64,000 nt of DNA, from the NCBI GenBank assembly GCA_950022655.1, contig OX465589.1:25225626-25289625 (forward strand), in the 5' to 3' direction. The stretch is from Alentia gelatinosa (lineage: Eukaryota > Annelida > Polychaeta > Phyllodocida > Polynoidae). The notes below the pieces were generated by a model that ran no database searches, had not been told where the DNA came from, and saw only the letters and a program-made list of their open reading frames with translations. The position numbers and the translations under genes were made by a program. Below, in pieces: positions 1-64,000 of the stretch. Position 1 is the first letter of the stretch. Each line of letters starts with the position of its first letter.

Positions 1-164
1 CATGCATTTCGATTATGTTATGCCTCACCGGTGTCAACCAGTCAGAATATAGTTTACATTGGAATCCATAGTTAATGCATGGTATACGACCCACGTTATT
101 CACCCGCCGTGTTAAACATCGATTATATGGGTGTCATTCATAATTTAGCTTCCACTCCAGTCTT

Positions 165-330
165 CGTATTCTGTACAAGTGTCTCACTGCGCTCTATGGG
201 AGAAGAATTCTTAACGGACTAGGCTTGGAGCCTTGAGAATCCACTAGCACGTCTTTAGCACTGGAGGCAGAGCAGTGGATGTTTCGTTAAGAATTTTTCT
301 CCATAAAGCACAGTCAGTGTACAGAATACG
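165..330. mobile_element. Foldback MITE-like element
   Basis: Left arm cgtattctgtac...gaagaattcttaacg (165-216) is the inverted complement of right arm cgttaagaatttttct...gtacagaatacg (285-330), with a unique centre. Non-coding. Confidence 0.75.
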
Positions 331-1435
331 AGAATGCGAGATCTTATGAGAGGGGTGCATGAACTACAGTTATTGGACTGATACATCACTTGTCTCGCAT
401 GAGTATTGTTCGGTAGTCTTCAGTTCTTCTTGTTCGAGGTTGGATGTAAAAGCCATCTTTCTGTCTATGGTATCATCAGTGTATTTACAAGTCCTCTTTC
501 TTTCGGTTTTAATTACCGATTGAAAGCAATGGACAAAACACGATCAGACTGATTTGATTTATGTTTGACTCTGTTTTTGTGGTATCTATGCATTGTCATA
601 TGTGTAGAAAATTCATGGAATTCACCTCTTGCACATGAAGAGCACTGAGGTTATGTAACTAGTGACAGCCTGCTGGTACCAGCCAATGTACAGCATTCCA
701 AAGCGAGGCGTATTCCGTCGAAGTGAAATACTTAAGTGAGTATCCCACCAGTTAGGCATTGAACAGGCCTTGAGCAGACCTTTTAGTTAGCCCGGCGCCT
801 GGCGACCTTGTCAGGAAAATTCGTAAAAATTCGTACCATGTAAAGACTTCTTCCACCACCCAAAAATGCCATACGATATGTCCCGAATCTCTGAGAAATC
901 TCTATAAACATTTCGTAAAGTATTGCCTACGATTTTCCTCTATTTTACTAAATCTCTCTGCAAATTTTAAATTTTTAACTTTCCCAGCGATATTTAACAG
1001 ATTTCGCTGTCGTCAGACATGCTGGTTCTCCTAGTCCGTCCATCAGACATGGAACTGACCTATTCGTTGTAATTGTCACTAGTCAGTTCGTGCAAAGCCA
1101 GCACTATTCCAGTCTCTAGTTTTATTGAAACATTTATGATCTAGATAATAATATATTAATGATATGTATATGTTTCATTTCTATCATCATAATTGATGTA
1201 TATCTAGTGCATTATAAGTTTCTAATGTAAAATATAGAAATAAGACAGTTTTACCAAAGAGCTGTACTGGGTACCCTCATTGAGCGAGAAATGGCAGTGA
1301 TCTCCAGAGTCTCCGACAAAATTTGGCCAATATATAATTATTATTTCAGGTTGTTTGTTAATATCCACAAAAAAGACAGAGAAACTGATTATGGTTAATG
1401 ACATTTTATTAGGGATTCAGTTGGACATCGAGATC

Positions 1436-1482
1436 GGGGGTGGGGTGGGGTGGGGGGTGGGGGTGGGGGGGGGGGGGGGGGG
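1436..1482 (+). repeat. G-rich tract (possible G-quadruplex)
   Basis: Runs of four or more G separated by single T, ending in a G homopolymer. Exact length may be affected by sequencing. Confidence 0.8.
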
Positions 1483-2444
1483 TTAATAAATAATGTTAAT
1501 GACTTCTTCAGGCATTAGGATGTTTATTATTTCATCTGATTATTACTTCTGAGATGACAAATTAGGACCCTTAGACATACACTACTGTAATATTAGAGGG
1601 GAACTTTGTTCCGGTGAAAGAAAGTCAGAGTTACGAGGTAAGGCTCAGAAATATCACTGCCCTCGGCCAAGGCTGCGGGTAGTAATTTGTCTGAGTCTTA
1701 CTGGGTTAATTTGACTTTATTTTACTAGTACTTGGTTTCCCAGTCCGATATACATTCAAATATCAATAAAAAGAATGGCCAACAAACCATGGCTGATCTA
1801 TATCGAGTGATTGCCACTTCTCTGCTTTTGTCTCGCTGGTATCCCGCTTGTGTCGTAGTGACAATGCTTGTTGCTATGTGACAATGTCACGGCGATGTTA
1901 TAGCTGCATCGATGTTGTATGTTTACATTTTGCAGGCTTCGAAATTGCGGTGATTGCGAACTAGACAATCATTCCTATTAAACTTTTATTCTTACATTGA
2001 TGTCCATCATGAGTTACCTCCATACTTACTTGTTATATAATCAGTACTATCGATGTCGTACTGAGGAGTTGCAGGGACTTATTTGGAATTTTGCGCTGGC
2101 ATCCAGAGGCGCATACTTGACGTTTAACACACATAAAAATGCAATAAGAATAAATTAATTGAATTTCAATAAAACTTCGGAAAGTGCCAATATTCAAACA
2201 AAAAAAAACCGGAAAAAAACAAATACAAAATGCTGGTTCATGTTTAATACATTCTTAATCTTTTTTTAAATGATATTTAAGGTGGAACCAGGTACAGCTT
2301 TGTCTCCTCTTGGGCTGCCCCCTGGTCTTGATTTAGTCTAAAGATGCGTCAGAAATTAATAGAAATGATAATCAGTAATCGTTCTGATAGTAATTATGTA
2401 CAACTTCTACATTGACAGTGACATCTTAGTGTGGGAATGGTGGT

Positions 2445-2530
2445 GGGGGGGGGGGGGGGGGGCGCAAGAATAGACTATGGGTGCCACCCCCCCCCCCCCC
2501 CCCCCCCCCCCCACACACACAGACACACAC
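2445..2530. repeat. G18 and C26 runs facing each other, then (AC)n
   Basis: A run of 18 G (2445-2462) is separated by 24 nt from a run of 26 C (2487-2512), so the strand can fold into a long G:C hairpin. An AC-rich microsatellite follows. Confidence 0.85.
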
Positions 2531-4110
2531 TTCATATGCGTGTGTGTGTTGGAGAGGAGATTCACATTTAGCTTTTGCTCAACTCCTGAATTAGATTAAA
2601 CACTACAAAGGCTTATGTATAATGAAATCGATATTCTAAGGTTATTCTTGAGAACTTAAGCCGATGGAGTTAGATACAAAGGGCAGATGGTAAGACAAAC
2701 CCATGTCACAACCTGCGTCCCCCCTCGCTCTTTGTTGACCATGGTAACAGTTACCATGGTAGCGGTATCGTTGAGTTGCTGAGGGAGGCCGCTACCTTCT
2801 GGGTCAGCCGGGGCCGGTGTCTAAGGCAGACTAAATATTGTGTGTGGTGGCGAGGATGGGTAAATATAGAGAATACTGACTTGTGTATCCTGCTAATACA
2901 TAGCCCTGACCCGCCGGTGTACTCTCTACATGGTATATACGTGTATACAACACGTATATATGTACGCCGTATACACGTGCTATTACCCATAGGGCAGTAT
3001 GGATGTAATCTTATCAGAGGTAATGCATTATAATACTACACTATGATAATATTATCAGTGTAACTTTCAGTTTGTATTACATCTGAGTGAAATTGCCTGT
3101 ATACTATAAAACCATGTAAAACAAAAAAAGGAGCGTTATTAAGCTTTTCGAAGATAATAGCAAATAAGCAACATACACTGAAAAGGTAAAATAAAAATGC
3201 GTGGATTCTCGCTTGAAAAGATGAGCTGGTGCACCCATCCAATTCGATAAGAGAACAGAACAAGGGTGAGAAGGTTTTTGCAAATGGATGAAAGAGCCCC
3301 CTCCCCCTCTTAGGCTTGGAGAAATGTTAGCCACTGAGAATTCTGTGACAGATAACACGTACTTGTCCTGTGCTGTCCTGCAAGGTGTGCGAGCCTATCA
3401 CAATCACAACTAGCTACTTCATAAATCAAAACAATTGCATTCAAATAGTAATATCATTAAGCATCAGATGTCACTGTTCAGAGCCGGTTGTATTGAAAAT
3501 GAGGTGTGCGCAATTATCTAGAGTGGGTGGCAAAGGAACAGGCCTTAAACATGTCCATCTTCAGTATCGTATTTACGTATATTATTTTAAAAAGATGGAT
3601 GAATCAGTGAAAAACCTTTATGATTTCATTTTATATTTGGTTATAGGGGATGGGGGTTAGGATATGAAGACGGTGAGTCAGGGGGCAGGGCTGTGTATCA
3701 GGTAGAAATCAAAACGTGGGGGCTGAGATCGTCATGAACCGATCACCACGCCCCCTGGTGACGTCATTGCTTAACTGTAACCGATATAAACGACCAAGTA
3801 CAGCACTAGAGAGAATGGAGGTTAGCTTTAGTTCTATCTGATAAAAGGTCAGAGGAATACAAGCTTCCCATCAGTATGTAATGCGAAATGGCGCACTTGC
3901 ATACTGCAGTGTCAATACACAAAGAGGAGACGCGAATAGAGCTGATCGCTGTATAATCGGCCACATTTACTGTCGCTAGAGTTTGATGTATGGTTCAGTC
4001 TGCACGAATTGATACCAACTTGACAATGCCATTGCATCACAGAAAATAAGACTAAGGAGTCACGGCAGCCTGGGTTAGCATCCTACGTGAACCTCTGTTT
4101 AAAACTGCAG

Positions 4111-4170
4111 CGGCGTGGTTCAATCGGTAATGTTTATGACTTCAGCCACAGGGTCTGGAGTCCTACAGTG
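4111..4170 (+). mobile_element. tRNA-derived SINE head, degenerate
   Basis: cgtggttcaatcggtaatg looks like a Pol III A box, and gggtctggagtcc about 30 nt later like a decayed B box. The cloverleaf is not intact. Confidence 0.4.
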
Positions 4171-5099
4171 TTGGACCCTCATCTTATAACCATAGATTAC
4201 ATCTCACAGTTGATAAGCGCTGACTGCTAAGCCCATATCAAACTGAAATATATTAGCATTTAGCATGGGCAACATTACTAAGAAACTTGGGTGGTACATG
4301 AAATATTCCCATCAGTAGTAGGCTATTGTGGACTGTTTCTCTACCATTGGTCAAAGTATCACAGGAGGCTGAATAATCATGATGTTTGGTGAAGGTCGAG
4401 ATTCCATACTACAAGGAAGCAAACGCGCAATGAGGTTTTTCTCTCATGGACCAAGGCCTATGCTAGAGCTTGATCATAAGTGATAGTCCGGAAATGGCTA
4501 GTGCTAGCAAAATAACACTGACCCCAATATTGAAAGGAATCATCTTATATATCGTAACATATGAGTCTGTTGGAGGAATACGTCCCCTCTTTTGTATTGC
4601 GTAAATAGTTAAATTTCTCAGGGTAATTTAGCAACACTTTGATTTGCTAATTAAGAGTGGCTTTAAGTAGCATTCCCACCTTTTCATATTATCGATAAAT
4701 TGGCAAATACTTTAGGCATCTTGATTACAAATGGTAAGTGCCAATGGGTGATGTAGAGTTATCCCCTCAGAGGGAGGGCTATACCCACTGCATCAGGAAA
4801 TATATATTTATATCTCTTCGCAAAGTCATTCTATGTTATGAAGTGAATTTATCGGGGTTTGGGGTAATTGTTTAAATTTTGGTATCTTTTGGTATTTTCA
4901 ATACCTGGAGAAGGAAACAGGCTTTCGGGGCAGGTCATCATAAAAGCCACCAGTGGTTCTCGTACGTGCAGGTTGTCAGATTAAATAGGAAAAAAACAAT
5001 AGGATCCCCAGAGTCAGACCGAACCTAGGTCTATAAAACACGCATAGTTTACACGCCTCCACTTAACCCCTGTGGCCTCGTTTTTTGGACTCTAACGTG

Positions 5100-5400
5100 T
5101 CGCATATCTGTCATGCGCACTCAACTCAGTACGTCAGATTCGCAGTGCATGCTGGATCAAGTTCCGGGGGCGGATTTCGCTGGTCCCCCTCGTGCTACCC
5201 ACCGCAGGAGGCACCGCTGGGGGTCACACGCCGGAAACCAGCCTGATCTAGGCCATGTGACGTGGGGTCAGTTCTAGGAATTCGCGGAAGGCGCGCGTGC
5301 CAGGAAGTTGAGAGGGCGTTGTGGTGGGTGGGACTGGAAGGCGGAGAACCTACGTCATTGGTCTCTCACTGAACGCGCAGCACTTTAATCTGCTTCACTA
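5100..5400. other. GC/CpG-rich patch in the upstream region
   Basis: A locally GC-rich stretch (gcgcgcgtgcc, gggggcgg, repeated CpG) stands out from the AT-rich surroundings. A 43-codon ORF from 5149 crosses it but resembles nothing. It could be a promoter or CpG patch; I see no convincing exon. Confidence 0.25.
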
Positions 5401-5617
5401 GAAATACCCTGCTGTTAGCACTTGTAGGTTTACTCCTAGAAATCCTAGAAATATGGAATCATTGCTTTCAGTAGTATCGGCGGAATGGCTAAGATCTTAT
5501 GCTATAATAATAGCCAGTGTCAGATGAGGCATAAGACAGACCTTTAGACAGAGGAGTGGGCCTGAGACTTTTACCATTCACAAACGAGTGTATTGCCGAT
5601 TGAGGTATTCCGTCCAG

Positions 5618-5925
5618 CTCACTGATTGACTGACTGACTCACTGACACACCAACTGACTTACCGTCTGACTCACTATCTTACTGACTCATTGACTCACGA
5701 AGTGAATTACTGACTGACTGAATTACTGACTGATCACAGGATGACTGATAGACGTACTTCGTCATCGACTGCTCTGCTTACTGACTGATTGAATAACTTG
5801 ATGCCTCATTGCCTCGCTGATTGACGAACTACTGACAGATTGACTGACTGACACATCAACATACTAATTGAATGCTCTACTGACAGACGAACCTATTGAC
5901 TAACTGACTGATTAACTGGCCAGGC
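5618..5925. repeat. Degenerate CTGA/TGAC minisatellite
   Basis: Irregular repeats of actgactgact and variants over about 300 bp, interrupted by short insertions. Confidence 0.8.
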
Positions 5926-6765
5926 ACTCAGTCATTCATTCGTCAGAGATGACAACTTTTCACTTTACCATATAAATCGGCTTTTCATTTTTGTTAATTA
6001 AGCCACATCAATAAACAGCAGTACTGCACCCAACAAACCCTCAGCCCCTAGCAGTGGCTAACAAAGACAGGTATTCCATATTTTCTAGTCCACGTTGAAA
6101 ATAAGTTTCAGTTTATTCTGACCCCAGCTGACATCCCTGAGTTTTGTTTTTATATCAAATGAGCTCTCAAGAAAACTGACTATTCGATGGAAGAATACTT
6201 ATTGGATGAACATTTTTACATGACTTTCATATATAATATATATGCATCAACAAAACCAAAAAGTATGTGCTAGTAGAAATCCTTAAGAGCTCAGAGACCC
6301 TATACATAGAGAGTGGGAGGTCTGAGGGTAAACTCGGGTAATGAAAACCACATTGGGCAGACCTTACCCCGTGTATGTGAGGGTAGAACGAGTACCATCG
6401 CCAAGAGCTATAAACTGGAGGAAGTAACCTGTAATGCTGCACTACTCTGGGATATCATTTCTTGACTTAATCGCCGTTAAAATAGTCCCTTATGCATTGC
6501 GGAGTAATACGTTCATATTGCTTTAAACGAGTCTTGACAATTTTTCTGATTCCTATCTTCATATTCATATGGCTTAAAATAATGAGTTTTTTGTGAGAGA
6601 AGGAGCAATGTGGTCCATCATTTTTGTGTAAGAATAGAATAGATAATACAGACTGGTGTCGCTTGACATGGGTCTTGTCATGATTCAACCCTCTCACCAA
6701 TCCAAACAGGATGGAGACTCTTTGAAGACTGAACAGAGTTGTGCATTTCAACTCAACTAGTCTTT

Positions 6766-7460
6766 TATTATCCACCTAATACAAAGTGTCCATAGTAAAC
6801 CTATAGGAACTCTGTATCGTCATACCGGGCGCATACAGATATGTTGTATGCTCCAGGCTGCAAAAAAAGGTGCATACGGAAAAACAGTGCATATAAAAAA
6901 AATAATGCATAACTAAAGTGAACTAAGATCGGCACCCCACTAATTGGATAAGGGCGGATGATTTCAGATAAAAGTGATCGTATGCTTCTGGGAGTTGACC
7001 CTACGCAATATCCTCGCATGCGCTTAGGTATTACTACGCGTCAACTCCTCAGAGCATATGGCCGCTTGTATCTGAAACCAGTCAATATTGTGTATGTATA
7101 CATTAGTCACTTGTTGTTCTATTATCCACCTAATACGGAGTCTCTATACTAAACGTATAGCACCTACAGATCGCTACTGAGTAGAATACGGGAAGCCGTA
7201 TTCTACTCAGTAGCACACGGAAAGAAGATTCCCTAGCATAAAAAGTAGTGCATGAGAAGATCGGCGGCTATTTTGCCTTTCTTTGATGACCTATATTTGA
7301 AATTCTGGATGATAAATACAATATTATCATGATTCTTATCACTACGCAATATCCTTGCATACGCTCGGATATTGCTACACATCAACTACGTGGAGAATAC
7401 GACCTTGCAAATCAAGATCATGGTAATATTGTGTATTTTTAGACCAGTTTTCGACACTGG
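6766..7460. mobile_element. Cluster of MITE copies related to the element at 58951
   Basis: ttatccacctaatac occurs at 6768 and 7120, with cggagtctctatactaaacg and ctactgagtagaatacggga following the latter. The same sequence in reverse complement ends the element at 59310. An internal palindrome (agtagaatacgggaagccgtattctact, about 7180-7210) and gagaatacg...gatcatggtaatattgt at 7390 complete the similarity. Confidence 0.7.
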
Positions 7461-8684
7461 TGGAGAACACCAGACTTCCATAAAAGTAAGACCATCATGA
7501 TTAAACTGTCACCCCAGCAACAGAGCCTTGTTGTGGTGTCAAACTCTCCTATACTTTCCTGTCCAGGAGAGACGGCAGCTGATCAAGCAGATTCTTTGTG
7601 ACAGACACATTGATATAGCACTTCGATGGTTTATCATAGTTAGCTTTATTTTCTATTTTCCCTTTGTCTTGCACCTTCATCGTCTCATCTACTTAAATGA
7701 AGGCGTAAAAAGGGAAGGTGAATAAGGAAAACAAAGCAACTATCTTCTAGATTGGGGTTTTATTTTTTGGGGGGTCATCTATGCTTTTGCTGCACTTAGA
7801 GTCATACCACAGTTTTAAGGAATCTATGAGCTGAGGACATACAGCAAGTGAAACAGCGGCATGACTGAGACGTGAACCCTCGACCACAGAGTGTGCAGTT
7901 CAGTGCACGACCTCCTGCTCCACACTACTTGACTATAGTGTGCACAGTACTGTTCATAGTTAACCTGGAAGCCCTGACGAATGAAGGTCGTTCCGGTCGT
8001 TGGCACTAGAACAGTGTTTAGTCTGGGTCCTCCTCATGTTTGTGCTCTAGCACTGTTCTGCCGATGTCATGTAAAATAATATACCGACTGATTCGGTATC
8101 CTGTGGAGAGGTTAATATATCGGGGGCATCTAATTATAAGCATCATTTCCAAGCTCTTTCTGGGTTTTTTTTCAATTTGCTCTGTCAAAAAGTGACATGT
8201 CGTCTAATTCATATTCCTTATCTGATGATGTATGCCACAACATCTAATAATCAAGAGAAAATGATAGAAAATACCCCCCCCCCCCTATTATTATTATTAC
8301 CTACTATATCTAAAACGGTAGAATTTTGTGATATCCGCTTGGAGTTGCTGCCGTACATAGAGACAAAGTGAACCAGACCTAGGCATGGAGATTGAAGATC
8401 CACGAGAGTGAGAATCTCGTGCAGTTCTTAACTGAATCCTGCTACTCTTTTTTGTGTTTGTCTACACAGATGTACTTCTATCCTTAGGATTTGTTTCTAG
8501 CCATACTGAAAACATGATTTAGAACTGTAGTTTTCTAATCTACCTTTCTCGTGAGAAACCAATGAGATTACATTTCGCTGGTTCCCTACCATGGTTCTGG
8601 TAGCCCTTTCAAAACTCCGCTGACAACATCCCCCCACCCACCACCACTCCAGCCACCACTCTAAGTATTTGACTCGCTCCAGAC

Positions 8685-8760
8685 ATCTAGCTCTGTGGAG
8701 CAGTCAGCAGAGTGTTCGACTAGGGATGCGGGTGTAGGGAGTTCGTCTCCCGTATTGGCT
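8685..8760 (+). mobile_element. tRNA-derived SINE head
   Basis: tagctctgtggagcagtcag resembles a tRNA D-arm/A box and gggagttcgtctccc a T-arm/B box, in tRNA-like spacing. No full acceptor stem, so a SINE rather than a functional tRNA. Confidence 0.5.
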
Positions 8761-11700
8761 TTTGACTTTTCGGGTTTTTTAAAAAATATTTTCCCCCCTA
8801 AATCGGACCCGACGAAGTCGCTAGATATTTTTTTAAAACCTTTATTTAGACTGGAGCGGACTCAGACTTACGCCTGGTTTCAATGTCCTTCCAGTTTACA
8901 TTCTTTTAACATTCTCTCATCTTTGGCAATTTTATGAAGCAACATATTTACAGATTCAGAATAATTATACATATATATTAGTAAGAGTTTTTGCTTTAAA
9001 TCAGAGTACAATAATCCTAGTTTGGTTTAGTTGGGATTATTGGTCATTTATACAGTAGCAAATGCCAAGATATCACAATGAAAGCAAACCTTATGATAAT
9101 AGAATGACAGAAAAGGGAGACAGTTCAGCAGAATAACTGGTTATTGATCTTTGGTCATTAACTCCGGTGCTCAGTGTCGCTATAAAGGGTCAAAGTAATT
9201 AAGACCACGAACACACGTTTTGATATCGCTGCTATCGATAAACATCGATACTCTATTAACTGCATGTGAATTCTAGTTGATAAACTATCAAAATAAACTG
9301 GCTATATTATAGAGTAAACTGCCCTCATAGATAGGAATCGTCCAGAACGTACCGGTAGGCAGGCTGGGCTCATTTTAAGCGGGGATGCCGCACGTGTTTG
9401 AGACCTGAGATTGATCCTGTTCTTAATCCCCCTGTGAGCACGTCGGGGGTGCATGTGGGAGGGGGTGAGTGGATGTGGGGGTGCAGGTAGAAGGAGGCAT
9501 CGTGAGGGCGGGTACAGCCGCACCCCTCGCTGCCCTGCCCAACCCTGCCTCGCCCTGCTTATGGGCGCCCTGTGAGAATGAGGCTGGATCAGTGATCCCT
9601 CTCTCCTTCTACGTCAGCGTCTGCTTGTGTAAAGGGTCTGAGAGCTGAGATATATTCCTAGACGATCACAAAAAGTCTGAATTCTGTGTAGAGGTCACGA
9701 ATAGATGAACCATCTGGGAGTGACCTTTTAAGTCCTAGACTCCAGAATCCAGTACTCGCAACAAGTATCTTCACCTATATTAAATATGAAAATACATACC
9801 TGCAGAAACTGAAATTTAAAGAGGGCAACATACACTCAAAGATGGTGATAGAGAATGCAGGCAATTGTTGTTTGCCTTATTCACTAACACTATTGAATAG
9901 TATGGTTTGGTTATCTGCACCAAGACGTCTAAGCCATCCCCGATATATTACACGTGACAGATATTTCCATTTGTTCTGACCCAACTGACATCCCTGGATT
10001 TGAGGGATATCGAATTCTGTCACTTTTACAATTGACATATTTGTCACACATCTATCTCATTTCTGAAACCGGGAATCAAACAAGAAACATTTATTTGGCT
10101 ACTCACTCGTTCCCAGTCATAAGTGATGCTCAAGCAGCGAACCAGGGGTAACTCCAGAGCGGTTTTACTCATAAGAGGCCAGGAATCTTCACATTCTGCT
10201 GAAATGACGAATTCCTTTACCGACGAACTAGCTGGAAATACTGGCGCGAGTTTTCACTTGGTAAAAGTTGTCTGCCTGCTGATCTCACTGAAGTCAGACT
10301 GAATAAGACTTGAAAAAAAAGTGATCGGCTGCTGTTGCCAAGCGCGATATCTCAGTTTTGCTTTGGACCATACGGTAGTCACCGATACACATAGATCGCA
10401 TTTGAATTAAAATACCGGCGGGCAATTACATAGACGTATTGGGAGAAATAGTAGTTTTTGTATGATAATTTTCTGTTAAAGGCACTATAACTTTGGTGTC
10501 TATTTAGATATCGAAAGGTGATTGTCAAGTCTTGTATCTGGTTATGATGTTGTTGTTTCTGGTAGTGACGGATAAAATAAGACAAAGTGTATGAAGTCAC
10601 AAACAAATAAAAGATGGCAGAACTATATATTTCTCGTAAGCCTACACTGAATTACCCCCATGTTTGCCAGAGCTGCCACCTTTAAATCAACAATAGAAGC
10701 CACATCAATCGACTTTTAGATCTTTGAAGATGTTAGACTGTGTCAAATATTAGCGTCGAACGTTGGTTAATGAATACAATTTGAACTGGTTCCGGTATGT
10801 ATTTGTGTTTATCTATGGCAGCTCTGTCTGTAGCTACTTTTATTTTCCTCTATGCGTTTTGCTGCAACTCAAACTCTCATATATGGAAATTACGCATCTG
10901 ATATTGTGTCAGGGACATGGATTGAAATTATCCAAGAAAACGGATAACATTTAAAAAACATAAACTTTAGCTTTTTGTAATCTGCGATATAGCTAATCGG
11001 GCGTGGCATAGATATGTATGATAGCAATGGCAAACTCGTGTTTGTCGGATTTATAAGTTATGAGTGAGAGGTACCATAAATTCAGAACCATGCTCGTGTA
11101 TGATAAGGACTGCTGTGCTATGCATGATGAATCGCCTTCCCAACTTCATTCGACGAATGTCTACTAGCAATAAGAGCACAATTTCTCTTCTGTAGCTACC
11201 TACCCGTGTACAACTGTCCCCTATTCGCCACGCATCTCGATATTGCAGGTCTAATAGTATAGATAATGAAGCGTGTTGTAAAATTCATGTTCTGTTAGTT
11301 TCACACTTCACAAAAAAGTCTCTGAGAATGACGGCTCATTACCTCAAAAACGCTATTAACGCGCTCATAGTAAAAGCATAAGTTGTTGATACAAATATTA
11401 AGTTTTGTACTACTATACTGTTGCATGGCCTTTAACCATTAAAGATAGCCAACTACATTGAACATAAATATCCTTCGGTGGGATTAGACATTTCCTTCCG
11501 GCATTATTCCCATGTCTATGCTATAACAGGTATGGGGTAGTAGGATACTGCCCCAATGATATTGCTGAAGATTACGGTTTTAGTGCGTGCTATACTTCCG
11601 TACGACTAGCTGACCTGTGACCATTGATTGTGACAAGCTATCATTGGTGTTGGCAAAAAGACAGTTCTGTGTTGTTGGACCAGCTAGTTAATTAATGGTT

Positions 11701-11962
11701 ATTAAACTCCAAATAAGTGACAACTTTTGTAATTGTCCTCTTAACTGAGAACCTGCTATTGTATGCGCGTGTACTTTCAATATGAAATGAATTACTGCAA
11801 TTCCGTACAGGATCCACGTTTCCATCCCAAGATACATTTTTCGTGCATTACGTTTTTCTCGGCGTGTCATGAAAGGTTAGCCTGTGTTTTAGCCGCTGAT
11901 GTCACTACTAGGTGTAGCTCCGTCTATCTCAGTCCTGGTTTATGGGAGTCGCTCCAGCCGGC

Positions 11963-12030
11963 GGGGGCGGGGCGGCACCTGGCGGGGTATTTATACACTA
12001 GGCCGAGTTCGCCGTTCTGAGCTGCTCAGT
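11963..12030 (+). promoter_or_regulatory. Candidate core promoter: GC box, TATA-like element, TCAGT
   Basis: A GC box (GGGGGCGGGGCGG, 11963-11975) is followed by TATTTATA at 11988-11995 and a TCAGTC initiator-like motif at 12026-12031. It lies on the + strand 2.8 kb before exon 1 in otherwise AT-rich DNA. It could start the main transcript; an additional coding exon would still be needed. Confidence 0.35.
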
Positions 12031-12604
12031 CATGGGGCACCAAGTGTCAATGTGATTGTTAAAAAATAAGGCAGTAATCCGTATGTAATTCTATTGCAAG
12101 GGAAGGAAAAAATTTGAAGGGACCACATAGAACGAGATATTATCTTTTGAGTCCCCCCATACATGTTCGGTTATAACGATTATCCAAAAACGTATATCGT
12201 CCAAAGTTAAAAAAAGTGTGCCATACCTGAAATAAGTATGAAAAGGCTATTAAGCCGCGCTTGCTGTCGACTAGGAATCATAAGGTCACTGGGCAGAATC
12301 CCCAATATGCCACTCTACAGCCGACATGATTGTCATTCTCATCCCATCAATTTAACCTCTCCATTACTTAATCCTGGTTGTTTTCCCATGAAAAGGGCAC
12401 AAACAAACCAAAGTTAAAGAAGCTTTGAACTTCTTATGAGGTGCACATTGAAATGAGTGGTTTAGAGAAAAATTAGGAAAACCATTAAGAAATACACTGG
12501 TTTTTAATTTCACACATTTCTTAGCTATATAGAGGAGACTGAGGTATGCTAAGTTACAGAGAGGTCAGGGGAGGACTAGTTTTGTTTGTGGTGGATCTGA
12601 TGTA

Positions 12605-12646
12605 ATGAGTTTTAGGAATGACAGAAGAACGAGTCCTCACACAGTG
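12605..12646 (+). CDS. Weak candidate 5' exon upstream of exon 1 (14 codons)
   Basis: ATGAGTTTTAGG opens MSFRNDRRTSPHTV and ends GTG|gtaagt, a perfect donor, in phase 0 as required by exon 1. It does not resemble the VAVQAGDS N-terminal block I recall for vertebrate CCDC141, and no RNA evidence exists, so it is only a possibility. Confidence 0.18.
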
Positions 12647-13682
12647 GTAAGTGGGGCTGGGAACTTGTAGGGGTAGGTGTTTAGAGTGAGAGAACGGGCG
12701 GTATGTGAAACGTGCTCTACAGGATTGAGCCTACACCTCCATACCAAATTACAACATACCAAAGTACACCCAGGAAAGCATCACCTTTGCCAGCGCAAAG
12801 CACGATCTCTCTCTCTATATATAAATATAAAGAGTTCATATTCCGGTAGTCAGATAGTAAAGGCAATAAATGTATTGTGATCCCATTGATAAATACATGT
12901 TTAAATCTGTGTTCTAATAATCTGAGGCTCTAGAATGCCAATAATTTATATGTTTGTTTTCCTCGCTGATGTGATGCCCAGACAACTATCGCAACAGCTG
13001 GGGTATGAACCTACATGCAAATTCCACTATTGATATAACTATTATTGAAGGCCACAGATACTTTAGTAAGTGAGGGGGGGAGGGGTATGCCTCATCCAGT
13101 CTTCTCTGTGTGAAGATATGTGCATGAATTGGAAAACAAGTTTTGTTTAATAGTATAGATAATAGTAGGCCTACTGCTTGCCGTGACATGATCCTGGCGT
13201 AAGCCCCCATAAGCCCAGCATAATCAGAATAGAAGTGTTTCAGGGTAATACAAAATATATCTGAATGATAATGGGAAATCCATTACAATGGTTACGGCGT
13301 AAACCAAAGCATTGACAATTGGTACTTATATCAATATATATCTATTACTCTGATTAAAACTGGAGTCCATGGCAGAATCTACTGATACTTGGTCGCACAT
13401 CCAGGAGACAGCGTAAACTGGCCAACTTTCCCGTGCAATTGATTTCGGGTAGAAACTATTTCTCTATCGTTCTTGTCAGATTATGACGGTAATTAGATTC
13501 CCTGTCATAACTTACACCTAGACTTTTATAGATATTTAACATATGTACATGAAGCTCACCAAGTTATATACTGCTTGCTGCTGGACATGATTACTAAAGA
13601 CATTTTTTACCGAAGTCGATTATCTGTTTATTGGTTTGAGACTTATACATATTTGAGTAAAGTAAACCTAAGTAAGTCTAAA

Positions 13683-13730
13683 TGAACAAATTGGACGTTA
13701 AACTACCCAAACAAACAAGCAACAAATAAA
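13683..13730 (+). mobile_element. SINE/LINE 3' tail
   Basis: ttggacgttaaactacccaa followed by an AAAC/AAAT run, almost identical to 56150-56190. Confidence 0.6.
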
Positions 13731-14420
13731 CTGTCAATTGGTATTTGCAGGACATACCCCCTCCCCTTTTCACTTAGATCATTTAAAGAGTACCATATTC
13801 TGGTAGCTTATCAATCGATGAATATCGATGAACTAAATGACATGATTGTAACATAAATGTAAATAGTTTCGTAACTTGGCTGCTATAGATCGTGGCCAGA
13901 TCGTACATAACATGGTATGCTTATTGACGTATGATATCCATGCCAACTAGCATGCATGACAGGATTTAGCATGTAATTATCTCACCTCATCAGGTCAATC
14001 GAAATTGCTTCTATGAGGTACTGCATTCTATAAATCAATATTTATATATATATATTTATATATTGTACAGATATACACAGACGGGGTATATCTTACTATA
14101 AAATAGAGATGGCGCCACTGACGGCCCTATCCTACTAGCGCCACCAAGCGCCACCAGAGTCAGGTATGAGGAGCGCGAACCTACAAGCGTCACTCACCTG
14201 CCGAAATTTTTTATATATATATGTGTGTGTCTGTGTAATATATCGGGAATCAAGAAGCAGTAGCCATGTTTATAGAGAAGTGTATGCCTCTGAGTATGTA
14301 TCCAATCATTAATCTATGTTCTTCAGAGATGGGAATATGTTATTTGATCTGTTACAATGTAGTATTAATTGTAGTCCAATCGTTGTTATATGCACATGCT
14401 ACATACGACTAAAGTATTTA

Positions 14421-14690
14421 TTCCTTACAAAACAATGAATGGATCAGAGCATATATGTCCCGTTACAAATCTATATATCTCCTTCCCCTTTGGTTACTTG
14501 TGGGTCCCTGATCCCTTTAGTGGTGTGGGGACCCATTACTTGCCGTAGGAAATATAATCACTCTACTCTAAATATGCACGGCTGATTGTACTCTTTCTGT
14601 ATATATATGATCTGTTACAGATGAGTATTGTATTTATTATATCGTCTACTTTCATCCTTACAGAGCACTGAATGGATCACAGTGTATGTC
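14421..14690 (+). repeat. Two decayed tandem copies of the exon 1 acceptor edge
   Basis: ttcatccttacag plus AGCACTGAATGGATC (14651-14678) and ttccttacaaaacaatgaatggatc (14421-14445) repeat the real edge at 14831-14860. Each is preceded by a gttaca...gtatt segment as in the real copy. Copy B keeps AG but hits TAA after ten codons; copy C has lost the AG. Confidence 0.85.
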
Positions 14691-14841
14691 CCGTAATAAA
14701 TCTACATCTATATATGTATTAGAATATAATTATCAGACTTTAAAAATGCAGTAATGAGTGCCCTCTAACCGCATAGATAAATGTCATGATTGTTACAGAT
14801 GAACATTGTATTAATTCATTGGTTTGTTTTCATCCTTACAG

Positions 14842-14964
14842 AGCAATGAATGGATCAGAGTGCGCATCCAGCAGATGGAGCCCGACCTCATGGAGGTTGG
14901 GTCGTCGCTGGAGGAAGCGCGCGCTCTCCGCCGTGAGCACGACGAGCTACTCATGAAACTCAAT
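14842..14964 (+). CDS. CCDC141: Exon 1 of model (residues 1-41), internal exon
   Basis: The acceptor is catccttacag and the donor AAT|gtgagt; the exon is 123 nt, phase 0 at both ends. It begins SNEWIRVRIQQMEPDLMEVG, which parallels the WVRLQLAE...LLEIGSS region near the N-terminus of vertebrate CCDC141, and ends ELLMKLN. It has no suitable start and opens with an acceptor, so at least one upstream coding exon is expected. Two decayed copies of its 5' edge lie just upstream. Confidence 0.9.
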
Positions 14965-17900
14965 GTGAGTAACTCACTATTTACTCATACACTATCAACG
15001 TTAAACCGAAATCAGGGATGGAGCTTTGCACACATTTGTGGTTTTTCCTCTAAATTCGAAATTAAACCTTTTCTAGGATATCCTTCCAAAACTGCTAGTT
15101 TACCCAGCTGTTATGCATGAGGAAGACCCATATTTATGGTCTTAATATCTTTAAGTATTTGAAGGACAATAAAGAAAGTAGAATGAAATTATAAGAAGTG
15201 TGATATATATATTTTTTTTAATGATTTGGCTTCCGACATATTTGTCTAGGCAGACTTACATCCCTGAGTCATACTACAGTTAATTCCCGTTACAACATGT
15301 ACGGTTATAATGTAATAGTGGAACAAATTAAGATTGCCATCGTGTTAAGTCATCTCTGAAAGGAAGGCTGAGGTAGAACATATAATAGGACTAGATTTTC
15401 AAATTGATGTTGACAGGCAGGTAGAATCAAGCTTTCTGATAATGATGAACTTGTATATGTGATTATTCATTAGTTGACCTCAACGTCAGACACTTAGAGT
15501 AAGCGGCAATACATACACTATTGGAAAGACAACCGCCCATGAGAGATCATATGAATCACGGATAAGTGTAAGGGGGGGGGGGGGGGGGGGTTAATGAGGG
15601 CAGTCCACCGCTCTATCAGAGTGGGAGGAACGACTAAACCCCACTGTCTCCATACATCCATCAATCCCACGCCCTAACATGATAAAGATACCAAACAGGA
15701 TTTATTCAAATCAAACTTAGGGAGGGGTGTCAAGGTTTCGCCAATATAGGCTCATCATGCAACTTGGGAAAAAAGTATCCAGGTTCTAATCAGCAGAGTC
15801 TTGAACTATTCGGTATAGTCTGGATCTACTTAAGACAGATTTGATCTGATCAACTTGATCTGGATCTTCTCGAAGCGGGACCGAGCTGTTCACTGTTGTC
15901 TGGTTCTGCTCATTGCAGCTTAAGGTTGTTTAGTATATCCTGGTTCTTTTCAGTGCAGCCGTCAGCTGTTCAGTATAGCCTGAATACGCTTAGAATTATT
16001 CATTCGTGTTCTGGCTCGATACACACTGATTTGAGTTGTTCAGTGTTGGCTAGTTCTGCTGAGTGCACCTTTAATCTAGTAAGATTAGTATTTTTCTGCC
16101 CATAGCAGCTTTGAGCTGTTTAATGTAGACTTTGGCTGCCTTGCCTATTTTTAGCTGGACACTAAAGTTGCACTGCTTAGTACATCTTTGTGATGTTCAT
16201 TGTCTCATAGGGCTTTTTGAATAATTATTGATCATACATGAATACCCTTTTCTGCACGCCAACAACACTCAGGGACGATGTGGGACAACTATATTCAACA
16301 CTTATGGATGACCCTCTGTTGGCTAGGACTCCCTAGTAACGAGCTTGAATATCATTAAACGATAACCCTTCGTACAAGGTCTCCTTCTGCCCTGTACTGT
16401 CGTAGGTATAAGTTATTTAAGAGACCCTGCTTGGCCTCCGTGCACCTTTGACCTGTATTGTCATCTGGCATGGTTCTTCTCTACGCAGGCTCCAGCTTTC
16501 TTCGTAGCCTGGGTCTGCTTGGTGCAGCTCAGAGCTGCTCAGTGGTAGCTGGATACGCTGAGAGTTATCCAAGGAAAAGTGAAGCCGTCCCATGAGAAAT
16601 GTCAGTTACTTTGAGTGCTGGCCGGTAAACAACCCCGGTCTCCATGGTAACTTGCATCTAGACGAGGAGAGGGGATATCTCACATTTACTTAGGGTATCG
16701 CTAAATGATGGAACTGCCTTGAGAGTCGGCTTCGATAAAAGTATGTCCTCCAAGATAGGTTTCCTATCCACCCCAGCTCGGATTGCTGATAAAGGATTAC
16801 CGTTGCTGCAATAAAGGAGCATTTAGTAGAAGAATGCAATCAAAAGCAGTGGTATTGCGATCCTATTTCATTCATTTGACGTAATAGTAATCTAGATGAT
16901 TATTTGGCCAGTTTACGGAAGTGTGTGGCTGAAGCTTACTGATAGCTGAATCAGTGGCTTGTGGCAGTAAGGGAGGTGGCATTTGGCAACATTTCATATA
17001 ATGTACTTTGTCACTTTTTTCTTCTGCCACTGAGTTGATCACTAGCATCATGTCATATATTGTCATAGATAGAAGACCATAAACATCTCAGGCTTTTGTA
17101 TCAGAAAGACATCTGAAACTTCAAAGTCAGAAGTGTTTAATTACAGTCGAACCCCGCGTAATCGGACACCCTCCGTTCCGGGCCAAAGTTTCCGCTTACA
17201 CGGGGTTAAATCAAACGTCTAAGGGGCCCCTCCCACCTACTACGACGCACTACGATTAAGTCTGCGATTAACCTTCCGACGCACTACGACGCACACCGAC
17301 GCACTACGAAATTCAAACATGTTTGAATATCGTAGAGCCTCTACGATTAACGTTTTTTTGTTGTAGTGCGTCGTAGTGCGTCGGCGCGGAGCTAGTTCGT
17401 CGGCGACAAAACCTGACTAATTGACGAGTTCGTCGGCGACACCTCCACGATTTTTTCAGTTTGTCGCCGACGCGGCCAAAGGGTTAATCGTAGACTTAAT
17501 CGTAGTAGGTGGGAGGGGCCCTTAATATAAGGATTCGTTCCGAGCAAAGGTGTCCGTTAACACGGGGTGTCCGTTAGGCGGGGTTCTATTGTACTTGGTT
17601 TCTGATTGATAACAATATGAGTCATCATTTAGGTTACTCTGTAAGCAGTATACAAGAATAGAGGAAATGCCACACGTACGCACATCAAAAGCAAATCAGT
17701 CAATTGTGATTTGTGGATATAAACAATATGGTTATACATGTATAGTTGTTGATTCTTCTGCAATGGTTGATGAGACATTTAGCGTGCCTTCGCCAAAAGG
17801 ACGATGGCAATTAAAACGGCCTGGAACCTAAGGACATGATTTTCAGACATCTCAGGATGAAACGTGCGTTGGCGCGACTATAAATCACCCACATACTGAC

Positions 17901-20900
17901 ATTTTACAAATCCGGGATTTTCTATTGGTAAGGCACACGCCCAGTAAACTGCCAAGTGGCAGCATTTGTCCGTTTCTTGGTGACTGCATAGTTGTGAGGC
18001 CGCTAATCAGTATTTGTTTTGGGTGTTAGCACGGTACAGACAGACCTGACCTCTTGGTGGTAGGAGTAAAGGCAGGAGGCAGTAGAGGCAGGCGGGCAGA
18101 GCTGAGGGGGGAACTGGTATTCCTGTCTAACTTCTAACCTACACCCAGCCGAGAACACCAGCGTTTCCTGGTTACTATGGCAACGCAGACCTAAGACAGC
18201 CGGGTGGCGCTCCGTCGCTGTACACTTTCATCACAGTTCCGCTATTATTGTATATCTACGCTCTGGCCGGACTATTTGTAGGAACTACTGTACTATAGAC
18301 CTGATGGAGAGTATATAGCGCTTGGAAGTACGTAAGAATCCATTCGGTAAAGAGCATTAGAAATTTAATCTGGAGAAGCATTTAGATTACATAATCACGT
18401 CCATGGTACACCTTCTCTGTAATGATAGCTCTCTCAGGAGAGTTTCACTATGTGAGAACTGGTGATTTACTCCAGACGCCATTGACAGTTATGGCCCAGA
18501 CATCTACACTAGTGTATAAACCTCTAAGTGCCATCACGGTAACATGTATGCTGCAGGATGCATGTCTTAATTATCAAGTATGGGTGATCTAATAGGTTGA
18601 CCCCGTCTTGAGATGCTATTTCAAATGGTGGTGAACTAAAATACTGCATGTTGGGCGTATGGGTGTGTTAGTATTGATACTCTTGGAAAGATTGATTAGA
18701 GTATGTTCAGTGAAATTTCGAAAGTGAAGTTAAAATCCCACAGACTCTTGGCCGGGAAGTGTCTGAAACATGTTCTACCCCCGCACAGCCGCACTTTCCT
18801 GAGCTGGGTCTGGGGAATGTTATCCAATTAGAAGTTGCTTGCAGATTAGATCCCAGGTTACCATGGTAACTGGTTCCTGAAGTAGACTAAGCAATAAGAA
18901 CGCACCACAGGTAGATGGTAGTGAGAACGTAAACTTTCCACTGGCCTATACAGCTCAATTTTCTTCACGCAAATTGATGAAATACTTGACCAAGAGAATT
19001 GACTTCTGTCATGTATGAGGTATTCGCTTCTAGAATGCCCTAATACTCACGCACAGTGTTTTACTGGTGACAGTTGATGGATACGCACTCTGAAGAACAA
19101 AACAGCGCATGTCTTCTGTTATTTCATTTGTGGTTGCACATAGAATTGTACCACAGAAATGCCAGCATAAGCTAGACCCAGGGGCGATAGGATGTGGCAT
19201 TGATAGGGATGAGCGTATTCATTGCCCTGGCAGTACGTGTAGCGTACACTTCATTAATCTGCCATACGCCATTCTAGTCTTATCAGAATTTCCCTCTACC
19301 AGATATCTTAGCCTATAGCAAAGGGAAGAGGACAAAAGACGATGATTATAACAAAATTATAGAAATCTATATACAGTGTATGATATTAATAGAATAAAAC
19401 GCTGTTAGTTCAACATTACTCTATAGGGTTAACCCAGGACAAACCCCTAATATCATCAGATATATCAATTCTCAGCCCCTTACGTATGTCTTATCAATGA
19501 ACACACTGTCAGGTACTGCAGGTAGGGCGGCAGGTCTATGCTGTGTGGCTCACAGGTACGCTGGGCGGTACGGCAGCACTGATATGTACGGACCAGCTGG
19601 TCTGCACTAACCCATGTGTTGGCAGTACTAATTATTCGCCTCCTGCTCTCACGCTGGGATCTGATATTTATGTTTTTATATGTATAGCGGTATAGTTTTT
19701 AGTCATACGTAGCTTAGTGTTATCAGATTCATGGAAGTCATCACACATATATGTATATCTTTATGATGTTATCTGGTTCTATATGGAATCGTTTCAACAG
19801 CATTGGTGCCCCCTGCTCATCATTCATGTTTAAGAGTCTTGGTGAAATTGCGACTCAGAATAGCGATTATACAGGAACCATTCGAAGACTAATGTTCAAA
19901 CAAACTTAAATTTTGAAGAAAAAAAAGCACCCTTTAGTTTTGGTGCTCTGGCCACCATGATTCTGAAAAAAAACACCCTTTAGTTTTGGTGCTCTGGCCA
20001 CCATACAACTTTCAGTGGTATTGAAGGAATTGATTATTAGTACATGTATATGAACAAATACTATGTATATTTAAGCATTGGTATCGCAGATACTATTCTT
20101 GAGATTATAACTCTTCATCTAAAATGTCAGGCATTGATACTTCCATTATTCCATGTAGTTGTCAGTGTATGCATTCGATCTATGGGGTCAGAAAACCCAA
20201 ACACAAATCGAAGGCAGTCCAGAAAATATAAACATGAAAATACAATCAAATAGGTATTGGCACATATAGAACACTTGGTCCGCTGTTCGGTACAAAGGCT
20301 TTCCCTGTGAAAAAAAGATCGATTGAAGAAGGTGAAATCTGCACAGAACCCGGTTTGTAAAGTGGTGAAGCGTGGTGGCTGTTTGTAGTCACTCTGTGTT
20401 ACTCTTATAAATAGGAGATGTAGCAGAAGTTGGCTATAGGGCCCAGAGTAGCCTCTTCCCAAGGTAGTTAGCGGTTGCTAGTGCCGCCCTCTATACGTAC
20501 GTGGTTTCCTCAGGGTGCACTGAATCTTCCGGATTATAAAGTAGCCACAAAAAAAGGAGTTGCAGGCTTTCTGAACGAGGCAGGCCTCCACATGGTGTGT
20601 GGGTCATATTCCTAACTCGAAGTGATGCAGTAGAACGAAGGCATACAATGCTTTACTCTTAAAAACATTTCTCTTTAGTATTACACCTTCCTACGGTCCT
20701 GATATAGAGTTATTATATTTGTACATGATACATTGCAATCAATTGGGTATAGCTACATGACATGCATCGTTAAATTTGTATGAAATTACAAAAATCTGAC
20801 ATCAGAAACTCGAGACGTTTAAGATTGTGCTATAATAATTGGGGAGCGGCACCATAGAAGCATTTTAGGTTTAAGGGCACTGAACTTATGATATAGTTTC

Positions 20901-23900
20901 CCCTGGTACAAGGGCGTTTTATGCCTCATCTGCTAGCAGTCATATATATGATATAGAACAGTCTACAAACTTGTTTGGGTAGCTATTAGGAAGTCTGAGA
21001 AACATTAGTAATTGTAGATTGGTTTTATGCCACTGTAAATGTTTGAGTTATGTGGGTATTTGAAAAACCTTATGGTGGTTGAGTTTTTTTACAGGAATAG
21101 TCTGAGTCAATGTAATACAGATATCTCCACTTATTGTAAAGAAGAGCTTGTTTACAATACTTAATGTACAAAGAAGCACACCCTGGCCCAATACTTTCGT
21201 ATGCCCTCCAATGTAACCTTGCTTCGCTCTGGTATGGAGGAGCCACTGCGGCGGAGGTTATCTGTTTGGCCAAGTAAAAACTCCACACTATAAGAAAAGT
21301 AGTTTGCCGTGAATACGTCGCCTGCTTGATGCTCTGTGAGCTGTGTGGGTGTTGGAGACTGCGGGGCGGCAATAAATCAGTACCACACTGCGCAATTTGA
21401 CTGTCTGCTGTAAGCGCCTCGCATCTAAAACTCGAAGGAATATAGTCTATGACCTGTTATCAAATCGTATAAAGTCAGTAAGTGACGCTTTAAAGGTAAA
21501 CCTTAACCACCTAAGGGCTCTTGCTCTTGGATTATTGTCACAACCGAGCTGACAGAAGAATTAGAGCATCTGTTTACACTCTGTCCATCAATCATTCACA
21601 GGATTTCCCTGGTTATTGCGGATTTCCGGATTTATGACGTTCTAAGCATCATTCTTGAGATCAGTGTAAATCCGAGGAGAAAGAAGGTTCACAAAATAAA
21701 AAAAAAAGATATAAATATTTCTCTCTCAAGTGAGGCCAGAATTAACTTAGAATAGCTAGAAATAAAGGCCTGCGAACCCCTGGCGCTTCTTTTTCCTGAT
21801 TATTCTTTATTTCCAAATTCGATGCTTGGGAGTAGCAGTGCTGGTAAATCATCGATAGAGCATCACCTTCAAAGATTAAGGACATACTAAAATCATTAAT
21901 CTACAATTGGGATAAATTTAAAGTGCTACCACTGATTGTTAGTTTGCTTAGGAGATAAGTAACTTGTAGATCTATAGTAGACATTGGTCAGTATCTTGAT
22001 GGAATAGAGCTAGGCTGAATACAGCAGGCTGCATACACCTGGTCAGCTCCAGTGTTGAGGTGATGTGAAGGGGATGCGACTGTGGTCACGTGTAAGGCTA
22101 ATGAACTGAACATTGCCTTCACCAACATCCAGGGCACAGATGGCAACGTTTAGCAGACCTGTTTACATCCTCATTTGTTACTGCTAGCTCCTGTGAGCTC
22201 GGAGGAGAACCGTTTGGATCAGCTTGGTCTCACAGGAACATCCCAAGCACAACTAATATCTTTTCACATAATCCAAATTGATATTATAGTAATGGATAAT
22301 GACATTCAACCTACATAATACAACGAGGAATTGTAACATACTGGAGTTAGGTCAGCATTCTAGCATAGTCGAGAAAAAGGACAGCTTGTAAGAGCAGATG
22401 TTGGTAGAGTCTTGGTTGTTGCGATTGTGTGAAACATGGAAAGGCACCTAGGCAAACCAAGCAAATAAAACTACCAGCTGGTTTATCTCTCACATACGCA
22501 AGAAACTCTGCTTGGCCAAATATAATCAGAGTTCTTCAGACTAACAATAAAGTTTGTATACTGTCCGAGTAGTAATACTCACTTCCTCCACTGAATAAAA
22601 GTTAGAATGGATTGTAAGCAACATATGTACTATGGAGCTCCACCATGATTTGGTTGGGTCATCAGATTCCATTCTGATTTCCATCCTGATTTTCTAATCA
22701 AAATTTATTGTTGTAACCCAATAAAGCATACAAGATACTTTACTCTCACTGCGGTTATCATCCAGTGTAATAATCAAGCTCATTGCTAAGATGATTTAAT
22801 CATATTGACACTTAATATAATCAGGTTGATGGGTAGCTGTGTGTACGCGGCGTTAGTATACTCATCACTAGTGATTTCTCCACGAATAGTGCCTTGGGCA
22901 GCATCTATAATATGTTAATAACTGGAAAGGCTATTTTGTTACAAAATAATGATGGTAGTTTCTTTGTTAACTTTGGAAATAAGAACTGATTAGCTTGCAC
23001 TAGCGTATTGGGGATATAAAGTTACATTCAGTCAGTACGTTCACCAATGTATAGACAGGTGTAATAAAGGTTTCACCCTTGTGTCCTGGTCGACCACACA
23101 ATGAGTGCTGGAATTAGCGTGCTGAAGCTATACGAGTCCTGGCCCAGGCCCCACCATAGGGGTCTGAACGTCTGATACCTCGATAAGTGGCTTCCCTGAA
23201 ACGTGCACTGTATGTATATATACCTGTACACAGGGGAAATAGACCCAGTTTATGGGGCTCCAAGTGAGACATGATAGTTCTCATTATGTATACCACTATA
23301 TGGATACATTACCTGTGCACAGGGGAAATAGACCCAGGCTATGGGGCTCGAAGTGAGACATGATAGTTCTGAGTATCTATATCATTAGTTGTATGCATTA
23401 CCCGTGCAAATGAGAAGAAGTCCATGCTATGGGGCTTACCGTGAGACATGATAACACTGAGCATATATACCGCTATATATATACCAGTAGACAAGAGAAA
23501 TAAATGCATGTAATGTGGCTCCAAGTATCCAAGCATTCTAAGGCATTGGATACGGACGTGAAAGAGAAACAATTTCTTGCTAGCTGACTAGTATATTGAA
23601 ATTAATTCACAATGACTATATGCACAATCAATTTCAAAGCGACATCATGGTTAAGTGATAAATATCTAAAGACACGTGAAATAATATAAATAAAGCTATC
23701 GAAGACTGTGTTGAAAAGAATAGCTAGTACATGACATATATCATTAGCCATATAAGATCTTTACCAAATTTAATTATTGTAGGATAAGGCTCCGCAAAGT
23801 ATTAGGTAGTAATAAGTAACGACGTAAATAACACGATGCACGCTGCCTGTACTGACAGCAGCCGGTGCTACAATATTGGGTAACTGTAATGGGTGCCGGA

Positions 23901-26900
23901 AGCTGGGGATCCCCTCAGCCGACAACCGTGTGTATATAACCGTCTCTGTGATGGAATAGCAAATAGTAACTGTCTTTCAGATAAAGCACAAGGTATATGA
24001 GCATATAAGAGAAACTATTAAAGAAAATTGCAGGCATGAAATTAGGATAGAACCGAGGAGGTAATGATATGAGCTTTGAACTATTTCATCCTTGAATGAC
24101 CCACCTGTGGTAATAGGCGTTAATTATTATATTATTATATACCTATGGCCGTATGACCTACACATACTGCCTGCTGTTACCCATGACGTATGTATAGCCG
24201 TACGTCACACTGTGACGTACGGGGTATGTGATCACGTGACTTGCTAAAATTTCGCCATTTTGAGGTATATAATAATACGAAAACGGGCTGACTGTCTTAG
24301 TACGTCAAAATACTTTGTAAAATTATTAATCAGATACATCCCTCTACCTTCGGCATCGGGATGTATCTGATCAATAATTTTACTGCGTATTTTTGACGTA
24401 CGAAGACAGTAAGCCAGTTTCCGTATAGTACGTTTCCATAGTTTGACACGGGTGAAGACAGAACAAAGAAAGACACACCATCACTATGAGTGAATTTCAC
24501 AAATATCTATTAGTAACAACAACCAGTCTTCTTCAAGACGTTTAACAAAGTACTCTGGAGGGCATAATGAATAATTGCGATGTGCGATTGCTAACTTGAT
24601 TACATTTAAAGGTTTTTCTTTACATGAGTTAAGCGATATGAGCTCTTTAACAACATAATCCTACTGGACATCTTCTTAGATAATTTTTTTTTTCAAAATA
24701 AGATTTCTACGAGGAGAAATTGCATAGCCTTGTTAATAGCTATTTCATCGTAGGTTTCTGTGATGTATTTGTTGATAACATGGTCTGTACACCCTTTGAA
24801 TAGTCCGGCGTTTTACTTAGGACTTGTGATGACCTCAGGTACTTAATATGATACGATATCAGGATTAAGTAAGCGAAACACAAGTCGAGATTCACGATAT
24901 TGGTTTGGAATATGCGTCATATTCAGTAAACAGTTTTGGCCGGCTCCTCAGGTATTCGGTTGAATAGAGTGGGGCTGGAATGAGCTGAGTCAGTCGTAGG
25001 ATGTGGAGCAGCTCTTAGTTCACAGGTTAACCGCTAGGCGGAACCTGTAGCTGCTCGTCTCATATATGCCGTGCCGCGTGTACTGAGAAAAGATGCTTTT
25101 CTGTGGTCGATTCAAATGAAGAACCCAAAGTAGTTTGAGACTTTTGTTAGCTGATATAAAGCTGAGGAATTGTTAACTGATATAAAGATCCATTGGTATC
25201 GCTGCGCACCCGGATCGGTTAGGATTTCCCGTGGGGCCCTAGAGTTTTATTTTGTAGCGATAGTCAAGTTGGTGTCGCAGTAAAGTTGAATCTAAGCTAA
25301 TCTGAGGATGAGAGACAATCAGAGGAATACAGGCCCACAGCCGAAACTCAATCATGGAACCTTGTGATCCGAAATCGTGTTGAAGGTGACTGAATTGCTG
25401 TGATAATTTCAAATCTGTCATTGCTAAGGAATATTCACCAGAGTTTACGAGCTTGAAACTGAAACATTCTTTGTTATAAATTGCTGTTACTAAAAAAGGG
25501 AAAACAAATTGAAAAGATAGTGAGCGCCCCATAGTCCATACAATAGCGTATAGCTGAGAGTTGGTGGTGAAAGAAGGGCGCTGACTGCGGTAACGTCCAA
25601 GTGAGCGCACATTGCCTCTACACTGAGCAGGCCGACTCCACGCGGCACCCTGCCGAGCACTGAAGAGCTGACTTCTTAGTGCTATCTACAAACCTTCGCC
25701 CTTCAATCACTATACTGTACTCTCAACCCCTTACCCCGGTCCTGACTTCTAACAGAATAGTTGAATATTGTAGATATAAATAAGCTTTTTCTCTGGATTA
25801 TTTTGTTAACAAATTGTATATCTTATAGAATCTCTGTGTAAAATAAATTAATGTTGTTTAGGACAATGACCTTACCAGTCGGATTTTGTTCGTATGTATA
25901 CATTAAACCCAACTTCTATATATGCGAGATTGAACATATGGAATTTCATTGAAAAGGGTCTTTAGGATTACAGAACTAGATCATATTGGACCCATGTTTC
26001 GATAGATGTATATTGGGGTTTTAGTAAATACATTGGAAATCATATTTGAATATCTGGAATTACATGTGATTTCACAAATAAACGAACACTAAACCAATCA
26101 GCTTGAATCTCTCCCGGAGAGAACAGGGAGTTTGCTCGACGTCAGTGAAGTAGCACAGAAAAAGACCAGATGGCTTAAGTAGAGAACTCCTCTGGGGTGA
26201 GAAGTTTAAGGTCATGCTACCTGACGAGTCTACACTCACCTTGAGTCATGCACCTCACTGCAAGTACAAGGAGAAGGTCAAGAAGCTGTCTTACACATTA
26301 TTATAACACCACACCCCGTTACATTAATATCCAAACCTCAACCCTTTTACATTGGTTCTCTTAAACCATTGCTGGATGCTTTGATGGTTGGACTTGCAAT
26401 GATAGCAGTATTTATATGAAACTGAGAATTTCATCTCTAATTTGCATAAGTCATAAAGTAATTCATAATTTGCAATACAAACAAACCAAAACTGAGATTG
26501 ACTGTTCTCCATGATGGGCAGTTATGAATGTTCTGTGGCATGCACCAGTATATATAGTTTTTACAGGCAAAATTCTGTGAACGCTATCATTCGAATTTTT
26601 TTTATATAGTTTTTACATAGTCCTGCTCATCTCAGGTCTATAATGTACGTCATATATACGTGGGTCCTGGAGGGTCATGGGTAGTGGCAGGGCTCCTCGG
26701 TTCTAATAACACGCCCGGCAGCAGTTATTTCAGAACGTGATATATTGATTCATCACTGCTCACTCTCCCTACCTGATGGATAGCGCGTGTTAGATGAAGA
26801 ATACAGTACCGAAACTGTGCATGGAGAGTGATTGAGGTGTCATACATATAGGTGCGCGTGTAGGGGGTCTTGTCCTCATGTGGGGGCAGAGGTACCAGTG

Positions 26901-29900
26901 TAAAGATATTTAAAGATAAGGAAGGGAGCACAAAATAAGTGTGCACGTGGGGGGGGGGGGGGTGGGGGGTGGAGCTCAGTCAAAAGCATGAGACTTTAAA
27001 TTAAATGAGCTAACTGTTTACCCATCCACCCTGCACCAAAGGTCCAGTTTCTCCCCATCAACGACAATAGTGTCATTTAGTGTTAAACACCATACACTGA
27101 CTTACAGTAAATGACTCCCACATTTTATCCTATAACAAATCTGTCTAGTATCTTTAGCACATTGATATAATTGCATATTGATAGAGACCAACGGATCCGG
27201 CATGAATAAAAACAGCCCATCCATGGCCGTCAGTGAATATAATTGTATACCATTAAGGAGATATACAGAAGCAACTACTCTTCGATGTATTAGAAATAGA
27301 TATGTCGCATTTCTATATATCTCTCAGTGATGCCTTTGTTATGGGGGGGGGGGGGGAAGCAGTACGCAACTATGGTATATTTATAGAATAAGAGACGAAA
27401 TGGCGAAATATAATGGGAAGACAGAATTTTCCTTGTAGTATTCAATATATTGGATTTCTTTCACCTTGTACACGCTCCATGTAGAAGGCATGATGGTAGT
27501 CCTCATGGCTGTAGGCTGAGGAGATTAGAGTATATAAATAACTGTGAGTTGCTCTGGGAGCTGCTCATCATGGCAGGTATAGAGATACACGCTTCTGACG
27601 AGAGTTACTGCTGTGACACTTGTCTAATAACACCGCTTCCACCTCACAACCACCGGCTCTAAGTCAAACTCTGTCTGCGATCACTTTTCATCTTAATTCA
27701 TTTCTAAGGAAGAGTAAGGGGGAACAATGATTGGATAACTCACGAATATTGTAAAAGTATTTTGGGTAATGTTTGTATGGCTTCAGTGAATGGGGCCATT
27801 CAGTAGTATCAAGGTTTGTCTCAGGCTGCTAGTATACCTAAGTTCTTTTACCCGCCTCGCGGAGGCTTTATCAAGGTTTATTCTATGTGGATGAGAACAA
27901 AACCGACACCCCCCCTCAAATAAATACGAAGTACGATGATAAACTTTACTTAGATTTGTTAAACTATAGGTATGTGTAGCTAGAATATATTCAATGATGT
28001 GAAGCTAGGAAACGGCATCTATCGGTAGTAAACACAACGTATGATCTGCTCTTATAATTTCACAAAGCAGACATTACTTTCTGTTCATGTCAGCGTTCAT
28101 GACAAAAGTGGATTCAGAGGGTACAGCTTTGTGAATGGGAAAATGACGTAATGGAAAAATATTATAGGGACGCCGCTTTTCCTACCTATCGTATTAAGTC
28201 ACTGTGGTACTCTAAGTATACTGTGAATATTGTCGTTAGAATGATAATGAGTCGGAAAAATATCTCAAATCTCGGGAAAATTCTACCAATTATGCCTTTA
28301 TCCCATGGTGTAAATGTCGATAATTTCGGTATATATGATTTATAAAAGAATAGGTACAGGCACATTTCTGACAGCTTGAGTCGGCCTGGATAAATCTATA
28401 TATTCGCCATCTACGTCTGTTCGGATGAACTCCTATGATGTTTTTTTATTGTCATAAAGGGCAGTGATGCGCAAGATGTAAGACGCCACCTGTAGATGTC
28501 GCCACGTTTTATTAATAGTGGCCGATACCAAGAATATATTTAGTCCCTCTGGCGGCTGGATGGGCCGTCGCCTTCCTTTAATCTCCGTACTCTTAACGTA
28601 AACACTTGGAGGATAGACCCCGCCAAGGAAAACATCAAACATTATTTATTTGTCGAAATTATTGAAGATGTAAGTCTAGAAGGGTTCTGATATATGCTTT
28701 TTAAAATTGCAGAACGAGTGTTGATTTAGGATGCTTACTAATCCATAGGGAACCTGTCATATATAGCATATATGATACAAGCATAAATTTTAGTTGTTAT
28801 TTAATGATTCAGTACATGTATATATAGTAGAAAGTTAGGTTCACACATTGATTATAAGTAAAATATGCAGATCTTCTAGAGGCACTAAGACAAACCAGCA
28901 AATCACAGATAACTTATTTAAAGTAAGTTAGATCTTCCTAGGAGGAGCTATACAAAAACGTTCGTGTTATTTAAAAACGTAGCGGATATCAAACCTCCAT
29001 CTGTATGAGGCATTTTGTGCCGTGACATGAGAAATGAGTTCTTAACGTTCGGTGTGTAGACAGACGAATGTAGAGCCGACCAGCGTGTAGTCCGAGCAGA
29101 CGACAAACAGGCGCCCTATTTATACACGTAACTGCTAGATTCCCATCTTACCAGCGTTACCAGCACAAGACACGGTGCAGGGAATTGACTCCAGGTGGCA
29201 GCATCCACAAGGAGTGCTTCATGTTTGTTGTGGAATCAGGAGTTGGCATCTAGTGAGTTTGCACAGTAGTGAGAACACAGTAATGAGTGTAGTATGGGAT
29301 CACGAAGATCTCGGAATGGTGGAGTTAAAACAAAAGGTACAAACATGTCTCCATCTCGAGATTACATTACTTTCTCAGACAGCAATGAATCGTATACCAT
29401 TAAGGACCTTCCACTATCATCCTTTCGTAGACTTTTCCATCTGACAATATCAATAGATTTGTATCAATTGATGAAAATACTAATCATTTTCTCAAATACG
29501 GGAATAAAGTAAGACTTAAGATTAGCTGAATAGAGTGATTGCAAATAAACTATTAAAGACATAACTATAATAGGTTGTTTGTCTTTGTGCAGGCACCTTT
29601 CACCGCAAACTTTATACATAAACGGGACCTTTAGATTAGATGTTAGCATTTGACATTCGTGAAGGAAAGTGTCGATACGCCAGGGGAATAAAACCTTTAA
29701 GTATTTCGCTCAGGACAATTGTATGTATGAATGATGTGGTGGATTGGGCAAGCTGACAAAGCAAATTCATAAATAGGATAGCGCCATCCTGCCCTCTAAA
29801 ACAAGGTGTCTGGTGTAAATAAGTCGTGGGTGATGCTTTCTGGTAATACTGCCTCCAACCAGTACTGTGACCAACGCGCTTCCTCTCCACGGTCCCTATA

Positions 29901-32900
29901 TACCCTCAGGGTCCCCTGTGACGTTAAACCACGACCAGACAAACACCCTGCCTCTCCACATAACGTGATTAAGGTGTACTCTTTGTGATCAGAACATGCC
30001 ACCTCCTATTGTACATGGAGTCCGATTTTGATATTGTCTATTCCTATCCCGAAGTAAAAAAAGATGTACACAGTCAGACTACTAAATCATGAAACTTTAA
30101 CAAATATATATCTTTCAAGTGCACAATGCAGTACTTTACCCTTCTATTATTGATTGGATTGAGTTTGACACTATTAAGAATTAGTCCCAGCATAGTTGTT
30201 TTTTTTTATTCAGAAAACAATTTAACGACTACATTATTCGCATCTCAATCAGAGCGATCTTCCAGGTTATCATTGTGAACGATTAAGGAATATGCTGGAA
30301 AACAGTTATAGATGAGAGTGTATTGCATTATGAGTATTGTGACCTGGTAATCTACATCATAAAGCTGCAGATAGAAAGAGCCATTATAAAATATTGAAAA
30401 ATAATTTAAAAAAAACTTAGTTGTTCAAACCTGGCATATAACAGGTCATGGGTACCTGGCCACACATACCAAAGGCCTGATAACTGACTCTCCATGCTAG
30501 AAAAGGTCATTTTAGGGGGTTGAGCTTCCTGCCACCCTAACCCCTCACATACCGTCCTCATCCTCTACCCTACTGCCCCTACATGACTCCCAACACTGGG
30601 TACCTGTGCCACCGCCTGCCCTTATCATTTATTCACCACGCGCGCACACCACAGGCGACCAATTCCTCATACCACCGTCGCATGATGATCGCTCGTAGCC
30701 ATTTTAGCGGTCACGTGACCCGTGACTTGACCACGTGACCCGCGACGTCAGAGATGTATGAGAGGCGGTAAGACGCATGTCATCTCCATTTGAAGTGTGG
30801 GGGAGGGGCACCTTCAGGGTGTGTACGGGATGTGTGCAGAGCAGTAGGAGGTAGGGCTAGAACAGTGTCCAGTGTAGGTTGTGTTAACAGGGATATCTCC
30901 AGGGACCAGGGAATGGTGGGCGCCATATCGAACAGGATACTTGATGGATTTCTTTAATGGATTTCTTTAATGCCGTCCCAGATGGACAGTATGATATCAT
31001 GCATGGATCCCTCGCAGTACACATATTGAAGGGCGGACATTTGACATTTATGAAGAATTATTTACAGGAAACGTTGAGAAATCATCTCGCCTACATGAAT
31101 AAGTAGCCATTTGATGGAATACAGTGCTCATATAGGTGTGCTGCATTCAGTTCTTGATCTATTATATGCAGTACTCAGGTTTTTTTAAAGAGCATTAGCG
31201 CCAGTGATATCATCAATAACTGACGTCAGTGACATTGCATATCGCTTAATGACATCACCGACTAATGACGTGTACGGTGCTGAACGCTAGACTGAGCTAC
31301 AAGCTAACAGGAAGAGAGGTGGTGAGGTCATATCTCAGGGAATTGGGACCTCATCAGGTGACGTCGAAAATCAACTGCATTATGACGACAAACAGATTAC
31401 AGCCCACTTTGCACTCCTCTGAACTCATCTAAAAGAGTCGATCTGGCCGTGGTACTATCATGGAGTTTGTTAACGTTTAACGCCCTAAAAAGGAGCAGAC
31501 AGGATTAAGAGGATCGTGTGTGTTGATTAACGTAAAGATGGCGGGGCGATTACCCTCGGCTCACAGTCTGCGTCTGGATGACGACACTAAGTGGTTGATA
31601 GAGATCAATCAGTTAATGGTGGCCATCAAGAATAAGGTGAGGAAGCAGCGTTCATATAATTATAACTATCAAGGTATGCTCTCCATGTTCGATAACAACT
31701 AGTAATTGATAATGAACTTAATATCTTTCGCAACTGGATTTAACATCAAAAGAATTGCTTGTCTCAATATTCTGACGTGAGAAACTAATATCACGAGAGC
31801 TGATTGAATGACTGGCATCTAATATTGTTCCCTTATGGTCATGTTGTCGCTTTGATCGTTGCAAGTCCGCGCTTTGATACTACTATTTAGAAATGTAATG
31901 CTCTTACGAGAATCCTGCAAGTTTACAAGACTTTGGACACGATATGGTTAATTCAAACCAGGTTGGATGAAATCATTAAGGGGAAAATAGATTATAAATA
32001 TACTATTGACAGGGTTTGCGAAAAGACAGAAGTAAGATTGGTGCATCACCACAAAGTATTTTGATTAAGAATATGGAATCATAATTTTGAATATAGATTA
32101 TATGTTTGACCAGAGGGTCGTGAGTTTGTAAAACAATTAATCAGGAACATATAGTATATAGGGAATACTTTTTGAAAATATTGTATCGCTCTTTCTTTAA
32201 ATACACGAAGTTATTTGGAGCAATAGGTCGATAGAATTACAGAACATTTTTTCTGCCACACCTGACTTAATTGCATACGAGAAACTAGAGTCAGCTATCT
32301 CTAGGCTCTTGTAATGCGCACCCACCTCTCACCACAGGGCTAGAACAGACAAGGCAACCTGTCCACAGAGTCAAAGATTAAAGAGATTTTAATGCATGAA
32401 GCGGACCACCAAGTCACTGCCCGTGGCACCATGGTCACTCTCCACACTGTTCATGCGATCTCCGAGCAGAACCTGCGGCAGTGACTATAAATAAGTGTCG
32501 TCCCTTGTGGGGAGGTGACTGGGCAGTCTATGTGGTGGCATTACCAATAATCCACACTCTGTCGTTTCTGATCTGACCTTACTTGGTAGTATACGGTTAG
32601 ACGAAAGACTTCTCGGACATTATTTAGAATTAATGCGTCATGCCTATGCCATTTCTGCTGCAAACGGATGATACCTTGAAAAAAAATTATAAAAAGATTT
32701 TTATATCATTTCGGTTATTACTAGATGCCCTTTATATGCTGGAGTTTAATATAACTGATCTTAAACTCATATTAGTAGATGGTAGACGATGATGTTGCTG
32801 ACTATCTGCACTGCATTGCAGTTTTAGTTTCTTCAAATTAAATCTGGCTGTGGAAAGTAATTGTTCTACGATGAAAGAAAATATACGGGACATTCATAAA

Positions 32901-35900
32901 ATCTCAGATCATAGAAGGTATGAAAAAGAGATCTGTAATCCGAATGCCCTTCTTTGTAACATACCTTGTAAGTGCCTTGTTTTCTGGTCGTATTGTATGT
33001 CTTGTAACCTCCCCCCCCCCAACACACACACACTGGGCTGTTAGGGATTTACCCCCAACGTTAATCCATAGTAAACTTCTGGCAGCGCCACCTCTCGACA
33101 TGGCAACTTAAAGGAGTACGATGCGGCAATACGGAGCCTATAAAGACGCTGTAAACACTGTCCTCATGTGCTTTATACGCCTCTTGTATGCGGGATCATC
33201 AATACTGAAGCCCTTGAGCAGCTTATACTGTCAAATAGGTCAAAGAATCCACATAAAATAAGGTGTAATATTTGAGATCAGACGTTACTGATTTCAGGTC
33301 CTTTCATGTAGATGTACGTGTCCGGCAGTGAATTGTTCCGTTGTTAGATAAGACTTGTCGGAGGTCTCATGAGAGGTCACGGGGTTTGGAGACAGTGTGA
33401 AGTTACCCGGACTATAAATCCGGATTTAGGCAGGTAGGAGGCATTTATGACCCCCTCCAGCACCCCCTCCAGCACCCCCTCCAGCGGCCTGAGTCTGATC
33501 AGGCGTGCCGTCAGGTGTGCGGGGTGCGCAGTGGTTAGAGAAGTCACTCTCCACTCACAAGACAGGACCGAGCATGGAGTAAGACGTACAGGGAGTCGAG
33601 ACGGGTTCAGAAACCCGCTGCGATAGATCGTGGATTTCTGATGCTACTTGGGCAATTTCGAAAGAGAACCAAGTAATTCTCTACTGTGAAAAAGACCTGC
33701 AGACTGCATGTGGATCCAGTATTTAGTGCATGCATTTCTACAATTTCAAATCACAAGGTGGAGATCGAGCTAAGGGGTTCTCAACCTGGAAGTAGGGTTT
33801 ACAGATGACCAGTCATGTGAACTCGTCATAGAAAATCCAGCAAGCTGCGTAACAGACTGTAGACTGATTCACCCCGGAGATTAATCCTATGGATAGATAT
33901 TGGCATTTGCTAATGAGCAAGAACAACAGAGTTATACAATATAGTCTCTCATACCTGTCTCAGCATGAAAGGACAGTGCTGCAGACTGTTTTTATATATT
34001 CTATTTTACTGAATAATTAATGGATATATACAAATCTACCAGTCAGATGAGCGAAACGATACCATGGATCACGAAAGTAATAGCGCCATACAGAAATCTC
34101 CGAAATGTATTGTGAAGGTTCCAAAACGGGCATAAAAATAGAGGTCAAAACATATTGTATAGTGGGGTTCTGCTATTGGATTTAGAATAGATTTATCACC
34201 AACGTGGAATACGAATATAGAAACTTGCAATTGAAACTGCAAAAGACACGTATAAAGGGAATTTCCTGGGAATGATAGAGGCTACAGGAAATTGCCAGGT
34301 AGTTGTTACTCTCGCCAGTACGACGGTCAAGGTACCAGAGTGAGGTAAACCAGGCAGGGAACCAGGAGGGAGACCATGGAGAACTCAAACCAGGAGGGGG
34401 AGGAGCATGATGGGGAGGGAGACACAAAGGTACGCCAGAGACATCTATTTTATATGTTACATAAAAGGTGTGTAGTGTACATTATGTATACATTATACAC
34501 TAAGTAGAAGCATGACCTTGTGGAATCTGAGGATGACAGATTTGCATTTTCCCGAGGAAATCGACTTTTTTATTTGTAGTACATGTATATGAAATTCTTT
34601 TTACTTTTATGAAGCCAAGATAATATGAATTGAGCCTCATTCAAGGCAAAATAACAGTGGTTTGAACCTCTACACGTACCCTCAGCCTCTTGTCATGGCC
34701 GATGTTTTATCTTGGTATCTAAGAGGCAGCACATTCCACATGAATTTTTTTTTTTTATCCCAACCGACATCCGTAATTTAACTTTACAATCCTTACATAT
34801 TATACAATGGTATTAAAGGAGGGCTGACATCGAGAACACCCAACGACAAACCAAATAAGCTATGTATTCATCGCGTGAGTGTGATTTCAGCTGTGGATTA
34901 GACTTGATTTCACGCTGCATTCTCCTAACACTTGTGGTGAGAAAACAACACCGACAGGTGTATCCTGCCTTCATTATGGAGTCACTCTTCAGGCGGGTTT
35001 GTGGCCATGACTAACTTCATTATAGAGTCATTCTTCGGGCTAGTCTTAGCACAAACAGGGCGTGGTCACGTGGGCACCTCAGAGTCATGTCTACCTGTAT
35101 AAGCTACAGGCCCCTATACAACGTAACGGTGGCAGAAATTAAGTAAACATACTGTAATATGCAGACCTCAGAATATATTTCTCATACCATGTCTATGTGG
35201 TGTGGGAAGTAAAAGAACTCTCACCTCGGTAAATGTGTAGGGGTGAGATTTCTACCTGAATTCATCACATAGATTCGATCACCACCCTAGTGGTGTAAAA
35301 GGACCTTGAGAAAGTCTGGAAAGGACCTATAATGGTTGACTGGATGTAAAATCAAACCAACAAATAAACAAAAATCAGAATATATGCTGCTCTCGTGTCT
35401 GAATGTATATACTGTTTACGTTGAAAGGACAGATGAGTTAGGTTCCTCATAAAACGCGTCTTAATATCATTCATACAGGAACTTGTAACCCCAGTTACAT
35501 TCACTTCAGAAATGTTTGTTAAAGTCACCTATGAGAGAAACAGGAAACCGTGGTTAGTGTTAGGACTGAAGATGGCATCCTGCGCCCTGCTCGTAAATTC
35601 TAAATTGTACATAGGTTGTGGTCTTCACATGCACAAACTGTTATAAACGTGTATTCAACAAATATAATTTACAGGTATACTAGAAAAGGTCGATTTTGAT
35701 TCTAGTTTTCTACATTGAGAGCCAATCTTCCTGATACAATTACCACTTTGAAACTTTTTCTACATGAACATTAATTTGAAATGGTTTTACCCGTTTGCAT
35801 CATTTTGACTTGGCTATTTAAAGAGGGGACTCAGATTCCCCAGCTCTCCCACACGCCCCGCCCCTGACCTGTCACAGACGAGTCTCCCGTAACCTGCTTA

Positions 35901-38785
35901 TCATGTTTGAGGACGTCATGCTCCTTACATGTCACAGGGGACCTTGTGACATTGTAGGTGAATGCGGGGGTCGGGGAGGGAGGTCGGCAGTGATGTACCG
36001 TCACAGTTTTAATGATCTACTGGCACGCTTTTCAATGGAGGAACTTCAACTATAGTTTATGTCATGTTTGTGGGTAAATTGGAATATTTGTGTATTTCAT
36101 AATTCTACTTCAAATATCAAAGAATGAGTGCAGAGGTTATAGGGATATGTCTCAAATATTATGATTTATATCAAATTTCACACATGCCTCTTTACTAAGT
36201 TGTTCACATGAGAAATGTGTTGGTTACTAAAGTCAGCGTTGTTTAAGGTTGTATTGCTTTCTGTCAATTAGACCAGTATTACCAGACATAATCCTAATGA
36301 TTCACTGAAAGAGCTAAGTCTTATGATATCAAAGGTAGACCTCATAATTCGATCATGCCAGTAAGTCACCGGTGTATGTATTTTTTGTGACTGCCTTACT
36401 GTGAAGTTACACGAATACTTGCCCATTCTAGGTAAAAGTCTAGGCTGGTGTTCCCATCATTATAACCACTATAACCGTGCTGATTGTAGCGGGAATATAT
36501 TCGAAAAAAATACCTTATATTGTTGTTACTATAGAATGTCTGGAATTGTAATGCTGTGATGAGATGTTGATCATTCTCCAAGTTTAGACTTACATTTGAT
36601 TGTCCCTTTATTACTGTACTATCGGTGTTAAATAAGACTCCATATATCTGTCAATGTAATTATCAATGTTGAAAACAAAATACCCAACTCTGGCTGATAT
36701 ATGTCAGTCAGTGTGTCATTAATGTAAAATAGGAACACTCCGTCCACATACCCTGGACAGTACAACACTCCCATATTCAGATCGTGTCTAATGTAAACCA
36801 GTCAACACATTACCAGAGGTAGATATAAGCACCCCGTTGATAGCCCCCTGGTTGATAGTTTTGTCTCTCTTACCTTTCACAGATGAAACAGAAGGACGTG
36901 ACAGAGTTGTTGGCGCGCGCTGACGACCTGGCGTCCCAGAATAAACCTTACCAGGAAGTGTACGGCGCCATGGCCGAGACGCTGGGCGAGGCGTGGAAAG
37001 ACCTCAACGCCCAGCTCGAGTATCGCAAGATGCTGCTCGACCAGTCCATCGCATTCCACGAGTCTGCTGCGCAGGTCAGTTCTCACAGAAACAATCTCTC
37101 TCCTCTCATTTAGCCTGAAAAAATAACATGTAAAGTGGCAATTATTTGTATTTCCTCTGAATCCTTTCTACGGTATTAAATGTGTTTACTAAACGAGGCT
37201 GGAGTGTCTGTCTCCAGGAAGATCCTACCTTGAAGTGAGAGCGCAAAACGTTCTAAAAAAAAACCCACAAAAAAAAACGGTATTAAATGTGATGACGAAA
37301 AGTAGAGATACTTAGAATTAGGTTTATTATTACTGGGTTTAAGTGACATGTACACCAGCTATAACCAACCATTAAAATTATATACTTGACGCTATACGCT
37401 GCTGCTACTTAATGAAAGCCAACCACCAAACCATAATGGGGAGTTGAGCTCTACTTGTATCTCACTATATTAAATCTTTGGTTTAATTGGTTTAATTTTT
37501 TTTTGTTAGCAGTAGCTGCCCTTCTGTTCATTATCCTCATCAAATATTTGAATAGATAAGTTCTTATCAATGCTAAAATCATGTATTGATATATCTGCTG
37601 TGTGGTGATTCAGTTCTAAATTTGTATAACTTCTCTACAAGCTATGCCCGTATAAGGTGTCATGTGTGAGTCTGTATGGCATTTCAGGATTACACGATAT
37701 TATAATACCTCCCGTCAGGTATCTCACTTCTGGGACTGAATGGAGGCTGCCCAGACGAAGTTCATGCCTGTTGTTGTGGCAGAGTATGTAGGACACGTCA
37801 GGATTATACAATGTCTGCTGTGGTGTTTCAGTTCTCGGATCGGATGGAGGTCGCCCAGACCAGATTCATTCAGGTCGGGACGGCCCATGACGTGGACACA
37901 GCGCGCCGCCTCCTACAACAACACCAAGAGTTCAAGAAGAGTGAGTAACTCAGTCAGTTCATTGTACCCGAAGCATATCATGCTCACCTCTCCCCATTTC
38001 TCATCATATTGAAGGGGTGCGAGCTAGTTGAAAATTATCGAATCTAATATATGAAATGGCTGGTGTACCATTTGGGAATAAGTCCCGGAATACAGAGATT
38101 ATTTGATGAGTTATACTAATGTTTCTTAGATGATATCAAAGACTAAGACTAGAAGTCAGTTTTGTTACATCCCTTCCCCCACCCCGACTCATAAAAAAAA
38201 TATAACAAACCAAATTCTGCATATTCGATACCTAGAAGATGTGAAGTTTACCAGTTGAGTACAAACAAACATATTCTTGCTCAAATGTAACCGCATCGAT
38301 ACATAATACAAAACCGTAAGCATTATATCACAATTTTTAAAAGATAGGAAAATTAAGAAACATCGGATGATCACAGGATCATGTAAACTTATTTAAATAA
38401 CGAAACTGATAATTTGAGGCTGTATTGGCTGGTGGTTGCAGGTATCCTTGAGGCGTCAATGTCGACGCTACAGGAAGGCCAGTCCCTGCTGGACCGTATC
38501 CGTGAGATGGGCATGCATGCGGACGTCCAGAACCGGCACGCTACCACCGCAGCCTGCTACGGCATCGAGCACCTGCTGGAGCTGCTCCAGGACCGACGCC
38601 GGACACTGGAGGAGCTCTGGTTCAGCCGCAAACTCAAGCTCGAGCAATGCCTCCAGCTGCTCCTGCTCGACCGCGAGGTCAAGAAGGTCAGTTCGCCTTT
38701 TTGTGGACAGTAGAACCCCGCTATAGTGGACGTCTCGCTTTAGGGGAACTGAATTAGATTTTTTATAATTATCACTATACATTTA

Positions 38786-38855
<70 letters not shown>

Positions 38856-41800
38856 CTACGCTCTCTTTATTGATCAAAAATCTTAAATTTTTCTTAAACA
38901 TGTGAACACTCCAACATAGCATAATGGTGTATCCCTTAGGCAACATGTGTACTCTCCATCGTCGCACAATTTCTGAAAAAATAAGGACGAATCAGCATTT
39001 TATGAATTTAGTAGAGAATATCCCTGAAAGTTTCTTGTACTGTAAATCATACACATTCATTAGTGAGTGGAATCCTAAACCTGAGCATGATCTCTTTATT
39101 TCCTTTGAAAGCCTAAGTTCCCATATTGCTATTCAACCTTAAGATGACCTAATCAGCCTATACATTTTTAAAATTCTAGTCAATCGGTATTCGACATAAT
39201 AGATGTCAGTAGAATGGAGTACTTAATAATCATATCTAAAAATTTCTTGTTAAATTGGATAAAACCCCGGAATCGGAGAAGAATATAATGTGTTTATAGG
39301 TGGGAGACGGGTACACTGCGGTATATGAAGACTGGTTCAGTGTATGTTCAGTGCAATAGTGTTCTGATCTGATGGTTGTGGGTAGAGTTTGTAGTGAAGG
39401 GTGTGTGTTGTGTTTACAGGTTGCAGACTGGTACACAGAGGTAGGCGACACCTACCTTAAAGAGACGAGCCTCGGAGAATCTCTGCCTGCCGCTCAATCT
39501 ATTCAGGAGCATCACAACCATTTCGAGCTGCAGGCTAGGGTAAGTTCCACTCTTCACATTCAATATTTGCACGGACTTGCAATGTATGACGGGTTTATAG
39601 GAGATCCATGAGATGTCCAGTGCTGCGCCTAGTATGAGTTAGTGTAAGGTGTGGGTGGGATGTACAAGGTATTGTTATAGTCAGTGTATTACATGTGTGT
39701 TCTGACGGGTTTACAGGATATCGAGGAGACAGTGCTGCGCCTTGTGTGAGTTAGTGTAAGGTGTGGGTGGGATGTACGAGGTATTGTTTTAGTCAGTGTA
39801 TTACATGTGTGTTCTGACGGGTTTACAGGATATCCAGGAGACAGTGCTGCGCCTGGTGTGAGTTAGTGTAAGGTGTGGGTGGGATGTACAAGGTATTGTT
39901 ATAGTCAGTGTAATACATGTGTGTTCTGACGGGTTTACAGGATATCGAGGAGACAGTGCTGTGCCTGGTGTGAGTTAGTGTAAGGTGTGGGTGGGATGTA
40001 CAAGGTATTGTTATAGTCAGTGTAATACATGTGTGTTCTGACTGGTTTACAGGATATCCAGGAGACAGTGCTGTGCCTGGTGTGAGTTAGTGTAAGGTGT
40101 GGGTGGGATGTACAAGGTATTGTTATAGTCAGTGTAATACATGTGTGTTCTGACGGGTTTACAGGATATCCAGGAGACAGTGCTGCGCCTGGTGTGAGTT
40201 AGTGTAAGGTGTGGGTGGGATGTACAAGGTATTGTTATAGTCAGTGTATTACATGTGTGTTCTGACGGGTTTACAGGATATCCAGGAGACAGTGCTGCGC
40301 CTGGTGTGAGTTAGTGTAAGGTGTGGGTGGGATGTACGAGGTATTGAGTTAGTCAGTGTATTACATGTGTGTTCTGACAGGTTTACAGGATATCCAGGAG
40401 ATGTCCAGTGCTGCGCCTAGTGTGAGTTAGTGTAAGGTGTGGGTGGGATGTACGAGGTATTGATTTAGTCAGTGTATTACATGTGTGTTCTCACCGGTTT
40501 ACAGGATATCCACGAGACAGTGCTGCGCCTGGTGCGCACGGCCGACCAGCTGGTTCACAGCGCCGCCTACGACGCGGAGGGCGTGAAACAGCGTCTGGCC
40601 AAAATTGACAATCAGACGGAGCGCTTCATGGTTCGTCTCGATGACCGACGCAAAAACCTGGCACTTGCCATTTCCTTTTACTCACAAGCACTAACGGTAA
40701 GTACTCTCATTCGCCCGTTAGTTATGTTTACAAGGGTGAAATTAATTCAATATATCCAATTTTCCAAGTGGGAAAAAAAAGATTGAAAACATATAAGTAC
40801 ACTGTCGGGATTTAGATACCTATTTTATAAGTTGAATAACTAAATGTATCAAGGTACATTATGAATATGACCATTAAAGGTGTGCGGCATTTAGATACAG
40901 ACAATTACTGGGGAAAATTCTGAAATACACCTGTATTCGACTACTTTCTATACCTAGATTTCCATTTGCTTCATTTGTATATACATGTACTTCTACAGCA
41001 CTTCCTGTGTATTATCATATACAGGTATGTGCAACTTCTTTATGCTTCTCTTGTCTTTTACACACAGGCTCTAAGTAAACTCGATGATATCGAGGTACAA
41101 CTATCGAGCACAGATTTACCTCGTAACAGTTCCGCTCTTGCCAAGCGCCACGCTTACCTGTCCAATATGATCGCGGAGTCTACTGCCCCGGCTCTCCGTG
41201 AGGGTCGTATCTTGTTAGAGAGGGTCAACAAGGACGATCCTGGCGCAGCAGGGGTCAGTAGCAAGGTACGTCTGAGGGGCACTCCTTCTCTTCACGTCAG
41301 GATTCATACAAAGAAAAAGATAAAAAGGAGTCATACCCAGTGTTGGGATATGTATAATTGGGCGATGGAAAGCATTTTAACTATAAACAAGCGGTTTGAA
41401 TATTTTTGAATTGAGCAGAAAAGTAATTACAAAAGTGTTATATATTCTTGTGATATATGTTTTAAGCAATTTGCATATGATGTTTTTTTTTTCAAGTTGA
41501 AAATGCCCAAACGTATTTATATTCTATAATTGTTATAAAATATCGAAGACTTACGAATAAAAGGCATCTCGCAATGTCATCAGAAATGATATTTCTTATA
41601 TGAACTTGCATTTTGAAGTATCGTCTATGTACACTTGTGCTAATGTCCTCCATTGGCATGTACACATTTATCTTCCATTTCATCCTCTACAAATTGTTAT
41701 ATCTTAACTTGTATAACCTCGGCATGACTTTCACGTGACCTTGGCCTGACTTACAGGTAACGGAGCTACAAGAGCGTGTAGACAAACTGGAGAACATGTG

Positions 41801-44800
41801 TAAAGCTCGGTACGAGGCTGGGGAACGAAGCTTCGCCTATAACCAGCTAGAAGAGATGTATTGTAATGTGAGTAATTTACTGCTTCTCTCTATGACTATC
41901 TATAAGACTTTGACGTTATTGTCACTAACTTACTAGTCCTATAAGTAACAACAGCCTGAGGAGATAATGTAAATGATCAAATTGAATTGAACATTGAAGA
42001 TTATGACTATTTCATTATATCACAAGTTCTAAATCATTTTGAATCTGTAAAAAAGACAGAAGAATTATCATAACACCACCTGTGGTAAATAGTTTCTGAA
42101 TTGATTTCATTGTGAACGTAATGTGGATATGAGTATTTTTCAGAAGCTTGATGTGGATATGAGTATTTTTCAGAACCTTGTTTTTGAGCCACTTCTGATT
42201 TAACACGGGATGTTGTTTATGTCCGTGCAGCTAAACACCTGGCTGGGACGCATAGGCCAAGCCACCCTCAGTCAGCACCGAGACATGGGAGCTGAGCACA
42301 GCGCCGCTTGTGATTTCCTAGAGATCCACCAGCGGCTGCTGTCCGACATCAGGGTAAGACCACCTGCTCTCCGCCCAGTTCAGCATCGGCTTTTCTGTAT
42401 CAATATTACACATGTAGATTTGAGGAAGAAATTGCAGTTTTCTTTTCTAAAAGATTTGTGGTCCATTCGCACTGATCACTTTAGTTTATTTTGTCAGTTT
42501 GTCCATGCTTATGAGCTTAGGACTTCCGTAAGGACTTTCCATCTTACCTAACATTCTACATATTTCCGCGGATATACAATCCTATTATGCTTATGATGAT
42601 TTGTTTTATACGCGAATATACAGACTAGTCCCCATGTGCAGTATCTGTCCGTCTGGCTCCATTGTCCATTGTCACTTCATGTCTCCTCAGAGCTGAACTA
42701 ATTTACATGAATTGCTGGTGTGTTTGCAGTCGAAGCGAGGTGATATGGAGGCCTTGGGTAAGGCCGCCGACGACCTGGTGAAGTCAGGGGACCAGGAAGC
42801 GGAGGAGGCCAAGACTAAGGTCGCATCTCTGCAGCAGCAATGGAAGGCACTGTCCGCTGCAGTAGAGAGTCGTATCAGACTCGCTCACTCCTATGTCTCT
42901 TTTCATAAAAAAGCACAAAAGGTGAGTGGTCGAATCACGTGTCTGAAGCCCCTCGTCCAATATAACTATTGTAGGGCTCATTAAATCACCTACGTAGTTC
43001 ATGTTTGAGACATTGCGTGAAATATCGAATGTAAGCCAAGTTTAATGGCTGGTGAATTCAACAGTAAGAGGCATGCATAATGCCTTGTGTCTTGTTAACA
43101 ATATAGACCTGATTTAATACTCCTTGTCAAAAAAACAGCATAGTTCCTCTGAGCTATTTGAATTTGTATCAATTCCAGTTGAATCATTCCTAATATCGTC
43201 AAGATTTTAACTAACTCAAAATTATTTCTATAATTTCTTTTAACTTTGACACTCAATATTTTTTCGTGGAGGTTGGTATTCAATTGGATGAATGTTGGCC
43301 TGCCAATAGATACCAGGCAGGGCGCGTTCTTTGACCTTATCCTCGCTATACAACTTCATTATGATGTGGTTGTTAATATTACCGAAGATGTCATTGCCGA
43401 GTCAAGTGTTAAAATGGACCTTTTTCTGCCCGCAGCTTGCCATTAAGATGGACGCGTTGGAACAGTATCTTAAGATTGAGAAGCTGGACCCTGCTGAGGT
43501 CAGCGACACGTCCGTCTCACATAAGGAGGAGAAGTATGGCTCTATGAACCAGATGTTCACTGACGTCGAGGGCCAAGGAAAAGTATTCATCAAGGAAGCT
43601 ACCGCAGTAAGTCAGCCTCAAATCTGTACGACTGAACATTTTTTAATGGGGATACGTAGTAAAACTTCAGACTACAGCTTCAACGTTCTTCTATTGGGTA
43701 TTTGAGTCTTTTTGTGCCGTGGGATCTATTTCTTTCAGATACAATCTTAGATGCTATGGGGACGTTTTTTCGTCATTGTTTTATCTGATTCAGGGATATA
43801 ACTTCTCAGGGTTTTTTTAAATCTGAGAATAGAAACGCAAGATTTTTATTTTTACTGAACAAAATAAACCGGGTCCGAAACTATTAATTGTAATAACTGC
43901 TCTGCCTCGAAAATCATATATATTCCGGTGGTCATTTGGAGGGACTTGAAGCTCTCTTGTCTAGTGTAAGTGACTGACCGTGCCTTCAAGAGACCTGTGA
44001 CTGCTGGTTATGTCACTCTCTGATTTCAGTAACTATCTCAAAAAAGATAAGACTATACTGGCTTACTACCATTCTCTATATTTCGGCTTATTTTTTCTGG
44101 GCAAGATGTATGACGTACACACATTTTATGGCCTTTTTTTTTTTTTTTTTTTTTTTTTACTGAATAAACGGTTCTTACCGAGGTAAGATCTTCCACCGCT
44201 ATGGTAACACTCCTTGTTTGCTGCCCTTTTTTGTATTTCTACGTGTTTGTTCATCATACGAAGCAAGATATATAACCTCCCATACCCTTTGGCTTGCCAC
44301 GTTTCTCCCTACGTCTACTTGTTGTGCTGACCCGCTGCCCGTGTTGTAGGTAAGTGGAGAGGATCTCGACACGCGCCGCGCCGTCACCGTCGTGGAGACG
44401 ATCATCAGTCACTTCTCAGAGCGCAAGTACGTCATCACCGAGTACTACGAGCACTGGAAGGTGCACATCGTCACCGGCAAGGAGTTCAAGGTGCAGTGGC
44501 ACCAGTTCATCCAGGACGCTCGCAAGGTGAGGCTCGCCCGCCCGCACTGGACGTCATCGTGTGACGTCAGCAGGACCAACTTTTCTAATTCTACATCCGT
44601 TTGAATGCAGATCATGATGTACAAAAATAAAATCTAGATCAGAATGACATGCTATTAACCATTTAACTGCAGCATGATGCCTCCAGGCATTCCCCTGGCT
44701 ACTGCAGCATGATGCCTCCAGGCATTATAGAGGCATCATTGATACTTATATACAAAATTCAATAAACAATAAGATAATTGTTTGAATTAAAAGAAATTTT

Positions 44801-46131
44801 GACATAGTAAAAACGCCATATTGACCTTTGATTTGGTATAAAAAAATATCATCAGCTACCAAGGTAAATTACTCAAATCACATGACACATCATGTGACAT
44901 TTCTATTTTCTAAAGAAAAAGGTGCCTGCTGTAGCAGGGTCATTTATGCAGACAATGCCTGCTGTGTGATGCTAAGTAGGGGAACTGGGTGCTGCAGGGA
45001 AAGGGTTAATAGTGAAAATTATACCAGAAGACATTCATATATATACGTCTATGGCTGCTTAATATTCATGTTTTTGTTATAAAGATGTGGTACCAGATAT
45101 TTAACTTCTTAAGGATCTATTAAGATGATTTGAGTTACTGTTCAGTACAAAGTTATGTAATTAATTCAGATCTTTTCAGTTTTTTTATATCTCCGTTTGA
45201 TATAACACGAATATCGAGAATTTAAGAAAACTGGAAATTGCGTTGCTTTTAACAATACCAGAACTGATATTGAATCTCTTTGTATTTTATGGTATGTTAG
45301 CAGAATTGAATCATTACAGCTATACAGATATGCCGAACCTTTTTATTTGAATGGCAGATTTGTTCTTTTGAATTGTTTCTATCAGCGGTTTGCTCGTAAT
45401 ATCTGGGAAAAAGTCCTTCTCCTAATCAGGTTAATATTGCTGATGGATTCCCACCATCAGGCCACTCCAGACTAACTGCCTGGAAACCCTTCAGAAGAAC
45501 AAGTCACCAATCAGAACATAGTCAAACGTACAGATTTCAAACTGGCCAATCAAAGCGTTTGTTTTATGTGTTTTGAGTGACGCTGGCCAATCAAAGCGCT
45601 TTTCTTATTTTCGCAGACTATTGATTGGGTGCAGAAAATTGAGACGGACTTTTTCCCTGCTATTGCGGGTGAATTGGGCACCTCAACAGAAAGCGTAAAG
45701 AAGTATCAGAAGCGATTGGAAGAATTTTCTCCTACTGTGAAGGTACAATGACTTGTTTTAAACTGCCCGCGCTCTGCCAAGGTCGTCTGAAGGTCAACGC
45801 TAACTTCTCCACCTCTCTGCTGCTCGGTTCTTAGATTTACTCCTTTATCAGAAGTTCTTGATAAAGATTCATGAAAATGTATACAAAACATAGCAATGTG
45901 TTTCACCATACCGACTTTCGGCAATTTTGTTTACACAAAGTCCTTTTCACAATTAAAATTTAACAAAAGACAACTTCCTTATTTTAACAACGAAGGAACC
46001 TTATCCCCTTTTCAAAATTTATCAAACAGAATTTGGAATTCTTGGCACCGCCATTGGATCACACCAATCTAATTGATAGAAACCGAATAAATTTATTTTT
46101 TTATTTTCTCCCATCATCAACCCTTTCAACC

Positions 46132-46162
<31 letters not shown>

Positions 46163-49100
46163 ACTACACTCCCCCAATGCAAAACATGCCTCGAAATTCT
46201 CCTCGCGGAGATATAAATCTGAATATTACCTCGGCGTAGATATTGTTATCCAAGACACAAACCAAAATCCAATTTTCCCAAGATTTAAAATTGAAAACAT
46301 TAATATTAAGTATAACAGATTAGTGACAGTGGATAACGGGCGTGCAGTGAGTGTGGGGCTGGCGCCGGTCTCAGACCCGGCGGTGAGAGCGCGGTCAGTC
46401 CGTGTAGCGCGTAGCAGTGTGGTGACGCCGTGACTGGGTGTGTTTCTAGACCATCGACTGGGTGCGAGATGTGGAGAAGGGGCTCTTCGTGCCTCATATT
46501 GCCGGCAACCTCGGTAAAAGTCTCCAGGAAACCAAAAAGATGCAGAAAAAAATGGATGACTTTGGCCCCACCGCCAAGGTATAGACTGGAACCAGTATAG
46601 AATTGGTGTTATCAATATATTATGTACATAATGTATGTAGAGTATGAGTGCGTGTTTGTGTGAGAGAGAGAGAACCCGTACGGCTGACTTTTATTTAAGG
46701 CCAAGCGATAAAATGTTACTTTTAAAATAAGTATATCTTTTCATAATTTTTCCTATGCATTTCGAAAATCTTTTCAGTCGATGATAGCGACATATATATC
46801 AATACGATAAAGCTTCTTTTTATTATGCTTAATTAATATAACTGATTTTGTATAGCTTTAAGACGATCAGATATTTGTCACTATTGGTTTCATAGCATAC
46901 TACCTAACAATCAATAAGCAAATTAATAAAGTATGTAATACTCACATGGAAACATACCTTTAGGTTTCATTTGAGAACACACGAATATCACCCAAAAAAG
47001 ATAAGTAGCACATTTATGTTGCAATTTGTGAGAAATGCTTGTGTAGTCACGTGACTAATGTTTTTGTGACGTCACGAGCAGAAGGCGCAGGCGCAGATCG
47101 AGGAGCACCTGAAGACGGCCGAGATGCTGTCCCTGAAGGGTGACACCAGAGGGCAGAAGGATCAGATTGTAAATGAACTGCTTAAAGTGCACACTCGCTT
47201 CCAAGCTAGAATTACAGAATACCAAGTATTACTCAACATGACAGTCAAATTCTACAAGAATCTTAACCAGGTCAGTACTGATGATATTCTGTAAGTCAAG
47301 ATAAATATTGTAGCTATGAATCACTGATTTGAAAGTTTCAAGAAGGCTTGTTATGATTAACATAACAGCTTAGTTCAGCATTCTTAACAAGTTATATATA
47401 TGATTTTTTATTTATGTATATGAATTCATTTAGATGCACATTCATTTTATTTTTTCAGTTAGAATAAGAAGTTGAATAGAAAATTTTGATGTGTGTATAA
47501 ACCACAAGCAGATGTTTATGATGATTTCAATCTTAAATGAAATAATTTTAGAAATTCTTCTAACTATTTCCAAACTTGTATATGTAAAACTTCCTATCTA
47601 GGTTTTTTGAATATCATTGTATACCTCGCCTGTTTCATCATGATTCTAGCATTAGCTACTTCCGTTCCAGTTGGACAAACTTATTGAAACCACAGAAAAG
47701 GAATTCTCACAAGCAGAGCTCCCCAGGGAGATCACAAAGGCAGAGATAATTCTGCGTGAACATGAAGCTAACCGAGACAAAGTCAAAGAACTCATCAACT
47801 TCTCCGCTGAGGAGGGTGAACAGATTGTGGTCCGCGTCAGACAACAGGTAAGGTGTACTCGCACTCACAGCTTTGTCATTGTGCATACCAAATATACACA
47901 AAAATGTATGTACATACATCTATCATCAAGGTAGTTGTTTTTTTTAGGGATGAAATGGACTAGCGCCTTTGGAAAAACAATCCTGCAAATTTTAAGTTTA
48001 AACCATTTGCATATTGTATTGTCCCTTTAGATTTAGGCTCTCAAACTTGAAGTGCCGGGGACTCGTACAATAGTGACATAGACATGTGATTCTTTGTAAA
48101 ACATTGAATGTATGTAGTGGGTATACTCGACAACTGCTCTATAGAGATGAAATCGATTTGGTCAAATATTATCTATCCAAAAATGTTCGTTTGTACCAAA
48201 GTTGAATATTTCCATTCAGTTTCCCACTGAGGCACTAAATACACTTCAACTGACGTACAGAGTGGTAGGAGAGTGGTTGGTGATATTCTCGCTGTGTTGT
48301 TTGCAGGACTCTGAGGCGATCGCTAAAGACGAGGTACAGAAGGTGCTGCAGCTCACTGAGGAGCGGCGCCGGGCCTGGGACCATGCCTGGGACGACCAGC
48401 ACAAGAAACTCGAGCAGAACCTGCAGGTCTGCCAGTTCTACTTCGACCTCAAACAGGTGAGAGCCTCCGCCGGGCACCAAGGGCGGTTTGCGTGGACTAA
48501 AGCAGACAAGATAACTGTGGACTTATCCCTAGGGTGGCAGGATAGGTCAGTCAGTACCTTGCTTGCTTGTCAAAGTATGGAATCTCAACCATGCCGCTGT
48601 GTTTCTATGCTTGTCTGTCAGCATCATCTCATAGACTTCAATTTCCCCATTATATGGCCCTGGGTGTTACCATGGCGTTAAATCGCATCCACTGGGTTCC
48701 TTTTTGAATAAAGATTTGTTCCTGATGATTTTAGCAAAAATTTAAAGCAATTGATTATATATATAATCATATGATGATTTTTAAATGAGGTTATAGACTA
48801 TGGTTTCGGTAAGTAAGATAGAGAAAGAAGTTTGTGTAAATGATATCAGTTACAATGTACCTGTATACAATGTTATTATCTCGCTCCTTGGTTGGATTGG
48901 ATGACTTGGTAAGTGAAGGTGATAAAACTGACTGGTGATGCTCCACCTACTCACACACTGATACTCACACTGTGTCTGTGTACTCCGGACAGTTACACAA
49001 CGAGCTGGACGAACTGCAGAGACAACTCATGAACCGTCACGGTAACTACGGCAGCTCGCTCTCCTCCGTCAAAATGACGTCACAAGCCTTCGCCCAGTTT

Positions 49101-52100
49101 GAGAAGAACGCACAAGTTATCGAAAACAAGGTACGACTTGTCATTACGCTACAAGACAACATAATTTGTCCCACACCTAAAATGCGTTGTGTATTAAAAT
49201 ACTATCATATTGAGTTGAAGTTAGGACACCAAGTGATGGTTGGATCTGTTATAGCAATGGTACCTAATTCTGATTGAGAAGGCTACAACAGAGGATCAAC
49301 TCCAGATAGGGAAATATATTTGATGTAGAAAGACAACTATGAAAAGATTAACATAGAATAATTGTGATTGTCAAAGATACACAAACTTACGTAGTTGAAC
49401 CATAATTTGTAATATATTGTACATATTATGAACAGACAGATTGATTCTAAGTGTGACCCTATGATAATGTATAGTTGAAAGATAGACATTCTGATTTAAT
49501 CTGCTCCAGACAAGTAGTTTTGAAAATTCAATGCAAACCGAAAGGGCAACTATGTAGTATTTCCCAACATATGATAGTATAATTTCCACTATTGTTTGAT
49601 CCAATTGATGTATCCAAAAATGGGTTTAGCTCGGAATCTAAATTTGTAAGATGTGGCTAAAATGAAAATGACAACTTCCTGTCAGATCAGACTCTCTGTT
49701 TAGTTTAAAACCTATTCCCGTCATCCATGCCATCTCACATTGATTGTCACGACACTACATTGATCCGAGCTGTGTGTGCCGCGCAGGTGACGGGCTTCGT
49801 GTCGACGGCGGAGACGATGATCCGCGTGAACCACTACGACTCGCGCCGTATCCGACACGAGGTGGAGTCCGTACAGAAGAAGTGGCACGACTTTTACCGC
49901 CTCATCGGCGAGTACCGCGCCGCGCTCGACAGGTCCACCAAGTTCTTCGAGGTCATGGACAACGTGAGTGTCTACCAGTGTTTCCCATTCTATGGCACCT
50001 ACCCAGTCAAAGTTCAAGTGAATTCCGCCACATTTTTAATATACTTTCACACTAGATATGTTGAAATATAATAACAATCGTTGATCATTGTTTTCCTTCG
50101 ATACAAAAAAAACTTGTATTTTTCTTTACATATTTGATTTTGTAAAAAAAAAAAAAAAATATACTGAAGGTACTGAGTGGTACATATTCAAAGGTCTCCA
50201 ACGGGTAGTTTACAGATGTACCACGACGGGGCTCCTACAGTGACCTGACACATGTGACGTAACCCATGTTTGTATTTTTACAGTGTGAAGACTGGGTGAA
50301 GGACTCGAGCACCTTCCTGCTGCAGATCGGCCGTAAAGCCACAGAGTGTAAGACGTCGGGCGACGCCGGAGACCTCATCCAGCAGCTCGACAAGTACCGC
50401 ACAGAGGGCGCTGTCAACCAGGACGACCGCCTCGGCTTCATGGGCAAGATCGCCACTGTCCTCTATGGTGAGCTGCCTGTGTATCTGCTGTCTCTAGTCT
50501 TTGATTGTAAATGTGGCTACATTTATTTTGTGTGTGTAAATTTCTTTATTGACAGATTTGTTACAACTTTCTATTCCGTATAAACATTACAATTGTCTTT
50601 TGGTGGTCATCAATAAAGAGGCTGTGACGTCAGCTACTATATTTTAACTGGTTTTCATCGTCAGGCCTTTAACATTTAGATCTTTTTGTTTATCGAAATC
50701 ACTACTGTTACCTATAGTGGGATGTCTACCTATTCGTCCTGTTTCTACAATCTTAGCTTGCCTAATTAGAGTATGATTAGCTTTTCTTGTGTACAAGTTC
50801 GCCGCATTATTCTACCCCTGGAATCACCGAATTTTGAACCGAAATTTCTCTTTTTCAATGAAACATAATCATTCGTGGCTCCATTGCTTAGTCTAAAATC
50901 CCATTTGTTTATCTATCTCCATATTTATTCCCGCTGCATTCTGAGGAGTCTTTTGGATAGCGGTGCTCATGGTAACGAAATGTCGTCTGCTTGTCGTAAA
51001 CAGGTCCTGTGGGAGGTCCTCAGAAGATGCAGCACATGGTAGACAAGAACCAGGCCATCCTGGACTCGTTCGTCAAGGCCATTGAGGAATTGGGTATCCT
51101 GCGCGATAACCTGCTCAAAAAGGAGGTGGGTATCTATACGTACTTCTTGGCGATTTTAACAGTTTGTATCTTTTCCATACCATTCCGTTATTGGTACTTT
51201 TATTGTATACATGTACATGAACATATACCTAGATGTATATCTATATCGCATCAGCGGTAAACGGACACGCTTAGCATCGTATTGCCATTCTGTATACCTA
51301 TAGTCAATTATCTTTGTTGTATTGACAAAATAACAGAATCGATATTAAACAGATAGTTTGTTCATAGTGTAATATTTTTATTCTATCCATTGTAGCAAAT
51401 CCTGGCAGAAATGTCGTCGGTGGTTGACAAAACAGCCCCGAAACAACCTATAATCCCCCGCTTCACAGACCCGCTGAGCAACGCAGAGATCACAGAGGGA
51501 CAGAGGTAAGGTTACATCGAGATTTAATAACGTGATAATGTCGCACGTCAATAAGTCATTTATTGATTCAATGGCGAAACCTTCATCTTCCCGCCATAGC
51601 CTGTCAAAAACCCAAGTGTACCTTTCTTGGTGGTGTCTCTATGCATGACTTATAATAATATACACATATCTAATTTACTAATAGTGTTTTTAGGAAAGGA
51701 AGGGAATCCATCACAAGCCCGTTTAGTGAACTGTTTTTGTTGAATGTGTCATAATTGTGTAAAACGAATCAATATAGTGAACTACATATACTGTGTATGA
51801 ATTTCTTCAAAAGGAAGATGTCATAGAAAAAATATCTTCTTTCTTTATCTTCTTGCATAGATTCACATTTGAGTGCAAGCTGGAATGTGAAACTGCGCCC
51901 AAGATCGAGTGGTTCAAGGACGACTTGGCGTTGACGTCGTCCGACTACCAGACAGAGTACAAGGACGGCATGGCCAAGATGACCATCGAGGAGACGTTCA
52001 GCGAGGACACGGCCAAGTACACGTGCCGCGCTACCACCGAGGCCGGCTCCGCCGAGACCTCGGCCTCACTCCGCGTCAAAGGTAAGCGGATATAGATAAT

Positions 52101-55100
52101 AGAATTTAGGTAGAGATATGTGTATCAGTAGGTAAGAGACACTGTCGTGTAAAAAAGCTGAGTGTTCACCTGGATATGTATATATGAAATTCATGTAAAA
52201 TCTGAAATTCGACCGTGGACCTGGAGCCTACTGAAAATAGGATCTGCGGAGGCCGAATAGAAATATAACTGAAAAAGAAAAAAAAAACAAAAAAAAACCA
52301 TCCTGCACGTCAAAAGTACGCGTTTGAATGTGTTTGTGTGTGGTGCGGGTTGGTTACTGTAGGGGGTGAATATAAGGGTTAGCATTTAGGCGGAGAAGGT
52401 ATATCAGTTGGTATAAGACATAGTCATGGAAAAATGTTTAGCCACCACCTGGTTGTGCATGAAAAGTACGCGTGTGCAGATGTGTGTCTGTGGGGTCGTC
52501 TAGTTAGAGTATGTCGGAGAGGTTAATATGGAAGTTCGAATTTTAGTAGAAGCCACCATAGAGAACGACTCAGAAGAATTCTCCAGAAATTATTTGTTTG
52601 ATCTATGAAGGGGTGCCATGTCTTGGTCAGTCTGAGCTTTTGTGTTCACATAGATCTAAAGCAATAGCTGAATATGATGAACTAGAAATGCAGATTAGTT
52701 TGTATGGTTAGATGACTATAGCAGAAGCTGGCTATGCAAGGCACATGCAATAGAGGGTAATGGATGATATATATGGGCTGCCGAGGTATATAGACAAGTG
52801 ACCATCGGAGATTGCTTATTTACAGGGGTAAAAAAGGTCTTAGGAGAAAATAGGATGTATTATAGAGTTAAAATGACGTTTTATCGATGGAACCAAATAT
52901 TGAGACCGCGTGATTTGGCGGGTATGAATTAGGACTACATTTTACTATGGTCTGCATTAATTTTTTGAACACGGTTTCACAAGTATATGAAAATTAGTTA
53001 GTATGTGTTGGTAAACAGTATTATTGATGTATATACGTGGAATTTATAACTTTCTGTATATAAGCCTAAGGATTCGTAGCACTATTTCATTTCATAACAC
53101 CCACTTCTACATGCTGTTACACTGATCTCTGCACATTACTCTCATTATTCATTGCTTGGTGGTCGGGCCAGTCTGCTCTATAGACTCACATTGCACAAGT
53201 ACTGTAACCTTTAATACCATACATTCTATCACATTCCTCAAGTAGGAATAAAATAGAAATCAACTCAAGTAACATAAGGGTGTGAAAATCAGGAATATTG
53301 GACGTAATTTGGAAATTCGAAAATATTTACCTCTCTTGGGACACCACGTACTTGTGCAGATGTAAAAGTGGATATGGAGCAGACCGGCGTCTGGTGCTGG
53401 TTCCGGTTCCGGTGTAGTGTAGCCTCGTTCTGCTTCCTTCCCTGACACCACGTGACCTCACAGAGACGCACCAGAAGGTGGTCGCTCCGGACATCTCCAA
53501 ACACCTCAAGTCACAGGAAGTACCCGAAGGAACGCAGTTCATGTTCGAATGTCACGTGACCGGCATTCCCTCGCCAACCATCTCGTGGTTCAAGGATGAC
53601 GTCAACATCGACCAGTCGGCCGATTACGTCATCACAAAGATTAACGGCACGTGCGGCCTCAAGATCCGTAAATGCGTGAAGGATCACAGCGGACGTTACT
53701 CGTGCAAGGCCACCAACAATGGCGGAGAGGCCACGTCCACTGCCAAGCTCAACGTCATCTGTAAGCACGCCCTCTGGTGCTAGACGTGTGCGCTGCATGT
53801 CCGCATGGCCACGGGGAAGGGTGGGGGCAAACTGTTTCCGGTTGTCAGATGTCGTGGTGACTCGGTGGATTGGTGTCACCTCCTGTGTTTGAAAAAAAAA
53901 TCATTTTACTTTTTGAGAAAAAAGGCAAAATTATTTGATTATCTTCTAGTATGAAATCTAGTTAAAAAAAGAAATATTAGAAATGATTGATTTGATAAAG
54001 AAAATGCAAACATGCGGATTTGATCAACTGTTCACTGCATGCACATATTCCCTACGGTCGAGCTTGAATCTTCTGTATGATATTATTTTGTAGAATTGCA
54101 CATCTATGAATTTAAAGCTAGTCTTAGTATTAACAATCTGCTAAGTTCCTGTATATATTATAACCTCTACTCTTTGATTTTTTACTGTCACTCAAATATT
54201 CACCGCTTTTTCTGCTTTTCTTTATTTTTCTACTTTGCAATTATAGCACACGCATTATTTGCTAAATGAGCAATAGATAAGTCTTATTATGCTTCAAACA
54301 AAACACTAGCAGGCCCTAGGATGTATTGCAAGATGTGTTCCATTTCCTGTCAGAGCCCTCGTTTAAACTGTCCACTGTGGAATTCTGCATTGTTTTCAAG
54401 GAGAGAAAACCTAAATTTTAGTAAATTCCAGTGGAAATATCAGACGAAATTTACTCCTCAGTCACTCCGCTGCTTAAATGCTTCCATCGCATCTATAATT
54501 ACCATTTCTGACATGATTGAACTCTAGCCTTAGAACCCCTAAATGCGCGCCACCATGCAGGACTCTGACGTCACGTGTTGCTCTGGTTACAGGCGTGCGG
54601 AAGCCGGTGTTCGAGACGCCGCCCTGCAACGTGGCGGCGCCCGAGGGCAAGTGCGTGCGCATGGAGGCTCACTACACGGGCGAGCCGAGCCCGCAGATCC
54701 AGTGGATGAAGGGCGACACCCCCATCCTGCCCTCCTCCGTCTTCAAGGTTCGTCTCTCGTCTTAACTCACCTGCCACTTTTAACAGCCATAGGACCTAAA
54801 TGTATTTTCAAAAAAAATATTATTTGTCAGAATCAGTCGTTTTTGAATGTCATAGAGTTGTTGTATATACTATGATATCATATATCTTTTCACTTTGAAT
54901 TGACGATGCATCTATATACTTGTCCAACCTACTCCTTTTTATTGATATATATTGGGATAACGAAAGAAAACAAGTTCTAAAGATAATTTTTGAATTTGGA
55001 TTGATTTAAATATTAAAAAAAATGAAAAAAATTGCATATATGTTTCATAAGTCTAATTGACGTACATGTACTAAAACTTTCGATCTATGGGAATACTCAG

Positions 55101-58100
55101 CTATCTCTTAAGAATAACTTGTCGAGTGAAATGGTGATTATTTTGGCCATTTTCACCACAGCCGCTATTGGAAATCAACCTTTATCTTTTGAATTGCGAC
55201 CAATAAATTGATTTGAAAAAAAAAAGGTAGAAGTAGTTCACTCTCGTTGTACATAACATCACTGTGACATTGTGACTACAGATCATCGTGGAGACGGGCA
55301 TGACTGCACTAGAGATAAACGAGGTGTACCCAGAGGACTCCGGTAACTACACCGTGGTCCTCAAGAACCTGGGCGGCGAATCACGCGCCTCGTGTCTGCT
55401 CACCGTCGACGGAATGTTCTCAGCGTCTGAGGCTGACGTCACAGATCACGAACCCACCAAACCACAGGTGGCCCAGAAATTGGTCAACAAAGAGGTGCTC
55501 GAAGGAAGCCGCGCCCGGCTCGACTGTGTTGTCACCGCTCACCCCGAACCCGAGGTAGGTCATGGCTTCTCCGTCTCTAAATCTTATATAAACGACGAGG
55601 CGAAGCACATTCAGTTCCCCACCCTCCCCCGAAAAAAAGGCCTCTAAATCTTGACTATAAACTGTCTCGAAGTCTTGACCATGTAAACACCCTGCAATAT
55701 GGACCTGCAGTGTGTAATGTGTCCTCTGTCTCAAGATCTTGAATGTTTTCGCTGCTCACCCAGAACCCGAGATACATATGAACGTCGTTTCTGTGTTGAA
55801 ATGCCCCTGAACCCTAACCTTGAGATACCCTCAACCCGAGATATGTTCAACCCGAGATATATTCTCTATTTATAAATCTTGCTTGCACCCAATATCCTGA
55901 ACCTGAGGTTCATAGTCTGGTCTCAGTTCAGTCTTTTCATGTTCATGCCTTATTGTATGTTCTTTGTTTCTCTTTTGATTGTGTCATTATCCTCATTACC
56001 ATACTTAGATTTGTGTTTGATATGAAACTGGAGATGATTTATCCATATAAAAACATTTATATATGATACGAGGCGGTAAACTTTCTTTGTATACTTAAAA
56101 AATACAAAAACAATTGAATGAAAATACATGTCTATCAAGTCTAATTGAACAAATTGGACGTTAAACTACCCAAACAAACAAACAAACAAACATGTCTATC
56201 CTCATATTCCCAAATAAGAACTTATGATCTGAGGGGAGATTTCAGGTGATTTTGTTGACTTTACCAACAGGTGATCTGGTACCACAACGACCGGCCGGTG
56301 AAGGAGTCCAAGGACTTCCAGCTGTTGTTTGAGGGAGACCGGTGCTCACTCATCATCAGGGAGGTGTACCTGGAGGACTCCGGTGAATATCGCGTCGTGG
56401 CCCGCAATCCGTACGGCCAGACGGAGAGCACCTGTCGTCTCATCGTAGAACGTGAGTCTTTACGCTATGTGTCATTACGGCCTCACGCAACATCCCTTTA
56501 ACGTAGCCTTGTCTCTGTCGTCTAGATCAGTAACAGCCTTTGACGCTATGTATGTACCCTGTCACGCAGTGCATCTTTTAAGTGTCACGTAATGCTCTTC
56601 ATCTTGTCGTTTGATAACGCGTCTTTGCTTTACGCTATGTACCCTGCGTCACGCATTGCACATCTAAAGTGTCACGTAATGCTCATTGATTTCTTGCATA
56701 GGTCCGTATCAAACCCTTACGCTATACATCCAGTGTCAGACAATGGACCTGTAATGTGACAGGCATTGCCATATACGTCACGTAATGTCACCTATTTCCG
56801 TATCATTCCTGTGCATATCATCAATTATGCCCCACTTCGACTTAAACTTTAAGTTCAAACTGGTGGTGATGGTACATGTATGTTGCCACGCGTAAAACCC
56901 TGCGTAGAAACAGCAGTAAGCCATAGGTCGTGAATAGCCTATTTATTGATTAGTTTTCTAAAACGGATTTTCTTTGAATTGCAAAGGGCCGATTTAAGTG
57001 TAAGCCATCAGGGAAAGGTAGCTACAGGTTGTGCATTCAACGCCACTCTATCCTGAATCAAATTTACCCTAGCCGATCCACAGATTAAAAAAACATACAG
57101 AGAATCAAGCGCTTCCCGGCTTTGATTATATCTAGTTGATTTAAAGATAAAGAGAAGAAAGCGGTCAGCTGACCTTGTGTTGTCTGACGCTTGTAGCGTT
57201 CACTTCCGGGTCTGAAGAATCAGTCGGCGACTCAGTCAGCGACACCTGGACACATAGAATCTTTACCAAGGTCAAGGACGTGGGAGCCAAAGTGACCAAG
57301 GGTAAGGGTCAAAGGTCATGGTCATCAGCCCGGAATGTGTCCAGCTTGTTATTCTCGCACAGCCTCTTATTGTTCTGCACTATCTGACCTTGACTTGACC
57401 TTGACCTTTACCCTTTGCCACTTAGTTTTATTTGGTGGTGTAACTGACCATATTTTGTTATCGTTATTCTACTATTTTATATCGTTATACTCCGATGACC
57501 TAAACAGTGCTACGTACATGTTGCAAATATTTTGGTTCGTTGAATGTTATCTCATGTTTATTTTTGAGTTATACTTCTATGTATTATTCGTTTGTTACCA
57601 TTACTTTTCACATTGAATAGACACGTTGTTTTTAAAGAATGATATATGAGTTATTTCTTTATGGTTATTCATTTTGACGATGATTACCTTGGTTTGGACA
57701 TTTGTTTTGATAAAATGATAAGACAGATGTGCAGATGTTACACGAAAGCGATCTTAACGTCGATCTCGACAGAAAATAAATAATATATCAAAATATGCTA
57801 TATGCAGGATGATTAATCATTCAACTGAAAATAAATTCATTGAAAGTTTACGTTTCTCTGACAAAACTAATTTCAAAGTGGTTTAAATATCTACTTTCAA
57901 GATTATAAAGTAATTTAAAGCATATAAACACCAAATAGTTTTAAAGTGGTTTAAACACCCCTGAAATTCCTACCTCCTGTCTTTGATAGTCTGCACTGTC
58001 CTATCAATACATTATTTCTATTGTCATTTCTTACATTCATTCTTGTTTTACTCCTCGTTTACCGAGTGCTGCATAGTTGTGGAAAAAAACCATAAAACCT

Positions 58101-61100
58101 CACATAATTAATGGGATAAAAATTCCCTCCATGACAACGACAAACCAAATCCCATAATTGTTAAATTAAATGTAAAATCCCTGCCCCAATGGGATGATAT
58201 TATTTCTCCAGTGAAATTTTCCTTTCGTCACTGAAGGTTTGTTTCACTTGACAAAATGAAATTTCATTGGACCTTCCCTTTTCGGTTTATAGAAATCACA
58301 ATGCCCTTGATAAGAAAAGGGGACATTTGAAGCTGTATTTGAAACAGTGCTTTGATGCACATCCCAACTTATTTGAGAAAGATGTAAACTGTGGATTCAA
58401 CTTCAATCGATCAGATTCAATCAGAATAGGATGGTCAACAACAAATGAGTAGAACCGTGAGATCTCACTGAACTCTCGCCTTTTCTCATGCCACACAGCG
58501 CTCAGCGAGATGAGCGACGCTTCAGTGGATCGGAGCAGCTCGGAAGTTGTTCCGCCCAAATTCACACAACTACTTAAGGACCTGGAGGGCACGGAGGGAC
58601 AGAAAGTTCGTTTCGAGTGCCGCGTGATTGGCCACCCTACACCTGAGATCAGGTGGTTCCGAGACGGTAATGAGATCGTCAGTTCGCCAGACTTCCAGGT
58701 GGGTAGTCCACTCTGTGATATTTCAATGTGTTTTTTTTGTGTATGGAGGGTGCCCTTTTATTTATTTACATTCAATAAAAGATCAGCTGACAAATTATGG
58801 AATATCTTTTTAATTCCTTGTTTCTTAAATCCCAGAGCATGATATCTATTAAGTTGGTACAACCCTATGAAATATATGACATGTTTGCCGTGCAGATAGT
58901 ATAGTATCAAGTGCTATAGGATCTTTGACATATTTACTACTGATACATACACAATATTACCACGATTTCGATCTGAGTGGCCGTATTCTCCGCGTAGTTG
59001 GTGCGAAGTAAAAGAATGATTACGTAGTGTCAACTACAAAGAGAATACGGCCACACAGATCGAAATCATGGTAATGTTGTATTTATTACTCACCTTTCGA
59101 GTAATTATTAGGAAAAAAAATCTAGTATATTATTAGAAATTCGACCCTAGCGCTGTGCTTTGTTTATATGAATTGGTTCCTATAACGCCCGTCAAGTGGC
59201 CGAAAAAGCCGTATTCTCCTAGGAGATTCCGGAGGTCCGTATTCTACTCAGTAGTGATCTGTAAGCTCCATAAGCTTAGTATGGAGACTCCGTACTAGGT
59301 GGGTAATAAATTATCAAATTGTGTAGTTCTGTTACAATTTGAACCATCTCTTTTACAGCTTGTCTCTCACCGCGAGCTTCATTCGCTGACAATCCCGGAG
59401 GTATTCAAGGAGGACATGGGTAACTTCATGTGCAAGGCGGTCAACACAGCCGGCGAGGCAAAGTGCTACGCCACCCTCATCGTCAAACCATCGATGGAGT
59501 CGCACTTCGTCAAAACACGTCTTGTCGAGTCGTCGCACGTCGTACAGAAGACCACGACCACGACCACGATGGGCGTGAATAACAGACCCCCCGAATTCCA
59601 AAAACTATTTGGTGACATGCGAGTCAAGGCTGGCCTCTCCTGCAAGTTCGAGGTCACTATTACAGGAAACCCCAAGCCACGGGTAGGTCATGGTCATTGT
59701 TTCGACCGATTAAGGTCTTATTTACATGGAGATAAATATATGAGAGAAACCATAGAATCATTATAGATATATGAAAGAAGTTCTGAAGACGTGGCGAGGC
59801 GTACAGATCGAGATACCGCAATAGAGTAAGGAGCAGATCGTCTGCTCCCGTTATTTATAGTCAGACTACCCGCTACCTTGGCGACCTTAGGAACAGAACC
59901 GTTTGTATGGTAACGGTTAGTTTGTTGACAGTGTGACATCACGGTTAAAAAAAGAGAAGATATATGAAAGAAGAAAAATAATTAAGAGTTGGCGAAGTTA
60001 AATTTTTGTTTTCGCATACATGTGTTTGTGAATATCTTAGACCCCATATTGCATTGATTTATTAATTCATATTCTTTTGTACGTTCATTCATTTGGTTTC
60101 CTCATAGATTTTCTTTCCTCATTATATATTATGAAAACATAGAGTTAAGATGAGCGTTGAATATATTTTTAAGGATGAAAAAAGATTAGAACACTCATCT
60201 GACCTCCCCTCCTCAACGCCCACCCCACTAGATATACAGCTCGTATGTGACCGAGTCGCCAGTTGAGGCTCACTCTACGCGTCCATGTTGTAGGTGCGGT
60301 GGTTCTTCAACTCGGAGCCGGTGGTGTCTCCAGACTACCAGGTGCAGTCGTTCGGCGACAACTACAGTCTGTACATCCCGGAGGTGTTTGACGAGGACGC
60401 AGGGCGCTTCTCCGTCATCGCCGAGAATGAATCCGGCAAAGCCACGTGCGCCGCGCTGCTCGTCGTCGTCGACGAGTCGGCCGCGCCGCCCAAGACGGCC
60501 TCACCCCCACTGGTCAGTGTCCGTCCCTGTATCGTCACAGTAACTTGTAGTCTAGTGGTAGTCCAACTCACAGTGTGATAGTAGTATGGTAATCTTAATA
60601 GTCTAGCATTGATATATCCAATAACAACTGACATGCATGATGTACTAGTCCAGTCACGTTTTCGTTCAGTGACACTGTAGTATGGATATTATCTAACATC
60701 TATATTCAAAATTTTGGAGAAAAAACCTAAACCTTCATATTCCAATTCTATTGTTGTCTGTCTTAGTGTATTCATGAGTAGGGATAACTAGCATTTGTGT
60801 ATCTCAAGACTGGTTTCTCTTCGATGCGCCTCAGACGATAACAGGATTGTTATAGGCTCCCGATATAAGACCGATTTTGAATCATTTTAGAAAATATAGA
60901 GTAATAAAGATTCAATTCCTGCAATACTTTTCAATTTTATAGTAATGACACTAAATATTCTTTTCCATAGATCTTTACTTTATAATAGAATTTACCAATT
61001 GGCTGCATGAGGTACCACTATTTGGAGCTAAATAACATTATGTTTGTTGTTAAGACTAACAGTGTTTCCTGTTAACTAACTGTACTTAGTTTTTATTTTG

Positions 61101-64000
61101 TCCCGTTGCGATAGAGCTTTGTTCAGTAATCAAATGAAATAGAATTGACCACTCCTTAAGTGCAACAATGACGATATTGAATCAAATAACAAGTCAGTGA
61201 TATGATGCATGTATAACCTGATAAACGTTGGTCTTGTTCCTCCCCAAATATAAAACAAGTTATTTCATTTATTGCATTCTGAATATATTCAACTGAAGCA
61301 AGAATATAAGTTATTGAATTAACAACCAACTATTGACTTATTACTTATTACGGATCTTGCCCAACCCGAGTGAGTGGGAATATATCAATCTCTTTCTTAT
61401 TGAATTATAGCTTTTTGTTGTGAGTTTCCGCTTGCCAATTCGAATTGTTACTTTCGCATTATGAGTTTATCAATATGGACATGAGTGATGGAGGTACATT
61501 TAGTTAAGAGGGATAGATTTGGGGGTTCCGTGATCTTTCCACAGTGCTTTCCTGTCTTCTTCATCTCGTAGATTCAATCTTACCATGGTTTAACCCTAGC
61601 AGATACTACGCCATAAAATACCACAACAATAATATCAATTAAGTAAATACTTGCTACTTTTACCAGTTTTATCAATATTTTGTAACAGAGAACAAGTAGA
61701 ACATTGAGGTAATTTCTGAGATCGATAGTTATAACTTACATGCTAATGAACATTTTTGAAGGAATGTATCACTTTTTCATGTAAAACCGTGCTCTCAATG
61801 ATGGAAGTTTTTCTTTTTTCTCTCTCTAGTTTTCCTATTTCCCTTCTGATAGAATTATTGATGTATTCCTCTAGATAAATGAAACTGTTTAGTCCTGGGT
61901 GTTTTTCACTTTTTTACCGAAATCTAACTAGGATCCCCGATAAACGAACACCCATATTAATGCCATATACTAAATGTTAGTTTTTCACTTATGGTAGTAT
62001 TCTAATCAATATACCTGATCTTTCTGTTGACAGGCTCAGGTCCAGAGGAGACCCCAGCCTGTCTCGGAGCCGCCACCGGTACAACCCGTCATGGTTGCAC
62101 CCGTGGCTGCCGCACCGCCACCACCGCCCCCGGCGCCCCGCCCGGTACCGCCGCCCGCGCCGCGCGCCCCGCCCGCGCCGCCCGCCATGCCCAAATTCCC
62201 CCAGATGGACCTTCAAGTGGAGGTGCCCGTACCTCCAAGATTCGCCGAACAGATCAAGGACATTACCTCCAAAGAGGGCACCAGAGTTACCTTCCAGGGA
62301 ACTGTTGAGGGTGAGTGTGCTTTTATTATTGATCAAAGGTGATGTTATGTTGGCTGGCGCTTTTATACGTGTGCGGCCAGGCAATGAAAACCAGCAGCCA
62401 TGATAGCAGCTGATGCCATGGACACTTTATTGGCACCGAATCTATATGGAAAATGTAACACACAGATAATTGTATCTCTTTCATGTCAATAAAGAAATTC
62501 CTTTATACAGAATTAAAAAAATGATAATGATTATTTGTAGTGAATGATTGAAAAGACTCACTTAAATTCAAAGTTAAAGTGCGGGTATGGCTGGCCACAA
62601 GGCCGACCGGAACCGCGAGTGGCCTCCCCCACCCCCAAGTTACCAAAATTCCATAAGGTTGAAGCAAGAATATGATAAAGAGTAGTGACTTTGTGAGTGG
62701 TGCCATCAGTCTAGATAGAGGTGCCATCGGTCTAGGGAAAATGTTGCCATCAGTCCGAAGAGGTTGCCATCAGTCCAGGTGCCATCGGTCTGTTGTGCCA
62801 TCGGTCTAGTAATCGTGGGGAGTTAGCTCAGTGGTTAAGGCACTTGACTTGTAATCCCAAGGTTGTGGGTTCGAGTTCCACTGCAGCCACTCTTCTCTTT
62901 CATCCCCAGAAGTGGTAGATTTACTGCTATATCAAAGGCCAATCCTTCTCATACCATGTCTATGTGGTATGGGAAGTAAAAGAACTATCCCCTCTGTAAA
63001 TGTGTAGGGGTGAGATTTCTACCTAAATTCATCACATAAATTCGATCACCACACATATGGTGTAAAAGAACCTTGAGAAAGTCTGGTAATAACTAGTAAT
63101 GGTTAACTGGACGAAATCGAACCAACCAACCAATCATTGAGGAGAACACAAAATTGCGATAAAATGTTTAGTGAAAGGTATCAAAGCATGGATATTCCAT
63201 GCCTTTTTAATCGAAAAGAACTATCTTGTTTACGTCTTGTTTCCCTTAGAAGAATAGGGCATGACTTTGAACTATGCCCTATCTACCTTCCTTCCCCTGC
63301 AATATTATGCCCCGGTCTGGTCCTGAGCGTGAATCGCATCCCCCCCCCCCCCCCCACCCGCCCCGGTATTTAGTAGAAACTGAACGAGAGTTAGACTTGT
63401 CAGTGTTTATGCCACGACGGGAAGGTCGTGTATTACTACGCGAAGCGTTAGCTGAGGGTAGTGAGGAACAGACCTGACCAGAGTGGCATAGACACTGACA
63501 AGTCTAACCCGAGTTCGGTTTCATATTGATTCTACCCCGTCTCTACGCTTTTGGATTACTAAAATATAAATATTGATTAAACGACTAACCGGAGTCCAAC
63601 CGGAACTTTTGAGTCCAACCGGAACTTTTTTATGGAGCAGCTCACAATCTGGTCGCTGATTGGTCGAATTGTTTATGCCCCTAGAGGCATAAATCGCACT
63701 TTTTGTCATGGCATGCCGCATAAAATTTGCCTATGTTATGCCTATGGACCGTTTTTATTAGGGGTAGGATAATGTTGGTTCCTCCAATAGCGCCCTTTTT
63801 ATTATCTCCATCACTAGGGCACCTCCCCCTGTCAGAAGTCCTGCATGAGTTTCACGTGTCTGTCTGTGTGGTATCTGTCTGTCCGCTCATCCTAGCTGAC
63901 TCTGTCTCGTCTTGCCCGTGACAGGTAAGCCGGCACCCGTGATCCGCTGGTACAAATCGGGTCATGAGATCACGGGCAGCGCCGACTTTGAGATGACGGT
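14842..64000 (+). CDS. CCDC141: CCDC141 (CAMDI)-like spectrin-repeat plus multi-Ig protein, 33 exons in window, open at both ends
   Basis: All exons join in one frame with GT-AG borders and compatible phases. Residues 1-1115 (exons 1-21) are charged, helical spectrin-like repeats. Residues from about 1135 on are I-set Ig domains: Ig1 exons 22-23, Ig2 exon 24, Ig3 exons 25-26, Ig4 exons 26-27, Ig5 exons 29-30, Ig6 exons 30-31, Ig7 exons 32-33. Family knowledge, from memory: vertebrate CCDC141 is a cytoplasmic protein that binds DISC1 and myosin II and acts in neuronal migration; it has spectrin-like repeats and one C-terminal Ig domain. Landmarks matching it here are WIRVRIQQMEPDLMEVG, VYGAMAETLGEAW, LLELLQDRRR and ATECKT. 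The extra Ig domains resemble titin Z-disc, palladin and unc-89 modules, so a muscle scaffold role is an inference. The first coding exon is probably missing (see 12605 and the upstream region). Alternative identities, an obscurin/unc-89 or Trio/kalirin relative, fit the spectrin half less well. Confidence 0.87.
15572..15590 (+). repeat. G homopolymer run
   Basis: Nineteen consecutive G. Confidence 0.9.
15790..16575 (+). repeat. Degenerate minisatellite in intron 1
   Basis: Repeated gagctgttcagt / tagcctggttctgctcagtgcag motifs at roughly 45-60 bp spacing between 15790 and 16200, reappearing at 16480-16575. Strongly diverged. Confidence 0.6.
17142..17593. mobile_element. TA-flanked pogo/Tigger-type MITE
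   Basis: Left end TACAGTCGAACCCCGCGTAA, then TCGGACACC; right end reverse-complements to TACAATAGAACCCCGCCTAA, then CGGACACC. Both start at TA. These ends resemble pogo/Tigger (Tc1-mariner superfamily) TIRs as I recall them. No transposase is encoded. Confidence 0.75.
17219..17525. mobile_element. Second palindromic MITE nested in the first
   Basis: taaggggcccctcccaccta at the left is matched by taggtgggaggggccctta at the right, and attaagtctgcgattaacc by gggttaatcgtagacttaat. The interior repeats acgacgcacta in both orientations. It interrupts the outer element. Confidence 0.75.
19917..20004 (+). repeat. 46-bp direct duplication
   Basis: caccctttagttttggtgct followed by ctggccaccat occurs twice, 46 bp apart, each after an A-run. 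Confidence 0.9.
23210..23535. repeat. Four tandem units of about 88 bp
   Basis: acctgtacacaggggaaat...atggggctccaagtgagaca recurs with starts near 23230, 23320, 23407 and 23491; similarity falls from left to right. Confidence 0.85.
24198..24222. repeat. 25-bp near-perfect palindrome
   Basis: ccgtacgtcaca and tgtgacgtacgg are exact inverted complements around a single central base. Confidence 0.9.
24275..24426. mobile_element. Long hairpin MITE
   Basis: Arms of about 65 bp (atacgaaaacgggctgactg ... cagatacatccc and gggatgtatctg ... cagtttccgtat) surround a 15-nt loop. Non-coding foldback. Confidence 0.85.
26949..26969 (+). repeat. G-rich run
   Basis: Fourteen G, a T, six G, then tgg. Confidence 0.85.
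27343..27356 (+). repeat. G homopolymer run
   Basis: Fourteen consecutive G. Confidence 0.9.
30709..30737 (+). promoter_or_regulatory. Two CACGTG E-boxes 20 bp apart
   Basis: GGTCACGTGACC (30709-30720) is a perfect 12-bp palindrome, and a second CACGTG lies at 30732-30737, with GACGTCA just downstream. They sit 0.8 kb before the candidate first exon at 31538. Such sites bind USF/MITF/TFE-type bHLH factors in general; use here is inferred. Confidence 0.3.
31221..31228 (+). promoter_or_regulatory. Consensus CRE (TGACGTCA)
   Basis: A full palindromic CREB/ATF site within CTGACGTCAG, 310 bp upstream of the candidate alternative start at 31538. Further half sites (gacgtg near 31267, gacgtc near 31361) lie close by. 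Confidence 0.3.
31484..31493 (+). promoter_or_regulatory. Perfect CArG box (SRF site) before alternative first exon
   Basis: CCTAAAAAGG fits CC(A/T)6GG exactly and lies 45 bp upstream of the ATG at 31538. SRF/CArG boxes are classic in muscle promoters, which agrees with the sarcomere-like Ig domains. An A-rich core could also act as a TATA surrogate. Confidence 0.4.
31538..31636 (+). CDS. Candidate alternative first coding exon inside intron 1 (33 codons)
   Basis: ATG in a good Kozak context (gtaaagATGGCG) opens 33 codons, MAGRLPSAHSLRLDDDTKWL and then EINQLMVAIKNK, ending AAG|gtgagg in phase 0, exactly what exon 2 needs. A perfect CArG box lies 45 bp upstream of the ATG. Spliced to exon 2, the amphipathic end would replace the helix that exon 1 supplies (ELLMKLN). 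It is an inference that this is an alternative start; it could be a chance ORF with a good donor. Confidence 0.5.
33451..33486 (+). repeat. Triple 14-bp tandem repeat
   Basis: ccccctccagca repeated three times. Confidence 0.9.
34250..34273 (+). promoter_or_regulatory. TATA-like element overlapping an NF-kB-type motif
   Basis: cgtataaaGGGAATTTCCtggg: TATAAA (34251-34256) runs directly into GGGAATTTCC, a perfect kB consensus, then ttcctgggaa, a STAT-like palindrome. It precedes the candidate first exon at 34376. Confidence 0.25.
34376..34429 (+). CDS. Candidate second alternative first coding exon (18 codons)
   Basis: gagaccATGGAG is a strong start context. It opens MENSNQEGEEHDGEGDTK and reaches AAG|gtacgc in phase 0, compatible with exon 2. 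A TATA-like element (tataaa at 34251) sits about 120 bp upstream. The peptide is acidic and low-complexity and has no family match I know, so coding status is uncertain. Confidence 0.35.
35179..35375 (+). mobile_element. 5'-truncated SINE copy (same family as 62816)
   Basis: From ttctcataccatgtctatgt to the aaaccaacaaataaacaaa tail, this segment matches 62945-63135 along its whole length (gtgggaagtaaaagaact, aggggtgagatttctacct, accttgagaaagtctgg). The tRNA head is missing. Confidence 0.85.
36883..37074 (+). CDS. CCDC141: Exon 2 (residues 42-105)
   Basis: Acceptor tttcacag, donor CAG|gtcagt; 192 nt, phase 0/0. It contains VYGAMAETLGEAW, nearly identical to the block I recall in vertebrate CCDC141, and joins exon 1 without a gap relative to that protein. 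It opens with ATG, so it could itself supply a start if transcription begins inside intron 1. Exon 2 is the common acceptor for the candidate alternative first exons at 31538 and 34376. Confidence 0.95.
37690..37785 (+). pseudogene. Degenerate partial copy of exon 3
   Basis: gactgaATGGAGGCTGCCCAG followed by acgaagttcatgc mirrors exon 3 (ggatcggatggaggtcgcccag, then accagattcattc), and the preceding aggattacacgat matches the intron sequence aggattatacaat at 37801. It lacks a usable acceptor AG. The period is about 110 bp. Confidence 0.75.
37832..37940 (+). CDS. CCDC141: Exon 3 (residues 106-142)
   Basis: Acceptor gtgtttcag, donor AAGA|gtgagt; 109 nt, phase 0 in and 1 out. Starts FSDRMEVAQTRFIQVG and ends QQHQEFKK. 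It is the second helix region of the first spectrin-like repeat. A degenerate copy of its 5' half lies about 110 bp upstream (37690-37785). Confidence 0.93.
38442..38686 (+). CDS. CCDC141: Exon 4 (residues 142-223)
   Basis: Acceptor ggttgcag, donor AAG|gtcagt; 245 nt, phase 1 in and 0 out. It contains GIEHLLELLQDRRRTLEELW, matching the LLELLQDRRRQL block of vertebrate CCDC141. Leu/Gln/Glu-rich heptads indicate a coiled coil or spectrin helix. A transposon-end-like remnant begins 22 bp after the donor. Confidence 0.95.
38709..38745 (+). mobile_element. Remnant of a pogo/Tigger-type transposon end
   Basis: acagtagaaccccgctatag then tggacgtc matches the TIR of the element at 17142. No opposite end is seen. 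It lies just after the exon 4 donor. Confidence 0.5.
38783..38852. repeat. (A)n(TA)n microsatellite
   Basis: An A-run of about 19 followed by about 25 TA dinucleotides in intron 4. Confidence 0.95.
39288..39326 (+). pseudogene. Degenerate copy of the exon 5 acceptor edge
   Basis: atgtgtttataggtgggagacgggtacactgcggta parallels tgtgtttacaggttgcagactggtacacagaggta at exon 5 (39409-39443). The acceptor AG survives, but the frame runs into a stop soon after. Confidence 0.7.
39420..39539 (+). CDS. CCDC141: Exon 5 (residues 224-263)
   Basis: Acceptor tgtttacag, donor AGG|gtaagt; 120 nt, phase 0/0. Starts VADWYTEVGDTYLKE and contains SLGESLPAAQ, like the SLGSSLSD stretch of vertebrate CCDC141. A diverged copy of its acceptor and first codons lies about 125 bp upstream. 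Confidence 0.93.
39591..40504 (+). repeat. Tandem array of eight 112/116-bp units copying the 5' edge of exon 6
   Basis: Unit exon-like starts fall at 39601, 39717, 39829, 39941, 40053, 40165, 40277 and 40389, in register with real exon 6 at 40505. Spacing is 112 bp except 116 bp for the first and last units, which share a 4-nt insertion (GAGATGTCCAGTG). Each unit has tttacag (tttatag in unit 1), nine codons reading DIQETVLRL or close variants, then GTGTGAGT, giving an in-frame TGA and a possible new donor. The rest of each unit is the intron tail preceding the next acceptor. Confidence 0.95.
40505..40696 (+). CDS. CCDC141: Exon 6 (residues 264-327)
   Basis: Acceptor ggtttacag, donor ACG|gtaagt; 192 nt, phase 0/0. 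Starts DIHETVLRLVRTADQLV and ends with a helix LALAISFYSQALT. The acceptor and first nine codons are repeated eight times in the 0.9-kb array immediately upstream; only this copy reads on into a full spectrin helix (CTGGTGCGC rather than CTGGTGTGA). Confidence 0.95.
41068..41265 (+). CDS. CCDC141: Exon 7 (residues 328-393)
   Basis: Acceptor tttacacacag, donor AAG|gtacgt; 198 nt, phase 0/0. Starts ALSKLDDIEVQLSST, with AKRHAYLSNMI and APALREGRILLERV further on. The order LxxL, RH...L, REGRxLL parallels the corresponding CCDC141 repeat. Confidence 0.93.
41757..41867 (+). CDS. CCDC141: Exon 8 (residues 394-430)
   Basis: Acceptor gacttacag, donor AAT|gtgagt; 111 nt, phase 0/0. VTELQERVDKLENMC followed by EAGERSFAYNQLEEM, a helix with charged heptads. 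The exon itself opens with GTAACG directly after AG, a weak donor-like start. Confidence 0.92.
42121..42180 (+). repeat. Exact 30-bp duplication with acceptor-like end
   Basis: atgtggatatgagtattttt followed by cagaa(g/c)cttg occurs twice in tandem in intron 8, 50 bp before the real exon 9 acceptor. Each copy ends in a ttttttcag-like 3' splice motif. Confidence 0.9.
42231..42353 (+). CDS. CCDC141: Exon 9 (residues 431-471)
   Basis: Acceptor tccgtgcag, donor AGG|gtaaga; 123 nt, phase 0/0. Starts LNTWLGRIGQATLSQH and ends HQRLLSDIR, a spectrin-like helix with the usual W at its start. Confidence 0.92.
42730..42921 (+). CDS. CCDC141: Exon 10 (residues 472-535)
   Basis: Acceptor gtgtttgcag, donor AAG|gtgagt; 192 nt, phase 0/0. 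Contains LQQQWKALSAAVESRI, a spectrin-repeat signature in which the conserved W of helix B/C is followed by LxxxVExR, and ends AHSYVSFHKKAQK. Confidence 0.94.
43436..43606 (+). CDS. CCDC141: Exon 11 (residues 536-592)
   Basis: Acceptor ctgcccgcag, donor GCA|gtaagt; 171 nt, phase 0/0. LAIKMDALEQYLKIEKL, then a Ser/Lys-rich loop and MNQMFTDVEGQGKVFIKEA. The vertebrate protein seems shorter here, so part of this repeat may be lineage-specific (from memory). Confidence 0.92.
44134..44158 (+). repeat. T homopolymer run
   Basis: About 25 consecutive T in intron 11. Confidence 0.9.
44350..44526 (+). CDS. CCDC141: Exon 12 (residues 593-651), opens with a perfect donor motif
   Basis: Acceptor ttgtag, donor AAG|gtgagg; 177 nt, phase 0/0. 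Starts VSGEDLDTRRAV and ends QWHQFIQDARK. The first six coding bases are GTAAGT, so joining exon 11 to exon 12 rebuilds a consensus 5' splice site. Skipping would keep the frame. Confidence 0.94.
44655..45009. mobile_element. piggyBac-like MITE
   Basis: Both ends are TTAA. The left end TTAACCATTTAACTGCAGCA and the reverse-complemented right end TTAACCCTTTCCCTGCAGCA are TIRs. A 31-bp internal duplication (actgcagcatgatgcctcca) follows the left end. TTAA target sites are the hallmark of piggyBac; no transposase is present. Confidence 0.75.
45507..45598 (+). repeat. Duplicated CCAAT-containing 41-bp segment before exon 13
   Basis: ctggccaatcaaagcg occurs at 45542 and 45583, with a third CCAATCA at 45507. 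The second copy ends 18 bp before the exon 13 acceptor. Confidence 0.85.
45617..45742 (+). CDS. CCDC141: Exon 13 (residues 652-693), candidate mutually exclusive exon A
   Basis: Acceptor ttttcgcag, donor AAG|gtacaa; 126 nt, phase 0/0. Starts TIDWVQKIETDFFPAIAGEL and ends FSPTVK. It is homologous to exon 14 (22 of 42 aligned residues identical) with identical phases. Third codon positions are more A/T-rich than in exon 14. Confidence 0.93.
46130..46164 (+). repeat. C19 run followed by (AC)n
   Basis: Homopolymer C then about eight AC units in the intron between exons 13 and 14. Confidence 0.9.
46450..46578 (+). CDS. CCDC141: Exon 14 (residues 694-736), candidate mutually exclusive exon B
   Basis: Acceptor gtgtttctag, donor AAG|gtatag; 129 nt, phase 0/0. 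Starts TIDWVRDVEKGLFVPHIAGN and ends FGPTAK. Together with exon 13 it forms a tandem duplicated pair 707 bp apart. Both end in Lys and both can precede exon 15. Confidence 0.93.
47082..47270 (+). CDS. CCDC141: Exon 15 (residues 737-799)
   Basis: Acceptor cacgagcag, donor CAG|gtcagt; 189 nt, phase 0/0. Starts KAQAQIEEHLKTAEMLSLKG and includes VHTRFQARITEYQ. The acceptor has a short pyrimidine tract, so the exact start (after gagcag) is slightly less certain than for the others. Confidence 0.9.
47671..47847 (+). CDS. CCDC141: Exon 16 (residues 800-858)
   Basis: Acceptor ccgttccag, donor CAG|gtaagg; 177 nt, phase 0/0. Contains LREHEANRDKVKELINF and EEGEQIVVRVRQQ, a motif also reminiscent of spectrin repeats in the Trio/kalirin group. 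Confidence 0.94.
48307..48456 (+). CDS. CCDC141: Exon 17 (residues 859-908)
   Basis: Acceptor tgtttgcag, donor CAG|gtgaga; 150 nt, phase 0/0. Contains ERRRAWDHAWDDQHKKLEQN, a spectrin helix with the conserved W and LxQ heptads, ending FYFDLKQ. Confidence 0.94.
48993..49130 (+). CDS. CCDC141: Exon 18 (residues 909-954)
   Basis: Acceptor ctccggacag, donor AAG|gtacga; 138 nt, phase 0/0. ELDELQRQLMNRHGNYG followed by SSLSSVKMTSQAFAQFEKNA, a typical helix A/B of a spectrin repeat. Confidence 0.93.
49787..49963 (+). CDS. CCDC141: Exon 19 (residues 955-1013)
   Basis: Acceptor ccgcgcag, donor AAC|gtgagt; 177 nt, phase 0/0. Contains HYDSRRIRHEVESV and VQKKWHDFYRLIGEYRAAL, the helix B/C signature of a spectrin repeat, ending KFFEVMDN. 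Confidence 0.95.
50284..50467 (+). CDS. CCDC141: Exon 20 (residues 1014-1075)
   Basis: Acceptor ttttacag, donor TATG|gtgagc; 184 nt, phase 0 in and 1 out. CEDWVKDSSTFLLQIGRKAT then ECKTSGDAGDLIQQL. The C-x2-W spacing, the TECKT block and the closing LYG match the last spectrin-like repeat of vertebrate CCDC141; this is one of the strongest family landmarks. Confidence 0.96.
51004..51125 (+). CDS. CCDC141: Exon 21 (residues 1075-1115), last spectrin-like helix
   Basis: Acceptor cgtaaacag, donor GAG|gtgggt; 122 nt, phase 1 in and 0 out. QKMQHMVDKNQAILDSFV and LGILRDNLLKKE parallel the QKYIEKIVTKHKEVLESV helix that closes the CCDC141 repeat region. Confidence 0.94.
51396..51505 (+). CDS. CCDC141: Exon 22 (residues 1116-1152): linker and first strand of Ig1
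   Basis: Acceptor cattgtag, donor CAGAG|gtaagg; 110 nt, phase 0 in and 2 out. A short linker SSVVDKTAPKQPII leads into PRFTDPLSNAEITEGQR, the usual A/A' strand start of an I-set domain. This exon is the hinge between the spectrin and Ig halves. Confidence 0.92.
51861..52081 (+). CDS. CCDC141: Exon 23 (residues 1152-1226): rest of Ig1
   Basis: Acceptor ttgcatag, donor AAAG|gtaagc; 221 nt, phase 2 in and 1 out. Core I-set residues are visible: FTFEC (B strand Cys), IEWFKDD (Trp), and DTAKYTCRAT (second Cys). Confidence 0.95.
52304..52475 (+). repeat. Possible copies of the exon 23 donor edge
   Basis: gcacgtcaaaagtacgcg (52304) and gcatgaaaagtacgcg (52456) resemble the exon 23 end CCGCGTCAAAGgtaagcg. 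Downstream segments (aatttaggtagaga / catttaggcggaga) also repeat. The match is short, so this is tentative. Confidence 0.4.
53464..53760 (+). CDS. CCDC141: Exon 24 (residues 1226-1325): complete Ig2
   Basis: Acceptor acctcacag, donor ATCT|gtaagc; 297 nt, phase 1/1, so the whole domain is one symmetric exon. EGTQFMFECHVTGIPSP, ISWFKDDVNI and DHSGRYSCKATNNGGEAT give the two Cys, the Trp and the DxGxYxC motif of I-set domains. Confidence 0.96.
54593..54747 (+). CDS. CCDC141: Exon 25 (residues 1325-1376): first half of Ig3
   Basis: Acceptor tggttacag, donor AAG|gttcgt; 155 nt, phase 1 in and 0 out. RKPVFETPPCNVAAPEGKC and GEPSPQIQWMKGDTPI. The B-strand Cys position reads Ala (RMEAHYTG), so the standard Ig disulfide is absent. 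The donor gttcgt is non-optimal. Confidence 0.92.
55282..55554 (+). CDS. CCDC141: Exon 26 (residues 1377-1467): end of Ig3, linker, start of Ig4
   Basis: Acceptor gactacag, donor GAG|gtaggt; 273 nt, phase 0/0. LEINEVYPEDSGNYTVVLKN completes Ig3. An acidic linker (SASEADVTDHEPTKPQ) follows, then VLEGSRARLDCVVTAHPEPE starts Ig4. The donor edge has degenerate copies in the next intron. Confidence 0.94.
55746..55912 (+). repeat. Degenerate copies of the exon 26 donor edge
   Basis: gctcacccagaacccgagat at 55752 copies the exon end GCTCACCCCGAACCCGAGgt; shorter echoes (caacccgagatat twice at 55832 and 55848, and gaacctgaggtt at 55899) follow. In most, the GT has become AT, which disables the donor. 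Confidence 0.65.
56143..56191 (+). mobile_element. SINE/LINE 3' tail
   Basis: ttggacgttaaactacccaa plus (CAAA)n, the same tail as 13683-13730. Confidence 0.6.
56271..56451 (+). CDS. CCDC141: Exon 27 (residues 1468-1528): second half of Ig4
   Basis: Acceptor accaacag, donor GAAC|gtgagt; 181 nt, phase 0 in and 1 out. VIWYHNDRPVKESKDFQ and LEDSGEYRVVARNPYGQTES carry the Trp and the DSGxY motif. The second Cys is replaced by Val in YRV. Confidence 0.95.
56432..56790 (+). repeat. Tandem copies spanning the exon 27 donor
   Basis: The stretch from ctgtcgtct through gagtctttacgctatg (exon end and intron start) recurs at about 56515 and 56603 and more weakly near 56690, period 83-95 bp. Each copy is followed by a gtcacg...gcatct...gtcacgtaatg tail. 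The donor GT is lost in the copies. Confidence 0.75.
57197..57301 (+). CDS. CCDC141: Exon 28 (residues 1528-1563): Ser/Asp-rich linker, candidate cassette exon
   Basis: Acceptor gcttgtag, donor AAGG|gtaagg; 105 nt, phase 1/1. Encodes SGSEESVGDSVSDTWTHRIF and then a Lys/Val-rich end (KVKDVGAKVTK). No domain; acidic Ser clusters could be CK2 sites (inference). Symmetric phase allows in-frame skipping. Confidence 0.8.
57302..58498 (+). other. CCDC141: Intron 28: nothing recognised
   Basis: About 1.2 kb of AT-rich sequence with no clear repeat or exon. The short ORFs at 57335 and 58267 are not flanked by suitable splice sites in frame. Confidence 0.6.
58499..58698 (+). CDS. CCDC141: Exon 29 (residues 1563-1629): first half of Ig5
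   Basis: Acceptor tgccacacag, donor CAG|gtgggt; 200 nt, phase 1 in and 0 out. A Ser-rich lead (SEMSDASVDRSSSEVV) then PPKFTQLLKDLEGTEGQKV, FECRVIGHPTPEIRWFRDG. It is highly similar in style to the titin N-terminal Z1/Z2 domains. Confidence 0.95.
58951..59310. mobile_element. MITE with internal inverted repeat, intron 29
   Basis: acaatattaccacgatttcg...ggccgtattctccgc (58951-59001) is the inverted complement of gagaatacggcc...cgaaatcatggtaatgttgt (59031-59080). The right end (gtattctactcagtagtgat ... gagactccgtactaggtggg) matches the cluster at 6766-7190 in reverse complement. Confidence 0.8.
59359..59682 (+). CDS. CCDC141: Exon 30 (residues 1630-1737): end of Ig5, Thr-rich linker, start of Ig6
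   Basis: Acceptor cttttacag, donor CGG|gtaggt; 324 nt, phase 0/0. HSLTIPEVFKEDMGNFMCKA closes Ig5. The linker holds a coding hexanucleotide repeat (ACCACG three times, giving six Thr). RPPEFQKLFGDMRVKAG begins Ig6. Confidence 0.95.
59683..60293 (+). other. CCDC141: Intron 30: nothing recognised
   Basis: About 0.6 kb of AT-rich sequence with no clear repeat or exon. Confidence 0.6.
60294..60512 (+). CDS. CCDC141: Exon 31 (residues 1738-1810): second half of Ig6 and Pro-rich tail
   Basis: Acceptor atgttgtag, donor CTG|gtcagt; 219 nt, phase 0/0. VRWFFNSEPVVSPDYQVQSF, YSLYIPEVFDEDAGRFSVIA, then a short linker AAPPKTASPPL. The PEVFDEDAGRF pattern resembles the AEAYPEDSGTY strand F of titin Z2. 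Confidence 0.94.
60513..62033 (+). other. CCDC141: Intron 31: nothing recognised
   Basis: About 1.5 kb of AT-rich sequence with no convincing repeat or exon. Confidence 0.6.
62034..62310 (+). CDS. CCDC141: Exon 32 (residues 1811-1903): Pro/Ala-rich linker and start of Ig7
   Basis: Acceptor ctgttgacag, donor GAGG|gtgagt; 277 nt, phase 0 in and 1 out. About 45 residues of almost pure Pro/Ala/Arg (APPPPPPAPRPVPPPAPRAP) with extremely GC-rich sequence, then VPVPPRFAEQIKDITSKEG starting Ig7. Proline runs of this kind often bind SH3, WW or profilin domains; no FPPPP EVH1 motif is present. Confidence 0.92.
62699..62812 (+). repeat. Degenerate tgccatcggtct tandem repeat
   Basis: Six copies of tgccatc(a/g)gtc(t/c) at 12-30 bp spacing directly before the SINE. 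Confidence 0.85.
62816..63135 (+). mobile_element. Near full-length tRNA-derived SINE
   Basis: The head has a clear A box (tagctcagtggttaagg) and B box (ggttcgagttcc) with a TGT triplet at the anticodon position, but the acceptor stem does not pair. A 190-bp body shared with 35179-35375 follows, then a gttaactggacg...aaccaaccaacc tail. Confidence 0.85.
63340..63355 (+). repeat. C homopolymer run
   Basis: Sixteen C. Confidence 0.9.
63376..63522. mobile_element. Hairpin MITE-like element
   Basis: gaaactgaacgagagttaga and cttgtcagtgtttatgccac pair with gtggcatagacactgacaag and tctaacccgagttcggtttc. Arms about 40 bp, loop about 65 nt with smaller internal palindromes. Confidence 0.85.
63925..64000 (+). 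CDS. CCDC141: Exon 33, partial (residues 1903-1928): Ig7 continues past the window
   Basis: Acceptor cccgtgacag, phase 1 in. Encodes KPAPVIRWYKSGHEITGSAD and runs open to the edge at 64000. The first bases after AG are GTAAGC, another donor-like exon start. The gene therefore contains more Ig sequence to the right. Confidence 0.92.

What the first reader, a model, noticed from the sequence alone, without database searches (positions are those of the whole stretch)
36883..64000. CCDC141-like spectrin head joined in frame to a string of titin-type Ig domains
Exons 1-21 match CCDC141 landmarks in order, and exons 22-33 continue without a stop into at least seven I-set domains, still open at the edge. 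Known: human CCDC141 ends in one Ig domain and sits just upstream of TTN on the same strand. Inference: this gene either is an ancestral or derived CCDC141-titin fusion, or a CCDC141 with its own Ig expansion. Either would tie a migration/myosin scaffold to the sarcomere family.
Basis: partly seen in the sequence, partly recalled or inferred. Interest (0 to 1): 0.88.

Follow-up and report, generated by a model that had tools for sequence, protein, structure and literature searches.

The report
CCDC141 head of an unsplit titin gene
The stretch is the middle of a huge animal muscle-gene locus in which parts that are separate genes in people (SESTD1, CCDC141 and titin) still lie together in one readable order, which fits a recent idea that titin began as part of one larger gene.

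The parts
14842..14964 (+). First rod exon inside the window (SNEWIRVRIQQMEPDLMEVGSSLEEA...), phase 0 to phase 0. It can be joined from the CCDC141-type ATG exon at -1142..-1011 or from the last SESTD1-type exon, both outside the window
   Evidence: (tblastn: 11 of 12 homologs tried match it at E 1e-3 or better; P0007 does not)
36883..51125 (+). CCDC141/zormin spectrin rod, 19 exons: 36883-37074, 37832-37940, 38442-38686, 39420-39539, 40505-40696, 41068-41253, 41757-41867, 42231-42353, 42730-42921, 43436-43606, 44350-44526, 46450-46578, 47082-47270, 47671-47847, 48307-48456, 48993-49130, 49787-49963, 50284-50467, 51004-51125
   Evidence: collinear with CCDC141/zormin over nearly its whole length
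45617..45742 (+). Second version of exon 46450-46578 (TIDWVQKIETDFFPAIAGELG... versus TIDWVRDVEKGLFVPHIAGNLG...), same phase: candidate mutually exclusive exon pair
51396..52081 (+). Ig1 (exons 51396-51505 and 51861-52081)
   Evidence: best match Lingula Ig1, 51% identity
53464..53760 (+). Ig2
   Evidence: Lingula Ig2, 61%
54593..55554 (+). Ig3 (54593-54747 plus the 5' part of 55282-55554)
   Evidence: Lingula Ig3, 51%
55282..56451 (+). Ig4 (3' part of 55282-55554 plus 56271-56451)
   Evidence: Lingula Ig4, 66%
58499..59682 (+). Ig5 (58499-58698 plus the 5' part of 59359-59682)
   Evidence: Lingula Ig5, 56%
59359..60512 (+). Ig6 (3' part of 59359-59682 plus 60294-60512), the last Ig before the one with which vertebrate titin begins
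   Evidence: Lingula Ig6, 60%; Ig6 clade 100/97 with insect zormin Ig6
62034..64000 (+). [not shown]

Best explanation
[not shown]
Confidence: 0.85

Rival explanations
1. Three or more separate genes that merely stay neighbours: SESTD1, a zormin-like CCDC141 ending near Ig6-Ig9, and titin starting nearby, as described in human and fly. The open frame across them is only residual compatibility of splice phases.
For: Human and Drosophila are described as three adjacent genes (PMC12198301, sections 12 and 15 read). Tubulanus has two models that meet at Ig6|Ig7. A CCDC141-type start exon exists 1.0 kb left of the window, and an in-frame ATG precedes Ig7. Terminal exons were not searched for, so none is excluded.
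Against: Fused models in Lingula, Pinctada, Mytilus, Macrostomum, scorpion, acorn worm and sea urchin; a transcript-like 4,653-aa relative; short in-phase introns at Ig6-Ig7 and at the I-band/Fn3 joint. The same paper says that transcripts spanning the human and the fly pair were reported.
Confidence: 0.25
2. A derived, lineage-specific fusion of CCDC141 to titin in lophotrochozoans, not the ancestral state.
For: The cleanest one-to-one fused models are lophotrochozoan.
Against: Rod plus titin-type Igs also sit in one model in a scorpion, an acorn worm, a sea urchin and amphioxus, though with less clean domain labels (P0209, P0210, P0221, P0013). The order of the domains is the same in animals where the genes are apart (bird titin begins at Ig7, insect Sls at Ig10), which independent fusions would not give.
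Confidence: 0.06
3. A CCDC141 paralogue with its own Ig expansion, or an Ig string of palladin, obscurin or unc-89 type.
For: All are I-set domains; general similarity is high (40 of 367 control Igs reach a score of 0.33 with some reference domain).
Confidence: 0.02

Closest known systems
Connectitin (SESTD1-CCDC141-TTN), Hanashima et al. 2025, PMC12198301
   Same: Same parts in the same order on one strand; SH3 and a kinase present.
   Different: For bilaterians the paper shows three adjacent genes in human and fly and speaks of a hypothetical single gene in ancient animals; its single genes are cnidarian and placozoan. The cnidarian ones carry RhoGEF and PH, which I could not test here.
Drosophila zormin (CCDC141 orthologue in PMC12198301) with sls
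   Same: Spectrin rod followed by several Ig domains, upstream of the I-band titin. Eleven rod-bearing models, ten of them named insects or a spider, have 9 Igs.
   Different: Insect Sls models examined start at Ig10 (3 of 3). In insects the Ig/Fn3 part is a separate gene, projectin (PMC12063666, section 6).
Vertebrate CCDC141 and TTN
Lingula 'titin' P0118, Pinctada P0090, Mytilus 'titin' P0005
   Same: Rod plus titin-type Igs in one predicted protein: Ig1-Ig13 in Pinctada against Lingula, Ig3-Ig13 in Mytilus.
   Different: Shorter models; no fn3 or kinase among their listed Pfam domains.
Twitchin/projectin
   Same: Ig/Fn3 repeats and a related kinase.
   Different: A separate twitchin-like kinase lies on C6 (22235641-22247956, minus; exons 61-79% identical to Biomphalaria twitchin), while the C11 kinase exons are 45-50% identical.

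Membership tests
CCDC141/zormin | Spectrin rod collinear with CCDC141 over its length | tested here: met
   vertebrate CCDC141 24-26%, bee 27%, lophotrochozoan rows 48-63%, full-length rows over about 1,030-1,120 columns
CCDC141/zormin | CCDC141-type N-terminus (TTTxSTVAVQAG...) | tested here: met
   MDDPRATSDAVSEFSDLSETPSTTTISTIAVQAGKAKIVLAVLR, 1.0 kb left of the window, phase-0 donor
CCDC141/zormin | Lies between SESTD1 and titin on the same strand | tested here: met
CCDC141/zormin | Protein at Z-disc/M-line or with myosin | not testable with these tools
   no expression or localisation data
[not shown]
   [not shown]
[not shown]
   [not shown]
Titin | PEVK segment | tested here: met
   1,422 aa, 79% P/E/V/K; the other seven long exons 34-42%
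Titin | A-band-type Ig/Fn3 repeats following the I-band Igs on the same strand | tested here: met
   at locus level; pattern in L034 read by eye as Ig-Ig-Fn3-Fn3-Fn3; best PDB match of a Fn3 pair is titin A-band
Titin | Titin kinase near the C-terminus | tested here: inconclusive
   kinase 14.5 kb after the last Fn3 hit; twitchin 222.6, MYLK4 207, titin 181 bits; the 3' end was not read
Titin | Z-repeats (alpha-actinin binding) | not tested
   no search made
Connectitin (PMC12198301) | SEC14 plus spectrin repeats plus many Igs in one locus, one strand | tested here: met
Connectitin (PMC12198301) | One transcript | not testable with these tools
   no RNA for this genome; P0215 is indirect
Connectitin (PMC12198301) | RhoGEF and PH domains (cnidarian form) | not tested
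   RhoGEF searches did not complete; PH not searched
Connectitin (PMC12198301) | SH3 domain | tested here: met
   PF07653 E 1.9e-11 in L021:3514-4782
Twitchin/projectin | Carries the genome's most twitchin-like kinase | tested here: not met
   C6 kinase exons 61-79% identical to the twitchin query, C11 locus 45-50%; yet the C11 kinase's best PDB match is twitchin

The most novel reading that the evidence does not exclude
Probability: 0.45. Interest if true: 0.75.

Novelty: new member of a known kind. Interest (0 to 1): 0.6.

Why it matters
PMC12198301 (2025) proposed that titin began inside a larger gene, named the single gene of ancient animals as a hypothesis, and said it could not decide whether protostomes divided one titin gene or chordates fused two. 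[quoted passage not shown] The unequal starts of titin (Ig7 in vertebrates, Ig10 in insects) turn this into something RNA and more genomes can test. It would also give CCDC141, a gene tied to heart rate and neuronal migration (recalled), a sarcomeric origin.

Tried and rejected
Private Ig expansion and obscurin/unc-89-type origin: rejected by domain order and tree; palladin itself not tested. My first guess that insects split at Ig6|Ig7: not borne out, since most rod-bearing arthropod models carry 9 Igs and Sls starts at Ig10; the bee model P0015 does stop after Ig6, with a different C-terminus. Control protein P0112 ('OBSCN', Branchiostoma lanceolatum) was dropped from the controls after because its Igs match Ig6, 7, 8, 10, 12 and 13 in order; by content it is amphioxus titin. 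One search's last exon start was wrong (63935); one search gives 63925. tRNA (bacterial code) and Rfam scans of the window found nothing. Exons that the chain inserts in long introns (for example 29155-29252, 31567-31636, 77035-77124) are not believed, and it skips rod exon 41757-41867. Whether the rod occurs once in the genome, and whether RhoGEF lies in the locus, could not be answered. Terminal exons, poly(A) sites and Z-repeats were not searched for. Literature: searches (CCDC141+titin; zormin; a five-term CCDC141/mollusc set, no paper; connectitin, one paper; titin/twitchin/single gene/lophotrochozoa; titin/mollusc/Fn3/PEVK/invertebrate; CCDC141+SESTD1). Among the titles and abstract starts listed, one paper was on this topic: PMC12198301 (read: abstract, introduction, methods, first results lines, sections 12-15). 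PMC12063666 was read in section 6 and passages, PMC5963113 in passages only; the other listed papers were seen as listings.

Full report
What is in the window. An exon-chaining script and inspection give a + strand gene with 31 exons in the window: one at 14842-14964 and thirty from 36883 to the right edge. All have AG/GT borders. The 1,846-residue translation has a spectrin part and seven I-set stretches, the last cut by the edge. A codon-score scan trained on this gene and tblastn with 12 relatives show no other clear coding exon in the first 36 kb or on the minus strand, apart from antisense shadows; other open frames were not put through Pfam. ARAGORN and Rfam found nothing.

What it is. 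The closest relatives are animal proteins: 89 of 7,991 scored candidates at E 1e-3 or better, led by Owenia, Aplysia, an unnamed JGI protein, Haliotis, Mytilus, Tubulanus and a chiton, then amphioxus, bees, a nematode and vertebrate CCDC141; the tail is spectrins. The rod aligns over nearly its whole length: 63% with the JGI protein, 56% Owenia, 54% Lingula, 51% Haliotis, 27% bee, 26% koala CCDC141. A rod tree of 23 rows pairs the window with the JGI row (100/100) and next with Lingula (94/93); deeper forks are open and several rows have long branches. I therefore call the animal lophotrochozoan-type; the species is not known to me.

The locus around the window. The window is C11:25225626-25289625 of a 1.23-Gb assembly in 101 contigs. 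I read 200 kb to the right, 40 kb to the left (59), three further 10-kb stretches (71, 77) and 3.5 kb (85). To the left, tblastn with annelid, mollusc, nemertean, amphioxus and bee proteins finds the exons of a SESTD1-type gene (SEC14 and spectrin parts) in order on the + strand. It also finds a CCDC141-type first exon with an ATG in the context GCACCATGG at window -1142..-1011. The last SESTD1-type exon ends in a phase-0 donor (AAAT|GTGAGTA) and window exon 14842 begins in phase 0, so both an own start and a SESTD1 read-through are allowed. Owenia, Haliotis, Babylonia, Octopus, Tubulanus and amphioxus (P0018) models join such exons to the rod.

To the right, Ig7 is completed at 63925-64122. 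Then come a 26.2-kb intron, Ig8 (90341-90628) and Ig9-Ig13 (97614-104801) (coordinates continuing the window's). Many Igs and giant stop-free stretches follow: 1,471, 2,690, 4,164, 2,533, 1,579, 2,613 and 1,434 residues, among others. One exon of the model, 250082-254350, has 79% P/E/V/K over 1,422 residues; the other seven long ones have 34-42%. Pfam finds SH3 and IQ. A chain forced to be in phase from 14842 to 263682 has 130 exons and 28,494 residues, with 66 Ig domains. Because phase and absence of stops are imposed, and only internal exons are considered, I use it as a map, not as proof; it differs from my own model at rod exons 41068 and 41757. In the freer chain there were 3 phase breaks. 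One resolves to an acceptor at 104505; the others lie where a half-Ig exon was missed (the exon near 224 kb is not fixed exactly). The tandem Igs run on with phase-1 introns to about 25501656, and the first Fn3 exon follows at 25502439 (with one phase break after a half-Ig exon). Fn3 hits fill C11 25503792-25632362 on the + strand (150 of 324 candidates scored, so a lower bound). A kinase lies at 25646888-25648845. A Fn3 pair from L034 matches titin A-band chains best in the PDB; the kinase matches twitchin, then MYLK4, then titin.

Limits. There is no RNA. Of the 137 kb between 25509626 and 25646699 only one 10-kb stretch was read. The 3' end, terminal exons, RhoGEF/PH and the copy number of the rod were not settled.

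Noticed in passing
39587-40534: 112-base tandem array (8.4 copies); seven copies carry the acceptor and 27 following bases like the start of exon 40505-40696, six of them followed at once by GT (DIQETVLRL in three, close variants in three, DIQEMSSAA in the seventh). Possible 9-residue micro-exons or only a minisatellite.
   Followed up: partly
14436, 14669 and about 37740-37830: Decayed partial copies of the 5' ends of exons 14842 and 37832 stand just before these exons. With the array above, three exons are preceded by copies of their own start.
   Followed up: partly
45617-45742 and 46450-46578: Two versions of one rod exon with the same phases; the relatives I looked at carry one. Candidate mutually exclusive splicing.
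   Followed up: partly
57197-57301: In-phase optional exon candidate (FTSGSEESVGDSVSDTWTHRIFTKVKDVGAKVTK) between Ig4 and Ig5; no relative checked.
   Followed up: no
G000 C11:25845537-25882395 and C11:43857148-44093992: Two more loci with Ig and kinase hits on the same contig and strand, the second also with Fn3; possible MYLK-like and obscurin-like relatives (guess), in line with the claim of PMC12198301 that titin-family genes share a chromosome.
   Followed up: no
[not shown]
   Followed up: partly
L017-L023 (146801-207861 counted on from the window): Several stop-free stretches of 4 to 12 kb, taken as single exons, with internal repeats (for example units of about 46 residues by eye, LKPETVSEEI..., ending ...ATQIGMQLEE) rich in E, T, Q and V but not PEVK-like; their relatives were not searched.
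   Followed up: no
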